64,000 nucleotides of DNA. It comes from Pontibacter sp. Tf4 (GTDB lineage: Bacteria; Bacteroidota; Bacteroidia; Cytophagales; Hymenobacteraceae). A model generated the notes under the pieces. The model was not told where the DNA came from, did no database searches, and saw nothing but the letters and a program-made list of their open reading frames with translations. The DNA lies in assembly GCF_014212495.1 (NCBI RefSeq), contig NZ_JACKZC010000006.1, forward strand, positions 248,001 to 312,000. The letters are read 5' to 3'. A program made the position numbers and the translations under genes. This document shows, piece by piece, positions 1 through 64,000 of the stretch (positions are counted from its first letter, which is position 1; each line of letters begins with the position of its first letter).

Positions 1-1305
1 CTTGGCCGCTTCTTCGAAGACAAGACCGGGCAGCCATTAAAAGCCGGGTTAAAAATCCTGTTCCAGGCAAGCGTGCGGTTCCACGAACTATACGGTCTGA
101 GCCTGGACATCCACAACATAGACCCAAACTATACCATCGGCGACCTCGCCCGCCAGCGCCAGGAAACGATAAAACGTCTGGAAGCCGAAGGCTTACTGAC
201 AGCCAACAAAGAACTAGAGTTGTCGGAAGTTCCGCAGCGACTGGCTATCGTTTCGTCGGCCACTGCAGCCGGTTACCAGGATTTTATACACCAACTGCAG
301 CACAACGCCTACGGCTATAGTTTCCATACCACGCTTTTCCCGGCTACCGTTCAGGGTAATGATGCGCCAGCTTCTGTAAACAAAGCCATGGCGCTTATTG
401 CCAACTATAGCGAGCGATTTGATGCGATTGTAATGATACGTGGAGGCGGTTCGCAGACAGATCTGAGTTGCTTTGATGATTATACTATTGCCGCTGCTAT
501 TGGTAATTCGCCGTTGCCTGTACTAACCGGTATCGGCCACGAGCGCGACGAAAGTATAGCCGACCTGGTAGCGCACACCCGCTTAAAAACGCCAACTGCC
601 GTTGCTACTTTTTTGATTGACCGCTTCAGAAGTGCCGAAGAATATACAGAAGGTCTGTACGATAGCATCAGGCTTTTTACATCACAGCAACTACGGCTTA
701 CGGAAGATCGATTAGAGCGACTGCAACTAAGTATTTCAAATACCACCAAAGATTTTCTGCAGGAAGGTCGGGAGCTACTGGAGAATTTATCGCGTGGTTT
801 GCTGGTAAAGCCTAAGAATTACCTGAATCTGCAGCAGCACACCGTAAGTGATTTGGAGCGTGACATCAGATCAAACACCAAATCCCTCTTACACACCCGC
901 GAGAGACACCTGAGCGAATTGTCGGTTTGTGTGGAAGGCAGGGCGCAACGCTATCTGCACATGAAGGAGCATGAACTAAATACGCTCAGCCACTGTGTAG
1001 AAACGGAAGTAAAGGAGAGCATCAAGCAGAAACAGATCAGTTTTACCAAGCAAAGCGATAAACTGGAATTTGCTACTGACCGCAAACTACAAACCGAACA
1101 ACACCGCCTGAATCTGATAGAAGCCAGCATCAAAGCCAACGACCCGGAGCGACTGCTACTGCGCGGGTATACGCTTACGTTAGTGAATGGCAAGATCATC
1201 AAAAGCATTAACCAGGTACAGCCCGACGATGTGGTAGAAACCCGCATGAAAGATGGCACCATCCATAGTATAGTTGTAAACAAAGACACCAATGACACCC
1301 TATAA
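1..1305 (+). CDS. xseA: Exodeoxyribonuclease VII large subunit (5' end outside window)
   Basis: Large catalytic subunit of the cytoplasmic exonuclease that degrades single-stranded DNA from both ends to short acid-soluble pieces. The frame is open from base 1, and its first residues (LGRFFEDKTGQPLKAG) already fit the end of the OB-fold domain, so the true start lies left of the window and the GTG at 73 is internal. The family block VRFHERYGLSL appears as VRFHELYGLSL. Catalytic-domain signatures MIRGGGS and GIGHERDESIAD follow, then a long coiled-coil region and the C-terminal RGYTLTLVNGKII segment. It overlaps xseB by 14 bases, so the two subunits are probably translationally coupled. Function rests on established family knowledge; confidence is high. 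Confidence 0.95.
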   Translation, partial: LGRFFEDKTGQPLKAGLKILFQASVRFHELYGLSLDIHNIDPNYTIGDLARQRQETIKRLEAEGLLTANKELELSEVPQRLAIVSSATAAGYQDFIHQLQHNAYGYSFHTTLFPATVQGNDAPASVNKAMALIANYSERFDAIVMIRGGGSQTDLSCFDDYTIAAAIGNSPLPVLTGIGHERDESIADLVAHTRLKTPTAVATFLIDRFRSAEEYTEGLYDSIRLFTSQQLRLTEDRLERLQLSISNTTKDFLQEGRELLENLSRGLLVKPKNYLNLQQHTVSDLERDIRSNTKSLLHTRERHLSELSVCVEGRAQRYLHMKEHELNTLSHCVETEVKESIKQKQISFTKQSDKLEFATDRKLQTEQHRLNLIEASIKANDPERLLLRGYTLTLVNGKIIKSINQVQPDDVVETRMKDGTIHSIVVNKDTNDTL

Positions 1306-1564
1306 AGACATTAAAACCATGACCTACCGTGAGGCCACGCAGGAACTGGAAGAAATTTTACGCGCCATCGAAAACGACTCTGTTGACGTGGACGAACTAA
1401 CCCAGAAAGTGCAGCGCTCGTCGCAGCTCATAAAGCTGTGCAAAGAAAAACTACGCGCCGCCGAACAAGCCATCGACCAGGTATTTAACGAGGAGAACTG
1501 CGAAGAACCAGCCAAGCAAAAGAAAGCGGAAGGTAAGGTTAGTGGAAGTGGGACGTTGTTTTAG
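1292..1564 (+). CDS. xseB: Exodeoxyribonuclease VII small subunit
   Basis: Small helical subunit that binds XseA to form active exonuclease VII. The protein is 90 residues, within the usual 60-90 range, with the family pattern TYREATQELEEILRAIE near the N terminus, then VDELTQKVQ and a C-terminal helix CKEKLRAAEQAI. Two starts are possible: ATG at 1292 (overlapping the xseA stop by 14 bases) and ATG at 1319, which would give the more canonical MTYREA N terminus. The Lys/Glu-rich tail after about residue 70 is not typical of the core family. Co-location with xseA makes the call safe; only the start is uncertain. Confidence 0.93.
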   Translation: MTPYKDIKTMTYREATQELEEILRAIENDSVDVDELTQKVQRSSQLIKLCKEKLRAAEQAIDQVFNEENCEEPAKQKKAEGKVSGSGTLF

Positions 1565-2465
1565 GTCTGAATCAGGATTTACAAGATTTGAAGATTTTCA
1601 GGATTTGGGGTTTTGCTATAGTTAGAGTTATTGTTCTATAGTTAGAATACACACCCCTACCCCTCTCAAGAGGGGGAATTGCTTCTGTTGCTATGGTTGG
1701 GGCTATAGTTCTGTAGTTGAGGGATTAACACCCCTGCAGTCCCCTCAAGGGGACAATTTCTGGGTCTGCTATATTTTCATAGTTGGCATTGGTCCAACCA
1801 CCCCCTACCCCTCCTTGTCCAAGGAGGGGAATTTGTACGCCTTTACCAGCTCAATAACTATAGTTCTATAGTTACAGACCGAAAGCAGGCAGGCGCAGCC
1901 TGGCCCAAGGAATTGTAACCACGAGAAAAACCGATCTGCTCGAGCCAAAAGCAAGAGCAGTAACTATAGCCAAAGTATCTACTATCGAGCTTGATATCAG
2001 TCTTTGGGTTGAGCGCCTTGTAGATTTCCGGTGGCGTAGCCATTGCGAGGCACGAGCAAAGGAAATGTACACCGCGCGATGCTCGAAGACGGGGCCTCCC
2101 GGCCCGGGAGGGAGCCAAGCTAACTATAAAACGATAGGTAAGTAGAGCTCCCAGGATTGGTAGATTCTATAGAATGATGGCTTGGTCCAAGTAGTAGGCA
2201 AAGTAAACTATAGGACATATAAGATGCCTCGACTGACGCTCGGGATGACAAAGAAGCAACTATAGTATGAGATAGATTTCTCACTCTGTTCGAAATGACA
2301 AAAGAGCGGAAAAAACTATAGGACGCATAAGATATCTCACAGCAATGCTGGCTCTTTTCCACTTGCGTCTCAAGAATGCTCGACATGACAGAAAGAGAAA
2401 CTATAGCACTAAAGCTTATAAACTATAGTCGAAAGCCGTTGGAAATACAACCAACGGCTTTTGTC
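1565..2465. repeat. Gene-free composite repeat block A
   Basis: About 900 bases between the convergent xseB and the trehalose-6-phosphate gene, with no convincing gene. It is a mosaic of modules that recur at 22969-23600 and, inverted, at 26239-26880: an 'aatcaggatt' segment at the left, G/C-run hairpins (CCCCTCAAGGGG at about 1740-1753; CCCCTCCTTG..CCAAGGAGGGG near 1806-1830), the 320-bp core repeat, and a 'gagatagatttctcac' module at 2269-2300. CTATAG is extremely dense (at least ten sites). Short open frames inside share a PEIYKALNPKT-like string among copies, but I judge this to be DNA repeat conservation rather than a gene. Confidence 0.75.
1871..2190 (+). repeat. 320-bp intergenic repeat, copy A
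   Basis: Near-identical core shared with copies at 23111-23430 (same orientation) and 26392-26709 (inverted). Best-conserved parts are the segment around GAGCGCCTTGTAGATTTCC, the partner GGAAATGTACACCGCGCGAT (these two can pair imperfectly, 14 of 17 bases), and a GC-rich hairpin at 2095-2111 (cctcccgg-c-ccgggagg). Flanking parts diverge more. No terminal inverted repeats or transposase are visible. It could be a structured RNA, a MITE-like element or a bidirectional terminator/REP-type element. Confidence 0.8.
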
Positions 2466-4679
2466 TTATCCTGTCATTTTCGCATTAGAAGCTTCCCGGC
2501 TCTCCTGCTTTATCAGTTTAAACAGCATTTCCCTTACTTCGCCTGGACCATCTAAATGGTACTTGGCAATGGAATAGGAGTTACCGGTTTTAATGGTATA
2601 AGCATTGCGCGGCATGGCTTTAAAAATTTCCTCATCGCCCCAGTCATCGCCTACGGCCAGCACAAACTCGTGCGGGTACATGTTCAGCCAATGACTGGTA
2701 GCTTTGCCTTTGTTTACTTCCTGCGCTTTTATTTCTACGGCCATTTGTCCATCCAGCACCTGCAGGTTACTGTTCGATGCCAAGAAAGTCAGGTGATTGA
2801 CCAGTTCCCGGGCACGCAACTCGCCCAGACCGGTTTCTACGCGGCGGTAATGCCACACAAGCGAATGTTCCTTCTCTTCTATAAACGAGCCAGGCGTTCG
2901 GTCAACGTATAGTTCCAGTATCAACCGGATATCGCTTTTCCAGTCATCCATCAGGCTCATCATGGTTTTCCAGCCGGAGCCGCGTTGTTTCAGCCATACG
3001 CCGTGTTCCGCTACAATATCCAGATTCAGGTGGCCGAGCCAGTCTTCCATATTGGCTTTCTCGCGACTGCTGATCACGACTACCCTGTTCTTAGGGTTAT
3101 TGCTCAGGTTCTCCAACAGCTCCAGCAGGTCTTCGTCGGGGCGGGCCAGCAGGGGTTTGGATTTATAGTTGGTAAGGCCGCCGTCATACTCCAGGAAGAT
3201 AAGTCGGGAGCTGGCCATCTCGTAGGAGTCGCTCATTTCCTGGAAGGTAGCATCGTCCAGGTAGCTGGTTTCCATCGACATCTGCTTGATCTTGACATAC
3301 GACAGACGATCCATGAACAAACCAACCCAATGGTGGATGTTATAGCGCTTCAGGGTTTCCTGCATGTTGATCATGTGCTGACGCTGCTCTTCCACAGGCA
3401 TGGTAAGGGCCTCGTACAGGGCGTCTACCATTTTATTGATATCGTTCGGGTTGATGAGCAGCGCATCGGAGAGCTCTTTTGAAGCTCCTGCCATTTCGCT
3501 GAGTATCAGCACTCCTTTTTGGTCTAATTTACTGGCCACATACTCTTTGCACACCAGGTTCATGCCATCGCGCATTGGGGTAACCAGTGCCACATTGGCC
3601 ATCCTGTAAAACGCCGAAAGTGTCTCGAGGGGCAGCGAGCGGTAAAAATACTGGATCGGGTTCCAGTTGATATGGCTGTACTTACCGTTAATGCGGCCAA
3701 CCAGTTCATCCACTTCTTCTTTCAGCTCCTTGTACTTTTCTACGGCATCGCGGCTGGGCACTACCAGCATTACCAGGGTCACTTTTTCATGAAATTCCGG
3801 GTAGCGCTCCAGAAACATTTCAAACGCTTCGAGGCGTTGCGGTATCCCTTTAGAATAATCGAGCCTGTCTATGGAGATGATGATATTTTCGGTACCCACA
3901 TTGCGGCGATACTCCTGCTCCAGTTTCAGCACTTCTTCGGAGGCAGCTACGGAGGCGTATTTCTCATAATCTATACCCATCGGGAAAGAATCGACCAGGA
4001 GCGAGCGGTTGCCGGTGTTAATCCAGCCGTGCATGCCGCCATAGCCCAGAATACGGTTTACCGAGCTCAGGAAGTGGCGCATATCGTCGTAAGTGTGGAA
4101 GCCTACAAGATCGGCGCCCAACATGCCTTCCAGAAGCTCGCGGCGCCAGGGCAGCAGCCTGAACACTTCGTAACTCGGAAACGGAATATGCTGGAAGAAA
4201 CCGATAGTGCTGTCGGGTAGCTTTTTGCGCAGCATGGAGGGCAGTAACAGCAGCTGGTAATCGTGTACCCAGATGGTATCGTTGGGGTTGGCGTGCTTCA
4301 GTATTTCATCGCAATACTTCTGATTTACCTCTACATAGGTTTCCCACAAGTCGTGGTCGTAAACGGCATACTGGCTGAAATAATGAAAAGACGGCCAGAG
4401 CGTTTCGTTACTGAATCCTTCGTAAAACTCCTTTATTTCATTATCTGTCAGGAAGACAGGGTACATATTTTCATGGCTCAGATCTTCCACCACCTGCTCC
4501 TGTATCAGCAGGTCATCTATTACCGTACCAGGCCATCCGATCCAGAGGTTATCTTTCTTTTTATAGATAGAACCGAGCCCTGTCGCTAAGCCGCCTTCGC
4601 TCGGGGTGTACTTCAGCTTTCCTTCCTTCTCCTGCAGTTTAACCGGCAAACGGTTAGAAACAATAATCAGTTTTGCCAT
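2466..4679 (-). CDS. otsAB: Bifunctional trehalose-6-phosphate synthase / phosphatase-like protein
   Basis: 737-residue fusion. Residues 1-460 are a GT20 synthase that makes trehalose-6-phosphate from UDP-glucose and glucose-6-phosphate: VSNRLP (7-12), SEGGLATGL (27-35), HDYQLLLLP (139-147), FQHIPFPS (162-169), IDRLDYSKG (270-278) and TPMRDGMNL (367-375) all look intact. Residues 490-730 are a HAD-type trehalose-phosphatase domain with VAEHGVW (556-562) and GDDWGDE (677-683). The first HAD motif, normally DYDGT, reads EYDGG: Glu497 replaces the nucleophilic Asp and Gly replaces the Thr, and ISGRD reads ISSRE. Phosphatase activity is therefore doubtful (inference). It stands alone on the minus strand, convergent with xseAB. 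Confidence 0.93.
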   Translation of the reverse strand: MAKLIIVSNRLPVKLQEKEGKLKYTPSEGGLATGLGSIYKKKDNLWIGWPGTVIDDLLIQEQVVEDLSHENMYPVFLTDNEIKEFYEGFSNETLWPSFHYFSQYAVYDHDLWETYVEVNQKYCDEILKHANPNDTIWVHDYQLLLLPSMLRKKLPDSTIGFFQHIPFPSYEVFRLLPWRRELLEGMLGADLVGFHTYDDMRHFLSSVNRILGYGGMHGWINTGNRSLLVDSFPMGIDYEKYASVAASEEVLKLEQEYRRNVGTENIIISIDRLDYSKGIPQRLEAFEMFLERYPEFHEKVTLVMLVVPSRDAVEKYKELKEEVDELVGRINGKYSHINWNPIQYFYRSLPLETLSAFYRMANVALVTPMRDGMNLVCKEYVASKLDQKGVLILSEMAGASKELSDALLINPNDINKMVDALYEALTMPVEEQRQHMINMQETLKRYNIHHWVGLFMDRLSYVKIKQMSMETSYLDDATFQEMSDSYEMASSRLIFLEYDGGLTNYKSKPLLARPDEDLLELLENLSNNPKNRVVVISSREKANMEDWLGHLNLDIVAEHGVWLKQRGSGWKTMMSLMDDWKSDIRLILELYVDRTPGSFIEEKEHSLVWHYRRVETGLGELRARELVNHLTFLASNSNLQVLDGQMAVEIKAQEVNKGKATSHWLNMYPHEFVLAVGDDWGDEEIFKAMPRNAYTIKTGNSYSIAKYHLDGPGEVREMLFKLIKQESREASNAKMTG

Positions 4680-4958
4680 TAGAATTTGCGTTATGAGCTG
4701 GCAATAATTGTAATACCGGGCTCTACGGCCATATTTTTAAGTAAATGATCAACTATAAGCTTAATTTTTGCGCGTGTTTACACTCTTATTCTTACGTAGC
4801 ATCTCCCGTTAGCGTTGGCCTTATATTAGCATTTGGCTATACACTGAAATTGCACAGTTGTATATGTAGCTGCAAACCAGCACAAAAGCCTTATAAAATA
4901 ACCTGCAGCTATCTTCCGGAGTACTAACAGGGGTATTTACCATCCGCAACTATAGCCT
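4680..4958. promoter_or_regulatory. Divergent promoter region otsAB / MscS
   Basis: A 279-base gap between the divergently transcribed trehalose-6-phosphate gene and the MscS gene, so it must hold promoters for both. I see no clear TAnnTTTG box. A 60-codon open frame at 4745-4927 has no family resemblance and is not credited. A CTATAG site lies just before the MscS start (about 4950). Confidence 0.4.
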
Positions 4959-6035
4959 ATGCATAAACTCCAGTCGTTTATAGATCACCTCGATAACCTG
5001 GCCATTTCGCTTATTATTTTTGCCGTAAGTATTGTGCTGGGCCTGCTCCTGAATTTCATCCTTTTTAAGCTGATCGGTATGTACAACCGCACCAGCAACC
5101 CATTGCTGGTATCGTCGGTAAACCGCCGCCTGCGTCAGCCTCTCACCTTTCTTACACCACTGCTGTTTGTTTCTATTGCGCTGCCAACTGTGCCACTTTC
5201 ACCGGGGGAGTTACATGTTCTGAGGCGGGTGATAGAGATCCTGAACATTATTGCCTTTGCCTGGCTGCTGATCAGGGTAGTATCGGTGGTGCAGGACATG
5301 GTGCGCCATAAATATGCTATTGATAAGGCCGATAATTTCAGGGAGCGCAAACTGGTAACGCAGCTGCAGTTTGTACGCAAGCTCTCCGTTATGCTGATCC
5401 TGTTTTTTGCTGTATCGCTGGTATTGCTGCAGTTTGAGGCCGTGCGAACACTGGGTACCGGCCTGCTGACCTCGGCAGGTATAGCCGGAGTTGTACTGGG
5501 TTTTGCGGCGCAGCGCTCGCTGGCAAACCTGCTGGCAGGCCTTCAGATTGCTTTTACACAACCCATCCGGATTGATGACGTGCTGGTAGTGGAGAATGAA
5601 TTTGGCCGCGTGGAAGAAATAACCCTGACCTATGTGGTACTGCGCCTCTGGGACAACCGCCGACTGATACTGCCTCTTAATTACCTGATCGAAAAGCCTT
5701 TCCAGAACTGGACACGCACCAGTACCGAAATACTGGCTACCGTTTATTTTTACACCGACTACAATGTGCCAGTGGAAGAACTCCGCAAAGAGCTAAGCAG
5801 CATACTGTCCGCTTCAAAACTATGGAACGGGGAGGTAGCTGGCCTGCAGGTAACTGATATTCTGCCCGATACAGTGCAGCTACGCGCCTTGTTCAGTGCC
5901 TACAACTCCGGCGAAGCCTGGGATCTGCGTTGCCTGGTGCGTGAAAAGCTGCTTTACTTTATCCAGAAAAACTATCCCGGTTCGTTACCTAAAGTACGCG
6001 CCTCCGTAGACGGCGGTATAACTGCAAACAAATAG
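4959..6035 (+). CDS. Small-conductance mechanosensitive channel family protein
   Basis: 358-residue inner-membrane protein of the MscS family, which opens on hypo-osmotic shock to release small solutes. Membrane segments lie at about residues 15-37, 60-80, 88-108, 138-160 and 165-190. The pore helix is Ala/Gly rich (TSAGIAGVVLGFAAQRSL) and is followed by the beta-domain signature IAFTQPIRIDDVLVV and the cytoplasmic segment EEITLTYVVLRLWDNRR. Lying between trehalose-synthesis genes, it fits an osmotic-stress context, since trehalose accumulated at high osmolarity must be released on dilution (inference). The assignment is family level; no specific mscS/mscM symbol is justified. Confidence 0.9.
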   Translation: MHKLQSFIDHLDNLAISLIIFAVSIVLGLLLNFILFKLIGMYNRTSNPLLVSSVNRRLRQPLTFLTPLLFVSIALPTVPLSPGELHVLRRVIEILNIIAFAWLLIRVVSVVQDMVRHKYAIDKADNFRERKLVTQLQFVRKLSVMLILFFAVSLVLLQFEAVRTLGTGLLTSAGIAGVVLGFAAQRSLANLLAGLQIAFTQPIRIDDVLVVENEFGRVEEITLTYVVLRLWDNRRLILPLNYLIEKPFQNWTRTSTEILATVYFYTDYNVPVEELRKELSSILSASKLWNGEVAGLQVTDILPDTVQLRALFSAYNSGEAWDLRCLVREKLLYFIQKNYPGSLPKVRASVDGGITANK

Positions 6036-6079
6036 CTATACTTGCCTGTAGTTTAATTACGCTATACTTTCAACCGCAC

Positions 6080-6679
6080 ATGAATTTCTTCGACGCCCTC
6101 GACCCCACCCTTGTTAATTGGGTACTTATTCCGCTGCTAATTTTCCTGGCCCGCATTATGGACGTAACACTGGGCACCCTGCGCATCGTGTTCATCTCGA
6201 AAGGTGATAAAATGATTGCGCCGGCGCTGGGCTTTTTAGAAGTGCTGATCTGGCTGGTAGCTATAACGCAGGTAATGCAAAACCTGAACAACGTGGCTTC
6301 TTACCTGGCCTGGGCAGGTGGCTTTGCAACCGGTAACTTCCTGGGGCTGCGTATCGAGCAAAAACTGGCGCTGGGGCAAATGGTAGTGCGGGTCATTACC
6401 GTAGATTCGGCCCACAACCTGATAGAACGACTAAAAGGACACGGCTATAGATTGACCTGTGTGGATGCCCGTGGCACGCGCGGCAAAGTAAATCTGCTGT
6501 TCATGATCGTAAAGCGCAAAAAACTGAACCATGTGCTCGACATCATCCGGGAATATAATCCGCAGGCATTTTATACTATCGAAGATGTGCGTTCAGTATC
6601 AGACTATAGTTTGCCACAGGAAGAATCTAAAAGAGGCCTGAATTTCCGCCGCATCTTCCCGCTGCGGAAAGGAAAATGA
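6080..6679 (+). CDS. DUF5698/DUF2179 (UPF0316) membrane protein
   Basis: 199 residues. The N-terminal half carries about three transmembrane helices with the family string FLARIMDVTLGTLRIVFISKG. The C-terminal soluble part (about 105-180) is a DUF2179 domain with VITVDSAHNLIERLKGHGYR and FYTIEDVRSVSD, a fold that in related proteins is proposed to sense small ligands. A basic tail ends the protein. The start ATG at 6080 follows an AT-rich stretch containing TATACTTT. It is 44 bases after the MscS gene on the same strand and may be co-transcribed. Biochemical function is unknown for the family. Confidence 0.85.
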   Translation: MNFFDALDPTLVNWVLIPLLIFLARIMDVTLGTLRIVFISKGDKMIAPALGFLEVLIWLVAITQVMQNLNNVASYLAWAGGFATGNFLGLRIEQKLALGQMVVRVITVDSAHNLIERLKGHGYRLTCVDARGTRGKVNLLFMIVKRKKLNHVLDIIREYNPQAFYTIEDVRSVSDYSLPQEESKRGLNFRRIFPLRKGK

Positions 6680-6684
6680 TTTAT

Positions 6685-6768
6685 AGTTTAGGAGTTTGTG
6701 AGTTTGGGAGTTAAAGAGTTATTAATTCCTCAACTCCCAAACTCTTTAGCTCTCTAACTCCTAAACTT
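6685..6768. terminator. Long bidirectional hairpin between convergent genes
   Basis: Imperfect inverted repeat: AGTTTAGGAGTT (from 6685) pairs with AACTCCTAAACT (6756-6767), and TTTGGGAGTT (about 6703-6712) with AACTCCCAAA (6732-6741). The right arm covers the last codons and stop of glgB. Its position between convergent DUF5698 and glgB genes suggests a shared terminator. Confidence 0.55.
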
Positions 6769-8985
6769 AAAATATACCACTGCCAAAGGCGGTAACTTCA
6801 GGGTAAGCGAATAATCACGGCCATGCGATGGCTCTTCTGCAGCCTGCAGCGATTCTTGGTTTTGCACGTTACTGCCACCGTACTGCTCATCGTCGGAGTT
6901 GAAAAGCTGTACCCACTCGCCTTTGTGTGGCACGCCTAACCTATAGTTCTCATGTACTACAGGGGTAAAATTGCAAACTATAAGTACATCGTTTTGGGGG
7001 TCGTTGCCTTTCCGTAAAAAGCTGATCACGCTGTTGTGCGCATCCTGAAAGTCTACCCATTCAAAGCCGCTGCTGTCGAAATTGTGCTCATAAAGTGCAG
7101 GTTCCTGCTGGTATAGTTTGTTAAGTTGCTGCAACAGCCGCTGCACCCCGCTATGGTAATGGTACTGTAGCAGGTGCCATTCCAGGCTGCTGTCGTGGTT
7201 CCATTCTGTGCTTTGGGCCAGCTCGCCTCCCATAAACATGAGTTTGGTGCCCGGGTGTGCATACATGTAACTATAGAGCATGCGCAGGTTGGCAAATTGC
7301 TGCCATTCATCACCCGGCATTTTACGGATAAGCGAGCCTTTGCCATGCACCACTTCGTCGTGCGACAGCGGCAGCATAAAGCGCTCCGAAAAGGCATAAA
7401 TGATGCTGAACGTGATCTCGCCCTGGTGGTGTTTGCGGTAGATCGGGTCTCTGGAGAAATAGGCCAGCGTATCGTGCATCCAGCCCATCATCCACTTCAT
7501 GTCAAAGCCAAGTCCGCCATCGTTTACTTTACCCGTTACCGCCGGCCATGCCGTTGATTCTTCGGCTATAGTTTGCACATCCGGATACTTTTCATGCACT
7601 GCCTGGTTAAAGTCTTTTATCAGCGAGATGGCTTCCAGGTTTTCGCGGCCGCCATGCTCGTTTGGTATCCATTCACCATCCTTGCGGCTATAGTCTAAGT
7701 ACAGCATCGAAGCCACGGCATCCACACGCAGTCCGTCCACGTGGTACTTATCCAACCAGAAAAGTGCATTGCTGATCAGGAATGAACGGACTTCGTTGCG
7801 GCCATAGTTGAAGATGTAGCTGTTCCAGTCCGGGTGGTAGCCTTTGCGCGGGTCGGCGTGCTCGTACAAATGTGTGCCATCAAAATAAGCCAGCCCATGC
7901 TCATCCGACGGAAAATGCGACGGTACCCAATCCAGGATAACACCAATGCCATGTTGGTGCAGCACATCAATCAGGTGCATGAGTTCCTGCGGCGAACCAT
8001 ACACGCTGGCGGCAGCAAAATACCCGGTGATCTGGTAACCCCAACTGCCCATAAACGGGTGGTACATCACGGGCATAAACTCCACGTGCGTAAAGCCCAT
8101 TTCCTTTACATATTGCGGCAGCTCCTCAGCCAGTTCGTGGTACGTCAACGGTCGGTTGTTATCTTCCGGCCGGCGGCGCCACGAACCTAAATGCACTTCG
8201 TACACGCTCATAGGCTGCGCCTGACCGGCTATAGTTTTGCGGCGCTCCATCCACTCGTGGTCCTGCCATTCGTATTTCAGGTCGCTGATGCGTGATGCGG
8301 TTTGTGGTGGCTTTTCGCGTGCAAAAGCAAACGGGTCACTTTTCTCGACGTGGTATAAATGGTAGTTCGATTTGATGTGATACTTGTATAGTTCGCCACC
8401 GGTCAGATCCGGAATAAAACCTTCCCAAATGCCGGATCCATCTTCCCTAACCTTCAAACTATGGCTGTCGCGGTTCCAATGGTTAAAGTCACCAATGACC
8501 GTAACGCGTTCCGCATTGGGCGCCCAAACCGCAAAACAAGTACCTTTCTGCCCGGCATGTTCCATGCAATGCGCACCCATTTTATCATACAAGGTAAAGT
8601 GGCGGCCTTCCTTAAACAGGTAAATATCAAATTCTGTAAAGCGACTGACGTCGTGGTAAACAGCTCTTTTCTCCTGCTGAACTATAGTTTGCGGTTCTGC
8701 TATAGTTGCAGCGCCTGCTGCTGCCTTTTTAGTAGCCCTTACTTTTGGAGCTGGTGTAAGATCAGTTGTCTCAACAGGTACTGCTTTGGTACGGGTTCTC
8801 TTTGATTTTACGGCTGGCGGCGTAGTTTCAGTAGCAGGAACTATAGTTACTGGTGCACCCATTTCTGCAGCCAGATCTGCCTTTTTGGGCCGACCACGCT
8901 TTGCTGCGGGCTTATTACTACCTGCATCAGTTAATGGTTTATTTAAGTTTGTTTCCGGTGTCTGCTCTAATTTCTTCTTAGCCAT
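6754..8985 (-). CDS. glgB: 1,4-alpha-glucan branching enzyme with basic N-terminal extension
   Basis: 743-residue GH13 enzyme that cuts alpha-1,4-glucan and rejoins it through alpha-1,6 bonds. A CBM48-type domain (about 118-230) carries FAVWAPNAERVTVIGDFNHW. The catalytic barrel has DGLRVDAV (nucleophile Asp422), IAEES (acid/base Glu475) and LSHDEV (Asp543), followed by a C-terminal all-beta domain. Residues 1-110 are unusual: Lys/Ala/Thr/Pro-rich low complexity with an AT-hook-like KRGRPKK (29-35). The start is firm because ATGGCTAA overlaps the stop of treS by 8 bases, indicating translational coupling. It is last in the glgE-treS-glgB operon, supplying branch points to the GlgE-made glucan. 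Confidence 0.95.
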   Translation of the reverse strand: MAKKKLEQTPETNLNKPLTDAGSNKPAAKRGRPKKADLAAEMGAPVTIVPATETTPPAVKSKRTRTKAVPVETTDLTPAPKVRATKKAAAGAATIAEPQTIVQQEKRAVYHDVSRFTEFDIYLFKEGRHFTLYDKMGAHCMEHAGQKGTCFAVWAPNAERVTVIGDFNHWNRDSHSLKVREDGSGIWEGFIPDLTGGELYKYHIKSNYHLYHVEKSDPFAFAREKPPQTASRISDLKYEWQDHEWMERRKTIAGQAQPMSVYEVHLGSWRRRPEDNNRPLTYHELAEELPQYVKEMGFTHVEFMPVMYHPFMGSWGYQITGYFAAASVYGSPQELMHLIDVLHQHGIGVILDWVPSHFPSDEHGLAYFDGTHLYEHADPRKGYHPDWNSYIFNYGRNEVRSFLISNALFWLDKYHVDGLRVDAVASMLYLDYSRKDGEWIPNEHGGRENLEAISLIKDFNQAVHEKYPDVQTIAEESTAWPAVTGKVNDGGLGFDMKWMMGWMHDTLAYFSRDPIYRKHHQGEITFSIIYAFSERFMLPLSHDEVVHGKGSLIRKMPGDEWQQFANLRMLYSYMYAHPGTKLMFMGGELAQSTEWNHDSSLEWHLLQYHYHSGVQRLLQQLNKLYQQEPALYEHNFDSSGFEWVDFQDAHNSVISFLRKGNDPQNDVLIVCNFTPVVHENYRLGVPHKGEWVQLFNSDDEQYGGSNVQNQESLQAAEEPSHGRDYSLTLKLPPLAVVYFKFRS

Positions 8986-11900
8986 TCTGATACTTTTTCA
9001 TGATGTACTTAATGCCACGGATCGGGATCAGTACCCAGTCCGGACGGTTGTTCAGTTCATATCCCAGTTCGTATATCGCTTTCTCCAGCAGGAAGGTCTC
9101 CATCAGGATCTCGAAGTCTTCTTCCTTATCAGGCACAATGCCGGTACCCATTGTTTTGTCGAGGTAACAGTGCATAAAGAAATTACTGGCATAATGGTAC
9201 CATTGCTCTGCCCACTCTTCCAGGTAACCATCTTCTTTTAAGGTAGAGTCCCGCTGAAACAGGGCATTGTAGGCGGCATAATGGAAAGAGCGGATCATGC
9301 CGGCCACATCACGCAGCGGCGAACGTTTTAACCTGCGCTCACTGAACGAGCGTGCTGGCTCGCCTTCAAAATCGATGATGATGAAATCCTTGCCTGTGAA
9401 CAGCACCTGCCCCAGGTGGTAATCGCCGTGCGTACGAATCTTCAGGGTATCTATCTTGCGGGAGAAGATGCGTTTTAAGCGCTCCAGAATCTGGGTACGC
9501 ATGTTCAGTACTTCTTCGGCTTCGGCACGCACATTATCCGGTAGTTTGTTCAGGCGCTGTCGCAGCAAATCGAAATTACTGCGCACCAGTGAGGTTAGCG
9601 ACGAGTAAAGCGAACGTTGGTAGTGCAGCGAGAAATCTTCCGGCGCAAAATCTTTTGAATCGCGGATAGAGGCCAGTGCCAGGTGCATTTCTGCCGTTCT
9701 TAAACCCAGCAGTTCTATCCTGTTCACCGATGCTCCACCCAACTGCATCTGTACCGGCTCCGGCGTATCCGAAAAAGCAACCGGCCGCGACAAGGTTCCT
9801 ATAGTTGGAGCAGTCTTTACACGCTCGCTCTGCGTTTCGATGCGCTCAAAGAAACGTTTCAGCGAGTCCTCCATATTCTCCCAGGCATCTCCCTGATTAG
9901 GCACCAGTTCCTGCAGCATGGCCAGTACCATCGGCGAACCTGTGTCAGATTGTTGTTCAATCATTCCCATAAAGCGCGGCACCTGTGCAAATCCTACTCT
10001 GTCGGTAAGCGCCTGCACTACTTCCACATCCGGGTTCATGGCCCGATCTATTTTGCGGTAGATCTTCAGGAAAAACTGCCCGTCGTACACTATAGAGGTG
10101 TTGCTTTGCTCGGCGCTCAGAATTTTGGATGACAGATTACCGTTGTTCTCGCGCAGCACATTGCTCACGCGCTGGTGACTATGGCCAACAAGCTCGCCCT
10201 GTCCTGCCCGTAGGCGGCGACGCCTGGCTATCAGATGCAGCAGCATTTGCCGGAATTCCTCACTATACAAGGCATCGTATAAAATACCTTCCTGCCCGTT
10301 CAGGGTAACCCGTGCAATCACACTCGCCGGATGATGACTTATCAGGTCCTGCTCCTGCTCGCGAGGCATAAAGGCAACCGGCAACTGGTATAGCTCCGGC
10401 AAGCCTTCGTTATAGTTCACCTCTATCAGCAACCACGAAACACCCTGATTATTCAGCTGCAGCGGCATGTTATCGATGATCTGCATGCGCTGTATGGTGC
10501 GGGCTTTGCCCCCAAACCAGCGCCTGTTCAGGATGTATGCAGGCAGCACTTTAGCTTCCAGCTGGCGAACCATATTTTGTGGCATGCGCTGGTGTAACGG
10601 TGCTATTTCCATTACAGCGCGCTGCATGTCCAGTACCTTTTGTGCCGATACTTCCTGTGGCTGTAACTCAAACCAGTAATAGCCGTGCCCGCCAATGGTA
10701 AACAGGTAGGCATCGTCTTTTATAGTAGGGAATTTATTCTTGCTGAATACTTCGCGTGGTGTATAGCCTTTAAACTCCTGCATGTCCAGTTCCACAGCCT
10801 CCGGAAAGCGCGACAGGTTGGCAATGACCAGGATGTTCTCGTCTTCATAAGAGCGGATAAAGGCTAGCACTTTGGAGTTAGACGGGTTCAGGAATTTGAT
10901 GCTGCCTCGGCCAAAAGCCTTGTAACGCTTACGCATGTTTATGATGCGGCGCATCCACCAGAGCAACGAACTGCTGTTCTGCTCCTGCGTGTCAACGTTA
11001 ACCGACTCATACTTATATTCCGGATCGATGATGACCGGCAAGTATAGTTTCTGTGGGTTGGCTTCAGAGAATCCGGCATTTCGGTCGTCGCTCCACTGCA
11101 TTGGGGTGCGCACGCCGTCGCGGTCGCCCAGGTAAAAGTTATCGCCCATGCCAATCTCATCGCCATAGTATACCACCGGGGTACCTTTCATCGAGAAGAG
11201 CAGCACGTTCATCAATTCAATTTTATTGCGGTCGTTGCCCAGCAGCGGCGCCAGGCGGTGACGAATACCCAGGTTAATTTTGGCCAGCGGATCGCGGGTG
11301 TATACTTTGTACATGTAATCGCGCTCTTCGTCGGTTACCATTTCCAGGGTAAGTTCGTCGTGGTTGCGAAGGAACATGGCCCACTGGCAGGTTTCCGGTA
11401 TCTCGGGCGTCTGATCAAATATGTCGATGATCGGGTAGCGGTCTTCCATCTTCACCGACATAAACAAACGCGGCATGATCGGGAAGTGGTAGTTCATGTG
11501 GCACTCGTCGCCATTACCGAAGTAAGATGCCGAATCTTCGGGCCACATGTTCGCTTCCGCTAACAGCAGTTTACCAGTGTATTTCTGGTCCACGTGGGCG
11601 CGCAGCTTTTTCAGGAAATTGTGTGTTTCCGGCAGGTTTTCGCCGTTGGTCCCTTCGCGCTCGAACAGGTAAGGCACAGCATCCAAACGGAATCCATCTA
11701 CTCCTAAATCCAGCCAGTAATCCAGCATCTTAAACACTTCCTTTTGCACGGCAGGGTTGTCGTAGTTCAGGTCAGGTTGGTGATGGAAGAAACGGTGCCA
11801 GTAGTATTGCTTGGCTACCGGATCCCAGGTCCAGTTGCTTGGCTCGTAGTCTGTAAAAATTATGCGGACATCCTTGTACTTGGTCGGGTCGTCGCTCCAC

Positions 11901-12310
11901 ACGTAAAAGTCGCGGTGGTTTGAGCCCGGTTTGGCATGGCGCGCGCGCTGGAACCACGGATGCTGATCCGAAGTATGGTTGATAACAAGTTCTGTAATTA
12001 CCTTCAGGCCACGGCGGTGCGCTTCTTTTACAAAAAGCTTAAAATCGCGCATGTCGCCATAGTTCGGGTTGATGCTATAGTAGTCGGCAATATCATAGCC
12101 ATCGTCGCGCAGCGGAGACGGATAAAAAGGCAGCAGCCAGATCGCTGTAACCCCCAGGCTCTCCAGGTAGTCCAGCTTCTGCATCAGTCCTTTAAAATCG
12201 CCTATGCCATCGCCGTTGCCATCTTTAAAGGCTTTGATGTGCAGCTCATAAATAATGGCGTCCTTGTACCAGTGAATGTTGTCGTCTAACAGATCTTTGT
12301 CCGCTGCCAT
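8978..12310 (-). CDS. treS: Trehalose synthase / maltokinase fusion
   Basis: 1110 residues. Residues 11-550 are a GH13 trehalose synthase that interconverts maltose and trehalose: DGFRLDAVPYL (nucleophile Asp210), LLAEANMWPED (Glu252) and LRNHDE (Asp318). Residues 575-1110 are a maltokinase (Pep2/Mak) making maltose-1-phosphate: N-terminal cap NRRWFGGKAR (595-604), kinase motifs RTHGDYHLGQ (catalytic Asp963) and IIDFEGEP (Asp980). The fusion is known in many bacteria and channels trehalose-derived maltose straight to the GlgE donor. The gene begins 17 bases after the glgE stop and overlaps glgB by 8, so the three form one operon. Confidence 0.96.
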   Translation of the reverse strand: MAADKDLLDDNIHWYKDAIIYELHIKAFKDGNGDGIGDFKGLMQKLDYLESLGVTAIWLLPFYPSPLRDDGYDIADYYSINPNYGDMRDFKLFVKEAHRRGLKVITELVINHTSDQHPWFQRARHAKPGSNHRDFYVWSDDPTKYKDVRIIFTDYEPSNWTWDPVAKQYYWHRFFHHQPDLNYDNPAVQKEVFKMLDYWLDLGVDGFRLDAVPYLFEREGTNGENLPETHNFLKKLRAHVDQKYTGKLLLAEANMWPEDSASYFGNGDECHMNYHFPIMPRLFMSVKMEDRYPIIDIFDQTPEIPETCQWAMFLRNHDELTLEMVTDEERDYMYKVYTRDPLAKINLGIRHRLAPLLGNDRNKIELMNVLLFSMKGTPVVYYGDEIGMGDNFYLGDRDGVRTPMQWSDDRNAGFSEANPQKLYLPVIIDPEYKYESVNVDTQEQNSSSLLWWMRRIINMRKRYKAFGRGSIKFLNPSNSKVLAFIRSYEDENILVIANLSRFPEAVELDMQEFKGYTPREVFSKNKFPTIKDDAYLFTIGGHGYYWFELQPQEVSAQKVLDMQRAVMEIAPLHQRMPQNMVRQLEAKVLPAYILNRRWFGGKARTIQRMQIIDNMPLQLNNQGVSWLLIEVNYNEGLPELYQLPVAFMPREQEQDLISHHPASVIARVTLNGQEGILYDALYSEEFRQMLLHLIARRRRLRAGQGELVGHSHQRVSNVLRENNGNLSSKILSAEQSNTSIVYDGQFFLKIYRKIDRAMNPDVEVVQALTDRVGFAQVPRFMGMIEQQSDTGSPMVLAMLQELVPNQGDAWENMEDSLKRFFERIETQSERVKTAPTIGTLSRPVAFSDTPEPVQMQLGGASVNRIELLGLRTAEMHLALASIRDSKDFAPEDFSLHYQRSLYSSLTSLVRSNFDLLRQRLNKLPDNVRAEAEEVLNMRTQILERLKRIFSRKIDTLKIRTHGDYHLGQVLFTGKDFIIIDFEGEPARSFSERRLKRSPLRDVAGMIRSFHYAAYNALFQRDSTLKEDGYLEEWAEQWYHYASNFFMHCYLDKTMGTGIVPDKEEDFEILMETFLLEKAIYELGYELNNRPDWVLIPIRGIKYIMKKYQNG

Positions 12311-12327
12311 AGTGTAGTTTTATCGTT

Positions 12328-14391
12328 TTATTCGTGGGTGGTATGTTCAGTCGGGAGCCAGGTATCGTCTAAATTATTGTGGCCCATTCCGGTATTAGCT
12401 TCTTCTATACGGAAAACATGCACCGGCATCTCATGTGGCCGCAGTTCTACGTAATTCCATTCGTTTTGCCAGGTATACTTGTGCTCGGTCAGCAGGTCGT
12501 GCACCATGTATTGCTCGCCTTCCGGTAGCTGTAGTTCTCGTATCGGCACCTGCACCCAACCAGACTGTGTGTTGTATGGGTCCATGTTGGCGACAACTAT
12601 AATCTTGTTCCGTTTGGCGCTATCCCATTTGGCAAAGCACAGAATCTGCGGATTATCGGTATCGGCAAACGTGATGTTCCAGGTGGTTTGCAGGGCCGGG
12701 TTCACCTTGCGTATTTTATTAATGAGTGTGATGACTTCCGAGACCTTGGTCTTCTTGCCCCAGTCCCAGTGCTTCACTTCATACTTTTCAGAGTCGATGT
12801 ATTCTTCCTTGCCCGGATACGGCGTGCCCATCGAGAATTCGTATACCGGACCATACAAGCCATAGTTTGATGATAGTGTAGCCGCCAATACAACGCGCAT
12901 GATGTGGGCCGGTTCGCCGCCATGCTGCAGCACTTCCGGCAAAATATCAGGCGTGTTCGGCCAGAAATTCGGGCGGTAATATTCGCGCATGTCGGTTTTG
13001 GTAAGCTCGGTCAGATACTCACGAATTTCCTGCGGATTGTTGCGCCACGTAAAGTATGTATAGGACTGCGTGAAACCGATCTTACCCAAGCGCTCCATTA
13101 CGCGCGGACGAGTAAAGGCTTCGGCCAGGAAAATAACCTGCGGATGCTTTACCCGCACTTCCCGGATCATCCACTCCCAGAAACCAAAGGTCTTGGTATG
13201 CGGATTATCTACCCGGAAGATATAAACGCCTTGGTCTATCCAGTGCAGCACAATGCTTTTCAACTCCTGCCACAGGTTCTGCCAGTCTTCGGTCTCAAAG
13301 TTTACCGGCAGCACATCCTGGTATTTTTTGGGTGGGTTCTCAGCATATTGCACGGTGCCATCGGGTCGCCATTTAAACCATTGCGGATGTTCTTTCACAT
13401 ACGGGTGGTCTGGCGAACACTGAATGGCAAAATCCAGCGCTACTTCGATGCCATGGTTGCGTGCTTCGTGCACAAAGTGCCGGAAATCATCTAATGTACC
13501 TAACTCGGGAAGTATGGATTTATGGCCACCTTCTTCCGCACCGATAGCCCACGGCGAGCCCGGTTCGCCCGGCTCCGATGTAGTGGAGTTATTTTTCCCT
13601 TTTCTGAAGGCACGGCCTATCGGGTGGATTGGTGGCAGGTAAATCGTATCGAAGCCCATTTCGGCAATGCGTGGCAGCAGGCGTACACAATCCTGAAACG
13701 TACCATGTCGGTTAGCTTCCTGGGCTGCAGACCGTGGAAAGAACTCGTACCAGGTGCTGAACAGGGCTTTCTGGCGCTCCACATCTACCCGCAGAATTTT
13801 AGAGTAGGTGGTCACGTTCTTCCGCTCGCAGCAGGCATTCATCTGGTCGGTTACATCGTGGCTGGTTGCCAGCTCCACTCCATCTGCCGCCGAAATATTG
13901 CCACGCAGCTGTTGGGCCCATTTGTGCAAACGTTTTTGCTGACCGGCTTTGGCGGTTGCAGCGGCTTCTTCCATCAGTTGCGCGCCTATCTGCAGCTCTA
14001 CGCTTATGTCCTGGTTGGCTTCAAATTTCTTGCGCAGGCCTTTTTGCCAGGTATAAAAATGGTCTATCCAACCTTGTAAAGTATACTCGAACATGCCCAT
14101 TGCATCGGGCACAAAAGTGGCCTGCCAGTGGTCGTTACCCAGGAACTTCATGGGCACCTCATTCCATTTTTTGCTTCGGTTGTGGCGGTATAGCAGTACT
14201 GCTTTTACTTCGTCGTGCCCGTCGCCAAAAATATCCGCCGTTACAGTCAGCTCTTCGCCTACCACCCGCTTTACCGGGTACTGGCCGCAATTAAGTTCAG
14301 GTTTTACGTTCTCTATAATGACTCTGTGGGTCCCGTCAAGTCCTTCCATGTATCGTGTATGCTTTGGTCTGTAGTTACTTGCCACCTGCAC
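12328..14391 (-). CDS. glgE: Alpha-1,4-glucan:maltose-1-phosphate maltosyltransferase
   Basis: 687-residue GH13_3 enzyme that transfers maltosyl units from maltose-1-phosphate to the non-reducing end of an alpha-1,4-glucan. An N-terminal beta domain (25-130) is followed by the family block WYEFFPRS (214-221), the IYLPPIHPIGR region (250-260), nucleophile Asp395 in IFRVDNPHTK and acid/base Glu424 in FLAEAFTRP. Length and motifs match GlgE rather than an amylase. It is the first gene of the minus-strand operon and is divergent from treZ. With TreS-Mak and GlgB downstream it completes the four-activity trehalose-to-glucan pathway known from actinobacteria. Confidence 0.96.
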   Translation of the reverse strand: MQVASNYRPKHTRYMEGLDGTHRVIIENVKPELNCGQYPVKRVVGEELTVTADIFGDGHDEVKAVLLYRHNRSKKWNEVPMKFLGNDHWQATFVPDAMGMFEYTLQGWIDHFYTWQKGLRKKFEANQDISVELQIGAQLMEEAAATAKAGQQKRLHKWAQQLRGNISAADGVELATSHDVTDQMNACCERKNVTTYSKILRVDVERQKALFSTWYEFFPRSAAQEANRHGTFQDCVRLLPRIAEMGFDTIYLPPIHPIGRAFRKGKNNSTTSEPGEPGSPWAIGAEEGGHKSILPELGTLDDFRHFVHEARNHGIEVALDFAIQCSPDHPYVKEHPQWFKWRPDGTVQYAENPPKKYQDVLPVNFETEDWQNLWQELKSIVLHWIDQGVYIFRVDNPHTKTFGFWEWMIREVRVKHPQVIFLAEAFTRPRVMERLGKIGFTQSYTYFTWRNNPQEIREYLTELTKTDMREYYRPNFWPNTPDILPEVLQHGGEPAHIMRVVLAATLSSNYGLYGPVYEFSMGTPYPGKEEYIDSEKYEVKHWDWGKKTKVSEVITLINKIRKVNPALQTTWNITFADTDNPQILCFAKWDSAKRNKIIVVANMDPYNTQSGWVQVPIRELQLPEGEQYMVHDLLTEHKYTWQNEWNYVELRPHEMPVHVFRIEEANTGMGHNNLDDTWLPTEHTTHE

Positions 14392-14549
14392 ATCGGGTTA
14401 CAGGTAAGTTTATAACATACGGCTAAGTTTCAGTAACGATATGCAGGAAGCGGAAGCACTTCGGTAAACTATAGTTTGCTTTCACCAAAAAGCTATAACC
14501 TTAACGCCTCAGGCACAGTTAATCCTGCTTAGTATACTTAAGTTGATGT
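14392..14549. promoter_or_regulatory. Divergent glgE / treZ intergenic control region
   Basis: The 158 bases separating the trehalose-to-glucan operon (minus) and the glucan-to-trehalose operon (plus). Both promoters must lie here, so opposing fluxes could be set from one spot. A perfect AACTATAGTT decamer sits at about 14466. No operator palindrome longer than this is evident by eye. Confidence 0.5.
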
Positions 14550-16352
14550 ATGGGAATAACTAGAGAGATAGGCGCACAATATGTACCCGAAACGGGCACG
14601 ACATTTACGGTTTGGGCACCTGAAGCAGAGCAGGTAGATGTGGTAATACACGGAGAGAAGAAGCAAACTATAGCTATGCAACGGGAAGCTTTCGGCTATT
14701 GGGTAGGCTTGGTTGAAGATGCCAAACCCGGCACACGCTATAGTTTTAAACTCAACAATGACAAAGAGTTACCCGACCCCGCTTCCATGTCGCAGCCAGC
14801 TGGGGTGCACGAAGCTTCAGAAGTAGTAAACCCAAACTATAGCTGGACCGACCACAACTGGAAAAACTTACCCCTGGAAGAATACATTGTGTACGAGCTG
14901 CACGTGGGCACTTTTTCAGAAGAAGGCACTTTTGAAGGCATCATCAACAAACTTCCAGAACTACAGGATTTAGGCATAACAGCAATCGAGATCATGCCGA
15001 TTGCGCAATTTCCGGGCAGCCGGAACTGGGGCTACGATGGCGTCTACCCTTTTGCCGCGCAGAATAGCTATGGCGGAGTTGAAGGTCTTAAAAAATTAGT
15101 GGATGCCTGCCACCAGGCTGGTATTGCGGTAGTACTGGATGTAGTCTATAACCATTTGGGACCGGAAGGAAATTACCTGAATGAATTTGGACCATACTTT
15201 ACCGAAAAATATAGCACCCCTTGGGGTGCTGCCCTGAATTTTGATGATGCCCACTCCGACCATGTTCGTAATTTCTTTTTCCAGAATGCGCTCATGTGGC
15301 TGCGCGATTTCCATATAGATGCCTTGCGTTTAGATGCCGTGCATGCGATACTGGATACAGGTGCCAAACATTTTCTGCAGGAACTACAAGAGCACGTAAA
15401 CCACCTGGCAGAGCAGCAAAACAAACCTTTCTATTTAATTGCAGAAAGCGACCTGAACGATGTGCGCCTGATCAACCCAATAGAACAAGGTGGCTACGGA
15501 CTGGCAGCGCAATGGATGGACGATTACCACCATGCCATCCACACCATGGTCACCGGCGAAACGGAAGGCTACTATGCAGATTTCGGGAAGCCGGAGCACC
15601 TGGTGAAAACCCTGAAGCACTCCTTTATCTACAACGGCATGTACTCCGAAAACCGGAAACGCACCGTCGGCAGCGATGCGACTGCCAACCCGGCGAAACA
15701 GTTTGTGGTCTGCTCTCAAAACCACGACCAGGTGGGCAACCGCATGCTGGGCGAGCGCCTGACGCAGCTGGTATCCTTTGAAATGCTGAAACCGATTGCA
15801 GCCCTGGTGATACTTTCTCCTTACACACCCATGCTGTTTATGGGTGAAGAATACGGGGAAGAAAACCCGTTCCTGTTCTTTGTAAGCCATACCGATAAGG
15901 ACTTGGTGGAAGCCGTACGAAAAGGGCGTAAAGAAGAGTTTAAAGCCTTTGCCTGGCAAGGCGAAGCTCCCGATCCGCAATCCGAAGAAACCTTCAACAA
16001 CTCTAAACTACAGCACAACTATAAAAACAGCAAAAAGCATAACCAGTTGCGTGAGTTTTATAAAGCGCTCATCCAGCTCCGCAAATCTATAGTTACAAAA
16101 CTTAGCAAAGAGCACCTGGAAGCAGCCTTGAACGAGCAGGAAACAGTACTGGACTTTACCCATACTTTTGCCGGGATCCGCTGCATCATCAATTTTAGTA
16201 AAGAGCCACAAACTATAGCTGCAGACCTAAAAGACTGGAAACTTATCCTTGACTCTGCTGAAGAAAAATGGGGCGGTCCGGGCAGTAACTATAGTTTTGA
16301 AAATACCATTCTGCAACCTGAGTCCGTAGTAGTACTTCAGGCAAGCAGATAG
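14550..16352 (+). CDS. treZ: Malto-oligosyltrehalose trehalohydrolase
   Basis: 600-residue GH13 enzyme that releases free trehalose from the maltooligosyl-trehalose made by TreY. The N-terminal domain has TTFTVWAPEAEQVDV (17-31). The barrel carries GSRNWGYDGVYPFA (156-169), ALRLDAVHAI (nucleophile Asp262), LIAESDLND (Glu299) and CSQNHDQVGNR (Asp393). The GSRNWGYDG block and the SRNWGYD-to-FDD spacing are typical of TreZ rather than GlgB. First gene of a tight plus-strand operon; only 2 bases separate it from the next gene. No ATG upstream in frame is a better start. Confidence 0.96.
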   Translation: MGITREIGAQYVPETGTTFTVWAPEAEQVDVVIHGEKKQTIAMQREAFGYWVGLVEDAKPGTRYSFKLNNDKELPDPASMSQPAGVHEASEVVNPNYSWTDHNWKNLPLEEYIVYELHVGTFSEEGTFEGIINKLPELQDLGITAIEIMPIAQFPGSRNWGYDGVYPFAAQNSYGGVEGLKKLVDACHQAGIAVVLDVVYNHLGPEGNYLNEFGPYFTEKYSTPWGAALNFDDAHSDHVRNFFFQNALMWLRDFHIDALRLDAVHAILDTGAKHFLQELQEHVNHLAEQQNKPFYLIAESDLNDVRLINPIEQGGYGLAAQWMDDYHHAIHTMVTGETEGYYADFGKPEHLVKTLKHSFIYNGMYSENRKRTVGSDATANPAKQFVVCSQNHDQVGNRMLGERLTQLVSFEMLKPIAALVILSPYTPMLFMGEEYGEENPFLFFVSHTDKDLVEAVRKGRKEEFKAFAWQGEAPDPQSEETFNNSKLQHNYKNSKKHNQLREFYKALIQLRKSIVTKLSKEHLEAALNEQETVLDFTHTFAGIRCIINFSKEPQTIAADLKDWKLILDSAEEKWGGPGSNYSFENTILQPESVVVLQASR

Positions 16353-16354
16353 AT

Positions 16355-18754
16355 ATGGAGCGATACATTTGTATACACGGGCACTTTTACCAGCCACCGC
16401 GCGAAAACCCCTGGCTCAACGAAGTAGAGTTGCAGGAATCGGCGCGGCCGTACCACGACTGGAACGAGCGCATTACCGACGAATGCTACGCCCGCAACTC
16501 TGCCTCCCGCATCCTGGACAACGACGGAACTATAGTTGACATCCTGAACAACTATGCCTGGATGAGCTTCAACTTCGGGCCTACGCTGCTGGAATGGATG
16601 GAGAAAAAAGCTCCCGAGACCTATCAGGCTATACTGGCTGCGGATAAGGAAAGTCAGGACCGGTTTTCAGGGCACGGCTCGGCGCTGGCGCAGGTATACA
16701 ACCACATGATCATGCCGCTGGCCAACGAGCGCGATAAGCATACGCAGGTAATATGGGGCATCTATGATTTTAAAAAGCGCTTCGGCCGCGACCCGGAAGG
16801 AATGTGGCTAGGTGAGACCGCTGCCGATACTTCTACCCTGGAAGTGCTGGCCGAGCATGGCATCAGGATTACGATACTATCGCCGTACCAGGCCAAAAGC
16901 TACTGCAGAATTGGGGAACATAATTGGCACGATGCTACCAATGCGCAGATAAACCCGAACCGGCCGTACCTCGTCAACCTGCCATCAGGTAAAACTATAG
17001 TTGTGTTCTTTTATCATGCTCCTGTTTCGCAGGGTGTGGCGTTTGAAGGGCTGTTGCACAACGGCGAGAAGTTTAAAAACCGCTTGCTGGGAGCCTTAGA
17101 CTATAACGCCACCGAACCGCAGCTCCTGCACATTGCCACCGACGGCGAAACCTATGGCCACCACCACCGCTTCGGCGAAATGGCGCTGTCGTATACCCTG
17201 CATCATCTGTATCAGGAGCAGCAGGCAAAACTTACGATTTACGGGGAGTACCTGGAGAAATTTCCGCCGCAATACGAAGCACAGATCATTGAAAAAACAT
17301 CCTGGAGTTGCTTTCATGGGGTAGAGCGCTGGCAAAGCGACTGTGGCTGCAACACGGGTGGTCACCCAACCTGGAACCAGAAATGGCGCAAACCTTTACG
17401 CCAAGCTTTCGATTGGCTGCGCGACGAACTGGAACCGCTTTATAGTTCTCAGATGCAACAACTCGGTGCAGATCCGTGGCAGAGCCGCAACGATTATATC
17501 CAGGTTATCTCCGACCGGTCAGAAGCCAATGTACAGGCATTTATCCGTGCTCATACTTCGCGGGAGCTAACTATAGACGAGCAGCGCACTTTTCTGCAGT
17601 TGCTTGAAATGCAGTACCACGCCATGCTGATGTATACCAGTTGCGGTTGGTTTTTTGATGAAGTGACCGGCATCGAAACCATGCAGGATATTTTGTATGC
17701 TGCCCGCGCCCTGCAACTGGCCGAGAGCATTAGCGGGCAAGACTATGAAACTACTTTTCTGCAGATTTTGGAGCAGGCTGAAAGCAACGAAGACGACTAT
17801 AAAAATGCCGCAGAAGCTTACCGGGCCATTGCCAAAACCACTATGCTCGACCTCTTGCGCGTGGGTGCCCATTATGCGGTTTCGTCCCTGTTTTCAGACT
17901 ATGCCAACGAAAGCAAACTATACTGCTATAGTGTAACCTCAGAGCAGCACGAAGCGGTAGAAGCCGGCCGGCAAAAGCTGGCGGTTGGCAGGGCCCGCAT
18001 CCGTTCCAATATCACCTGGGACGAAGCAACTATAACCTATGGCGTGCTCCACATCGGCGATCATCAGTTACTGGGCGGCGTGCGCGATTTTCGGGGCGAT
18101 TATGCTTTTCAGGAGATGTACAGCGAGATGGAAGATGCCTTCAGTAAGGGGATGATCAGTGAAGTGATCATGCTGCTGGACAAGCATTTTGAGTCGCACA
18201 ACTACTCGTTCTGGCACCTGTTCCGCGACGACCAGAACCGGATACTGAACAAAGTATTGGGCTACACCATGCATGCCATTGAGGGCGATTTTGAGCAGGT
18301 ATACTATAACAACTACCCGCTGATGGCCGCCATGCACACGCTGAACGTAACGCTGCCTCGCCCCTTAAAGGTGATAGTGGAGTACATGCTGAACAAAAAG
18401 ATGCTGGACGAGGTGAACGCCGAAAAACCGGATCTGGAAGAAATGAAGCGCTTAAACGAACAGGCCAAACGCATGCAGATTACTTTCGACCGGGAACAAC
18501 TCACTTTTGCCATTTCGCAGCGAATGGAGCGCTTTATGCACCAACTGGAGCAGCAACCCGACAACCTGCAGCTCATAAAGCAGCTAAATGAGCTGCTTCC
18601 TGCCCTGCATAACACCACACTGCAACCCGACTTCTGGCAGGCACAGAACATCGCCTTCCGGATAAAGCAGCAACACTATGCCAACCACCCTGCAGACTCC
18701 GAGTGGAGCCAACAGTTTACCAAGCTATACGACAACTTAAACCTGAAACTATAA
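16355..18754 (+). CDS. DUF3536 / GH57-like glucan enzyme
   Basis: 799-residue protein with an N-terminal GH57-type barrel followed by DUF3536. GH57 motifs: HGHFYQPPRENPW (motif 1, from residue 8), MWLGETAAD with putative nucleophile Glu154, and IATDGETYGHHHRFGE with putative acid Asp263. The C-terminal half (about 480-799) is helical. Family members are alpha-glucan-active (amylase, branching or debranching), but the exact specificity of the DUF3536 group is not known to me. It sits between treZ and treY with spacings of 2 and 0 bases, so it is almost certainly co-translated with the TreYZ pathway and may prepare linear chains for TreY (inference). Confidence 0.88.
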   Translation: MERYICIHGHFYQPPRENPWLNEVELQESARPYHDWNERITDECYARNSASRILDNDGTIVDILNNYAWMSFNFGPTLLEWMEKKAPETYQAILAADKESQDRFSGHGSALAQVYNHMIMPLANERDKHTQVIWGIYDFKKRFGRDPEGMWLGETAADTSTLEVLAEHGIRITILSPYQAKSYCRIGEHNWHDATNAQINPNRPYLVNLPSGKTIVVFFYHAPVSQGVAFEGLLHNGEKFKNRLLGALDYNATEPQLLHIATDGETYGHHHRFGEMALSYTLHHLYQEQQAKLTIYGEYLEKFPPQYEAQIIEKTSWSCFHGVERWQSDCGCNTGGHPTWNQKWRKPLRQAFDWLRDELEPLYSSQMQQLGADPWQSRNDYIQVISDRSEANVQAFIRAHTSRELTIDEQRTFLQLLEMQYHAMLMYTSCGWFFDEVTGIETMQDILYAARALQLAESISGQDYETTFLQILEQAESNEDDYKNAAEAYRAIAKTTMLDLLRVGAHYAVSSLFSDYANESKLYCYSVTSEQHEAVEAGRQKLAVGRARIRSNITWDEATITYGVLHIGDHQLLGGVRDFRGDYAFQEMYSEMEDAFSKGMISEVIMLLDKHFESHNYSFWHLFRDDQNRILNKVLGYTMHAIEGDFEQVYYNNYPLMAAMHTLNVTLPRPLKVIVEYMLNKKMLDEVNAEKPDLEEMKRLNEQAKRMQITFDREQLTFAISQRMERFMHQLEQQPDNLQLIKQLNELLPALHNTTLQPDFWQAQNIAFRIKQQHYANHPADSEWSQQFTKLYDNLNLKL

Positions 18755-21448
18755 ATGACCTATATACCACTGGCCACTTACCGCCTGCAACTTTCTCCAA
18801 GCCTTAAATTAAAGGAAGTAAAGGCACTTATTCCGTACCTGCACGACTTGGGCATCAGCACCATTTACGCAGCCCCGTTTTTTACCGCCGCGCCCGGCAG
18901 CGAGCACGGCTATGATGTAGTAAATCCCCACCAGATAAACCCGGAAATAGGAACGCTGGAAGAACTGGAAGAGATTGCTGAAGAACTGCGAAAACGCAAC
19001 ATGGGCTGGCTGCAAGACATCGTGCCGAACCACATGGCCTACCACCCCACCAACGTGTGGTTGATGGATGTGCTGGAGAAAGGCCAGAAATCGAACTTCT
19101 ATACTTTCTTCGACATCAACTTTACCCACCCCGAGTTTGAAGGAAAGTTAATGGTGCCGTTCCTGGGCGAGCCGCTGGAAAAAGTACTGGAGCAAGGTCA
19201 ACTAAAACTTACCTATGATGAAACCGGCTTTCACATTGCTTATTTCGATAATGTGTACCCAGCAAGTATCAACTCCTACCCTTACCTGCTGCAGAAACTG
19301 GCTGATGAATCGGGTGATCAAACTATAGCAGAAAACCTGCAGCACTTAGAGCAAACTATAGCATCTGATAAAATTGACATTGCCCGCTGGCAACAGGCAA
19401 AACAGGCCCTGCACTCCACTATAAACGATAGCGCTGCTTTAGAGAAATTGCTGGAAACTATAAACGGCGATCAGAAGCAGTTGGAAGAGCTGCTGGAGTT
19501 GCAATTCTTTAAACTTTGCTTCTGGCAGGAGTCGCAGCAAAAGATGAATTACCGCCGCTTTTTTACGGTGAATGATCTGATCTGCCTGAGCATCGAAAAG
19601 CCGGAAGTTTTTGAAAAATACCATCAGTTCATCAAGCAGCTTTGTAATCAGGGCCTGGTGCAAGGGCTGCGCGTAGACCACGTAGATGGCCTTTTTGATC
19701 CGGATAAATACCTGGTACAACTTCGCGAAATGGCCGGAGATGACAAGTACATTGTGGTAGAGAAAATTCTGGAAGGTGAAGAAGTGATCCCCGACTACTG
19801 GCCAATACAAGGCAATTCTGGTTACGACTTTTTAGCGTGGGCAAGTAATGTAATGACCGACCCCGCAGGTAAAGAAAAGCTGACTGAAATATACCAACAT
19901 ATAGTACCTACCGCTACTACCGACTACGAAAAACTGGTGTTCGACAAGAAGCTGTACATACTGGAGAAGCGCATGCAGGGCGAACTACAGAACCTGCTGC
20001 GCCTGCTGCAACACCTGCAGATCGTGCCGGAAGAAGCGGAAGAGACATGGTACCATGCGCTGGCGGTTTGGCTGGCATCCTTCCCGGTTTACCGCGTGTA
20101 CGGCAACAGCTTTCCGCTGCCCGATGTAGCCCATGAAGAGATTGAAAAAGCGTATGCGACTGCACTGGAAAAAGCACCCGAACGACAGGAACAGCTCGAA
20201 GCCATCCGTAAGATTTACCAACCGGATTTAAGTGAACCGGAAGATGTGCTGCGTGACAAATTATACTTTGTGATGCGGAGCCAGCAGTTCACGGGCCCGT
20301 TGGCTGCGAAAGGGGTAGAAGATACCACCTTTTACAACTATAACCGCCTGCTCTCGCTCAACGAAGTGGGCAACAGTCCGGAGATATTTAACCTGCCGCC
20401 AGAGCGTTTCCACGAGCATATGCAGGGCCGGCAGCAGCACTTCCCGCACTCCATAAACGGTACTGCCACCCACGACACCAAACGCGGCGAAGATGCCCGC
20501 ATGCGTATCAACGTCATCAGCGAACTGCCTGAAGAATGGAAAGAGAATGTGCAGCAGTGGATAGATTTTGCGGTGGATGTAGCGCCGGGCATGGTGCCGC
20601 GCCGCAACGACCTGTACTTTATTTTCCAGGCACTGCTGGGTGTAATGCCAATGGATGAGAATGTTGACGATACGCTGATTGAACGCGTGCAGGAGTACAT
20701 TACCAAAGCCCTGCGCGAAACCAAAGCCCGCACCAACTGGACCAACCCGAACGAAGAGTACGAAGAAGCCACCAAAGAACTGGCCAGCAAACTGCTCAAA
20801 AGCAAGCGCTTTCTGGATATGTTTCTGCCGGTCTTCCGCAAGTTATCGCACTATGGCTGGCTCTATAGCTTAAACCAGTTGCTGCTAAAACTTACCTGCC
20901 CCGGAGTACCAGATATTTACCAAGGCTGCGAGTTCTGGGACCTAAGCTTGGTAGACCCTGATAACCGCCGGAAAGTAGACTATAGTTTGCGGCAGGACGC
21001 ACTCAACAAACTACAGGCTGCTGCTACAGGCAACCAGGCAAAACTACACCAGCAACTACTGCAGCAACCCGAAAATGGCAAGGTAAAATTATACCTGCTG
21101 TTCAGAACGTTGGCTGTGCGCAACAACTTCCGCGAGGTATTTGAGCAAGGTGATTACGTACCATTAGAAGCAACCGGAAAGTATAAAAACCACGTGTTGG
21201 CTTTTGCCCGGAAGTATAAAAACCAATGGGCTATAGTTGCTGTGCCGTTGCTACTCACAAAACTGACAGATGAAAAAGGCCTGCCGTTGGGTGAGCAGAT
21301 TTGGGGCGATACAGCACTTGTATTACCCGATGGCGCACCACAACAGTGGCAGGACGAACTGGGCAACCGACAGGTCACCGGCAACCTAAGATTAGCTGAT
21401 CTCACAGAAACTTTCCCAGTAGTACTTTTAACCGGAACAAACTTATGA
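18755..21448 (+). CDS. treY: Malto-oligosyltrehalose synthase
   Basis: 897-residue GH13_26 enzyme that turns the reducing-end alpha-1,4 bond of a maltodextrin into the alpha,alpha-1,1 bond of trehalose. Signatures: ATYRLQL (7-13), SPFF-like APFFTAAPGSEHGYDV (40-55), QDIVPNHMA (87-95), GLRVDHVDGL (nucleophile Asp308), IVVEKIL (Glu336) and THDTKRGEDARMR (Asp574). The long insert between barrel strands (about 165-290) is typical of TreY. The ATG follows the stop of the GH57 gene with no gap and its own stop overlaps the malQ start (ATGA), so translation is coupled. Product passes to TreZ. Confidence 0.96.
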   Translation: MTYIPLATYRLQLSPSLKLKEVKALIPYLHDLGISTIYAAPFFTAAPGSEHGYDVVNPHQINPEIGTLEELEEIAEELRKRNMGWLQDIVPNHMAYHPTNVWLMDVLEKGQKSNFYTFFDINFTHPEFEGKLMVPFLGEPLEKVLEQGQLKLTYDETGFHIAYFDNVYPASINSYPYLLQKLADESGDQTIAENLQHLEQTIASDKIDIARWQQAKQALHSTINDSAALEKLLETINGDQKQLEELLELQFFKLCFWQESQQKMNYRRFFTVNDLICLSIEKPEVFEKYHQFIKQLCNQGLVQGLRVDHVDGLFDPDKYLVQLREMAGDDKYIVVEKILEGEEVIPDYWPIQGNSGYDFLAWASNVMTDPAGKEKLTEIYQHIVPTATTDYEKLVFDKKLYILEKRMQGELQNLLRLLQHLQIVPEEAEETWYHALAVWLASFPVYRVYGNSFPLPDVAHEEIEKAYATALEKAPERQEQLEAIRKIYQPDLSEPEDVLRDKLYFVMRSQQFTGPLAAKGVEDTTFYNYNRLLSLNEVGNSPEIFNLPPERFHEHMQGRQQHFPHSINGTATHDTKRGEDARMRINVISELPEEWKENVQQWIDFAVDVAPGMVPRRNDLYFIFQALLGVMPMDENVDDTLIERVQEYITKALRETKARTNWTNPNEEYEEATKELASKLLKSKRFLDMFLPVFRKLSHYGWLYSLNQLLLKLTCPGVPDIYQGCEFWDLSLVDPDNRRKVDYSLRQDALNKLQAAATGNQAKLHQQLLQQPENGKVKLYLLFRTLAVRNNFREVFEQGDYVPLEATGKYKNHVLAFARKYKNQWAIVAVPLLLTKLTDEKGLPLGEQIWGDTALVLPDGAPQQWQDELGNRQVTGNLRLADLTETFPVVLLTGTNL

Positions 21449-22968
21449 TCATACCACTTCGCAGCTGCGGCATTTTACTGCACATCACTTCGCTTCCATC
21501 TAAGTACGGTATCGGTGATCTGGGGCCGGAAGCCTATAAATTTGCCGACCAATTGGAAGCTGCCGGACAGCGCTACTGGCAGATTCTTCCGCTTAACCCA
21601 ACTGAGACAGGCATGGGCAACTCGCCTTACAGCAGCCACTCTGCTTTTGCCGGTAACCCATTGCTACTGAGCCCCGAACTATTGGTGGATGATGGCCTGC
21701 TGGAGAAAAAAGATTTGAAGCACGACTATAGTTTCCCGGATGATAAGGTAGATTATGAAGCGGCTACTTTGTTCAAAAAAGAGATCTGGCTGAAGGCTTA
21801 TCTGAATTATGAATCCCAAAAACCAAAGGCCCTAAAGAAGGAATTCGATGCTTTTCTAGAAGAGCACAAAGACTGGATTATCGACTATAGTTACTTTGTT
21901 GTTTTCAAGGAACACTACGGGCTTAAGAGCTGGGTGGAATGGGACAAGGATATCCGGACAAGAAAGGAAAGTGCTATGCTGAAGCTTGCCGAAGAACAAG
22001 CTTTGAAGATAGAACAGCAACAGTTTCTGCAGTTCCTGTTTTACCGCCAGTGGAACAACCTGAAAGCTTACTGCGAACAGAAAGATATTCATTTTATAGG
22101 CGACATGCCTTTTTATGTGAGTCACGACAGCGCCGATGTGTGGGCCAACCCGCAGTACTTTAAGCTTGATAAAGACGAACGACCAAGCGCCGTGTCAGGC
22201 GTGCCACCAGATTTTTTCAGTGAGACCGGGCAACTTTGGGGTACACCGGTTTACAACTGGAGAGCGCTGGCCAAGCATAACTACGACTGGTGGCTCCGGC
22301 GCATCGACCACAACCTGCAACTGTTCAGCCTGCTGCGCCTGGACCACTTTCGGGCTTTCTCTGCCTACTGGGAAGTACCGGCTGGGGAAGAAACCGCCAT
22401 CAATGGGAAGTGGGTAAAATCCCCGGGGCATGAGCTACTTTCACTCATCAAACAGCACCACCCCGAAATGCCGATCATCGCCGAAGACTTGGGTGAGATT
22501 GACCAGCCGGTGCGCGACCTGATCCATGCGTTCGACCTGCCAGGAATGCTGGTTTTGTTGTTTGCTTTCGAAAGTAACGAGCATGCTTTTGAGAGTTCCT
22601 TTCTGCCGCACAACCACACGCAGAACAGTGTGGTCTACACCGGCACCCACGACAACGCCACGGTAAAAGCCTGGTTTAAAGATGCCAAAGCCGCCGACCG
22701 CAAGATGTTCAGCAACTATGTACACCAGGAAGTTACTCAGGAGAATGCCAATGAAGTGATGTTGCAGTTAGCCTATAGTTCGGTATCTCAGCTGGCAGTA
22801 GTTCCGGTACAGGATGTGCTGGGATTGGGTCATGAAGGTATTATGAACAAACCCTCTACTTCCAATGGTAACTGGCAATGGCGGCTGCAGAAAAATCAGT
22901 TTGCAGCAAAGTATGTGAAATGGTTGAGGCAACAGACCGATACGTATGGCAGGGTTGTGAACCAGTGA
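21445..22968 (+). CDS. malQ: 4-alpha-glucanotransferase (amylomaltase)
   Basis: 507-residue GH77 enzyme that moves glucan segments between maltodextrins, releasing glucose and building longer chains. Motifs: HITSLPSKYGIGDLG (13-27), GNSPYSSHSAFAGNP (58-72), DMPFYVSHDSADVW (220-233), LLRLDHFRAF (nucleophile Asp300), IIAEDLG (Glu347) and THDNATV (Asp403). Its ATG overlaps the treY stop by four bases. Last gene of the operon; it can recycle short maltodextrins left after TreYZ action. Length matches the family. Confidence 0.96.
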   Translation: MIIPLRSCGILLHITSLPSKYGIGDLGPEAYKFADQLEAAGQRYWQILPLNPTETGMGNSPYSSHSAFAGNPLLLSPELLVDDGLLEKKDLKHDYSFPDDKVDYEAATLFKKEIWLKAYLNYESQKPKALKKEFDAFLEEHKDWIIDYSYFVVFKEHYGLKSWVEWDKDIRTRKESAMLKLAEEQALKIEQQQFLQFLFYRQWNNLKAYCEQKDIHFIGDMPFYVSHDSADVWANPQYFKLDKDERPSAVSGVPPDFFSETGQLWGTPVYNWRALAKHNYDWWLRRIDHNLQLFSLLRLDHFRAFSAYWEVPAGEETAINGKWVKSPGHELLSLIKQHHPEMPIIAEDLGEIDQPVRDLIHAFDLPGMLVLLFAFESNEHAFESSFLPHNHTQNSVVYTGTHDNATVKAWFKDAKAADRKMFSNYVHQEVTQENANEVMLQLAYSSVSQLAVVPVQDVLGLGHEGIMNKPSTSNGNWQWRLQKNQFAAKYVKWLRQQTDTYGRVVNQ

Positions 22969-23600
22969 TTAAAGGGATTTATCTGATTTATCAGGATTGG
23001 GGCTTTTGCTATAGTTGCCAGCTATAGTTTTATAGTTGCTGCTTTAACACCCCTGTAGTCCCCTCAAGGGGACACTCCTGCTACTGCTATAGTTTGAACT
23101 ATAGTTCTATTGTTACAGACTGAGAGCAGGCAGGCGCAGCCTGACACAAGTAACTACAACCACGAAAAAATCCGATCTGCATTAACTAAAAGCAAATACA
23201 GAAACTATAGCTAAGGAAGCTGCTATCGAACTGATCTCAGTCTTTGGGTTGAGCGCCTTGTAGATTTCCGGTGCTGAAAGCATTGCGAGGCACGAGCAAA
23301 GGAAATGTACACCGCGCGATGCCCGAAGACGGGGCCTCCCGGCCCGGGAGGGAGCCAAGCAAACTATAAAGCTGTAGGCTCTTAGAGCTCCCAGGATTGG
23401 GTTAACTATAGAACAACGGCTTGGTTCCAGTTGCAATTGGCTTCAACTATAGCATCAGGCGCTAGCAGGAGCTGCGCACGCTGCTAGGTCTTTACAAACT
23501 ATAAGCCGAGATAGATTTCTCACTGCGTTCGAAATGACAAACGTGAAGAAATATAGATCTATGATATCCTAACTATAGCCAACGACAACAACAGACACAA
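22969..23600. repeat. Gene-free composite repeat block B
   Basis: Region downstream of malQ with the same modules and order as block A: 'tttatcaggattgggg' at about 22985, TAACACCCCTGTAGTCCCCT with AAGGGGACA at 23045-23074, the 320-bp core at 23111-23430, and the 'gagatagatttctcac' module at 23508-23539. Several CTATAG sites. No gene is supported. Confidence 0.75.
23111..23430 (+). repeat. 320-bp intergenic repeat, copy B
   Basis: Direct copy of the repeat at 1871-2190. The inner stretch 23240-23365, including CAGTCTTTGGGTTGAGCGCC, the AAAGGAAATGTACACCGCGC segment and the hairpin at 23335-23351, is almost identical to copy A, while edges and short internal stretches differ. That pattern suggests selection on structure or recent spread. 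Confidence 0.8.
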
Positions 23601-23757
23601 TCAACTTTCAAAGCCATCACCAGAAAACGCTATCAACTATACCTCAAAACGACAACAATCCCCAGCTACATAATTTGTTATGTCAGATAATAAAGCTATT
23701 TTAGAAGGGCCTGCGAGTAACATCCATGGCGCATCCTTCACCTCTAACCCTGAAACT

Positions 23758-24318
23758 ATGGCTTACGCGACAACCGACATTGCTTTGGGTACCAAGGCTC
23801 CTGACTTTGCACTGCTGGATACGATTACCGGAAAACTATTCTCGCTGCGGGATGTGGCTGGCACTAAAGCTACCGTGGTCATGTTTAGCTGCAACCAGTG
23901 CCCCTATGTGCTGCACGTGCTGGATAAGGTGACAGTAGTAGCAAAAGCCTATCAGCAGAAAGGCGTAGGCTTTGTAGCCATCAGTTCCAACGATGCCGCT
24001 ACACACCCGCAGGACGGACCGGAACACATGAAAGCACTGGCCCAACAGTATGGCTTTACCTTCCCTTACCTCTACGACCAGACCCAACAGGTGGCCCGCA
24101 CCTACCAGGCATTATGCACGCCAGAGTTTTTTGTTTTCGATGCAAACCTTAACCTTGCCTACCATGGGCAGTTCGATAGCTCCAGACCAAAATCCGATAT
24201 CCCTGTTACCGGCGAAGACCTGACAATGGTACTCGATGCGTTGCTGCAAGGAAAACAACCATCCGGAGAACAACAGCCTGCCGTTGGGTGCAGCATTAAA
24301 TGGAAGTATCCGTACTAA
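23758..24318 (+). CDS. Thioredoxin-fold (AhpC/TSA-like) redox protein
   Basis: Thiol-redox protein with LGTKAPDFALLDTITG, then VVMFSCNQCPYVLHV carrying a CxxC motif, and a later CTPEFFVFD cis-Pro region. The family ('thioredoxin family protein' with CNxCPYV) is widespread in Bacteroidota; the substrate is unknown. I place the start at ATG 23758 because homologues start just before LGTKAPDF; an in-frame ATG at 23680 would add 26 residues unlike the family. It ends inside the 3' end of the convergent transpeptidase gene (23-base overlap). Confidence 0.85.
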   Translation: MAYATTDIALGTKAPDFALLDTITGKLFSLRDVAGTKATVVMFSCNQCPYVLHVLDKVTVVAKAYQQKGVGFVAISSNDAATHPQDGPEHMKALAQQYGFTFPYLYDQTQQVARTYQALCTPEFFVFDANLNLAYHGQFDSSRPKSDIPVTGEDLTMVLDALLQGKQPSGEQQPAVGCSIKWKYPY

Positions 24319-25138
24319 CCGGCACCTTTTCGGAACTCTCCTGAATAAGTTCGGCCATAGCTGTGGCGTGGTCCAGGTAGTCTGAGGTATACGAGGCGTC
24401 GGCAGCATGAATGTACATGGCCGTTTTGTCTTTCACGGTATTGATGATATCCTTATGCTCCTGCATGGGCAGTGCCGGACAACCCAGGCTGCGGCCAAGC
24501 CTGCCGGTTTGCGCTATAATGTCCGGGCTGGCATACTCGGCGCCATGTATCACAATGCAGCGGTCCAGGGCATTAGTATTAAAACCTTCGTCCACCCCGT
24601 CCAGCCTGAGCGACAGGCCGTGCTTGCCGTGGTAAATACCCTGGGTCACATAAAACCCGATACTGCTCATATAGGATTTATCCTCGTTCGAAAAATTCTC
24701 GGCAAACTCTACCCCCGAGTTTCGGCCATGCGCTACATACGTGTGGTGCAGCAGTTTTTTGTTCTCCACATCCACTACCCACAAGCGTTTTTTAGATGAT
24801 GACTTAGTGAAATCCACCATCGTAAGCACCGGTTTCTCCGACAGCAGGCCATCGTGTTTCATGTTAAAGTAGCCCGTCAGCGCTTTTCTAAAGATCTCAT
24901 ATTTCAGTCCCTTCTGGGCCAGTTTCATCTCGTTATACAGGTTAAAAGCTACCTGGTCGAACTGCATTATTTTGTACCCCGACACATTGGTTTTGGAAGA
25001 GGTTTTGGTATTGGCTTTGGCCGTGCCCGGGCTCAGCGAGGAGGCGACCGGCGTAAGTATGAACGGGGCAAACAAAGGCAGTAACCTTCTGGCAACTTTT
25101 CGTTTACGCATCTGTAATTTCAGCCTTTTCTTCATCAT
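24296..25138 (-). CDS. L,D-transpeptidase (YkuD_2 type), secreted
   Basis: 280 residues: basic N terminus, hydrophobic stretch LLPLFAPFILTPVASSL (signal peptide or anchor), then a murein L,D-transpeptidase catalytic-family domain. Catalytic signature: IVIHGAEYASPD (His198) and GRLGRSLGCPALP (Cys220). Such periplasmic enzymes form 3-3 cross-links or attach proteins to peptidoglycan. Its 3' end overlaps the convergent redox gene by 23 bases. Upstream (25139-25338) it faces ppx divergently. Confidence 0.88.
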   Translation of the reverse strand: MMKKRLKLQMRKRKVARRLLPLFAPFILTPVASSLSPGTAKANTKTSSKTNVSGYKIMQFDQVAFNLYNEMKLAQKGLKYEIFRKALTGYFNMKHDGLLSEKPVLTMVDFTKSSSKKRLWVVDVENKKLLHHTYVAHGRNSGVEFAENFSNEDKSYMSSIGFYVTQGIYHGKHGLSLRLDGVDEGFNTNALDRCIVIHGAEYASPDIIAQTGRLGRSLGCPALPMQEHKDIINTVKDKTAMYIHAADASYTSDYLDHATAMAELIQESSEKVPVSTDTSI

Positions 25139-25288
25139 TCTGTCTCCTTAAGCTTTACTGCATCTATTAGTGTACGCCTGCCTGTTGGCTATAGTTTGTT
25201 GATGCCCTGCTTCCGTTCTACCTGTCTGCGCCGTATCCGGGAGCCTATCTGCTATCTTTTTGTGTTTTATGAAATGCTGTTTTCTGCC

Positions 25289-25296
25289 TATCTTTG
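25289..25296 (+). promoter_or_regulatory. Putative -7 box for ppx
   Basis: TATCTTTG matches the Bacteroidota -7 consensus TAnnTTTG and lies 43 bases before the TTG start. No well-spaced -33 TTTG is obvious. Confidence 0.4.
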
Positions 25297-25338
25297 ACTG
25301 TTGCGCACCGCATGTTTTACTTTAAAAGACCTACATAG

Positions 25339-26238
25339 TTGAAGTTAGCAGCCATCGATATAGGATCCAACGCCGTCAGATGTCAGATTTCCAGTGCCCT
25401 TAAGCACGAAGAGCAGGTTATATTCAAACGCATCGAGTATATCCGCTATGCGATCCGTTTCGGTGAGGATGTCTTTAACTCGGGCTACATCAGCGACCTG
25501 AAGATCCAGAAATTTGTAAAGCTGCTGCATGCCTTTCAGTTGCTGCTGGATGTGCACGATGTCGATCATTTTATGGTGTGCGCCACATCGGCGATGCGTA
25601 ACTCCCAGAATGCCCCGCAGATATTACAATTAGTGCAGGATACGCTGGGCATGGGCATTCAGGTGATAGATGGCGCTGCCGAAGCTGACCTGATCAACAA
25701 AGTAATTGTTAACTTCCTGGACGAGCGCAATTACCTGCACATTGATGTGGGCGGCGGCAGCACCGAGTTCAATATTTATGTGAACCGCGAAAAGGTAGCC
25801 TCACGCTCGTTTGAGCAGGGTTCAATACGCCACATGCACGGCCGCGACTCCGAGGAGCTCTGGAACAACATGCGCCTCTGGATCGAAGAAAACTCCCGTA
25901 AGTACCATCTTTCGCGGGCCATCGGCACCGGCGGCAACATCAACAAGATCCACGACTTAGCGGGTAAAGCGCCGGGCAAGCCGATCTTCCGGAAGCAGAT
26001 TGAAGAAGTAGTAGCCCTGGTTTCGAGCATGACGATGGAGGAACGCCTGACCAAACTGCTCCTGAACCCCGACCGCGCCGACGTAATTCTGCCAGCTGCT
26101 GAAATTTACCTCTCTGCCATGAAATGGGCCAAACTGGAAACGATGATGGTACCGAACGTTGGTCTGAAGGACGGGATGATTCACGCCCTTTACGAGCAGT
26201 TCCATCCAGAGAGGTTTGTGATCAGTGGGATTAGTTAA
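25339..26238 (+). CDS. ppx: Ppx/GppA-family phosphatase (exopolyphosphatase)
   Basis: 299-residue ASKHA-fold protein with phosphate-1 loop AAIDIGSNAVR (4-14) and phosphate-2 loop HIDVGGGSTEFN. It hydrolyses terminal phosphates of polyphosphate and, in some members, pppGpp. The short length means the C-terminal HD-type domain of long Ppx proteins is absent. The start must be the TTG at 25339: an in-frame TAG directly precedes it and the essential DIGSN loop begins only a few residues in. It faces ppk1 convergently across repeat block C, so synthesis and breakdown of polyphosphate are adjacent. Confidence 0.9.
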   Translation: MKLAAIDIGSNAVRCQISSALKHEEQVIFKRIEYIRYAIRFGEDVFNSGYISDLKIQKFVKLLHAFQLLLDVHDVDHFMVCATSAMRNSQNAPQILQLVQDTLGMGIQVIDGAAEADLINKVIVNFLDERNYLHIDVGGGSTEFNIYVNREKVASRSFEQGSIRHMHGRDSEELWNNMRLWIEENSRKYHLSRAIGTGGNINKIHDLAGKAPGKPIFRKQIEEVVALVSSMTMEERLTKLLLNPDRADVILPAAEIYLSAMKWAKLETMMVPNVGLKDGMIHALYEQFHPERFVISGIS

Positions 26239-26880
26239 GAGCTAACTATAGTTTCTCTTTTGTCATCCCAAGCATTAGTCAAGGGATCTTATTTGTCCTA
26301 TAGTTTCTACTATTGTCATTTCGAACAGAGTGAGAAATCTATCTCAAACTATAGTTTGTAGTTCTATAGTTGGTTTTGCCTACTGCTGGAAACAAGCCAT
26401 CATTCTATAGTTTCCTCCAACCCTGGGAGCTCTAAGAGCCTATAGTGCTATAGTTTACTTGGCTCCCTCCCGGGCCGGGAGGCCCCGTCTTCGGGCATCG
26501 CGCGGTGTACATTTCCTTTGCTCCTACGTCGCAATGCCCTGCAGGCACCGGAAATCTACAAGGCGCTCAACCCAAAGACTGAGTTCAGTTTGATAGATTA
26601 TGCCTTAGCTGTAGTTTATTTATTTGCTTTTGGTGGGAGCAGATCTGCTTTTCTCGTGGTTATAGTTTCAAAGGGACAGGTAAACCTGCCCTGTTCGTGA
26701 TCTGTAACTATAGAACTATAGCTGAACTATAGCAAAGACGGAGACTGTCCCCTTGAGGGGACTACAGGGGTGTTAAAGTAGCAACTATAAAACTATAGTC
26801 TTAATTATAGCAAAAAGCACGGATCCTGAAAATCCTTTCATCCTGAAAATCCTTGGGGTAGGGGCCCTATTTAGAGATTT
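26239..26880. repeat. Gene-free composite repeat block C (inverted)
   Basis: Between convergent ppx and ppk1. Holds the modules of blocks A and B in reverse order and orientation: TGTCATTTCGAACAGAGTGA onward at 26314-26345, the 320-bp core at 26392-26709, CCCCTTGAGGGGACTACAGG at 26749-26768 and an 'aatcctttcatcctgaaaatcc' module at about 26830. At least ten CTATAG sites. A 60-codon open frame at 26518-26700 lies in the repeat and is not credited. Confidence 0.75.
26392..26709 (-). repeat. 320-bp intergenic repeat, copy C
   Basis: Reverse-complement copy of 1871-2190 and 23111-23430. Hairpin core at 26466-26482. The GGAAATCTACAAGGCGCTCA segment (about 26550-26569) is identical across all three copies. 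Confidence 0.8.
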
Positions 26881-26911
26881 AGACAAAAACTCCGGAGATT
26901 ACCCCAGGAGT

Positions 26912-29014
26912 TTACACCAGTTCTATATCCGTGTTTTCGTAAATGTGGCGGTTGTAGAAGATCTTGTGCACATCGATTACTTCTTCGCCGGCAGCAGGAC
27001 GTTTTTTCACGTAGGTGCCATCTTCGCGCATGATGTAGGAGTTCTGGTTATCCAGCAGGTTATAGTGCAGGATCGTCATGGCTTCGCGGCGCAACTCGTC
27101 GTTCAGGAGCAGGAACAGGGCTTCAATTCTTCTGTCGAAACTGCGCACCATAATGTCGGCGCTGCCACTGTATACTTTCGGGTCGCCGGAGTTGTGGAAG
27201 TAATAAATACGGCTGTGCTCCAGGTACTCACCAACTATAGACTTCACGAAAATATTCTCGCTCAGGTCCTCGCGGCCTGGACGCAGGCAGCAGATACCAC
27301 GCACAATAAGTTTGATAGGCACACCGGCTTTCGAGGCTTTGTAAAACTCGTCCATCACCTCTTTGTCCTCCAGGGAGTTGATCTTGATCACGATGCCGCT
27401 TTTATACCCTTTTTTGGCATTTTTAGCTTCGTTACGTATCAGTTCGATCAGTTGGCTGCGCAGGCCTTTCGGCGAGGTCATCAGCGATTTATATTCGTTC
27501 GGGCGCGAGTGGCCGGTAATTACATTAAAGAACTCTGATACGTCGTGGGCATATACTTCATCCGTAGTCAGCAGGCTTACGTCAGAATACAGGCGGGCGG
27601 TTTGCTCGTTATAGTTACCGCTGCCAATGTGTACGTAACGTGTTACCTTCTCCCCTTCCTTCCGGATGATCATCAGCATTTTAGTATGCGTTTTATACTT
27701 GCTGATACCATAAATCACAAAGCAGCCTGCCTTCTCCAGGCGGTCGCCTTCTTTCAGGTTACGCTCTTCATCAAAACGGGCCTTTACCTCAAACAACACC
27801 GATACGTGCTTCCCGTTCTCTGCAGCTTTGTGCAGGGCAGCTGTTACGCGGCTCTGGTCGGCGAGGCGGTAAATGGTTTGCTTAATTCCCAGCACATACG
27901 GGTCTTCGGCGGCGCGCTCCAGTAACTGTACCACCGGCTCCATGCTGTTGTAGGGGTGGTGCAGCAGCACATCGTGCTCTTTCAGGTACTGGAAAAGGTC
28001 TACCCCATCGCCGGGCAGGCTGCGCGGCATAACCGACGATGGCTGCTTAAAGCAACGGTCTTTGAACTGGCGGTGGTTGATGATCTGCCACAAGCCACGC
28101 AAATCCATTAAACTATTGATCGTAAAAACGTTGGCATTGTCTATTGTCCAGCGCTCTTTCAGGATCTTCATCATAAACGCCGACGGGTTGCGCTCCACTT
28201 CGAGGCGCACCACACGACCCTTCTTGCGCGTTTTCAATTTCGACTTGATCTCCTGTACAAAATCCGCATCAATATCATCCGACTCTTCCAGGGTAAAGTC
28301 GCCGTTACGGGTAATACGGAACAGGTTTATGGATACGATCTCGACGTTACGGAACAGCTTTTTGATCTTCCAGCGCACGATCTCTTCGATGGGCACAAAT
28401 ACAATTTTGTCCTTTCGGTTGATCTCGTAAAAACGGGCCAGGTTCTGAGGTATCTGCACAAATGTCAGGCGGTCCTGCGACTTGCCTTCGTCTTCGGTAC
28501 GGGTTACCACGCCAAACGTAAGCAGCTGGTTCATCAGCAGCGGGAAGCCGTGGTAATTGTCGAACACCATGGGCGTGAGCAGCGGGAAAATGGTATTCTT
28601 AAAGTAAGAGTCTACTTTTTTCTGCTCAATTTCGGTCAGCTCGCCAACCATCAGCACATCAAAACCACTCTTCTCAAAAAGCGGCTTCAGCTCGTTGTTG
28701 TAAGTAAGGTACTGGTCGTTTACAAAGCGGTGCGAGTAGTCTAACAGCTTTTTGCGGAATGGCAGCTCGCGCAACCCCGAATAGTCCAGGCGCTCTTTGC
28801 CGTAGTCGATGTAATTGTACAAACTGCCTACCCGGATCATGAAAAACTCATCCAGGTTAGAAGACGTGATGGCTAAAAACTTCAGCCTGTCGAAAATAGA
28901 GCGGTTGGTATCGCGGGCCTGATCGAGTACGCGGTAATTAAAGCGCAGCCAGCTCAGGTCGCGGCTAATGTATTTACTTTTCTTTATCTGGTCAGAAACC
29001 TTATTTACAAGCAT
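26912..29014 (-). CDS. ppk1: Polyphosphate kinase 1
   Basis: 700-residue enzyme that polymerises the gamma phosphate of ATP into polyphosphate. Domains: N (8-110, with SRDLSWLRFNYRVL), head (about 120-320) and two PLD-like C domains. The autophosphorylated His is His443 in YKTHTKM; the second HKD-type His is His600 in LEHSRIYYFHNSG. IGSGNYNEQTARLYSD (463-478) and SADIMVRSFDRRIE (618-631) are in place. It is monocistronic on the minus strand and convergent with ppx. Confidence 0.96.
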   Translation of the reverse strand: MLVNKVSDQIKKSKYISRDLSWLRFNYRVLDQARDTNRSIFDRLKFLAITSSNLDEFFMIRVGSLYNYIDYGKERLDYSGLRELPFRKKLLDYSHRFVNDQYLTYNNELKPLFEKSGFDVLMVGELTEIEQKKVDSYFKNTIFPLLTPMVFDNYHGFPLLMNQLLTFGVVTRTEDEGKSQDRLTFVQIPQNLARFYEINRKDKIVFVPIEEIVRWKIKKLFRNVEIVSINLFRITRNGDFTLEESDDIDADFVQEIKSKLKTRKKGRVVRLEVERNPSAFMMKILKERWTIDNANVFTINSLMDLRGLWQIINHRQFKDRCFKQPSSVMPRSLPGDGVDLFQYLKEHDVLLHHPYNSMEPVVQLLERAAEDPYVLGIKQTIYRLADQSRVTAALHKAAENGKHVSVLFEVKARFDEERNLKEGDRLEKAGCFVIYGISKYKTHTKMLMIIRKEGEKVTRYVHIGSGNYNEQTARLYSDVSLLTTDEVYAHDVSEFFNVITGHSRPNEYKSLMTSPKGLRSQLIELIRNEAKNAKKGYKSGIVIKINSLEDKEVMDEFYKASKAGVPIKLIVRGICCLRPGREDLSENIFVKSIVGEYLEHSRIYYFHNSGDPKVYSGSADIMVRSFDRRIEALFLLLNDELRREAMTILHYNLLDNQNSYIMREDGTYVKKRPAAGEEVIDVHKIFYNRHIYENTDIELV

Positions 29015-29165
29015 GCTTTCAGGGCGATTAAAAAGGGCCTTTTAACTATAAACGGCCGTACAAACGGGAATGTATGATCCTTAATGCTAATATATAGCTT
29101 GTAACGGATATTAAACAGTTTTGGCGCACCAAACCGCAAGAATATTCGCTGTTCTAACGCAGAGC

Positions 29166-29816
29166 CTATTCCTGAGGAATTTTATCCCAGTCCATTACAA
29201 AAGCAATGCCCGCCCCTACGGTAAAAGAAGTGATAAGCGACCGTTTTGTGAATTCACGCACATTGCGGCCCTGGTTCACGGCCTGGTTAAAGGCTTCCGG
29301 CGTCAGGTAGCGCGAATTGGTGCCGGTCAGGTATTCTATAGTTGTCTCGAAGCGCCAGTTGTTTTTGCCTATTTGCACGCCGGCTTTGCCGCCAAGCCCA
29401 AGCGACACAGAAGTAAATTTGGAATCGGTGTCTGTAGGTGCATTCAGGTTGGTATAGTTCATAAAGCGCATGCCCACCATGGCGTAGGCAAACGGGTGAA
29501 AGTGCGTGGCAACCGTACCTTTAACACCTGAATGCAGGTTAAACAAATGCATATCAGCTTCCATATCAGAGGTAGCGTCGAAGTTCAGCATGCTTTTGGA
29601 ATAGCTCAGGCCAATGGCAGCACGCGGCATGGATTGTGGCCGTATCGTTAAAGCTGGCTCCACGCCTATAGCCGAATACGTTTCGCCGAACCGGCCCTGG
29701 AACCCCGAAACCCGCGCCTTCAGCGACAACTCGGCACCACCACTTTGGGCCTTAACCGCAGCAGGAAATAAAACAAGACAGCAAAAAACAGGCAGCAGTG
29801 CTTTTAACAACTTCAT
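29166..29816 (-). CDS. Outer-membrane beta-barrel protein
   Basis: 216 residues with a clear signal peptide (MKLLKALLPVFCCLVLFPAAVKAQ, cleavage after AQ, given in part only as a motif here) and then alternating-hydrophobicity strands ending without the usual terminal Phe. Segments such as FAYAMVGMRFMNY and VSLGLGGKAGVQIG look like barrel strands. Belongs to the broad porin/OmpW-like small barrel group; no specific function can be read. Confidence 0.7.
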   Translation of the reverse strand: MKLLKALLPVFCCLVLFPAAVKAQSGGAELSLKARVSGFQGRFGETYSAIGVEPALTIRPQSMPRAAIGLSYSKSMLNFDATSDMEADMHLFNLHSGVKGTVATHFHPFAYAMVGMRFMNYTNLNAPTDTDSKFTSVSLGLGGKAGVQIGKNNWRFETTIEYLTGTNSRYLTPEAFNQAVNQGRNVREFTKRSLITSFTVGAGIAFVMDWDKIPQE

Positions 29817-30098
29817 GAACAGAGACTAAACTATAAAACGGGTGCAATGCTACTGAAAATTTGTGTGCCAGATATACCGCAACTATAGATTTATTTTTCA
29901 TCTAATCAGGTGCTGTAGAGGTGGAGTTCTTCCTGCGTTTCGGGGTAAATAAGGGGTTGGCTATAGTTTAGACCAAGCTTATGCGGCAGCTCTACGGACC
30001 TATAGTTATTCGGTAACGTTAATGACAACTATAGTTGGCAGGTCTAGTTCCTGTTTAGCATAGGCCGGTGTGCGGCAGCTGCCTCGTAAGAAATGATA
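29817..30098. other. Gene-free stretch with CTATAG sites
   Basis: No gene supported. Four CTATAG sites between 29880 and 30030. Base composition turns AT-rich towards 30100. Confidence 0.4.
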
Positions 30099-30368
30099 CT
30101 AAAAATTGATAATGTTTGATGTAATGTCTCTTAATATTAGAGATAAAATTAAACCCACTGGCAAAGGACAGAAAAGCAAAATAAATGACAAAAAGTGGTC
30201 AATGAACGTCCCTTTTACAAAATCTCCATTCAGAATAAACAAAAAGTTTTTACTGTAATGGTGTATGTACGCTTTGTTTATAGTTAGGGCCAGCAGGATG
30301 AAACTTAACGGCATTGCAGAGAAAGGTACAGAAGTTAAAGCAAGCAAACCCGAAACGATTAGATTCAC
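30099..30368 (-). CDS. Possible small membrane protein (uncertain)
   Basis: An 89-codon frame with a GTG start. The frame stays open upstream to a stop at about 30440 but has no ATG there. The product has two or three hydrophobic helices (LIVSGLLALTSVPFSAMPL; DHFLSFILLFCPLPVGLIL). Not recognised. AT-rich, like the next gene, and unlike the neighbouring core genes. It may be the remnant of a longer membrane protein. Confidence 0.35.
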   Translation of the reverse strand: MNLIVSGLLALTSVPFSAMPLSFILLALTINKAYIHHYSKNFLFILNGDFVKGTFIDHFLSFILLFCPLPVGLILSLILRDITSNIINF

Positions 30369-30552
30369 TGTCAGGTATTTCTTGTCTTTATATAACTTAA
30401 AATAATTCCGCCGTAAGGGCCGCCGCTTAAAACCGTCTATTAATTAGATCCAGTAGAGGAATGCTACAACAACAATGATGATTGTAAAAGTCATTATTTA
30501 GGAATGATTCAATGTTAGCAACCTGAATATCAACTTAGTCACAATTCATACT

Positions 30553-31215
30553 TTACCAAGTATCAAACCAGTAAATGAGTATTCCACTCTGTTTATTTAT
30601 GGCAACCCCTTTGGTAAATCCATGCTCCCACTCAGATGGAGTAAGTTTACCATTGGGTATACTGTCATTTGATAGAAACTTCCCTTTTTGTGCATCTACA
30701 ATATAGAGTTTATACCCAGGAGCTAGGCCAAGAGCAGAAGCTTTTCTTTCTACAAAATATTCATTCCAAAATTTAGGCACTGGTAATTTGCTGGTAGTAC
30801 ATTCTCGCTCATTGCCATATAGATTGGGTAAATATTGAGAAGCTTTGTCATAGTCAATCCAATTATCTTCTGTTAAATGCTTATCAATTATGAGTAAGCA
30901 ACTATCATTTGATTCATAAATGGCTTTAGCTTCAATTGATAATTTAGCTACTAACGAATCTATATGTTCTTGGGAAGGACTATATTTTAGCCAAACTTTA
31001 GGATGAGATTCTGTAATATTTTCAGAAACTAGTGTAGTAAAGTCTGAGGTATAAAGTTTTTTAGGGAAATGAGTTACAAAGCCTGCTCCAAACTTTTCTA
31101 TATCCCTCCTATATTCCGCATTGGCTTCTTCAATTCTTTTATTTTGAGAACTGCAGCTTACATGCACTAGTAGTGTCAAGTAGATAAATAGAGTCTGGCA
31201 ATTATAATTTCTCAT
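30553..31215 (-). CDS. Hypothetical lipoprotein
   Basis: 220 residues. A signal sequence ends in a lipobox-like VHVSC (Cys21), so it is probably an inner- or outer-membrane lipoprotein. The rest is soluble and charged, with an E-x-HGF-TKGVAINKQSGILIYWFDTW C-terminal part (only short pieces quoted); I do not recognise a family. The gene is clearly AT-richer than gyrB and has no CTATAG, suggesting recent acquisition. Downstream of it lies the weak membrane frame at 30099-30368. Confidence 0.7.
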   Translation of the reverse strand: MRNYNCQTLFIYLTLLVHVSCSSQNKRIEEANAEYRRDIEKFGAGFVTHFPKKLYTSDFTTLVSENITESHPKVWLKYSPSQEHIDSLVAKLSIEAKAIYESNDSCLLIIDKHLTEDNWIDYDKASQYLPNLYGNERECTTSKLPVPKFWNEYFVERKASALGLAPGYKLYIVDAQKGKFLSNDSIPNGKLTPSEWEHGFTKGVAINKQSGILIYWFDTW

Positions 31216-31339
31216 GCTTTTTATGTTTGCCTACTATTAGATAAAAGTAAACATACACTTATCTGCACTATACATAGTAGTTGATTGCTAATTTCACATA
31301 CCAATATACAAACTATAGCTAACACCACACCACCAGCAA

Positions 31340-31375
31340 AAAAGCCGGCTGTACTTTGCAGTACAGCCGGCTTTT
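31340..31375 (-). terminator. Strong terminator hairpin after gyrB
   Basis: Perfect 16-bp stem AAAAGCCGGCTGTACT / AGTACAGCCGGCTTTT with a 4-base loop (31356-31359). A/T flanks on both sides let it act in both directions; it lies 22 bases past the gyrB stop. Confidence 0.85.
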
Positions 31376-31396
31376 AATTTATAGCTAAACTATGGT

Positions 31397-33370
<1,974 letters not shown>

Positions 33371-33547
33371 TTAATAGGTAAAATTACCACTTTTATTTCG
33401 TTTATGCTATACTTTGCGCGGCTAAAAACACCGGCTTACAGTACCATGCCGGATCAGTGCGCGGGAGGCGAAAGGCCCAACCTTATATCAACAATCCTGC
33501 ACCCGAATTAGTGCCTGTTTTACAACCATTTACCCTATAAAAACACA

Positions 33548-33577
33548 TCGGGCTACCCACTTGCGCAGGTAGCCCGA
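33548..33577 (-). terminator. Terminator hairpin after the SIMPL-like lipoprotein gene
   Basis: Ten-base perfect stem TCGGGCTACC (33548-33557) / GGTAGCCCGA (33568-33577) with a 10-base loop. On the minus strand it is followed by a T-rich run (TGTTTTTATA), as expected for intrinsic termination of the gene that ends at 33602. Confidence 0.8.
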
Positions 33578-33601
33578 CGGCACTATAAAAACAGGAAAAA
33601 A

Positions 33602-34249
33602 TTAATCGTTCAGGCGGGCTCTTACTTTTACCCGCGACAGCATGCGGCGGTTATACTCGTAGTATTCGGGGCCATAGGGCGCTACATTGTCCAGTTCCTC
33701 AATGCTGATGATTTCATAGCTCTGGCTGCCATCGCCTTTCAGGAAGTTGAGCTTGGTTTTAGCATTCTCTATAGCCTTGCCCAGCATCTGCTGTTGTATC
33801 TCAGCTTTTTTGGCCGGATCTATAAACGTCCCCATCATGTTCAGGCTGAACGGGATGTTGCGCTTCAGCAACTGGTCTGCAATGCGCTGGTAGGTGGCGC
33901 TGTCGGCTACGTTCACCATGTAAGTAACGCCTACCTGGTACATATTTGGTGTTACACGCTTGCCCATTTGCTCCGGCATATAGTTCAGGTAAATGTTGTC
34001 GTTGGTCTTTACCATTGTTGGCAATTCCTGCTGCAGCGAGTCTACCCACTTCTGGAACTTCTGGCGCAACTCCATCGGCCCGTTATACGACAGGTTCAGT
34101 TTATACCCGGCATCCGGCGTAACCTGCTCGTACTCTCCTATTACTTCCAGGTAGCGCTCATCATCGTCGTCCATGTCGCGCTGCTGGCAACCGGCTAAAA
34201 GTGTGGCGCTACCGGCAAGAACAAGCAACCACAAGTGCATTTTTTTCAT
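33602..34249 (-). CDS. SIMPL/DUF541-like lipoprotein
   Basis: 215 residues with lipobox LLAGC (Cys21), then an acidic linker. The body resembles SIMPL (DUF541) domains: QVGVTYMVNVADSATYQRIA, a strand-helix repeat, and DPAKKAEIQQQMLGKAIENA, where SIMPL proteins carry the 'A-x-x-A-x-x-kA' helix. SIMPL proteins are periplasmic or lipid-anchored and of poorly known function. The assignment is by pattern only. Confidence 0.6.
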   Translation of the reverse strand: MKKMHLWLLVLAGSATLLAGCQQRDMDDDDERYLEVIGEYEQVTPDAGYKLNLSYNGPMELRQKFQKWVDSLQQELPTMVKTNDNIYLNYMPEQMGKRVTPNMYQVGVTYMVNVADSATYQRIADQLLKRNIPFSLNMMGTFIDPAKKAEIQQQMLGKAIENAKTKLNFLKGDGSQSYEIISIEELDNVAPYGPEYYEYNRRMLSRVKVRARLND

Positions 34250-34380
34250 AGTTGTATAGTTGTTTTATATATAGTACGCTGATAGCGATAACCGTGCCAC
34301 ATACAGTTTGCAATGAACAGTAAATACTTAATTGCAAACTGAAAATAGATTCCTGTATTTTAGACTATAGTTTATAACGT

Positions 34381-34713
34381 ATGAAAACCGTAATTCTGCT
34401 GCTTATCTCCAACATCTTCATGACGTTTGCGTGGTATGGCCACCTCAAGTTCAAAGATGTATCGCTTTGGAAAGTCATCCTGATCAGTTGGCTGATCGCC
34501 TTTTTTGAATATTGCTTTCAGGTACCGGCCAACCGCATCGGGCATGGGCAGTTCACCGCTTTCCAGCTCAAAACCATTCAGGAAGTTATTACATTGGTCG
34601 TTTTCATCGGCTTCTCGGTGTTTTACCTGCGCGAGGAAGTGAAATGGAATTACATAGTCGGGTTTGTCCTGATCCTGGCTGCCGTGTTTTTCGTGTTCAA
34701 AGAATGGGATTAA
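34381..34713 (+). CDS. DMT-superfamily DUF486 membrane protein
   Basis: 110 residues, four transmembrane helices. The N terminus MKTVILLLISNIFMTFAWYG and the internal ANRIGHGQFTAFQLKTIQE are hallmark DUF486 sequences (small EmrE/DMT-like transporters). Substrate unknown. CTATAG and a short AT-rich leader precede it; transcribed alone. Confidence 0.88.
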   Translation: MKTVILLLISNIFMTFAWYGHLKFKDVSLWKVILISWLIAFFEYCFQVPANRIGHGQFTAFQLKTIQEVITLVVFIGFSVFYLREEVKWNYIVGFVLILAAVFFVFKEWD

Positions 34714-34715
34714 CA

Positions 34716-34757
34716 TTACAGTAAACAGTTAGCAGCAAACAGTTAGCAGTAAACATT
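34716..34757 (+). repeat. Short tandem repeat
   Basis: Two to three imperfect copies of a 14-base unit (CAGTTAGCAGYAAA) right after the DUF486 stop. Function unknown. Confidence 0.6.
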
Positions 34758-34839
34758 AATTTGGCTGAGTTAGCAGAATAAGCGCTGCATTTGATGCTAT
34801 AGTTTGCAGGGAAAGATCAGTTTGGAGTAATGCTGTTCC

Positions 34840-34864
34840 AGAGGCTGGCTTTGCCGGAGCCTCT
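34840..34864 (+). terminator. Hairpin downstream of DUF486 gene
   Basis: AGAGGCT / AGCCTCT stem enclosing a small GGC-TTT-GCC inner hairpin, followed by TTGCTTTT. A plausible intrinsic terminator. Confidence 0.5.
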
Positions 34865-34950
34865 TTGCTTTTGGTGGCTGCAAACCTGCTTTCCGGCAGC
34901 TGATAGCTAATTTAAAGGCGTTCATGCTTTTACATTCCTGCCAATGGGCG

Positions 34951-34958
34951 TACCTTTG
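34951..34958 (+). promoter_or_regulatory. Putative -7 box of the SCO/cytochrome operon
   Basis: TACCTTTG matches TAnnTTTG and lies 33 bases before the ATG at 34991. Confidence 0.5.
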
Positions 34959-34990
34959 CAACAAAATTGCAAACATTTACCACAGGCCTC

Positions 34991-35419
34991 ATGAAAAAGC
35001 CCCTCCTGCTGTTGTCGCTCTCGGTTGCCCTGCTTACGGGCTGCAACACAGGCCCCACTGAAGCAGAACAGAAAGCCCAGCTGGAGCAACACGTAATGGC
35101 CGTACACGACAGCGCCATGGCCGATATGGGCCAGATCTTTAAGCTCCGTAAAAACCTGCGTACTCTGCGCGACACCCTGGCTACCCAGCAAACCGACACC
35201 ACTGTGCTGCTGCAACTACAGGAAAACATTACCAGCCTCAGCAAAGCCGACGAAGCCATGATGGACTGGATGCGGAACTATAAAGCGCCGGACTCCCTGC
35301 AGCACCAACAGGCCATGGACTACCTGAACCAGGAACTTCAGAAAATTGAGAAAGTAAAAACAACTATGGACAGCTCGATAAACGCTGCCCGACAAGTTTA
35401 CCAGCAACATGAACTATAG
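34991..35419 (+). CDS. Hypothetical coiled-coil lipoprotein
   Basis: 142 residues from ATG 34991 (a TTG eight codons earlier is less likely because the signal peptide MKKPLLLLSLSVALLTGC starts here). Lipobox LLTGC, then an almost wholly helical, charged body predicted as coiled coil. Not recognised beyond that. It overlaps the next gene (SCO) by 11 bases, so the two plus the cytochrome form one operon; a periplasmic role in metal or respiratory assembly is inference from context. Confidence 0.75.
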   Translation: MKKPLLLLSLSVALLTGCNTGPTEAEQKAQLEQHVMAVHDSAMADMGQIFKLRKNLRTLRDTLATQQTDTTVLLQLQENITSLSKADEAMMDWMRNYKAPDSLQHQQAMDYLNQELQKIEKVKTTMDSSINAARQVYQQHEL

Positions 35420-36080
35420 CCTTAAGCAAAGCCTACTTGCCGTTTCAGTTATACTTACAGCAGCCTTTACCTATAGTTGCCAGAGCAACCCATCCGAAAA
35501 AACGCTGCCCATTTTAGGCTCCCGCGAGCCCGTAGAGCGCGTGGTGAATGGAGAAACTATAGTTGATACCGTGTACCACCAGATCCCGGATTTCGCTTTT
35601 GTGGACCAGGACAGCCAGCAGGTAACACAGGAGACCGTAGCCGGAAAAATCTATGTGACTGACTTCTTTTTTACGACCTGCCCGAGCATCTGCCCTAAAA
35701 TGAAAAGCCAGATGCTGCGCGTGTACGAGAAATATAAAGACAACCCGAACGTAGTGCTGCTTTCGCATACCATAGACCCCGCCCACGACACGGTAGCTGT
35801 ACTGAAAGACTATGCCGAGCGTATGAACGTAACATCGGGAAAGTGGCACTTTTTAACCGGCGACCGCGACAAGATATATGATATGGCGCTGCAGTATTTT
35901 GTTGGTGTACAGGAAGATGCCCAGGCTGAAGGTGGTTTTGCGCACAGCGGCGATTTTATGCTGATCGATCAGAACCGTCATATACGGGGGCACTACCACG
36001 GCACCGAAGCCGCCGATGTTGACCGCCTGATGCAGGACATGGACATTTTGCTGAAAGAAGTACAGCATGAGAAAAAATAG
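35409..36080 (+). CDS. SCO1/SenC family copper-chaperone-like protein
   Basis: 223 residues, lipoprotein-type leader (FTYSC), then a thioredoxin-fold SCO domain: TDFFFTTCPSICPKMKSQM holds the CxxxC copper/thiol motif, and a conserved His follows near FAHSGDFMLID. SCO proteins deliver copper to the CuA centre of cytochrome oxidase or act as thiol reductants in the periplasm. It overlaps the upstream lipoprotein gene by 11 bases and the cytochrome gene by 14. Confidence 0.92.
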   Translation: MNYSLKQSLLAVSVILTAAFTYSCQSNPSEKTLPILGSREPVERVVNGETIVDTVYHQIPDFAFVDQDSQQVTQETVAGKIYVTDFFFTTCPSICPKMKSQMLRVYEKYKDNPNVVLLSHTIDPAHDTVAVLKDYAERMNVTSGKWHFLTGDRDKIYDMALQYFVGVQEDAQAEGGFAHSGDFMLIDQNRHIRGHYHGTEAADVDRLMQDMDILLKEVQHEKK

Positions 36081-36483
36081 GTTTGTAACAGGTGTATTAG
36101 GGCTGATGGCGCTCACCACGCTTACGCAATGCTTTACCGATAAGCAGAACCAGGGCCAGAAACTATACGCGCAGCACTGCCAGAGCTGCCACATGGAAGA
36201 CGGATCGGGGCTGCGCGGGCTTATACCGCCAATTGCCAAAGCCGATTACCTGCAGACCCACCGCGATGAGCTGGCCTGCCTGATACGCCACGGCGCAGAC
36301 GGACCGATGGTGGTAAACGGCATAGAATATAACAAGGAAATGCCCGGTGTGCACACGCTCCGCCCCGACGAAATAACCAACCTGCTCAACTATATCCAGA
36401 CTAACTTTGGCAACAAGAACGAGCGCTACACTTTAACCGAGGTGAAAGGAATGCTGGAAACCTGTCCGGTTCCGTATGAGTAG
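36067..36483 (+). CDS. Monohaem cytochrome c, membrane-anchored
   Basis: 138 residues with a leader ending TLTQC (lipobox-like) and one haem site YAQHCQSCHMEDGSG (CxxCH). A downstream Met, probably in NKEMPG, is the likely sixth ligand. A periplasm-facing electron carrier. Overlap with the SCO gene indicates co-translation and a link to terminal oxidase assembly or activity. Confidence 0.9.
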   Translation: MRKNRFVTGVLGLMALTTLTQCFTDKQNQGQKLYAQHCQSCHMEDGSGLRGLIPPIAKADYLQTHRDELACLIRHGADGPMVVNGIEYNKEMPGVHTLRPDEITNLLNYIQTNFGNKNERYTLTEVKGMLETCPVPYE

Positions 36484-36510
36484 ATTCTGACACCTTACAC
36501 TGTTAAATGT

Positions 36511-37059
36511 ATGAGAAAAGTAATCTTAGACTTAGCTGTAACATTAGACGGATTCATTGAAGGCCCGAATGGCGAAATTGACTGGTGCGTGCTGGATGAA
36601 GACATGGATTTCCCCGATTTCCTTTCCGGCATCGATACCATCATCTACGGTCGGGTGAGCTACGATATGTGGGGAAATTATCAGCCGGACCAGCATGCCT
36701 CTGAAGCTGAAAAATTACTCTGGGCGGCGGTGCATAGCAAGCAAAAAGTAGTTTTCTCCAGCCAACTGCGACAAGATGAAAGCAGAGCTCTATTTGTTAC
36801 ATCTGATCTGCCGCAACAAGTAGCCGAACTAAAGCAGCTTCCAGGGAAAGATATCTGGCTTTACGGAGGTGCAAAACTGATCACATCCTTTCTCCACCAC
36901 AACTTAATCGACATTTTCCGCCTGGCAGTGCACCCAACTGTATTAGGGAGCGGTAACCCTTTGTTCCCGGATCTGAAGGAGAGAATTAACCTGAATCTGA
37001 TTGAGGTCAGTAAATTTAAATCAGGAGTAGTACAGCTCGTTTATGAGAAGAATAAATAG
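36511..37059 (+). CDS. Dihydrofolate-reductase-like (RibD C-terminal) protein
   Basis: 182 residues of the RibD_C/DHFR-like superfamily: LDLAVTLDGFIEGPNGEIDW at the N terminus, TIIYGRVSYDMW, and IWLYGGAKLITSFLHHNLID, which would bind NADPH. Members are usually annotated 'dihydrofolate reductase family protein'; the true substrate is unknown. Last core gene before the tRNA junction; probably its own unit (27-base gap after the cytochrome gene). Confidence 0.88.
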   Translation: MRKVILDLAVTLDGFIEGPNGEIDWCVLDEDMDFPDFLSGIDTIIYGRVSYDMWGNYQPDQHASEAEKLLWAAVHSKQKVVFSSQLRQDESRALFVTSDLPQQVAELKQLPGKDIWLYGGAKLITSFLHHNLIDIFRLAVHPTVLGSGNPLFPDLKERINLNLIEVSKFKSGVVQLVYEKNK

Positions 37060-37180
37060 TTAACAGTAATTGCCCGCTGTTAATCAACTATAGTTTTTAA
37101 TCACTGGTTTTAGTACGACTTTGTGCGCTTTGTCTCTGCACAAACTATAGTTAACTTAATACAAGTGGCATAAAAACAAA

Positions 37181-37213
37181 AAAGCCTTGCAAATCAACGA
37201 CTTACAAGGCTTT
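37181..37213 (-). terminator. tRNA terminator hairpin
   Basis: Nine-base perfect stem AAAGCCTTG (37181-37189) / CAAGGCTTT (37205-37213). Directly 3' of the minus-strand tRNA-Arg fragment, followed on that strand by T-rich sequence. Confidence 0.75.
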
Positions 37214-37217
37214 AAAG

Positions 37218-37259
37218 TGATCCCGTTTGGATTCGAACCAAAGACCTACTGCTTAGAAG
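37218..37259 (-). other. 3' half of tRNA-Arg(TCT): integration (att) site
   Basis: On the minus strand this reads from the anticodon loop CTTCTAA (anticodon TCT) through the 3' anticodon stem GCAGT, variable loop, a perfect T arm (TTTGG-TTCGAAT-CCAAA), acceptor strand CGGGATC and discriminator A. Upstream of the anticodon loop the sequence no longer fits a tRNA, so the 5' half is missing. A tyrosine integrase gene starts about 150 bases away. This is the standard picture of an integrative element that recombined into a tRNA 3' end. The intact tRNA should lie at the element's far end. Confidence 0.85.
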
Positions 37260-37415
37260 CGACAAATAATAGCATTTTTCTAATTTAATATACTTTTATA
37301 TTTTTTACAATTAGCTGATTTACAGATTTTTGTATAAAAATTAATTTTAAGTAATTATTGCTATTTTGGCCCTTTGTGTGCAAATTGTGTGCACAGAACC
37401 TCTACGAAAACAGCT

Positions 37416-38918
37416 ATGATTACCGCATCAACCTCTATCATGTTGGACACCAGACGACCGCTAAAAGACGGGACGTTCCGGGTAAAATTAAGGATTACCT
37501 TCCAAAGGCAGCGAAAATATTATGGCACTCAATACGCCCTTTCTGAGGAAGACTTTTCTAAGGTACAAGGGGAAAAGCCAAGGGGTAGATATAAAGAAAT
37601 CCAGTTGTCTCTGCAGGCTTTGGAACAAAAGGCGGTCCGTATTCTTGAGAAGATGCCCTTCTTCACGTTTGAGGCCTTTGACAGAAAGTTTCTTGAATTA
37701 CATGCAAGAAAGGATGTGTTTGCCGCTTATGAGCAGTGTATTAAGCAGATGAGCGAGAATGGACAGGCCGCAAATGCTAACTTCTACGAAAACGCCTATA
37801 TCTCCCTCATCTCTTTTATGCTTAAGGAACCTCCCATCAACCGAAGGAGACTCTCTATTCAAAAATCTAAGGAAAGGAAACAAGACCTGGTGAGGAGAAA
37901 AAAGCCGCTGCCCTTTACCGATGTTACCGTAGACTTTCTCAACAGCTATGAAAAGTGGATGCTCAGCCGTAAAAAAACGCTCACCACTGTTAGCATGTAC
38001 CTGCGCACACTTCGCACCCTCTTTAATGATCTTATAGATGCAGGCGATTTAAGCAGGGATCTATACCCCTTCGGGCGAAGGAAGTATAGGATGCCGGCCA
38101 GCAAGAATGTTAAAAAAGCCCTGACCCTTGCTGATGTTGAGAAAATATACAACTACCATCCCGAGCACGATAGCCAGGCGAAGGCCCGTGATTATTGGAT
38201 CTTCTCCTACCTGTGCAACGGCATCAATGTCAAGGATATCGCCCGATTAAAGTACAAGCAGCTGAGCCGGGAGAGCATCACTTTTATCCGGGCGAAGACA
38301 GAACGCACCACCCGTCATGCCCTGAAGCCTATTGTGGCTATGCGCACACCAGAGATAAACCGCATCATCAAAAGGTGGGGCAATAAACCAACCTCTCCGG
38401 ACACGTATGTCTTTCCTATTCTGAGGGAGGATATAACTCCTGAGCAGGAGCTGGCCTATGTCAGGCAGACAGTCAAAACCATTAACCTTTACATCAAGCG
38501 TGTCGCCGCTGCAGTGGGCATTGAGCACAATGTGACCACCTATACCGCCAGGCACACCTTCTCCACCGTCCTCAAGCGCGCTGGTGCACCAACTGAATTC
38601 ATATCAGAGTCACTGGGTCACAGCAACCTTAAAACTACTGAATACTACCTCGACAGTTTTGAAGATGATGTAAAGCGACAGTATGCAGCCCATCTGACCG
38701 CATTTAAAAAGCAAGCAGATAAAAAGAGATCAGGACAGAAGCACATAAAAAGGCCTAGAGCTCAGCAAAAGATTAAAACGGCTTACCCACTTTATAAGGA
38801 GAGCCTTTCAGTTCCTATAGATAATAGCCCGCTTAACCTCCAAAGCTTAACAAGATCCTATACCTCATCGGGTATAAGCAATGCCTCATATGTTATTTTT
38901 ATACCCGATAAGGTATAG
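37416..38918 (+). CDS. Tyrosine recombinase / integrase (IntDOT-like)
   Basis: 500 residues from ATG 37416 (a GTG at 37374 would add 14 residues unlike the family). N-terminal Arm-binding part MITASTSIMLDTRRPLKDG, SAM-like core-binding domain (about 100-215), catalytic domain from 235. Visible active-site residues: Arg379-His380 in YTARHTFST, His402 in LGHSN, nucleophile Tyr411 in KTTEYYLDSF. The usual first Arg after 'TG-L' is absent (CNGINVKDIARLK), as is known for IntDOT-type Bacteroidota integrases. Its 3' end contains the first operator of the next gene. Drives integration at the adjacent tRNA fragment. Confidence 0.92.
   Translation: MITASTSIMLDTRRPLKDGTFRVKLRITFQRQRKYYGTQYALSEEDFSKVQGEKPRGRYKEIQLSLQALEQKAVRILEKMPFFTFEAFDRKFLELHARKDVFAAYEQCIKQMSENGQAANANFYENAYISLISFMLKEPPINRRRLSIQKSKERKQDLVRRKKPLPFTDVTVDFLNSYEKWMLSRKKTLTTVSMYLRTLRTLFNDLIDAGDLSRDLYPFGRRKYRMPASKNVKKALTLADVEKIYNYHPEHDSQAKARDYWIFSYLCNGINVKDIARLKYKQLSRESITFIRAKTERTTRHALKPIVAMRTPEINRIIKRWGNKPTSPDTYVFPILREDITPEQELAYVRQTVKTINLYIKRVAAAVGIEHNVTTYTARHTFSTVLKRAGAPTEFISESLGHSNLKTTEYYLDSFEDDVKRQYAAHLTAFKKQADKKRSGQKHIKRPRAQQKIKTAYPLYKESLSVPIDNSPLNLQSLTRSYTSSGISNASYVIFIPDKV
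38859..38876. promoter_or_regulatory. Operator 1 of the HipB-like regulator
   Basis: Perfect dyad TATACC-N6-GGTATA, 18 bp, inside the 3' end of the integrase gene. Its extended arm (38857-38876) is a 19/20 inverted copy of 38900-38919. Spacing and shape recall the 18-bp TATCC-N8-GGATA HipB operators of E. coli. Confidence 0.7.
38900..38917. promoter_or_regulatory. Operator 2 of the HipB-like regulator
   Basis: Second perfect TATACC-N6-GGTATA dyad, centred 41 bp (about four helical turns) from operator 1 and ending four bases before the regulator's ATG. It suggests cooperative autorepression. Confidence 0.7.
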
Positions 38919-38921
38919 GAC

Positions 38922-39135
38922 ATGCAGTTAAATGAATTTGTAAAGGAAAGACGCAAGCAAGCAAGCAAACCTGACACAACCAGAGCTGGCTGCAAAGGCA
39001 GGGGTTGGTCTTCGGTTTTTAAGAGACTTGGAGCAGGGAAAGGAGACCCTGCGCCTGGATAAGGTAAACCAGGTGCTGCAGCTCTTTGGACACCAGGTTG
39101 GCCCTGTACCGCTTCCTCGCCACATGCTTGTATAG
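38922..39135 (+). pseudogene. HipB-like HTH regulator, out of frame by an AAGC repeat
   Basis: ATG 38922 starts MQLNEFVKERRKQA; the frame is then lost, and the next frame continues with the typical HipB-type HTH LTQPELAAKAGVGLRFLRDL, then EQGKETLRLDKVNQVLQLFG, ending at TAG 39135. The break lies in a (AAGC)3 tract at 38955-38966. Removing one 4-base unit would restore one continuous 70-residue protein. It could be a pseudogene or a slippage-controlled (phase-variable) gene. No HipA follows here; a separate hipBA pair is 3.4 kb downstream. Confidence 0.75.
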
Positions 39136-39208
39136 TGGGTGTTGGCAAGGTGCCATTTACATAAATATTAATTAACTCATTTTTACCACCTATTCTGTCA
39201 CTAAAGCT

Positions 39209-40189
39209 TTATTCGTTATACAACCCCCATTTAACTTTCTTTATGCGATCGCTTAAAGTCTGTAGTGATTTTATTACCGCTTCTTCCCTCGGCAGCACTC
39301 CTGTAACAAACTCTTTAAATGATGTTTGATAAGTTACCTTTATACTTTCCCAGGTTTTTTCTGGCTCTGCGAAAATTATGGCTTCAGAAGGATGGGTATA
39401 CACCCAATCATTATTATTTTTAAAACTAACAATATCATCCTTTCCTACTTGTACTAACATTGCCTCAAATTCATCCCCCTCTATAAAGTTTGCTATTGCC
39501 TCGTTATTTAACATCAAATGCAAATCATACACATGCCTTATTTTCTTTTTCAGATCCTCAATAGCCGTTTCGGTTCTGGAGAAACGAACTAAACTCATTA
39601 TTTTTTCGCAAAAAGTTCTTTCTTCGCTAAGTACTTGAACTTCGAAAGGAGCCATTTGATATTCTGCTATTACATCCTCTTCCCCTCTGCTCTTCAGCAT
39701 TTCGGTTATATAGCAACTGACGGGCTTATTCGTATAGGGATCAGCGTTTCCTAACCAAGTTGCCTCCAAGACAATATGCTCCCGGGCCTGTCCGAAATCA
39801 CCATCAAATATTTTATCATATCGATGCACCGTTTTACGGATCTGCCCTAATTTATTAGTAAGCCCATCAACCTGGATTTCCGGCAGTATTTTTTCAACCG
39901 ATTTACTTACGGAGCGAATTTTCCTTTTTAGTTGATTATCTGTTTCACCTTGGTTCTTTAATACAACCAGATCGATATCTTCTGAAAAGCGTTCAACTAA
40001 CTTATGGCATTTGGATAGCGCTGTTCCACCTTTAAAAACAGCTTGACTGGCAACTTCTGAGTGAAAGACATGATATAAGGCTACAGTTACCCAATAATCC
40101 TTTTCTACATATATCTCTCTTATTTCAAATTGTTGTGCTGCCGCCTGGATGGCGTCCTGCAGTAGTTCTTTGTTTTCGTGAAGTCTCAT
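39209..40189 (-). CDS. AbiEii-family nucleotidyltransferase toxin
   Basis: 326-residue DUF1814/AbiEii protein. Nucleotidyltransferase signature: VFKGGTALSKC (residues 51-61) and RFSEDIDLVVL with Asp71 and Asp73 as metal ligands; later LEATWLGNADPYT and EKIMSLVRFSR are conserved. Related toxins (AbiEii/MenT) inhibit growth by adding nucleotides to tRNA and abort phage infection. It begins at the base after its partner's stop, so toxin is translated with antitoxin. AT-rich compared with the core chromosome. Confidence 0.9.
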   Translation of the reverse strand: MRLHENKELLQDAIQAAAQQFEIREIYVEKDYWVTVALYHVFHSEVASQAVFKGGTALSKCHKLVERFSEDIDLVVLKNQGETDNQLKRKIRSVSKSVEKILPEIQVDGLTNKLGQIRKTVHRYDKIFDGDFGQAREHIVLEATWLGNADPYTNKPVSCYITEMLKSRGEEDVIAEYQMAPFEVQVLSEERTFCEKIMSLVRFSRTETAIEDLKKKIRHVYDLHLMLNNEAIANFIEGDEFEAMLVQVGKDDIVSFKNNNDWVYTHPSEAIIFAEPEKTWESIKVTYQTSFKEFVTGVLPREEAVIKSLQTLSDRIKKVKWGLYNE

Positions 40190-40915
40190 TTATTCAATAA
40201 ACCATTGGGAAGCTGTTGGCAGCATATTATCATTTATGCCTAAAGTATAGGATGTTAATGGATTTAGGCTTTCCTTCAAAGGTAATATGTCCTCTTCTTT
40301 TGAATTAACACTTATTATTGCCCCAAGAAATGCTCGAACGCGGGGAGGATACTCCAGCGCATACTTAATCAGCGTCTTTTTCTCTTTAGGGTCCAGTTTC
40401 TGAATTTTGCTTTGCATGAGTTTAACACCCGACTTCTTATCTAAATCAGGTATGATTCTGAAATCCTTTAGTGCGTCAAGAATTTCTAATAAATAATAAT
40501 TTTTATCATTTATATCTACATAACTCTTTAAAGGCTTTACTTCGACTTTCCCCAGCTTAGTTGATATTCTTTTTGATCTACTGGCAATTTTTATGGTGTT
40601 TGACACTTGTGTAGTCAAACCCATTCGATTGTACAGGCTGTTACCCGTGATATAACCTACACGCTTGTTACCTTCGAACAGGTAGGGTTTAAGCAACTCC
40701 TCTTCCCGGGGTTTGAGTTCACCAAAGCGGGATTTCTTAGGCTTATAAAACACTCCTTTGGATACCCTTTTAATAAGCCCCTTGCGAATAAGCCTTTCTG
40801 TTGCTTTGGTGGCAGCGCTATACTCTTCTTTGGAGATACCGAGTTGTTCATACTTAAAAGTAAGTCCTTCCTCCATTCTACCTATTTTCTTCTCTATCTT
40901 CTCTGCAACATTCAT
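40190..40915 (-). CDS. DUF6088 / AbiEi-like antitoxin regulator
   Basis: 241 residues of the DUF6088 group. A winged-helix-like N terminus (YSAATKATERLIRKGLIKRV, then GVFYKPKKSRFG) is followed by a C-terminal domain (YITGNSLYNRMGLT). In AbiE systems the first gene encodes an autorepressing antitoxin whose N-terminal wHTH binds inverted repeats upstream. Here it is directly followed by the AbiEii toxin with no gap and preceded by two strong palindromes at 40968-41054. Type-IV-like toxin-antitoxin/abortive-infection pair. Confidence 0.85.
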   Translation of the reverse strand: MNVAEKIEKKIGRMEEGLTFKYEQLGISKEEYSAATKATERLIRKGLIKRVSKGVFYKPKKSRFGELKPREEELLKPYLFEGNKRVGYITGNSLYNRMGLTTQVSNTIKIASRSKRISTKLGKVEVKPLKSYVDINDKNYYLLEILDALKDFRIIPDLDKKSGVKLMQSKIQKLDPKEKKTLIKYALEYPPRVRAFLGAIISVNSKEEDILPLKESLNPLTSYTLGINDNMLPTASQWFIE

Positions 40916-40945
40916 AAAGCAATGAATTACAATTAGTACACCACA

Positions 40946-40974
40946 AATAAAGTTCTAAAACTATTAAATGTCAA
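40946..40974 (-). promoter_or_regulatory. Candidate promoter of the AbiE-like operon
   Basis: On the minus strand TTGACA, 17 bases, TTTATT; the TTGACA lies within the operator arm at 40968-40979, so repressor binding would block it. It also reads TTTATTTG, close to the Bacteroidota -7 box. About 31 bases before the start codon. Confidence 0.45.
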
Positions 40975-40999
40975 GTTTTGTGTACGAAAAACTTGACAT
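40968..40999. promoter_or_regulatory. AbiE operator, proximal inverted repeat
   Basis: Arms ATGTCAAGTTTT (40968-40979) and AAAACTTGACAT (40988-40999), perfect 12 bp with an 8-base spacer. Shares the TGTCAAGTTT half-site with the distal palindrome. Confidence 0.75.
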
Positions 41000-41002
41000 T
41001 TC

Positions 41003-41054
41003 GATTATAAATATGTCAAGTTTATTGCGCAATAAACTTGACATATTTATAATC
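41003..41054. promoter_or_regulatory. AbiE operator, 52-bp perfect palindrome
   Basis: Every base from 41003 to 41054 is symmetric about the GC|GC-type centre at 41028/41029 (TTTATTGC|GCAATAAA), with TGTCAAGTTT in each arm. It lies 88-139 bases upstream of the antitoxin start. Four TGTCAAGTTT half-sites in 86 bases suggest a repressor array; the palindrome could also form a cruciform or hairpin. Confidence 0.75.
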
Positions 41055-41740
41055 AACCTATTGGTAATTATTAGCAAGGGTGGCTTAACGTACTAAAGCT
41101 GCTGAAGCAGGTGCAGGGGCCTGGGAGCCCCCAGTTCCAGCCATATTTCCACGTGCCAAGCCTGCCTGCTGATGTGCAGCACACTATCAGATAATATATT
41201 GTTGGGTTGTGATTCTACCCTAATTGTATTTCCAAGAGCAGGTATTTTCTCCAGTTTTCTGATAATAGCATGAAACAACTCCCTTCCATGTTCGCAAATA
41301 GACGGTGTTCGCAAAAAACGAACAAGAATAAAAAGCGAACAGAAAACACATTAGTAAATCAATAAACTACGCCTGCAATAAGAAAACAACCTCTCTTCAC
41401 TTATCCGCAACAATTCAACCAGGGATTTTCTTATCAGGACTAGACAAGTATAGAGGAGATACAGTTTGTTAGTTACATATACCTTTTAGCAAAACATGTA
41501 ATACAACCATACACATAACCATAATAGGTTTTCAATACTCCTGCAACACAAGAGCGCTGTCGAGATATGGAAAACACCTCCGGGTTTCCCACATCTCAAC
41601 AGCATAACAGTAATGGTGATAGTTAAAGCATAGCCTGACCACAGTGAGCAGCACCATACAGGCCACTTCAAAGCAAAAATCCAACGTCATTCATTTCGGG
41701 GCAAAGGTAGCCTTGCGGGCCGGACACGGGACAAGGTAGT
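41055..41740. other. Gene-free stretch before the radC-like gene
   Basis: About 700 bases with no recognisable gene. Short frames on the minus strand (41093-41314 and 41486-41671) show no family resemblance. AT-rich on the left, shifting to GC-rich from about 41690. Confidence 0.45.
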
Positions 41741-41791
41741 CCAAACAAAATGGGTATCCACCTTGGGGCGGACCCTCCACATTTTCTTTGG
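41741..41791 (+). promoter_or_regulatory. Structured leader (stem-loop) upstream of radC-like gene
   Basis: CCAAACAAAATG (41741-41752) can pair with CATTTTCTTTGG (41780-41791), 11 of 12 bases, enclosing a GC-rich 27-base loop. A wider pair GCCGGAC (about 41719) / GTCCGGC (about 41810) frames it. Such foldable leaders precede early genes in conjugative elements, where folded single strands can serve as promoters; that role is inference here. Confidence 0.4.
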
Positions 41792-41870
41792 CTCCACCTA
41801 TGCCCTTAGTCCGGCACCGAAGGCAGACGGGGCACCATAATCAATTTCCTCACACTAAAAGATCAAGATT

Positions 41871-42341
41871 ATGGAAAAGACAACTAAATCCCCAGCAATC
41901 TACCGCGTAGCCGAAGTAAAGCTCACCTACCGCAACCGCGTCAAGCCCTCTGAAAGACCGCAGGTTACCTGTTCGACAGATTCATACAAGGTGCTGAAGG
42001 GGAGCTGGGATACCGGCAAAATAGAGTTTGTCGAACAGTTCAAGGTTCTGCTGCTAAACCGCGCCAACAGAGTACTGGGCATCTTCGAAGTATCCACAGG
42101 CGGCGTAGCAGGAACGGTAGCAGACCCGAAGCTCATCTTCGTAGCCGCATTGAAAGCCTGCGCCAGCGGCATCATCCTCTGCCATAACCACCCCTCCGGT
42201 AACCTTAAGCCCAGTACAGCAGACCTGCAGCTGACCCAGAAGATGAAAAAAGGTGCCGGGCTGCTGGACATAGCCTTGTTGGACCACCTAATCCTGACGA
42301 GCGATACATATTATTCCATGGCAGATGAGGGGCTTTTATAG
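41871..42341 (+). CDS. RadC-like JAB-domain protein
   Basis: 156 residues, JAMM-type metalloprotease fold. Metal-site motif HNHPSGNLKPSTAD and the upstream FEVSTGGVAGTVADP strand are clear. Annotated as 'DNA repair protein RadC', but the family's role is unsettled; stand-alone short copies are typical cargo of Bacteroidota integrative elements. The start ATG follows a GC-rich, foldable leader. Confidence 0.9.
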   Translation: MEKTTKSPAIYRVAEVKLTYRNRVKPSERPQVTCSTDSYKVLKGSWDTGKIEFVEQFKVLLLNRANRVLGIFEVSTGGVAGTVADPKLIFVAALKACASGIILCHNHPSGNLKPSTADLQLTQKMKKGAGLLDIALLDHLILTSDTYYSMADEGLL

Positions 42342-42448
42342 CCCCTTTATGTTCATACACATGCGATTCTTTTCTGTACACATAATTCATGTGGAGAAAC
42401 TACAGCAGGATGCACCCCCTGGGCATATCTTGTCGTGTGAATGGATTA

Positions 42449-42456
42449 TATATTTG
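42449..42456 (+). promoter_or_regulatory. Putative -7 box of hipBA
   Basis: TATATTTG matches TAnnTTTG, 77 bases before the hipB ATG. A second identical TATATTTG lies at 42507-42514, inside the operator. Confidence 0.45.
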
Positions 42457-42476
42457 CAATAAATACTCTATTTATA

Positions 42477-42534
42477 ATAATGTTAAATATAATTTACAAA
42501 AAGGTGTATATTTGTAAATTATATTTAACATTAT
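42477..42534. promoter_or_regulatory. hipBA operator: 24-bp perfect inverted repeat
   Basis: Arms 42477-42500 and 42511-42534 are perfect reverse complements (24/24) with a 10-base spacer. The right arm runs into the hipB start codon, and a TATATTTG box sits across the spacer and right arm, so binding would block both promoter and start. Expected for HipB autorepression. Confidence 0.75.
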
Positions 42535-42853
42535 GGCCAAAAAGAAAATAATAATATTACCTAAAACAAAGCGTATTCTAACTGAAATGGGTGAAAATAT
42601 AAAACTCGCCCGATTGAGAAGAAAACTTAGTTCGGAACAAGTGGCAGAACGGGCAAATATCAGCCGACCAACCTTGGTAGCAATTGAGAAAGGCTCTCCA
42701 ACTGTTAGCATTGGTTCTTATTTACTCGTGTTACAGGTGTTAGGTTTGGAAAAGGATTTGCTTTCAGTTGCAAAGGATGATTTATTAGGAAGAAAGTTAC
42801 AGGATGCTGAAATCATCACTAGCGAGCGAGCCCCTAAAAGAACAGATAAGTAA
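42533..42853 (+). CDS. hipB: HipB-type XRE antitoxin/repressor
   Basis: 106 residues with an XRE helix-turn-helix: NIKLARLRRKLSSEQVAERA (positions about 22-41) followed by NISRPTLVAIEKGSPTVSIG. In HipBA systems HipB binds the operator as a dimer and neutralises HipA kinase. Its stop overlaps the hipA start by one base (TAATG), so the pair is translationally coupled. The basic C-terminal tail may contact HipA. Confidence 0.88.
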   Translation: MAKKKIIILPKTKRILTEMGENIKLARLRRKLSSEQVAERANISRPTLVAIEKGSPTVSIGSYLLVLQVLGLEKDLLSVAKDDLLGRKLQDAEIITSERAPKRTDK

Positions 42854-44133
42854 TGGCAAAGCAGGAAAACAAAAGGTCACTATTTGTATATGCCCACTGG
42901 CAAGGATTGAACGACCCCATGCTGATGGGAATGCTACATTCTGAAAGATTGAAGGGAAAGGAGATATTCTCTTTCGAATATGATAAAGACTGGCTAAAGA
43001 ACGGCCCTTCACAGCTACTGGATCCGAACCTGCAAATGTATGCGGGTCTTCATTATTTAAATGAGGAACAGGAAAACTTCGGGATGTTTCTAGACTCTTC
43101 TCCGGACAGATGGGGCCGGATATTGATGCGCAGACGTGAGGCAGCAATGGCTAGAAAAGAAAGAAGACCCGAACAGAAGCTGTTTGAAACAGACTATCTT
43201 TTAGGTGTTTTTGATGGCCACAGGATGGGTGCGCTCAGATTTAAATTAGCTGAAGATGGTCCATTTATGAGCAACAACAGAGAAATGGCCAGTCCTCCCT
43301 GGACCTCTCTTCGCGAGTTAGAACAAATCAGCTTACGATTGGAAGAAGATGACGTGATCGAGGATCCAGAATATCTAAAATGGCTGAGTATATTGGTGGC
43401 GCCAGGAGCATCGCTAGGTGGAGCCCGGCCAAAAGCAAGCATTATAGATAAGGACGGAGGCTTATGGATAGCAAAATTCCCAAGTCGAAACGATCAAGAA
43501 GATATTGGAGGGTGGGAAATTGTCACCTATGAACTGGCCATTGCAGCCGGTATAGACATGGCCGAGTCCAAAGCTCAAAAATTCTCTTCTGAAAACTACA
43601 CATTTTTAACGAAGAGATTCGACCGAACAAGTAACGGGGAAAGAATACATTTTGCTTCGGCTATCACATTGTTAGGGTACAAAGACGGCCAGGACCATGA
43701 GGATGGGGCAAGCTATCTGGAAATGGTTGAATTCCTTATAGCAAATGGCGCAAACGTAGATCGGGATCTTGAGGAGCTCTGGCGCAGAATAGTCTTTCAT
43801 ATATGTGTCTCCAATACGGATGATCACCTTCGGAATCATGGATTTATGTTAACAGAGGGAGGTTGGGTACTGTCACCAGCATACGATATAAACCCAGTTG
43901 AAAATGGTAGCGGGTTGAAATTAAACATATCTGATAATGACAATGCGCTGGACCTTGACCTTGCAATGGAAGTAAGCGAGTACTTTCGATTGACGGAAGA
44001 AAGAGCCAAAAAAGTTAAGGAAGAAGTAAAAGCTGCTGTCAGATGCTGGAGGAATATTGCAACCAAGTACGGGATCCCAAAAGCACAGCAGGAATTGAAA
44101 GCTCTCGCATTTCAGCGAGCAGAAGATGTTTAA
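42853..44133 (+). CDS. hipA: HipA-family serine/threonine kinase toxin
   Basis: 426 residues. HipA N1 and C domains: FGMFLDSSPDRWGR (76-89), regulatory Ser-loop GASLGGARPKA (185-195, Ser187 equivalent to the autophosphorylated Ser), catalytic loop SNTDDHLRNHG (320-330) and metal-binding PAYDINP (342-348, Asp345). HipA kinases phosphorylate aminoacyl-tRNA synthetases and cause growth arrest and persistence. All key residues seem intact, so the toxin is probably active. Confidence 0.92.
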   Translation: MAKQENKRSLFVYAHWQGLNDPMLMGMLHSERLKGKEIFSFEYDKDWLKNGPSQLLDPNLQMYAGLHYLNEEQENFGMFLDSSPDRWGRILMRRREAAMARKERRPEQKLFETDYLLGVFDGHRMGALRFKLAEDGPFMSNNREMASPPWTSLRELEQISLRLEEDDVIEDPEYLKWLSILVAPGASLGGARPKASIIDKDGGLWIAKFPSRNDQEDIGGWEIVTYELAIAAGIDMAESKAQKFSSENYTFLTKRFDRTSNGERIHFASAITLLGYKDGQDHEDGASYLEMVEFLIANGANVDRDLEELWRRIVFHICVSNTDDHLRNHGFMLTEGGWVLSPAYDINPVENGSGLKLNISDNDNALDLDLAMEVSEYFRLTEERAKKVKEEVKAAVRCWRNIATKYGIPKAQQELKALAFQRAEDV

Positions 44134-44590
44134 TTCGATTTTAATGAGACAGTTGGCTATTACTATTAAACTGAAAACCGGCTAAATAAGGTAGAGGTAT
44201 TATTATTAGCGACCGTAGTCATCCCTGATCAAGAGGTTTTAAACAAAATTCTGATAAACATTAGTTTACACACAACAGATCTGCGTTACCTGTTGCACCG
44301 ATCATGTTACTACCCACTATGTCTTTCAATTCTATTCAGTTCCTAACTGGAAAATCAACGAATGCACTGAGGCAAAAAACGGTAACCATAGTTACTACTT
44401 TAGATAACCATAAAATGAATCATTCTATTTTGAGGAGACAATGCAAGCAGTAATAATTGCATTTCCAACCTTATATATTTATATTCATAAGCAATACTAC
44501 AGGAATCACTTGAACGCCTGCTTTAATTGATTAGCAGAAGCTCAGGCTAAGCAGGTAAACGTGTGATGCACACCGCAAAGCCCTGGCACT
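44134..44590. other. Gene-free stretch
   Basis: About 450 AT-rich bases between hipA and the RteC-like gene. I see no gene or repeat; a promoter for the next gene must lie here. Confidence 0.4.
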
Positions 44591-45553
44591 ATGAAACACC
44601 TGAAAAAGTTCATCACCCACCTCCAAACATTTAACCTGAAGGTAGTACCGAAAAAGATTTACTGTCCCAAAAGCGCTGGCCGGGAAGAGGTGAAGGTTTA
44701 TGAGATTACACATGAAACCAGCTACGGGGACGTTTCCTTTGAGAATGAGCTCAAGCTTCTTACAGAAACGGCATTAGTAGACATACTTGTCCTGGATGAC
44801 AGACGGCTTCCGGCCATTTTGGAACAACTTGATTTGCTCGAAAAACGCTTTCAGGCATTTTGGGTCAACTTCCATAGCTGCCGGTTTGATCTTGACTTTA
44901 ACTATCCTCCTGATTTCCTGTTTCAAATCAGTCTGCCTAAGCTGTTTCCTGTCCCTGCGCTACAACCAGTATGTACTGGCATTGTGATTGATGAGCAATT
45001 TGTGGATGATCTTACCGAATCCGTCAGGCTAAGGGAAGCCTTCCTGGCCGATTTCATCAGGCAGGCCAGGCGCTTGCTCACTCCGGAAGAGGAATGTGGC
45101 AAATCTGTACAGCCTGTAGCAGGCAAGCCTGTATTGAGCTACCCGCATTTTACGGATGGCGTGGCCGAAAAATTCACGGAGGTATTGAAGGGGTATTTCA
45201 CCCAGGCAGACCAGGGTCAATTGTTACCCCTCTTCCTCCACAACCAGGCACCTGCTTCTCCCCTGCTCTTCCACGGAAATGGCAAGCAACTGGCCGATGC
45301 CTTTAAGCAGCTCTACGAGGCTAACCTGATCGTGGGCTGCCTCAAAGGGGAAATGGAGACGTGGATCGCTACGCACTTTGCCTACGTATACCGCGGCCAG
45401 CAAAAATCTTTGCCACCCAATTATCTGGGAGCCATTATCTCCTCCAACGCCAAACCATGTCAGTCGCCTATCCTGGATGTGCGAAAGCAGGCGGACGGCA
45501 GCTTCACCATCGTCCAGGTGCTTCGCACGCAAAAAAACTATAGTTCTTACTAA
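44591..45553 (+). CDS. RteC-like mobile-element protein
   Basis: 320 residues. The C-terminal part (LLFHGNGKQLADAFKQLYEA, then GEMETWIATHFAYVYRGQ) resembles the C-terminal region of RteC, the protein controlling excision genes of CTnDOT-type elements; the N-terminal two thirds are unrecognised. It lies right before an excisionase-like HTH gene, the usual order in such elements. Ends with an AACTATAGTT site in its last codons. The link to RteC is pattern-based and moderate. Confidence 0.6.
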   Translation: MKHLKKFITHLQTFNLKVVPKKIYCPKSAGREEVKVYEITHETSYGDVSFENELKLLTETALVDILVLDDRRLPAILEQLDLLEKRFQAFWVNFHSCRFDLDFNYPPDFLFQISLPKLFPVPALQPVCTGIVIDEQFVDDLTESVRLREAFLADFIRQARRLLTPEEECGKSVQPVAGKPVLSYPHFTDGVAEKFTEVLKGYFTQADQGQLLPLFLHNQAPASPLLFHGNGKQLADAFKQLYEANLIVGCLKGEMETWIATHFAYVYRGQQKSLPPNYLGAIISSNAKPCQSPILDVRKQADGSFTIVQVLRTQKNYSSY

Positions 45554-45639
45554 GAAACAGGGAGGAAGCAGTACCGCCTGCTTGTATCCCACTCAAACAA
45601 ACACCTACCATTGCAGCACAAACCAAAAGAAAAGCTGTT

Positions 45640-45972
45640 ATGGAAAACTTCACTTTTGAGCAACTGCCCCAGGCCATGCGTCTGCTCTTCGAAAAAATGG
45701 AACACCTGGAGTTGCGTCTGTCAGAGCATCTCCAACCACAGGACACGGAGGTAATCTTCAATGTCACCCAGGCCGCTGCTTTTTTGCACCTTTCCGTCGC
45801 CACTGTCTACGTGAAAACCTGTCGTCGGGAAATTCCCTTCAACAAGAAGGGTAAGCGCCTATACTTCTATAAAAATGAGTTAGCTGAGTGGATCCGGCAG
45901 GGAAGAAAAAAGACAATACCAGAAATCCAGCAGGAAACCAGCCAGCACATGCTAATCAAACGCAAAATCTGA
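45640..45972 (+). CDS. Excisionase-family helix-turn-helix protein
   Basis: 110 residues. A coiled N terminus (about 1-35), then a MerR/excisionase-type HTH: VIFNVTQAAAFLHLSVATVY, TCRREIPFNKKGKRLYFYKN and ELAEWIRQGRKK, the 'HTH_17' pattern. In Bacteroidota integrative elements these small proteins direct excision or regulate cargo. Follows the RteC-like gene by 86 bases on the same strand. Confidence 0.88.
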   Translation: MENFTFEQLPQAMRLLFEKMEHLELRLSEHLQPQDTEVIFNVTQAAAFLHLSVATVYVKTCRREIPFNKKGKRLYFYKNELAEWIRQGRKKTIPEIQQETSQHMLIKRKI

Positions 45973-46090
45973 TCATGGCGGCGGTGCAGGCGGCAAGGCC
46001 TTCAACCTGGCCCTGCACCTGCACCGGACAGCTTCGGTCCAAGATGAGATTCAGCTCCTCTCCTAGCAGGCCTTCACTGCTGCGACAACG
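45973..46090 (+). pseudogene. Possible primase/mobilisation gene remnant
   Basis: From about 45974 one frame reads HGGGAGGKAFNLALHLHRTA followed by about ten residues and a stop at about 46065. The 'HG-G-GG-x-NLA' start recalls the zinc-finger primase proteins that follow excisionase genes in related elements (DHGTGKGG-type motif). There is no start codon; it is probably a deletion remnant. Weak. Confidence 0.3.
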
Positions 46091-46143
46091 CCTACGGTCT
46101 ATTCAGTGAATACGAGTGCTCACCTAGGGCAATAGTCGGGCAA

Positions 46144-46178
46144 GGACAGTGAGGGATTCGAACCAACCTGATTACAAA
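46144..46178 (-). other. tRNA-like 3' remnant (Thr, TGT anticodon?)
   Basis: On the minus strand TTTGTAATC (anticodon loop with TGT) is followed by AGGTTGGTTCGAATCCCTCA. The T loop TTCGAAT is intact but the T stem pairs poorly and bases are missing, so it is not a working tRNA. Like the tRNA-Arg piece at 37218 it starts at the anticodon loop, is on the minus strand and shares GGATTCGAACCAA (plus strand). Possibly a second att scar. Confidence 0.4.
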
Positions 46179-46335
46179 CTGGCCATCAATACTTTACGGC
46201 AACCCCTCTCATCTACTCACCTGATCACTCACTTCTTTTGTGACAAGAATAACTGCAAATCTCACAATAAAGATATGCATTCATCATTGAGTTTACAACT
46301 TTCGTCCGGGTGTTCCATACTTACAATTACAAAGC

Positions 46336-47532
46336 TCAAGGTATAAGGCTATAGTCTAGCGGCAACATGTCGCCAATCTTCTCGAAACCCCAATAGCCTT
46401 CCAATAACAGATCAAGCGGAGGCGAAACAGTACCGTTCTCCTCTACCAGCACGAAAGCAGACTGCAGGGAGATAACAGAAGTCTGGTACATAGGGTGCCT
46501 TTTCCGGAAGGGGTGTTGTAGGTAAACATAGACCTGTTCTTCCTTTTCGCCGGTATACACGATTTGCAGGTAGTCCCTGAAGCGCAGCAACACACTATCC
46601 TGGCTTACCTGCAGGTATTCCTGATAAGGAACCTTACGGGCATCTAACTGCTCAATGTGCTTTGGCAGCCCTGCCCGCTGCAGCACACTGCGCACCGAGT
46701 CATGTACATAGGCAGGACCCCCCGCTAACCGGCTCAATTCACGGGCCGCAGCAATTTCATTTTCACTTGGCCTGTTGGGATTTGGCATGCGGTAGAGCCG
46801 GCGCAGGTTAAACCCCTGCTCTTCCAGTTTTTTTGCACGCAGTGCCCGTATGAAATGCATGGCTGAACCGTTATAAGCCACAGCTCTTTTCTTTGCCCAC
46901 CGCTTTTGCTTGCTTCTCCCCCCTTCTAAGGGAATGTAGCGCGGGTACCCCATGAAATAGCAATAGCCTCCCCGGGTGTAAAGCTTGAATTCCTCGAGCA
47001 AGTACTCTATTTTATACCCCAAAGCCTGGTTCTCGATCTGTAGCAATTCATCCGATGCGACATCCAATATCCCTGTGTTAGGGTCAAAGACGATAGTTAG
47101 CACTTCTGGGTTTAACAGCCGACATTGCCCACCCAAGGCGCTTCTTCCCAGGAAGTTTTGCTTGAATACTTCCAGGTTGATGTACCACTCTTCATCCCTC
47201 TTTCCAAGCACGACAGATTCCTGCAAGCCTATCACCTTTTTGCTCATTTTAAAAAGCAGGTCTGGCAGTGGCAGCCTAGTGTCAAGCGAGTAAATTATAG
47301 GCTCATAGCCCAGGTAGGTAACAATGAGCTCGAATTTACCTGCAGACAGTGTGAGCGAAAACTTTCCGTGCTCGTCAGTGGCAGTCCCCCGGGTAGTGGT
47401 GTTTATATAAACCGACACAAACTCCAGCGGCTCTCCGGAAGCTTCGTCTATTACCCTCCCGGATAAGGTATGCTGGGCCTGTGATGGAAAACTTAAGAAC
47501 AGGAACAACAGAAGTAACAGGTGGATTTTCAT
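46336..47532 (-). CDS. Carboxypeptidase-regulatory-like domain protein, secreted
   Basis: 398 residues. Signal peptide ending FPSQAQ, then a CarboxypepD_reg-like beta-sandwich (HTLSGRVIDEASGEPLEFVS; RGTATDEHGKFSLTL; VTYLGYEP; about 22-110). The remaining 280 residues are an unrecognised soluble region. The architecture is common in Bacteroidota surface or periplasmic proteins related to SusC-like receptors, but there is no barrel here. Transcribed alone. Confidence 0.82.
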   Translation of the reverse strand: MKIHLLLLLFLFLSFPSQAQHTLSGRVIDEASGEPLEFVSVYINTTTRGTATDEHGKFSLTLSAGKFELIVTYLGYEPIIYSLDTRLPLPDLLFKMSKKVIGLQESVVLGKRDEEWYINLEVFKQNFLGRSALGGQCRLLNPEVLTIVFDPNTGILDVASDELLQIENQALGYKIEYLLEEFKLYTRGGYCYFMGYPRYIPLEGGRSKQKRWAKKRAVAYNGSAMHFIRALRAKKLEEQGFNLRRLYRMPNPNRPSENEIAAARELSRLAGGPAYVHDSVRSVLQRAGLPKHIEQLDARKVPYQEYLQVSQDSVLLRFRDYLQIVYTGEKEEQVYVYLQHPFRKRHPMYQTSVISLQSAFVLVEENGTVSPPLDLLLEGYWGFEKIGDMLPLDYSLIP

Positions 47533-47895
47533 AAAAGCTTCATTGATTATTACAGCTAAAAAAGCGAAGATTTAAAGCAAACACTTTTGAAGCCTTTATT
47601 ATTACGAACATGTCGTAATTCTACGAAATTATCGTAACAATAGAAATAGATTTATCTTTTTATGTTCCGTCTTTAAGGTTCCAGGGCATTTGTAATGCTA
47701 CCATTTGCCATAAGTAGTTTCACAACTTCCTGCGCTGCTATGGCACAGGTACAATAATGGATTAATAGGAAGCAGATGCATTGTTATTTCTGAAAAACCA
47801 CAGATGCAACCGCTCAGATTTCAGGGATTTATTTTCCCGCGGGGCAGTAGGGAAACGCGATGTCCGCGTGCTTGCTAATAACCTGGGCAATGAAT
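47533..47895. other. Gene-free stretch
   Basis: Upstream region of the carboxypeptidase-regulatory protein gene. AT-rich near 47600-47660 with a small dyad (TCGTAATTCTACGA). No gene seen. Confidence 0.4.
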
Positions 47896-48897
47896 TTATA
47901 GCTTTTGAAGTCACTCTTTCCAATCCTGCGCTACCTGATACCACCCGAAATCGTCATAGTTTACGCTTCCACTTTCGTCAAACCCAAAGAAATTATGCTC
48001 TCTTTCGACATAAGGTCTGAAGTTAAAGTTTTTCTTTTTGTCACGGATAGCCTCGATGCGCATGAAATCAAAAAAAGGGCAACGATGTCTTCTGTACCAT
48101 AAGCCTCTAGCACAGGAATCTTTAACTTGCGCAATGAGCTTATTGGAGGCTGTGAGAAGTTATAGATAGATTTAAAGGTTGTCTCTCTCTGTACCTGGTT
48201 ATTCTCCGGATCGTTTACCAGATCCTGCCAGAACTGAAACTGCTTCTCTGTGACCGTACCCAATGAGTCGTCCTGCTGCCTTATCTGTGAAACCATAGTC
48301 ATCATTCTTCCGGAAGGGTTAGCGCCGGAAAAGACAAGCCGGTTAACATCTTTGGATCACTCCGCCAGTTTAGCCGCTACAGCCGCTCCTTCCGAATGAC
48401 CAGCGACGACCATGTCCCTGTTACCTACCAGCTTTGCTTCTACAGTAACTTTATTACTTCTTTGTTTCTGCCGGCATAGTATTCCAGTTGATCCCGCTCG
48501 ATATATTTTGAAGGAAAACCGCCTGTCTGTGGGTTAATATAGGCTATGTCTCTTCGCAACTCAGCCGTTTTTTTGATAAGCGGCACAAAAGGTTTGCTGA
48601 TTATAGCAAGGTGATAGCTGTCTAGCAGGATTTCAGCATACATGGAAAGACGCTGTAGGACTCCCCATTTTCTTTGAGCAGGATGAGTGGTACCGGAAGC
48701 GACCCTTGCACAAAAAGGAACAGAGGCTTCTCTATTTTCTCTTCTCCCTGTCTTGACATCACCAGTATCTCCACTGTGTCCCGCTTGTAAAGAGTCTGTA
48801 AATACCTGAGTCCAAAATCAGCTGGTTTCTTAGCTTGGGCCGCTGCTTGTGTTTACATCACTAAAAGCAGGAGAAAGAGCAGTAGAATTTGTTTCAT
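47896..48897 (-). pseudogene. Alpha/beta hydrolase pseudogene
   Basis: Reading leftwards from ATG 48897: a signal peptide with a TAA at codon 15, then AKKPADFGLRYLQTLYKRDT and further matching sequence; a frameshift near 48643 to YAEILLDSYHLAIISKPFVP; another near 48440 to the nucleophile elbow VVAGHSEGAAVAAKLAE; an in-frame TGA near 48360; a frameshift near 48090 to RIEAIRDKKKNFNFRPYV and HNFFGFDESG; and a late TGA. At least five lesions, so the gene is dead. The intact form would be a secreted serine hydrolase of about 330 residues. Confidence 0.88.
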
Positions 48898-49014
48898 TTA
48901 TCTTTTTAATTTTATGCCCGCATGCCTTCCAACTGCTTCTCACCCTTAACCGAAGGCATAGATGTCATACTTGACGGGATAGTTCTTATATGTATTTTTA
49001 AAGATACACTATTC

Positions 49015-50607
49015 TTACTTTGCTTTCACTACTTTCTTCACCACCTGCTGTCTATTCTCAAAAGTGAAAATAAACAGGTACAGACCAGCGGCATAACCCG
49101 ATAGGTCTACCTCGTCCTCAAAACTCAACCTTTTTAGATCTTCCCGCACAACTTGCCCAATCGCATTTACAATGTGAAGGCTAAAATTCTGCTTCCCACC
49201 ACAGGCAAGGAGGTTAAACTTTACGACACCTGTGGCAGGATTCGGATACAGATCGAACACTGAGAATGTACATTCATCGGCTGCAGGGCAGGACACAGGT
49301 TCTAAGCCGTTGAAGTAAGACTGTATGAAGTTGGGCAGACCGGCATCAATTGGCTGCCCGCTGAAGGTAAGTGTACTATAGCTTGGCCTACTGTCAAATC
49401 CCTTTTTATTAGGGGCATGAAGCACAACCACATTATTGTTGCCTAAGCTCGGATCAAGCACCATCCAGTTATTCCCAATCATGTAGATCTTGCCATCAGG
49501 CGCAAGTTGCATGTCATTAAATCCGCCCCCGATTCCACCCTGGGGCGGTCTGTTAAACAACGGGTTGTCCATGATAACGCTCTGGGCAGAGGTAATGATC
49601 GCCTCTGTGTCACCAGCCAGCAAATCAAACTGCACAATATTATCAGGGTAGTACTCTCCGTCCCGCATCCTGCTTATGTCTACGTTTGATACATAAAGCT
49701 TCGAGTTATCGGGCGAGAAGGATACACCAAACTGTTCATGTAGATTTCCAAGGTTCACATAATTCGATAAGATACCTGTAGCTGCATCGAAGTCAAACAG
49801 GTCGAAAGGGCGTGCTCCCCCATTCACGGCAACAGCCAGTTTCTTCCCATCAGGAGAAGCTTTCATCATGCCCCTGATCTCGCTATTGTCGTGGTTAGGC
49901 TTTTGCCTGTGAACAGAGCCAATGCGCTGCACAAACGGGGATGAAATACCAGCTGGAGTGATGAGGTGAACGACAAAAGCATCGCTATCCCACTCGTGCG
50001 TTACAAGCCAGTAGTCTCTGCCGTTGCTGTGCGGTACAGCGGTGAGTTTCTCGGTTGCCTTGGTTTGCAGTAGCATGTCCTTTTGCATAGCTACCACATC
50101 GCCTAATCCGTTATTTAACCGCATGTCCACCACTGAATACAGCACGTCCATGCTGTAGGCCAAGGCAGGCACGGTCGTACAAATCTGATATAGTTTATCT
50201 CCTTCCGGGTAGGTTCTGAAATTTTGGTGAAAAACGTAGTAGAGATCTTCGTTCCCGGGCATCGGCACGATCAGGGCAGGTTGCCCGATTCCGTTGGCAC
50301 AATCTAAAGGGGAATAGTGCCCGTTTGGCATTGGCTGGTGCATACTGTTCCGGATGGTTCTTCCATTGGTATAAAAAAGCAGCGCACCTGAATCTTTATC
50401 AGACATGACGGCACTACCCCCGAATGTCACCATATCACCCACTGTAAAATGGACAGGACAACCGCTTTTAAAGTTCATGGCAAGTTTATTCCCGAAATGC
50501 CAATTGGTAGCCTCTCGCTGCGCAAAGCCCGCTACCTGCTGCAGCACAAGCAGTAAAAAAAGAAGCCATTTCATTCTCATCGCTGTGTTCGGGTTTCGTG
50601 TCTGCAT
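49015..50607 (-). CDS. T9SS type A sorting-domain secreted protein
   Basis: 530 residues. Signal peptide (the M-R-M-K-W-L-L start at Met10 or Met12 is likelier than Met1), ending VAGFAQ. The middle contains beta-propeller-like repeats (KASPDGKKLAVAVNGG, GVSFSPDNSKLYVSN, DMQLAPDGKIYMIGN). The C-terminal 75 residues are a Por secretion tail (FDLYPNPATGVVKFNL, ending in a basic VVKKVVKAK), which directs export by the type IX system to the surface. Similar proteins often sit in gliding or adhesion contexts; ligand unknown. Confidence 0.9.
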   Translation of the reverse strand: MQTRNPNTAMRMKWLLFLLLVLQQVAGFAQREATNWHFGNKLAMNFKSGCPVHFTVGDMVTFGGSAVMSDKDSGALLFYTNGRTIRNSMHQPMPNGHYSPLDCANGIGQPALIVPMPGNEDLYYVFHQNFRTYPEGDKLYQICTTVPALAYSMDVLYSVVDMRLNNGLGDVVAMQKDMLLQTKATEKLTAVPHSNGRDYWLVTHEWDSDAFVVHLITPAGISSPFVQRIGSVHRQKPNHDNSEIRGMMKASPDGKKLAVAVNGGARPFDLFDFDAATGILSNYVNLGNLHEQFGVSFSPDNSKLYVSNVDISRMRDGEYYPDNIVQFDLLAGDTEAIITSAQSVIMDNPLFNRPPQGGIGGGFNDMQLAPDGKIYMIGNNWMVLDPSLGNNNVVVLHAPNKKGFDSRPSYSTLTFSGQPIDAGLPNFIQSYFNGLEPVSCPAADECTFSVFDLYPNPATGVVKFNLLACGGKQNFSLHIVNAIGQVVREDLKRLSFEDEVDLSGYAAGLYLFIFTFENRQQVVKKVVKAK

Positions 50608-50864
50608 CTAATGCATCCAGTGTTTCTTGTTTTTGGAATCAACTATTGGTGGTCCACCACTATACACTTTAGTCTTATATACTTTGTTACATTTTCAAAA
50701 ATCATATTTATCATAAAGTAAGCCGAAAACGAAACAGTCAGGTTCTGGTCCTTTTGTGATGTGAAGGAGGTGGTGAAAAAACCAGGAATACCATAAGCGT
50801 GGATTGCACATTTATATGCTCCTGGGAGCTTTTATTTACGTTTAATTCTATAGCGTGACCTATC
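50608..50864. other. Short gene-free gap
   Basis: 257 bases between minus-strand genes; AT-rich near 50640-50720. Nothing recognised. Confidence 0.3.
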
Positions 50865-52010
50865 TTATTTATTTAATATCTTGTCTAACGCTTCACCATA
50901 TACATCCATTCCTACGATGGTTCCACTAGCATCAATTATGACATTGGATGGTAATGAAACTATGTTTAAGAATCGGGCTACGGGCGAATGACTTGCCTGT
51001 AAATCTGATACCTGCAACCAACCTGTATTATCTTGTGCTACCGCTTTTTTCCATTTCGTGGCATCTGTATCCAGCGAAAAGCCTATTACCTCAAGCCCCT
51101 TTTTTTTGTACTCAGGATAACTCGCCCGCATATCTATATTTACTTTACGGCATGGGCCGCACCAACTAGCCCAGAACTCTATAAGTGTGTACTTACTTTT
51201 GTAGTTTTCAAGACCCAGTCTTACACGCTTTCCAGTTTCATCTACCCCCACTATTTCTGGCATCTTCTGTCCAATATATTTCTTGCTGATTGGATTGACA
51301 GGAACAGCATCTGCTTCAGATAGATTTCTCACAGCAGTCAGTTTACTGAGTAGTCGCTGGCCTAACTGGCTACGTTTTACATCCTCTTTTAAAGCAGAAT
51401 AAACAGGCATATAGTTTTTATAGGAAAAGTCAGGCGCATCGCCCATAAAATAAGCTACTGCATAGTTGTCTGAATTTTCCAATGCAACCGTTTTATAACT
51501 TTCTGCAATTTCTAAATCCAGTAACACCAACTCCCGTTGCAGAGAAGTCATCTGCTGTTTATCCTGGCTCAGATCTATTTCATCGAGAAGTTCTAATTTG
51601 CGCCTTGTCTGGGCTCTGTTATTTTTATAGAATTCGCGCCACACATTATGGAACGGTGAGGTAGTAATCACGCTATCTTTGTAGATAAAGTAATTTGCCT
51701 CTTTCACTGCCGTCAAATTCAGAGTATACTTATTTCCGTCAAGTAAAATTTTGACGCCGCCGCTCTTATAGTTTAGCATAGCAACGGTGGGTTCAGCAAG
51801 GGTACCAGTAAAGGTAGCTTTACCATCTTTTACTACTGATTGTTGTACCCTATCGTGAAAGGAGAATTCCAACTTTATCACCTCCCCGTCTACTACCCCT
51901 CCTTTAGTATTGTAAGGATCTGAGAAGGACACATCAACATGATAGGTTAATTGCGCATAACTGCTACAGCAGCAAAAACCAAGAAGTAATAGTAAGATAA
52001 GGTGTCTCAT
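50865..52010 (-). CDS. TlpA-like thiol-disulfide oxidoreductase with DUF4369-type N domain
   Basis: 381 residues. Signal peptide MRHLILLLLLGFCCCSSYA, an N-terminal beta domain (22-120) typical of Bacteroidota TlpA proteins, a helical linker with RRKLELLDEIDLSQDKQ, then a thioredoxin domain from about 245 with EFWASWCGPCRKV (CxxC) and SLPSNVIIDASG (cis-Pro). Periplasmic, probably a disulfide reductase. A similar but longer gene lies directly upstream on the same strand (161-base gap). Confidence 0.9.
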   Translation of the reverse strand: MRHLILLLLLGFCCCSSYAQLTYHVDVSFSDPYNTKGGVVDGEVIKLEFSFHDRVQQSVVKDGKATFTGTLAEPTVAMLNYKSGGVKILLDGNKYTLNLTAVKEANYFIYKDSVITTSPFHNVWREFYKNNRAQTRRKLELLDEIDLSQDKQQMTSLQRELVLLDLEIAESYKTVALENSDNYAVAYFMGDAPDFSYKNYMPVYSALKEDVKRSQLGQRLLSKLTAVRNLSEADAVPVNPISKKYIGQKMPEIVGVDETGKRVRLGLENYKSKYTLIEFWASWCGPCRKVNIDMRASYPEYKKKGLEVIGFSLDTDATKWKKAVAQDNTGWLQVSDLQASHSPVARFLNIVSLPSNVIIDASGTIVGMDVYGEALDKILNK

Positions 52011-52171
52011 GTATGTAAAGTTTAGGTTGTATTGGATTTTATTGCTCGATACAGTTTACGTTTTGGGTTTTATGCACTATAGGTGATGTTATCAGATATT
52101 TGGATTCCTGATTCTGTGCATTACATTAAGACTTTATGTTTAGACTCTTTCCACATCCAGATTAAAGTAAA

Positions 52172-53659
52172 TCATTCCTTAATATACCTATCGAGAAGCT
52201 TTACTAATTCAGGGCTATCCGGACCGGGGGCATTCTCATGTAATAAGGCACCAGATTTTCCGAAAATAAGGTAACGAGGCAATGTTCTTAAACTGATCTG
52301 CTTCGTAAGACCGGCATCTCTAGGATTTAGCAGTAAAAAGTTATCCTCAGAAGACACCAGGCCCACTTTTTCGGCTGCTTTTTCCCAAGCAGTAAATTTA
52401 TCGTCGATAGATAGGTATATAAATACTATCGGTTCCCCCTTATACTGCTCCCGTAGCAGATGTGACGCAGGCATGACTGACAAACAGGGTTTGCACCAGC
52501 TTGCCCATAAGTCCACATAAATTACTCTTCCCTTGTTTTCATCAATTAACTTATTAAACTCAACTTTTCTCGTATTAAACAAATTTGTTAACGTGGAGGA
52601 GCCTGGTGGGCTATTCGGCTTATTATTAAAATTCTTGTCTAGATAGGCTATATAAGCTGTATCTCGCACATCTACCTTAAATTGTTTCAGGTAAGCATTA
52701 AAGATGGCTTTAGGTTCTTCATCCTGAATCATCTGAAGACAGTAGAAGAGCAGGAGATTCTTTACATTGTGATTTCCTATCTTCGCTTTAACTTTTTCAT
52801 ACCCTTCCTTGTAGTCAAGTGAAATACCTTGTGAATGCCTCACTTTTCTAATCCCCATCAGATCACTCCACAAATATTTGTATTTTAAAAACCTGTGAAA
52901 AAAATCATCAAAGATCAGACGATCATTATTTACTAATTCTGACAAAGGGAAACTGACTGACTCATCAGTTCTATAGGGTGCTAAGGTTGGGTCAAGCAAT
53001 GCTTCCCATAGCTTATATACCTGTTGCTGAGTAGCAACTTGCCAAATGGAATGTGTTAATAAACCATTAGATTGTAAGGAATCAAGAAATCCCTGCTCCT
53101 GCTGATATTTCGCCTTGATGATTTCAAATCTTTCTGCAACTGTAGCTTTATCTGCGGAAAGTCTCATTATACCACTTTCTTTTAGGGGCTGATTGAATCG
53201 CTTTCTCAAAACAAGTGATAGATTAGTATCATAAGTTTTCGTCTCTCTGTTGATCAGTTGAACATAGGGTATATCATCTCGAAAAGAAAATACGGCGGTA
53301 TCTCCTTTTTGAAAATAGTAGTTAAATGTCACGTAATTGTGGAACAGGTCAACTGACTGTAATTTCCTGTCAGTTATTACCACTATGGTATCCTCCTGCT
53401 CTTTATTCTGCAACTCAACATCAATCCTATCAATCACGTTTTCATAATAACGAACGTTATTCGCAGTATAAAAAGAACTTTTCTTATTACTGTTGGCTTG
53501 ATCATTCCTGGAAAAAATAAGAACAATGTTATTGACTTCTCTTGGTATAATTCTTTCTACACCATAAGACTGTTCCGCTTCAGTAGTGGCTCGCTTAGTA
53601 TCACATGAGGCTACAGCAAAAGGTATAGCAACTGACAGTAGAAACTTATCTATCTTCAT
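52172..53659 (-). CDS. TlpA-family lipoprotein thiol-disulfide oxidoreductase
   Basis: 495 residues. Lipobox AVASC (Cys19), a long divergent N-terminal region (20-360) and a C-terminal thioredoxin domain: DLWASWCKPCLSVMPASHLL and LRTLPRYLIFGKSG. Membrane-anchored redox protein facing the periplasm. The N-terminal part has no recognised domain. AT-rich compared with region 1. Likely co-transcribed with the second TlpA gene downstream. Confidence 0.9.
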   Translation of the reverse strand: MKIDKFLLSVAIPFAVASCDTKRATTEAEQSYGVERIIPREVNNIVLIFSRNDQANSNKKSSFYTANNVRYYENVIDRIDVELQNKEQEDTIVVITDRKLQSVDLFHNYVTFNYYFQKGDTAVFSFRDDIPYVQLINRETKTYDTNLSLVLRKRFNQPLKESGIMRLSADKATVAERFEIIKAKYQQEQGFLDSLQSNGLLTHSIWQVATQQQVYKLWEALLDPTLAPYRTDESVSFPLSELVNNDRLIFDDFFHRFLKYKYLWSDLMGIRKVRHSQGISLDYKEGYEKVKAKIGNHNVKNLLLFYCLQMIQDEEPKAIFNAYLKQFKVDVRDTAYIAYLDKNFNNKPNSPPGSSTLTNLFNTRKVEFNKLIDENKGRVIYVDLWASWCKPCLSVMPASHLLREQYKGEPIVFIYLSIDDKFTAWEKAAEKVGLVSSEDNFLLLNPRDAGLTKQISLRTLPRYLIFGKSGALLHENAPGPDSPELVKLLDRYIKE

Positions 53660-53863
53660 ATTTTTGAATGAGTAAGCAATCTTTTTTATAAATATGCGAT
53701 TAGCACCAACGCTTCATTTCCTGAAATATCTCTCAACTGTGGCGGTGATTTCATTGCAGGTAACCTTTAAAGTTATCTGCCCTATTCTGCATCAGAAGTC
53801 CCGCCTCTTCCTCGCTATATGCATGTTCCACATATTAACAATGATATGGGAAGTCCCACCTGT

Positions 53864-54013
53864 TTACTTCCCGGAGATATCTCGGCACTTTTTGGATGAA
53901 CTGCTTTCTTTGTGGATTTGAGCAGAGATCTTGCGCCACACCTTCCCAGAAGGGACATGGATATTGAACTTCTCTTTGTTAGCTTGTATAAGCTTAATCA
54001 ACTTCTTGGACAT
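53864..54013 (-). pseudogene. Fragment of an anti-sigma-like protein (N terminus)
   Basis: 49 codons starting MSKKLIKLIQANKEKFNIHV, then PSGKVWRKISAQI, the common N-terminal pattern of short Bacteroidota anti-sigma or membrane proteins ('F-x-x-N-R-E-x-F-D-x-x-x-P-x-x-x-W-x-x-I'). It stops before any membrane helix. Probably a truncated remnant; weak. Confidence 0.35.
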
Positions 54014-54512
54014 CGGTAAATTGTTAAATCTTGTTTCATTCAAAATTTCATGTTTCCTTTCCTGCAGGTGACACGCTATTTCTTCAGGAAAGGCTTTTAG
54101 GCAGGATATTATCATGAAAAACTCCCTGATACGACACATGGAGCCAGGGATCAGCCAGCAGGGTGAATCCCAGGGTACTCCGGTCCAGACAGGCAGTATG
54201 GTCTCAGGCCCACATACCGCAGAGACTTCAATAGCAGCTGCAGGTGAATCCTGCTGGTGTACGTGCCAGCAAAAGGTCAAAAAACATACCGCTTCCCGGA
54301 TGTGGGTATAACAGGAGACTACACTACAAAGAGTGAACCGCAGTGATCTCCCAGGAGACTCGAGCAAAATGCCTGCGCCTCCGCATCAGAATCAAAGTCA
54401 TTCATCCCCACACGGACAACTACCGGGAACCTGTCAGGGAGTTGTTTCGGGGCAATCCTGCACCTTTCGCACTGGCATCAAGTGTCAAGACTGTATGATC
54501 CCACGTCCCCGC

Positions 54513-54692
54513 CTACTCCTCCGCTGTCACCCTCTTGATTTCCCCGCAATCAGTTAATAGGGCGATTTTGGCATCTTTGATGTTTTCAATTACAGCGAAG
54601 TCTCCATCGTGTTCCTTTAGAGCAATAAGGAGGGGCCTGGTAAATTTTCCCAGCAGTGTGTCCATGTCTTTATGAATGGCCTGGTGCACCAC
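54513..54692 (-). CDS. Possible small or truncated protein
   Basis: Frame with a possible GTG start at 54692, open further up to a stop at about 54722. It encodes VVHQAIHKDMDTLLGKFTRP, then ALKEHDGDFAVIENIKDAKI and a hydrophilic end. Codon pattern looks coding, but I do not recognise it; it may be the 3' end of a lost gene. Confidence 0.25.
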   Translation of the reverse strand: MVHQAIHKDMDTLLGKFTRPLLIALKEHDGDFAVIENIKDAKIALLTDCGEIKRVTAEE

Positions 54693-55213
54693 CCCCAGTC
54701 CTGCCAGCCCATCGCTGACTTACAAAAGAGTTTGAAAATCAGGATGGATATAAAGTTTTTCTTCGGGATGCCCGGTTCACGGGAATGTCATTTCTGCTTA
54801 GCAACTTCCCAACTATAAATAAAATAGACCGGTGTGTGCACCCCCGGTTAAGAGCAGGAAGAGCAAGAGAAATATTCATACAGATACGTTGGTTTTCATA
54901 CGGATTGCTTTGGATGCCTGCTTGCTGGCCCACCTTCCAGTGGTTGTACCGGAAGCAATTCCTGAAGCAGGCGCCCATCAGCGGATAATTTCTGGAAGCA
55001 TCCCTGCTTATTCCCATCAGCCAGTGTTTTCCCCATTCGATAACTATACCTTACCTGAATGAAACTATTAAATCTGAGATAGTATCAGAAATTTATTACA
55101 CCAACACCCTGCCTGGGAGGACAAACAGGTGCGTCTGACCTGAAAAACCCTGTTGCAGGGGGGCCGCCTGATGCATTCCCTTGCCTGGGACCCTGCAATT
55201 ATTTTTTATATTG

Positions 55214-55221
55214 TATATTTG
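55214..55221 (+). promoter_or_regulatory. Candidate -7 box upstream of the LytTR regulator
   Basis: TATATTTG (TAnnTTTG) about 190 bases before the response-regulator ATG, in a T-rich context. Confidence 0.35.
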
Positions 55222-55407
55222 TTTTACATGGTGACACAGGCAACGACCGCTATGCAGTATGATAAGAACCTGGCTCTGTATTGAAATACCTGTATTCACC
55301 CCACAGGAATAGCCAGTATTTGTAGCCTGCTCCTTTTTACATGGGAAAACTGGTAGATACCAACCTATTATTTCTTAATTGATCTACGAAAACAAACTCG
55401 TACTTAC

Positions 55408-56172
55408 ATGAACGAAACCCATCAGTATCGGTGTGTGGTGATAGACGACGAGAGCCACGCCGTTGAGTTACTTTCTGACTATATCGAATCCGTACCTCAA
55501 CTCCAGCTTGCCGGAACATACCAGGACCCGGTAAGAGCCCTTATGGACTTCCATGGCGATATAATGTACGATTTCATTTTCCTGGACATTGACATGCCAC
55601 GGATCTCCGGGATTGAACTGGCGAAAACCCTGCGGTCCCATGCTGCATTTTTGATATTCACTACGGCGCATTCTAAATATGCGCTGGAAGCATTTGATGT
55701 TCAGGCGGATCATTTTTTACTTAAGCCAATTTCCTTCAATAAATTCCTGGCAGCAGTTAAGTGCGTCTTCAAAAGGCAGTCCGGAAGCCATCCGGCAATC
55801 CCTCAGCAGACTGACGAGGGTTTTTTTATTAAGAGCGACAAGAAAAGTAGACTGATACGGGTACGTACAGGAGAGATCATCGCAGTAGAGGGGTTAAAAA
55901 ACTATGTAATCATTCATACAGCCAGCCACAAACATATTACTTACCTGACGATGAAGGAAGTGGAAGAGGCTCTGTCTCCTTCGAACGGATTTATCCGTGT
56001 GCATAGATCCTTCATCATTGCAAAGAAGAGCGTCGAACAGATTGAAGGAAGCACTATCACACTTGTCAATAACCTGGAAGTACCCATCGGGGATACCTAC
56101 CGGCAGCAGTTCCTCCAGTATGTTACCGGCAACGTATTAATTTCCGGCCGGTTAGGATCCGCCGGAAATTAA
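55408..56172 (+). CDS. LytTR-family response regulator
   Basis: 254 residues. Receiver domain 8-125: acidic Asp13/Asp14 in VIDDE, phospho-acceptor Asp60 in FIFLDIDMP, conserved Lys106 in LLKPIS. LytTR DNA-binding domain about 145-245: GEIIAVEGLKNYVIIHTASH and GFIRVHRSFIIAKKSVEQIE. Typical of Bacteroidota LytS/LytR pairs that bind paired direct repeats upstream of targets. The cognate kinase follows 266 bases downstream. Confidence 0.93.
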   Translation: MNETHQYRCVVIDDESHAVELLSDYIESVPQLQLAGTYQDPVRALMDFHGDIMYDFIFLDIDMPRISGIELAKTLRSHAAFLIFTTAHSKYALEAFDVQADHFLLKPISFNKFLAAVKCVFKRQSGSHPAIPQQTDEGFFIKSDKKSRLIRVRTGEIIAVEGLKNYVIIHTASHKHITYLTMKEVEEALSPSNGFIRVHRSFIIAKKSVEQIEGSTITLVNNLEVPIGDTYRQQFLQYVTGNVLISGRLGSAGN

Positions 56173-56193
56173 TATGCCCGCATTACTTTTTAA

Positions 56194-56364
56194 ACATCTA
56201 CGCCCGGAAAGACGCCAGTTGTCAAGGTAATCGGTGTGGTAGCAGGTTCGGTACTGAAGATTCCTCCAGAGAAACTGGTTGGCCGAAAGGAAAAACTTGT
56301 TTTCAATTTCAGATTAAGACGGATATTCGTATGTTTTTTCATAGCTTTTATGAAAAATTTATGA
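56194..56364 (+). pseudogene. Possible 3' gene remnant
   Basis: Start-less frame reading TPVVKVIGVVAGSVLKIPPE, then KLVGRKEKLVFNFRLRR and a short tail. The pattern looks coding and is bounded by a stop on the left. Family not recognised. It sits between the response regulator and its kinase. Confidence 0.25.
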
Positions 56365-56438
56365 CCTACGCCTTTACAGCCTAAATTTATTCCACCACCG
56401 GACCGAGCCGTTATACATTAGCCATAAAACCAAAGATA

Positions 56439-57599
56439 ATGCAATTGTACTCGATTATTAAGGGCTATAAAACCCATTTTCTTGTCTGGGTAAGCTTCAT
56501 CGCCTACGAGGTATTGGTAGTTGGTCTTGTTACCGGCTCATTCGGTTCCTTGCTGGATTATTCCGTGCATTACATTCTCAACATCCTTCTATTTTACCTG
56601 TTTGCGACAGTCATTCTTCCCCGTACACTTCTGGGGACCGCCAAGCCGGTACTGGTACTCCCCTTCCTGGTCTTCCTGGTACTTGCGTGCTACGTCTTTG
56701 TTGTTTATGGGGCAGAACTGCTGCTGACCCGGTATCTGGGTGTCACCATGCTACGCCCTGTCGCGCTCGACTATAACTACATCCTGCGATCTACCTGGCG
56801 CGCCATTTATTTTATGGGATTTGCAACAGGCTACTACTTTCTCATCAAGTCTTTAAAAGAAAAACTACGTGCAGAACAGGCAGAAAGACAGCACCTGCTC
56901 CAGATAATTGAGAAGCAAACCCTTCAACATGAACTGATCAAGTCCCAGAATGCTTTTCTGAAGGCACAAATTAATCCCCATTTTCTGTTTAACACCCTTA
57001 GCTTTGTGTACAACAGTGTCCGGAAGACTTCCGCTCAGGCTGCCGAAACCATCCTGTCGCTTTCCGAAATGATGCGTTATTCACTCCAGCGCGAAGAAGA
57101 GCACATGGAAGCAGATCTTCTAAAAGAAATAGAACAGGTGGAGCACCTGATACGCATATACCAATTACGGAACGACCATAAGCTTCATATCGAACTGGTG
57201 TACAGCCCTAACCTGGCAGGGGTACGGTTCATCCCCCTTGTTCTCCTGACCCTTGTGGAAAATATATTCAAACATGGGAATCTCACGCAAAAGGGGCAAG
57301 GCGCTATCATCAATGTTCTACTTGATGAAGAGGGCCTCCAGATCAGGACATCCAACCTGCGGTGCTCCACCCGCCCATCGGGCCACAGGATTGGACTAGA
57401 TAATATTCGCAGAAGACTCCGACATAGCTACCAGGACAATTTCCTTCTCGAAAGCCGCTCTGACAAGAAAGGCTATTTCCATACCTTCCTGCAGGTTCCT
57501 TCTGCCCTCGTCACTGCTGCAGCTGATCACGTGGGACCTGGTACCTGGGAGCGGCAGGCAACTGGGCCTGCTCTGCCGAGATCTCTTCATGCCAGCTGA
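56439..57599 (+). CDS. LytS-type sensor histidine kinase
   Basis: 386 residues. Four transmembrane helices (about 12-35, 40-62, 68-92, 120-137), a coiled linker (140-170) and a His_kinase domain with phospho-acceptor His181 in QINPHFLFNTLSFVYN. The ATPase part carries IRFIPLVLL-like N box (PLVLLTLVENIFKHG) and a G box GHRIGLDNIRRRL. Partner of the upstream LytTR regulator; the signal sensed is unknown. Odd only in having a 266-base gap from its partner. Confidence 0.92.
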   Translation: MQLYSIIKGYKTHFLVWVSFIAYEVLVVGLVTGSFGSLLDYSVHYILNILLFYLFATVILPRTLLGTAKPVLVLPFLVFLVLACYVFVVYGAELLLTRYLGVTMLRPVALDYNYILRSTWRAIYFMGFATGYYFLIKSLKEKLRAEQAERQHLLQIIEKQTLQHELIKSQNAFLKAQINPHFLFNTLSFVYNSVRKTSAQAAETILSLSEMMRYSLQREEEHMEADLLKEIEQVEHLIRIYQLRNDHKLHIELVYSPNLAGVRFIPLVLLTLVENIFKHGNLTQKGQGAIINVLLDEEGLQIRTSNLRCSTRPSGHRIGLDNIRRRLRHSYQDNFLLESRSDKKGYFHTFLQVPSALVTAAADHVGPGTWERQATGPALPRSLHAS

Positions 57600-57977
57600 G
57601 GACCAATACGTCAGAAGATCCCTCTTCACATGATAATCGGTACCAGTTCCCCTGTCATCTTCATGTCTATTTTATCATCGTGTTGCCTTAGCCCCCGGTT
57701 TGGCTAATTAAGGCCGATTCTGCAAATAAGGAGAACCTCCCGGGCCCCCTCAAAATTCACTACAGCCTGCCAGAGACTTATTGAAATTGTATTCGCTCTC
57801 TGCAGGTGCCCGGAACCCAAATGAATTGATCAGGCAAATACAAGACCACCCGGATGAGATTAAACCTGTGAAATGGGAGAAAAAACACAGGTACATCCCC
57901 TTCTGATTCCTGAATTAAGTCTCTAATCTTGTGCTCTTTTACCGTAAACCGGTCTATCATAACAAGCAAATCTAAAT
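57600..57977. other. Gene-free stretch
   Basis: 378 bases after the kinase gene. No gene recognised; probably holds the promoter of the DUF3892 gene. Confidence 0.35.
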
Positions 57978-58292
57978 ATGGCGAAATTCAGAATTTCAGG
58001 GGTTTGGAAAGACTCTAACGACGTTATCACCCATTATGCCTTCCACACGGAAGGGGACAGCAGCACGACACGGGCTGAGAAAGTATCCAAAGCACTGGCA
58101 ATACAACTACTTGAAACACGGGGAAACTCCGCCACAACCTGGATGTGGAACTACAGCAGGGCTCAATGGGCTACAGGGGAGAATGTCACCGTCGTGAACG
58201 GAGCTTCGGGCAAGTACCTGAGGACAGACCCCGATAACCGGTTAACTGATAACCTGGCACACCTGATTGACTTTGACTGGATAGCACCATGA
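57978..58292 (+). CDS. DUF3892-domain protein
   Basis: 104 residues matching DUF3892 throughout: FRISGVWKDSNDVITHYAFH at the start, WMWNYSRAQWATGENVTVVN and GKYLRTDPDNRLTDNLAHLI at the end. Small soluble protein of unknown role, found widely in Bacteroidota and other phyla. Stands alone. Confidence 0.88.
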   Translation: MAKFRISGVWKDSNDVITHYAFHTEGDSSTTRAEKVSKALAIQLLETRGNSATTWMWNYSRAQWATGENVTVVNGASGKYLRTDPDNRLTDNLAHLIDFDWIAP

Positions 58293-59208
58293 AGTAACTT
58301 AAGGTAGCAGGAAGGATATGCTTTATAAATTCCCTTCCGGCCTGGTTCTCTGTTGCTGCACGATGTAGCTGCAGGGCAAAACAAGTGCAGTCAGCTTATT
58401 CAACACGAACTGAAAAGAGGCTGACATAGACAGTGGATCCAGAACAGCTGCAGGCTGCCGAGAGTTGAATGCACCCTGACGGGCCCGGAAGCCACTGAGC
58501 AGGCCGGGCAATCAGCTACTGCAACGGCAGGATGTTACTGCCAATTACTATTACGGCTTAAACACTGAATCATCTGGCCAGGTAAGGTAAATTGCCGTTG
58601 CAGGACATGGTATCCTCCGACCTGAGGTAAACCCTGACAATTTGTTCTACAAAAGCCTGATACACTTCAGGCTTTTGTAGAATATAAACAAATCCCAGGG
58701 CAGGGCTCCGGCCTCCCCACCCCTCTTTGGCCATCTTCATATGCAAGCACCTTACGGGTCCAGCTCCTGATCTCTACCTGGCAGGTTTGCCTGCGCTGAC
58801 CGGGAAGGGATTCGGGGAAAAAAGTATGCCGCATGCCGGACCTGCCGAATGAAATCAGCCTCAAGTACTCATGCCCGGATGGACGTCGTAAACCGACCTT
58901 CATTCCAGGGGCGTTTACACTAACAAAACCAGGATAAAACCAATTACACTGGTGGTGTGATTAGTCCCACTTCGGTGCCGTTATTTTCATCCTGTCACCC
59001 GTATCAAATCCCTTTATTCAAAGCCCGTTTTACACATGTTTCAGGTAAATATTCACGCCCATAGCATGCATCACAAAACACAAACAACACATTACCAAGA
59101 CATTACAACACTCCCCTTTTTACTACCTGTTTGAAAGGCGGTTGAGTCTAAAGAATAGGCTGCCCTACTTAGGCATACAGATAAAATGTCTCACTTAAAT
59201 AAAAATGT
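58293..59208. other. Gene-free stretch
   Basis: About 900 bases with one strong hairpin (58645-58682) and no gene that I can support. Frames on both strands have no family resemblance. Confidence 0.45.
58645..58682. terminator. Isolated strong hairpin
   Basis: Perfect 16-bp stem TTCTACAAAAGCCTGA / TCAGGCTTTTGTAGAA with a 6-base loop. It looks like an intrinsic terminator but is 350 bases from the DUF3892 stop; T-run on the plus-strand right arm is internal (CTTTTG). Confidence 0.6.
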
Positions 59209-59628
59209 ATGCCAACCTTAATCACAAGAAAGACAGATGGCCTGCAGGAGCAAACACAACCCTGCAATTTCAGCGATGTGAACCAGAATGAATTCGTAGA
59301 ACTGGACGTTACCCACGAGGAGCTTCGCCAACGGTGTGCCCGCTACAAGGCTTATCTTGCCGCCTTACAGCCCCCCCAGGACAATACGATGATCCGCGCT
59401 GCCAATTTCACCACTGATTCGGTCCTGCAAATGATACAACAGAGTCCGGGAAGTGCCTTCATTCGGGTTTACTACGGGATTGAAGAAAACGGGGAACACC
59501 GTCTCTTTATGGCCCCGGTAAACGATGCGAATAGCCTTACCACGGAGACTGACCTCACCTACGTGGATGATTGCTGCCGTTGTCCGCCACTTTTGAACTG
59601 CCCTGCAGACGATCTGATGGAACCTTAA
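59209..59628 (+). CDS. Hypothetical protein, first gene of signalling operon
   Basis: 139 residues, soluble, no signal peptide. A helical N half with ELRQRCARYKAYLAALQPPQ, a strand-rich middle (SAFIRVYYGIEENGEHRLFM) and a Cys-rich end DDCCRCPPLLNCP that could bind a metal. Family not recognised. A 50-base gap separates it from the membrane-protein gene, followed by a kinase and a regulator, so a link to that signal pathway is likely (inference). Confidence 0.75.
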   Translation: MPTLITRKTDGLQEQTQPCNFSDVNQNEFVELDVTHEELRQRCARYKAYLAALQPPQDNTMIRAANFTTDSVLQMIQQSPGSAFIRVYYGIEENGEHRLFMAPVNDANSLTTETDLTYVDDCCRCPPLLNCPADDLMEP

Positions 59629-59678
59629 AACAGGGAAGGCTTGGTATCTACCGGGCCTTCTTCCTATCTTTCAGAACT

Positions 59679-60338
59679 ATGTGGGAATTATATGTTCATT
59701 TCAGTTTATTGGCGCTGAACCTGGCAGTTTGGCTGGTCCTGTATAAAAAGCTGGACTCCCCATTCCGGCTGTTGGGCTGGACGCTGCTTTTAACGGCACT
59801 TTTTGAAGCTTACGCGGCTTACCTGCTCCTCAACAAGACACGAAATCTGCATCTCTATCACCTGCTCACCCCCTTACAGTATGTGCTCTACTCCCTTGTA
59901 TTTTACAAGGTATTGGAAGGCACCATCTACAGGCGTGCTGTAATCCTGACCATCCCGGCGTACCTGCTCGTCTCAGGTATTATTACGTTCTTTTTCCAGG
60001 GCTTGTCAGAATATAATTCCTATGCGCTGTCATTGAAGAATGTTTTACTGACCCTTTGGGTATTACTTTATTACCGGGAGATTTTCACCAGCTTAAAAGT
60101 AGTCGAGTTAACAAAAGATGCTATGTTCTGGACCAGTACAGGCCTCCTGTTCTATTCACTGGGGAGCTTTTTTGTCGACGGCCTGATGCACTACATGCTG
60201 GGTAAATCTTTTGAAATGGCCAATGCCTTTTTTTATATCAGTATCTTTCTCGGATATTTGCTGCACGGTACTTTTCTTATCGCTTTCCTCCTCGAATGGA
60301 AAAAGACCCCCTATGCTTTAGAACGAGCGAAACTGTAA
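59679..60338 (+). CDS. Seven-helix membrane protein of signalling operon
   Basis: 219 residues from ATG 59679 (an earlier in-frame ATG at 59571 overlaps the previous gene and adds a hydrophilic, unlikely leader). About seven transmembrane helices: LLALNLAVWLVLY, LLGWTLLLTALFEAYAAYLL, YVLYSLVFYKVL, ILTIPAYLLVSGIITFFF, and others. No family named with confidence, but the build is like membrane sensor modules found next to HisKA_3 kinases in Bacteroidota. Only 13 bases before the kinase gene. Confidence 0.75.
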   Translation: MWELYVHFSLLALNLAVWLVLYKKLDSPFRLLGWTLLLTALFEAYAAYLLLNKTRNLHLYHLLTPLQYVLYSLVFYKVLEGTIYRRAVILTIPAYLLVSGIITFFFQGLSEYNSYALSLKNVLLTLWVLLYYREIFTSLKVVELTKDAMFWTSTGLLFYSLGSFFVDGLMHYMLGKSFEMANAFFYISIFLGYLLHGTFLIAFLLEWKKTPYALERAKL

Positions 60339-60351
60339 GCTTATCTTCCCT

Positions 60352-61146
60352 ATGCCGGACGTTGTGTTGATTGTTGCCGTTGGTACCGCCCTGTTACTCC
60401 TGTTAGGCATGTTCATTACTTTTATGACCCTGACCTACCAGAAAAAGCGACTCCTGCACCAGCAGGAGGTAACGGAACTGGTAGACTCCTACCAGAAAGA
60501 AATGCTGAAGGCTCAACTTGAGATGCAGGAACAAACATTCCTCTCCATTTCACAGGAAATTCATGACAATGTAGGCCAGGTCCTCTCATTGGCCCGGCTT
60601 AATATCAGCACCCTGGAGAACACGATAACACAGGCTGGTGCTTCGAAACTTGCCACCAGCAAGGAGCTGATTGACCAGGCCATCCAGGATTTAAGAGATC
60701 TGTCGAAGAGGCTGAACAGTAAATATGTTACACAACAGCCCCTATCGGCCCTCCTGAAATTTCAGCTTGAATTGATCGGCAAAACCGGGGTTATCGACAC
60801 CAGCTTTGACCTGATCGGGCAGGAACTCCCCGTTGCCCCGGATAAAAAGCTGATTCTCTTCCGTATAGCACAGGAGGCGATCAACAACATCCTCAGGCAC
60901 GCACAGGCTGATGCCATTGCCGTACGCGTCAGTTTCCGGGCAGACGGGATGACCCTCAATATTTCAGATAATGGCAGGGGCTTTGACCAGGCTGACCCGG
61001 CACCGGCACTCCTGCACATGGCAGGTGGTACCGGCATCACCAACATGCATTCCCGCGCGGCCATGATAGGTGCAAAGTTCAGCATAGAAAGCACCCCGGG
61101 GGCAGGCACGCTTGTTCATCTTGAGCTTCCGATCCGATTCATTTAA
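60352..61146 (+). CDS. NarL-type (HisKA_3) sensor histidine kinase
   Basis: 264 residues. One N-terminal transmembrane helix (VVLIVAVGTALLLLLGMFIT), coiled coil (30-65), then HisKA_3 with phospho-acceptor His71 in SISQEIHDNVGQVLSLARL. HATPase: FRIAQEAINNILRHAQAD, ISDNGRGFDQ and GTGITNMHSRA. It has no extracytoplasmic sensor of its own, so sensing may come from the adjacent seven-helix protein. The response-regulator gene follows after 13 bases. Confidence 0.92.
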   Translation: MPDVVLIVAVGTALLLLLGMFITFMTLTYQKKRLLHQQEVTELVDSYQKEMLKAQLEMQEQTFLSISQEIHDNVGQVLSLARLNISTLENTITQAGASKLATSKELIDQAIQDLRDLSKRLNSKYVTQQPLSALLKFQLELIGKTGVIDTSFDLIGQELPVAPDKKLILFRIAQEAINNILRHAQADAIAVRVSFRADGMTLNISDNGRGFDQADPAPALLHMAGGTGITNMHSRAAMIGAKFSIESTPGAGTLVHLELPIRFI

Positions 61147-61159
61147 ATACTTTTTAATT

Positions 61160-61816
61160 ATGCATACCACACAAACGGCGGTTACCAGGGTAGCACTTGT
61201 TGACGACCACAAGCTTTTCCGGAAAGGGCTCCTGGAGTTGATCAATGGTTTCAGTGGATACACCGTGATACTTGAAGCAGAAAACGGCAGGGACTTTATA
61301 CGGAAGCTGTTCCCGGAAAAGGTTCCCGCTATCGTACTCCTGGATATTAGCATGCCGGTCATGGATGGCTTTGAAACGGCAAAGTGGCTGCAGGAACACC
61401 ACCCGGACATCAAGATCCTGGCCTTATCTATGAGCAACGATGAGGAAACCGTACTCCGTATGCTGAAATGCGGGGTAGACGGGTATATCCTGAAGAATGC
61501 GGACCCCTCCGAACTCAGGATGGCCTTAGAGGCCCTTGAGGTGGATGGCAGTTATTACTCCAGCAGTGTGAGCGAGATTCTGAAACGGGGACTTGTTAGT
61601 GGCACCCAGCTCCAGACAGAACTTACGGAAAGGGAAATAGAATTTCTGAAACTTGCCTGTACGGAATTACCCTATAAATCCTTCTCCCCGTTCCTGAAAG
61701 TTTCTCCGCGCGTAGTGGAATCCATCAGGGAGACATTGTTCAAGAAGCTGGATGTCGCTTCCAGGGTAGGTCTTGTAATCTATGCTATCCGCAACGGCAT
61801 CTATAAAGTTGAATAG
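61160..61816 (+). CDS. LuxR/FixJ-type response regulator
   Basis: 218 residues from ATG 61160 (an upstream in-frame start at 61112 overlaps the kinase and is not needed). Receiver: VALVDDHKLFRKG, phospho-acceptor Asp in VLLDISMPVMDG, conserved ILKNADP. C-terminal HTH: ELTEREIEFLKLACTELPYK and VSPRVVESIRETLFKKL. Cognate partner of the HisKA_3 kinase by adjacency. Confidence 0.92.
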   Translation: MHTTQTAVTRVALVDDHKLFRKGLLELINGFSGYTVILEAENGRDFIRKLFPEKVPAIVLLDISMPVMDGFETAKWLQEHHPDIKILALSMSNDEETVLRMLKCGVDGYILKNADPSELRMALEALEVDGSYYSSSVSEILKRGLVSGTQLQTELTEREIEFLKLACTELPYKSFSPFLKVSPRVVESIRETLFKKLDVASRVGLVIYAIRNGIYKVE

Positions 61817-61859
61817 TTTCCGACCCGTGAACTAAAGAGCTACGGGTATCCCGGTCTTT

Positions 61860-61900
61860 TCACTTTTGCCCCGCCTCCACTGAACCGGGAGCAAAAGTGA
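61860..61900 (+). terminator. Possible terminator of the two-component operon
   Basis: Ten-base perfect stem with a 21-base loop, 44 bases after the regulator stop. Weak T-run after it. Confidence 0.4.
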
Positions 61901-62796
61901 TAGGTTTTCATATCCTGGAAAAGACTGTCTGAGTATTTGCTGCATTGACGGTTTCCAGCTCCCGGGAACTGACCGCTTGGCTTTTGGCCACGCAGTCCAC
62001 TGCATACCCCGGGAAGCATTGCATTACCGCATTGGTACCGTGCCCCTTCTTACGATCATACGTCCTGCAGGCACAAATACCCCACCCCCGGCCGGCTGAT
62101 TCTGCTCATAGCGCCAGGTGCTTTAACGTCTGCAATTAAGGCAAAACAGGCGGTTTTGGCAGCAAGGTAGGCATGGGAAAAATCACAGGGAAAATTAACC
62201 TCCATCCTATGACCGGTACATTAGGCATGGTACAAAGCATAGCTACCTAAATCCTGTAATCGCATGCGCATACAAAATGACCGGAGCAGCATCTTCCCAA
62301 AGCCCTTCCGGCAATACAGCCTTTTACGTGAAAATAAACGGGTGTAAAGATGGACCCGCCTTTCTCTCTTTTTACCCGGAAGGCCTTTAGACATTATACA
62401 GGGCTTCTCTTTAGCCACCGCCTGATACCCGGCACTCCATGTGAATTTTACCTGTGAATAAACACGGAAGAGGCTGCTTCTCATTACGATTTATGTCGAA
62501 GCAGGCAGTTAAACTGAAGACCTCTGCTTAATTGAGAAAAAGTAAAGCTGACAGAAGAGGGGCTTAACAAAAAAAGTAGCTATTGCAGAATGCTTGGATT
62601 CCGGTTGACAATAAGAGCAGTCCTTGGGAAAAGTTTTTTCGTCTGACTGTCCTTATGCTTTCCTTCGGCGGAAGCAGCCATCTGTTTCCCGGAATCACCT
62701 GCCATCGTTACTAAGCTCCGTGCTAAAGACCATCATACCTTGACGAACCGGAAGCCTGGTATCAGTTTCCTGCTTTAGCACTACACAAACAAATCT

Positions 62797-62804
62797 TATA
62801 TTTG
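62797..62804 (+). promoter_or_regulatory. Putative -7 box of the MBL-fold gene
   Basis: TATATTTG, 64 bases before the ATG at 62868, with CTTTAG about 20 bases upstream as a possible -33 element. Confidence 0.45.
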
Positions 62805-62867
62805 ATACAAGGTGAGGTAGTACAAATATATTACACCTGATCAACCGTTTATTTAATCACTTTACTT

Positions 62868-64000
62868 ATGCGTTCTACAGAAGCTACCCCGGACCCCGTA
62901 CCTGTTTTTATCGAAAAGATTGAGAAAGGATCAGGTTATATCCTATTAGATTTTCCGAATGAAAAGCATCACGGAAGTTTTCTTGAGAAAGTAAGGGCTA
63001 ATGTAGGGGAAGAACACCCTATTCTAAACGATAAGCGGAGCATGATCGAGTTAACAGGCGTTCATTTTGGAAAGATGCGTGTCCCTCGCGAGGGATGTTA
63101 TTATTACCTGCCCGATAATATCTTAAGCCTTATCGATCAGGGTGAGCCTTATCAAGGTATAGACGACGCTGGTGGCCACTCCAATATTATTGCTTTCAGA
63201 TTAGATCTCTCAGGCAGCAATCTGCCATTCAGCTTTGGCAGAGCATTATCCAAAAAGGCTGTTTTTGGGAAAGAATATGAAGAAAGGGAAGCGGAACCGG
63301 GAATGATACCAATTGATGAGTTTGATGCTATCAAAAGCTGGGCAGAGGGTACAACGTTGGTAGCTATGAATGTTGGGCAGGGCAACTGGAACGAAGTGCA
63401 CTTTAAGGATGGGAATGTTATCCTTTACGACATTGGTGCGTCTGTACGCTTCACGGCAAAGTGCATAGACAGTGTCATCAGGCGAAGTAAAATTATCAGG
63501 GTGTTAAACGAAGGCGAAGCTGCCATCAAGTGCACACTAATAATCAGCCACTGGGATATAGACCACTACCAGGCTATTTTTCAGGTTGATGATGCCTGGA
63601 TCAGGCTCCTTCATAAAGTTATCTATATGGCTCACCCTCCAACCCGAACCAGCGAAAGGGCACTTGAAAAGATTGTAGCAAACACGCACTTCAGGCAGAG
63701 GATCGAGGTCGCACCCTGCTCGAGAGAGCCAGGAAGAGGTAAAAGCAGTGTACTGCATACCCTTTATAAAATAATGGCATATACCTATTAAGAGGCACAA
63801 AATCATCTAATAGAAACAAATCAGGGCTCTCGTTGGGAGTCTGGACTAAGAGTGCTGCAGCTATATTGCCTGCAGATCATCATTATGATCAGGTGCATCA
63901 GTACATTTTACCTGAGCTTGGAAAAAACAGACGTGTATATTTTGTGGTGCCTCACCATGGCGGGCATGCCGGCGACTACAAATTGATAAAAAAGATTGAC
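62868..64000 (+). pseudogene. Metallo-beta-lactamase-fold protein, frameshifted, runs off window
   Basis: From ATG 62868, 307 residues are open, then a stop at 63791. An unassigned N-terminal domain (1-165) precedes an MBL domain: LVAMNVGQGNWNEVHFKDGN and the metal motif ISHWDIDHYQAIF (HxDxDH). Near 63770 the frame changes: adding one base would join LYKI to NGIYLLRGTKSSNRNKSGLS, and the new frame stays open to 64000 with ILPADHHYDQVHQY and VVPHHGGHAGDYKLIKK, the rest of a ComEC-type MBL fold. So it is a one-base deletion (real, or a sequence error). Substrate unknown. Confidence 0.75.

What the first reader, a model, noticed from the sequence alone, without database searches (positions are those of the whole stretch)
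1..37200. CTATAG is hugely over-represented up to the tRNA junction and drops to background beyond it
Counting by eye I find about 80 CTATAG sites in 1-37,200 (about 9 expected for a random hexamer) and about 7 in 37,200-64,000. Many are extended to AACTATAGTT and they occur in genes as well as gaps. The sharp change coincides with the tRNA-Arg fragment, so this palindrome marks native DNA and flags the rest as acquired. The pattern resembles HIP1 or uptake-sequence behaviour, but I know of no described role for this motif here.
Basis: seen in the sequence. Interest (0 to 1): 0.75.

Follow-up and report, generated by a model that had tools for sequence, protein, structure and literature searches.

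The report
Genome-wide self word with species dialects
A short DNA word is repeated thousands of times in this bacterium's own DNA but not in a recently acquired stretch, and related species use one-letter variants of it, much like the self-recognition words that some other bacteria use when taking up DNA.

Summary
The count is real: 83 CTATAG in 1-37,200 against 7 in 37,201-64,000 (first-order Markov expectation 7.4 and 5.9), and 7,947 in the whole genome against 897 for the reversed control. The drop lies at a tRNA-Arg(TCT) 3' fragment beside an integrase, where two relatives carry the intact tRNA: the rest is an acquired island.

The palindrome is not the unit. The unit is an asymmetric word, YTATAGTT; AACTATAGTT is two overlapping inverted copies. 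The genus (nearest named records: Pontibacter) shows dialects: A TATAGTT (7 of 50 genomes, one clade), B TATACTT (20), C TATACCT (12, one clade), none or unclear (11). Labels need 6 changes on a gene tree (shuffled mean 25.8). A arose inside B, with C>G swaps at orthologous sites. Words are 7-12 times a synonymous-codon null in genes and show no replication-strand bias. No methyltransferase of four families tested tracks the word.

This resembles DNA uptake sequence dialects of Neisseriaceae, but no full-length pilus motor ATPase was found in the genus. I propose an uptake/self-recognition word with a pilus-independent reader (probability 0.5).

The parts
1..37200 (.). native DNA dense in the dialect-A word: 83 CTATAG; 124 TATAGTT on either strand, 87 of them within CTATAG
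1616..2428 (.). intergenic cluster of 12 CTATAG sites (first starts 1616, last starts 2423); one AACTATAGTT at 1856-1865 with the next CTATAG starting at 1866
26246..26798 (.). intergenic cluster of 11 CTATAG sites between open frames ending 26238 and starting 26912; AACTATAGTT at 26244-26253
26912..29014 (-). polyphosphate kinase gene used for the genus tree
   Evidence: Pfam PF02503 and others; trees
37086..37095 (.). AACTATAGTT, one of the last two word sites before the junction (the other at 37143-37152)
37217..37249 (-). 3' fragment of tRNA-Arg(TCT), attachment site of the island; intact tRNA lies at this place in G164 and G175
37250..64000 (.). acquired island, word-poor: 7 CTATAG, near expectation; low density continues past the window to the contig end
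37374..38918 (+). tyrosine recombinase (integrase) next to the attachment site
   Evidence: PF00589 E 3.8e-18
39209..40915 (-). AbiEii-type toxin gene and DUF6088 partner on the island
   Evidence: PF08843, PF19570
42853..44133 (+). HipA-like gene on the island
   Evidence: PF07804

Best explanation
The genome is saturated with a short asymmetric self word, (A/G)CTATAGTT(T/G), which works like a DNA uptake sequence: a sequence-specific reader at the cell surface or in the uptake path prefers DNA that carries it, and recombination of the preferred DNA spreads and maintains the word (molecular drive). Acquired DNA lacks the word until it has resided long enough. SHOWN: word, density, dialects, their fit to one gene tree, swaps at orthologous sites, depletion in the island, no strand bias, no tracking methyltransferase of four families, no full-length pilus motor ATPase found. 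INFERRED: that a reader exists, that it acts in DNA uptake, that recombination is the drive. If so, the uptake route would be pilus-independent, as proposed for Riemerella.
For: Asymmetric word with flank preferences over about 10 bases: 1,015 TATAGTT in 297,200 bases of G000 against 42.9 expected. Coding DNA against synonymous shuffles: 486 v 51.5 (G000), 607 v 82.1 (G175), 403 v 56.1 (G164), 193 v 26.7 and 187 v 25.8 (B: G179, G162), 236 v 19.8 (C: G165). Dialect counts over 50 genus genomes: A 7, B 20, C 12, other 11; 6 changes on the polyphosphate kinase tree v 25.8 shuffled, A and C each on one branch with SH-aLRT 100. Switch at orthologous sites: G000 TATAGTT aligns with TATACTT in G159 in 12 of 105 (TATAATT 4, TATATTT 0) and in G179 in 4 of 96 (0 and 0), against 7 C to 23 A/T over three dialect-A pairs in both directions; Fisher p 0.0013 and 0.007 (sites not fully independent). 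TATACTT left in native G000 is kept in G159 at 15 of 20 and in G179 at 13 of 22, against 2 of 96 for TATAGTT in G179. CTATAG is kept between G000 and G164 more often than control hexamers (18 of 35 v 27%, 18 of 43 v 22%). Convergent > codirectional > divergent intergenic density in 6 of 6 samples. Island: 21 words in 80,918 bases v 124 in 37,200. ComEC in 50 of 50. Neisseriaceae DUS show dialects following phylogeny, two dialects in one genome, overlapping dyads, permissive intergenic placement, up to nearly 6,000 in 2.4 Mb (PMC3630211, passages and section 11). Riemerella is competent without detected pilus genes (PMC8459023, passages and sections 19, 21); R. columbina prefers its own DNA (PMC7965970, section 16).
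Against: No reader found. No full-length pilus/type II secretion ATPase (PF00437) in 50 of 50 genus genomes (only 9 of about 30-45 first-look candidates per genome were scored), so the known DUS/USS machinery seems missing. ComEC is universal, also in the 11 genomes without a clear dialect. DUF5689, the domain of a Riemerella receptor candidate, does not track the words: 22 of 50, five of the 11 unclear genomes among them. Competence of the genus was not found in the papers searched (0 papers with Pontibacter and natural competence). CTATAG of G000 is kept in G159 no better than control (10 of 42 v 21%), and relict TATACTT of G000 is kept in G164 at only 4 of 23. Sites are more clustered than Poisson (variance/mean 1.3-3.0).
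Confidence: 0.5

Rival explanations
1. The word is the binding site of an abundant chromosomal protein (nucleoid, condensation, termination or recombination factor) whose specificity shifted twice; selection keeps thousands of sites.
For: Half-site structure with overlapping inverted pairs and a graded flank preference; higher density between convergent genes; conservation at orthologous sites.
Against: About 3 words per kb, in genes as well as gaps, is a lot to hold by selection site by site (inference). Divergent, promoter-bearing gaps are the least dense. Re-tuning a whole genome by one letter twice is easier by drive (inference). No binding protein found. Words sit at protein-variable positions: 0 of 16 CTATAG of G000 face 0-1 mismatch in G179, against half of the controls.
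Confidence: 0.22
2. HIP1-type sequence: a cognate DNA methyltransferase plus repair generates and maintains the site.
For: Density and palindromic look resemble HIP1; the cyanobacterial genomes with highly over-represented sequences have at least one candidate methyltransferase (PMC4390886, section 12 and first part of section 18).
Against: The unit is asymmetric in B and C. PF01555 absent from G000, G155, G159, G164, G175; PF02086 in 2 of 7 dialect-A genomes; PF00145 hits in 6 of 7 (not G191), but among the proteins compared none is shared by all: the only one of G164 is 24% identical to its best match, G000's lies in the word-poor part past the window (G159's not compared); PF02384 in 50 of 50, so not specific. 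Other methyltransferase families were not tested.
Confidence: 0.1
3. Chi-like recombination hotspot read by a RecBCD/AddAB-type enzyme, which spares self DNA.
For: Short, asymmetric, over-represented, lineage-specific, absent from the island.
Against: No orientation bias with replication: 685 leading v 659 lagging in 440 kb of the one-contig genome G175; I set the replichore limits at 1.0 and 3.4 Mb from sampled GC skew. Density more than ten times that of E. coli Chi (recalled).
Confidence: 0.1
4. Context-dependent mutation or repair bias without function.
For: Higher density where constraint is low; some one-off variants are enriched, such as TTATAG 4.2 times over G179.
Against: A one-letter change of a seven-letter target along single branches, and sites preserved above control within dialect A, seem to need a sequence-specific factor anyway (inference).
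Confidence: 0.08

Closest known systems
DNA uptake sequence (DUS) dialects of Neisseriaceae (PMC3630211, passages and section 11 read)
   Same: thousands of copies of a short asymmetric word, dialects that follow phylogeny, some a single base apart, two dialects in one genome, overlapping dyads, one-off variants, intergenic preference; acquired elements are found there by atypical DUS distribution (PMC7371117, abstract read)
   Different: other phylum; shorter, A/T-rich word; no full-length pilus ATPase found, hence no known ComP-type reader; uptake not shown
Uptake signal sequence (USS) of Pasteurellaceae (recalled, apart from a passage on the Apl subtype in PMC3630211)
   Same: saturating short word with subtypes
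   Different: no flanking T-rich segments found within 30 bases here; that USS has them is recalled
HIP1 and alternate HIPs of cyanobacteria (PMC4390886, abstract, section 12 and part of section 18 read)
   Same: very dense short word in genes and gaps
   Different: HIPs are palindromes with a candidate methyltransferase; neither holds here for what was tested
Pilus-independent competence of Riemerella (PMC8459023, PMC7965970; passages and named sections read)
   Same: same phylum, no pilus genes detected, own DNA preferred in R. columbina
   Different: no convincing word reported there (the table lists A-rich k-mers); the DUF5689 receptor-candidate domain does not track the words here

Membership tests
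DNA uptake sequence (DUS/USS) | short word over-represented to about 1 per kb or more, in genes and gaps | tested here: met
DNA uptake sequence (DUS/USS) | dialects follow phylogeny | tested here: met
   (one-gene tree)
DNA uptake sequence (DUS/USS) | depleted in acquired elements | tested here: met
   (one island in detail)
DNA uptake sequence (DUS/USS) | type IV pilus-type uptake machinery present | tested here: not met
   no full-length PF00437 in 50 of 50 genus genomes; three (G159, G170, G177) pass the curated cut-off by a hair with a piece of about 60 residues; 9 candidates scored per genome
DNA uptake sequence (DUS/USS) | word raises DNA binding, uptake or transformation | not testable with these tools
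   needs experiment
HIP1-type palindrome | unit is a palindrome | tested here: not met
   TTATACTT and CTATACCT dialects, half-site enriched alone
HIP1-type palindrome | cognate methyltransferase in genomes with the word | tested here: not met
   four Pfam families only, C5 protein of G159 not compared
Chi site | orientation bias relative to replication | tested here: not met
   685 v 659
Chi site | read by RecBCD/AddAB | not tested
   none
Integrative element at a tRNA gene | integrase next to a tRNA 3' fragment, intact tRNA at the empty site of relatives | tested here: met
   the far end was not found on this contig

The most novel reading that the evidence does not exclude
A genus of Bacteroidota recognises its own DNA by a genome-saturating word with at least three dialects, read by an unknown uptake system without a type IV pilus; dialect switches act as barriers to gene exchange between species groups.
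Probability: 0.45. Interest if true: 0.9.

Novelty: new variant of a known kind. Interest (0 to 1): 0.77.

Why it matters
Uptake sequences with dialects are known, as far as I recall, from Neisseriaceae and Pasteurellaceae, both with type IV pili. Here the same evolutionary pattern appears in Bacteroidota in whose genomes no full-length pilus motor ATPase was found. The switch between dialects is caught at orthologous sites, so the co-evolving reader should be findable as a gene that changed on two branches.

Tried and rejected
Methyltransferase drive: families PF01555, PF02086, PF00145, PF02384 over 50 genomes; none tracks dialect A; C5 proteins of five dialect-A genomes compared. Pilus: PF00437 over 204 genomes; full-length only in 4 genomes of other genera; the genus shows only pieces of about 40-65 residues, mostly in proteins of about 650. 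ComEC present everywhere, not informative. DUF5689 receptor idea: no correlation; the G000 copy lies beside an open frame that I read by eye as SusD-like, without a family search (two others looked at). A first alignment of 13 whole 5-kb loci was useless because flanks are not syntenic; replaced by ortholog and blastn blocks. The early idea that sites arise by multi-base replacement was dropped: in the close pair G175/G164 most coding differences are single substitutions. The early idea that G159 and G191 had simply lost the system was revised: both carry A and B words. Promoter role: divergent gaps are the least dense. Literature: among the rows listed (17 of 17, 20 of 33, 20 of 605, 3 of 3, none, 10 of 52) I saw no paper on these words, on uptake sequences in Bacteroidetes genomes, or on Pontibacter competence; two searches found the Neisseriaceae and Riemerella papers.
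Full report
OBSERVATION. One search gives 83 CTATAG in 1-37,200 and 7 in 37,201-64,000. Markov expectations in the first part are 7.4, 6.1, 27.6 and 67.9 for orders 1 to 4; the two higher orders contain the enriched sub-words. The whole genome (G000, 4,452,287 bases, 23 contigs; the window is C20:248001-312000) has 7,947 CTATAG against 897 of the reversed control. Along the contig, 5-kb bins hold 3 to 18 from 188 kb to about 287 kb and 0 to 3 from there to the end at 366 kb: 13 CTATAG in 80,918 bases.

JUNCTION. The window holds no whole tRNA. Positions 37,217-37,249 (minus strand) equal the 3' part of tRNA-Arg(TCT); the intact gene lies beside the same native gene in G164 and G175. A tyrosine recombinase follows at 37,374. 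G155 carries the integrase, AbiEii, DUF6088 and HipA genes at 95-98% amino-acid identity next to the same fragment; G159 has a related integrase there (65%). So the word-poor part is an integrated island. About 2.7 kb past the window lies a C5 methyltransferase (C20:314,660-315,847).

THE WORD. A mixed pool of 528,511 bases (own-genome stretches without L004, native window part, and the 5.1-kb polyphosphate kinase loci L021-L050 of 30 genomes, since the script took the loci then held) gave 626 CTATAG, 537 TATAGTT and 484 AACTATA, expected 87, 31 and 33. Cleaner samples: in 297,200 bases of G000 chosen as native, 1,015 TATAGTT on either strand against 42.9 expected; G175 1,344 in 440,000 (87.8); G164 946 in 280,000 (55.1). 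The consensus is (A/G)CTATAGTT(T/G); outside positions -3 to +7 no column within 30 bases exceeds 0.06 bits. In the window's native part, 73 of 83 CTATAG have a half and 14 have both. I estimate about 13,000 words per genome by scaling (inference).

DIALECTS. G179, at first taken as a word-less relative, has its own enriched word TATACTT. Counts over 204 genomes of the family (50 of the genus, 154 of five other genera): CTATAG 2,756-7,947 in seven genomes, 429-1,644 in the other 43 of the genus, 33-833 in the 154; AAGTATACTT 82-259 in the twenty genomes that I label B (also 120 and 80 in the mixed genomes G159 and G191), 5-39 in the rest of the genus, 0-23 outside; CTATACCT 1,397-2,713 per strand in twelve genomes, 81-435 in the rest of the genus, at most 117 outside. 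Labels used: A CTATAG over 2,500 (7), C the twelve, B AAGTATACTT at least 80 (20), other (11). The other group is not clean: G187 has a weak TATACCT signal (19 v 4.2), G163 is ambiguous (9 B and 7 A words in 3.8 kb, but 12 and 1 in 20 kb), and G182 shows TATATAG and TTATATAT excess (99 v 15.9 and 65 v 7.7), perhaps a fourth dialect. Samples of 200 kb of G162 (B) and G165 (C) give 500 v 27.5 and 378 v 30.7; here the word is asymmetric, TTTATACTTT and GCTATACCTG.

NAMES. Among 80 named loci the nearest by polyphosphate kinase are Pontibacter (85-95% identity; Botryobacter 84%). Of seven named Pontibacter loci of 22 kb, P. burrus shows A (60), P. ruber, P. mangrovi and sp. 172403-2 show B (42, 31, 34), sp. 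HSC-14F20 shows C (55), P. diazotrophicus and P. silvestris none. In none of the other 68 loci scanned (75 of the 80 were) is one of the three words among the top three printed; the highest count is 18 TATACTT in an uncultured Chitinophaga locus.

TREE. On a tree of polyphosphate kinase from 50 genus genomes and 3 further named rows (one of them, Botryobacter, identical to G180), A and C are each one branch (SH-aLRT 100), A lies next to the B genome G179 (97), and the four labels need 6 changes, shuffled mean 25.8, 0 of 200 as low. It is one gene and a quick search; deep forks are weak.

SWITCH AND MAINTENANCE. In blastn blocks, TATAGTT of G000 is kept in G164 at 98 of 197, in G159 at 25 of 105, in G179 at 2 of 96. 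At the base that separates A from B, G159 shows C 12 times, A 4, T 0; G179 shows C 4, A 0, T 0; three dialect-A pairs in both directions show C 7 and A or T 23 (the directions of a pair and overlapping regions are not independent). TATACTT left in native G000 is kept in G159 at 15 of 20 and in G179 at 13 of 22, but in G164 at only 4 of 23. I read this as B being older, eroding in A lineages and replaced partly at the same sites; G159 and G191 carry both. Against hexamers of equal make-up, CTATAG is kept more often between G000 and G164 (18 of 35 v 27%; 18 of 43 v 22%) and, less clearly, between G175 and G164 (128 of 238 v 48%, 128 of 180 v 48%), but not from G000 to G159 (10 of 42 v 21%).

PLACEMENT. 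Genes: 7-12 times a synonymous shuffle in six samples. Gaps: 2.0-4.9 times the genic density in five samples (open frames by length, not a curated annotation). Convergent gaps are densest and divergent ones least dense in all six samples. There is no sense bias in B and C; in A one sense frame holds a stop codon. Replication strands: 685 v 659. Sites are over-dispersed in 1-kb bins.

WHAT COULD READ IT. Methyltransferases of four families do not track dialect A. PF00145 occurs in six of the seven A genomes but, among those compared, as different proteins (G000, G161 and one of G175 are 58-72% identical; the single one of G164 is 24% identical to its best match; those of G155 are others; G159 was not compared). 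No full-length pilus ATPase was found, ComEC is universal. Riemerella, of the same phylum, is competent without detected pilus genes (PMC8459023); in R. columbina, at equal amounts, only its own DNA lowered transformation, other DNA only at tenfold (PMC7965970). Its receptor-candidate domain DUF5689 does not correlate here (22 of 50).

VERDICT. The pattern is that of uptake sequence dialects in most respects that sequence can show; the known machinery was not found. I therefore do not file it as a Neisseria- or Pasteurella-type uptake sequence, but say that it works like one, with probability 0.5.

Noticed in passing
L199 and L217 (Hymenobacter wooponensis, H. fodinae), L201 and L211 (H. crusticola, H. 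setariae), L195 (H. nivis): Other dense words in 22 kb: TGGCCTAG 14 v 1.2 expected (L199), ACCTAGGT 16 v 0.7 (L201), CCTAGGT 29 counts (L211), GGGGCCCC 34 v 2.8 (L195). CTAG is otherwise rare (295 v 1,098 expected in the pool), so the CTAG-containing ones stand out; perhaps further lineage words.
   Followed up: no
window intergenic regions 1565-2465 and 26239-26911: Dispersed intergenic repeats (such as the stretch around gtcatttcgaacagagtgagaaatct) recur in both orientations, with word sites in their linkers (similar pieces). Seen by eye.
   Followed up: no
G175:C1:2220001-2240000 (L075): Only 4 words in 20 kb of the one-contig genome, and a PF02384 methyltransferase gene there: perhaps a defence island.
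   Followed up: no
L010, L013, L016, L017, L018, L019, L020 (own genome C2, C5, C8, C9, C10, C11, C12): Other word-poor stretches of the own genome, candidate islands or plasmids.
   Followed up: no
G182 (L301, L309-L312): Excess of TATATAG and TTATATAT, a possible fourth dialect or simple A/T repeats.
   Followed up: partly
G186 and G167 ComEC: Reading frame of the competence domain holds a stop codon (TAG, TAA) although both genomes carry dialect words.
   Followed up: no
L027 and L024 (G191, G159): Two dialects in one genome; whether a transition or a reversal is open.
   Followed up: partly
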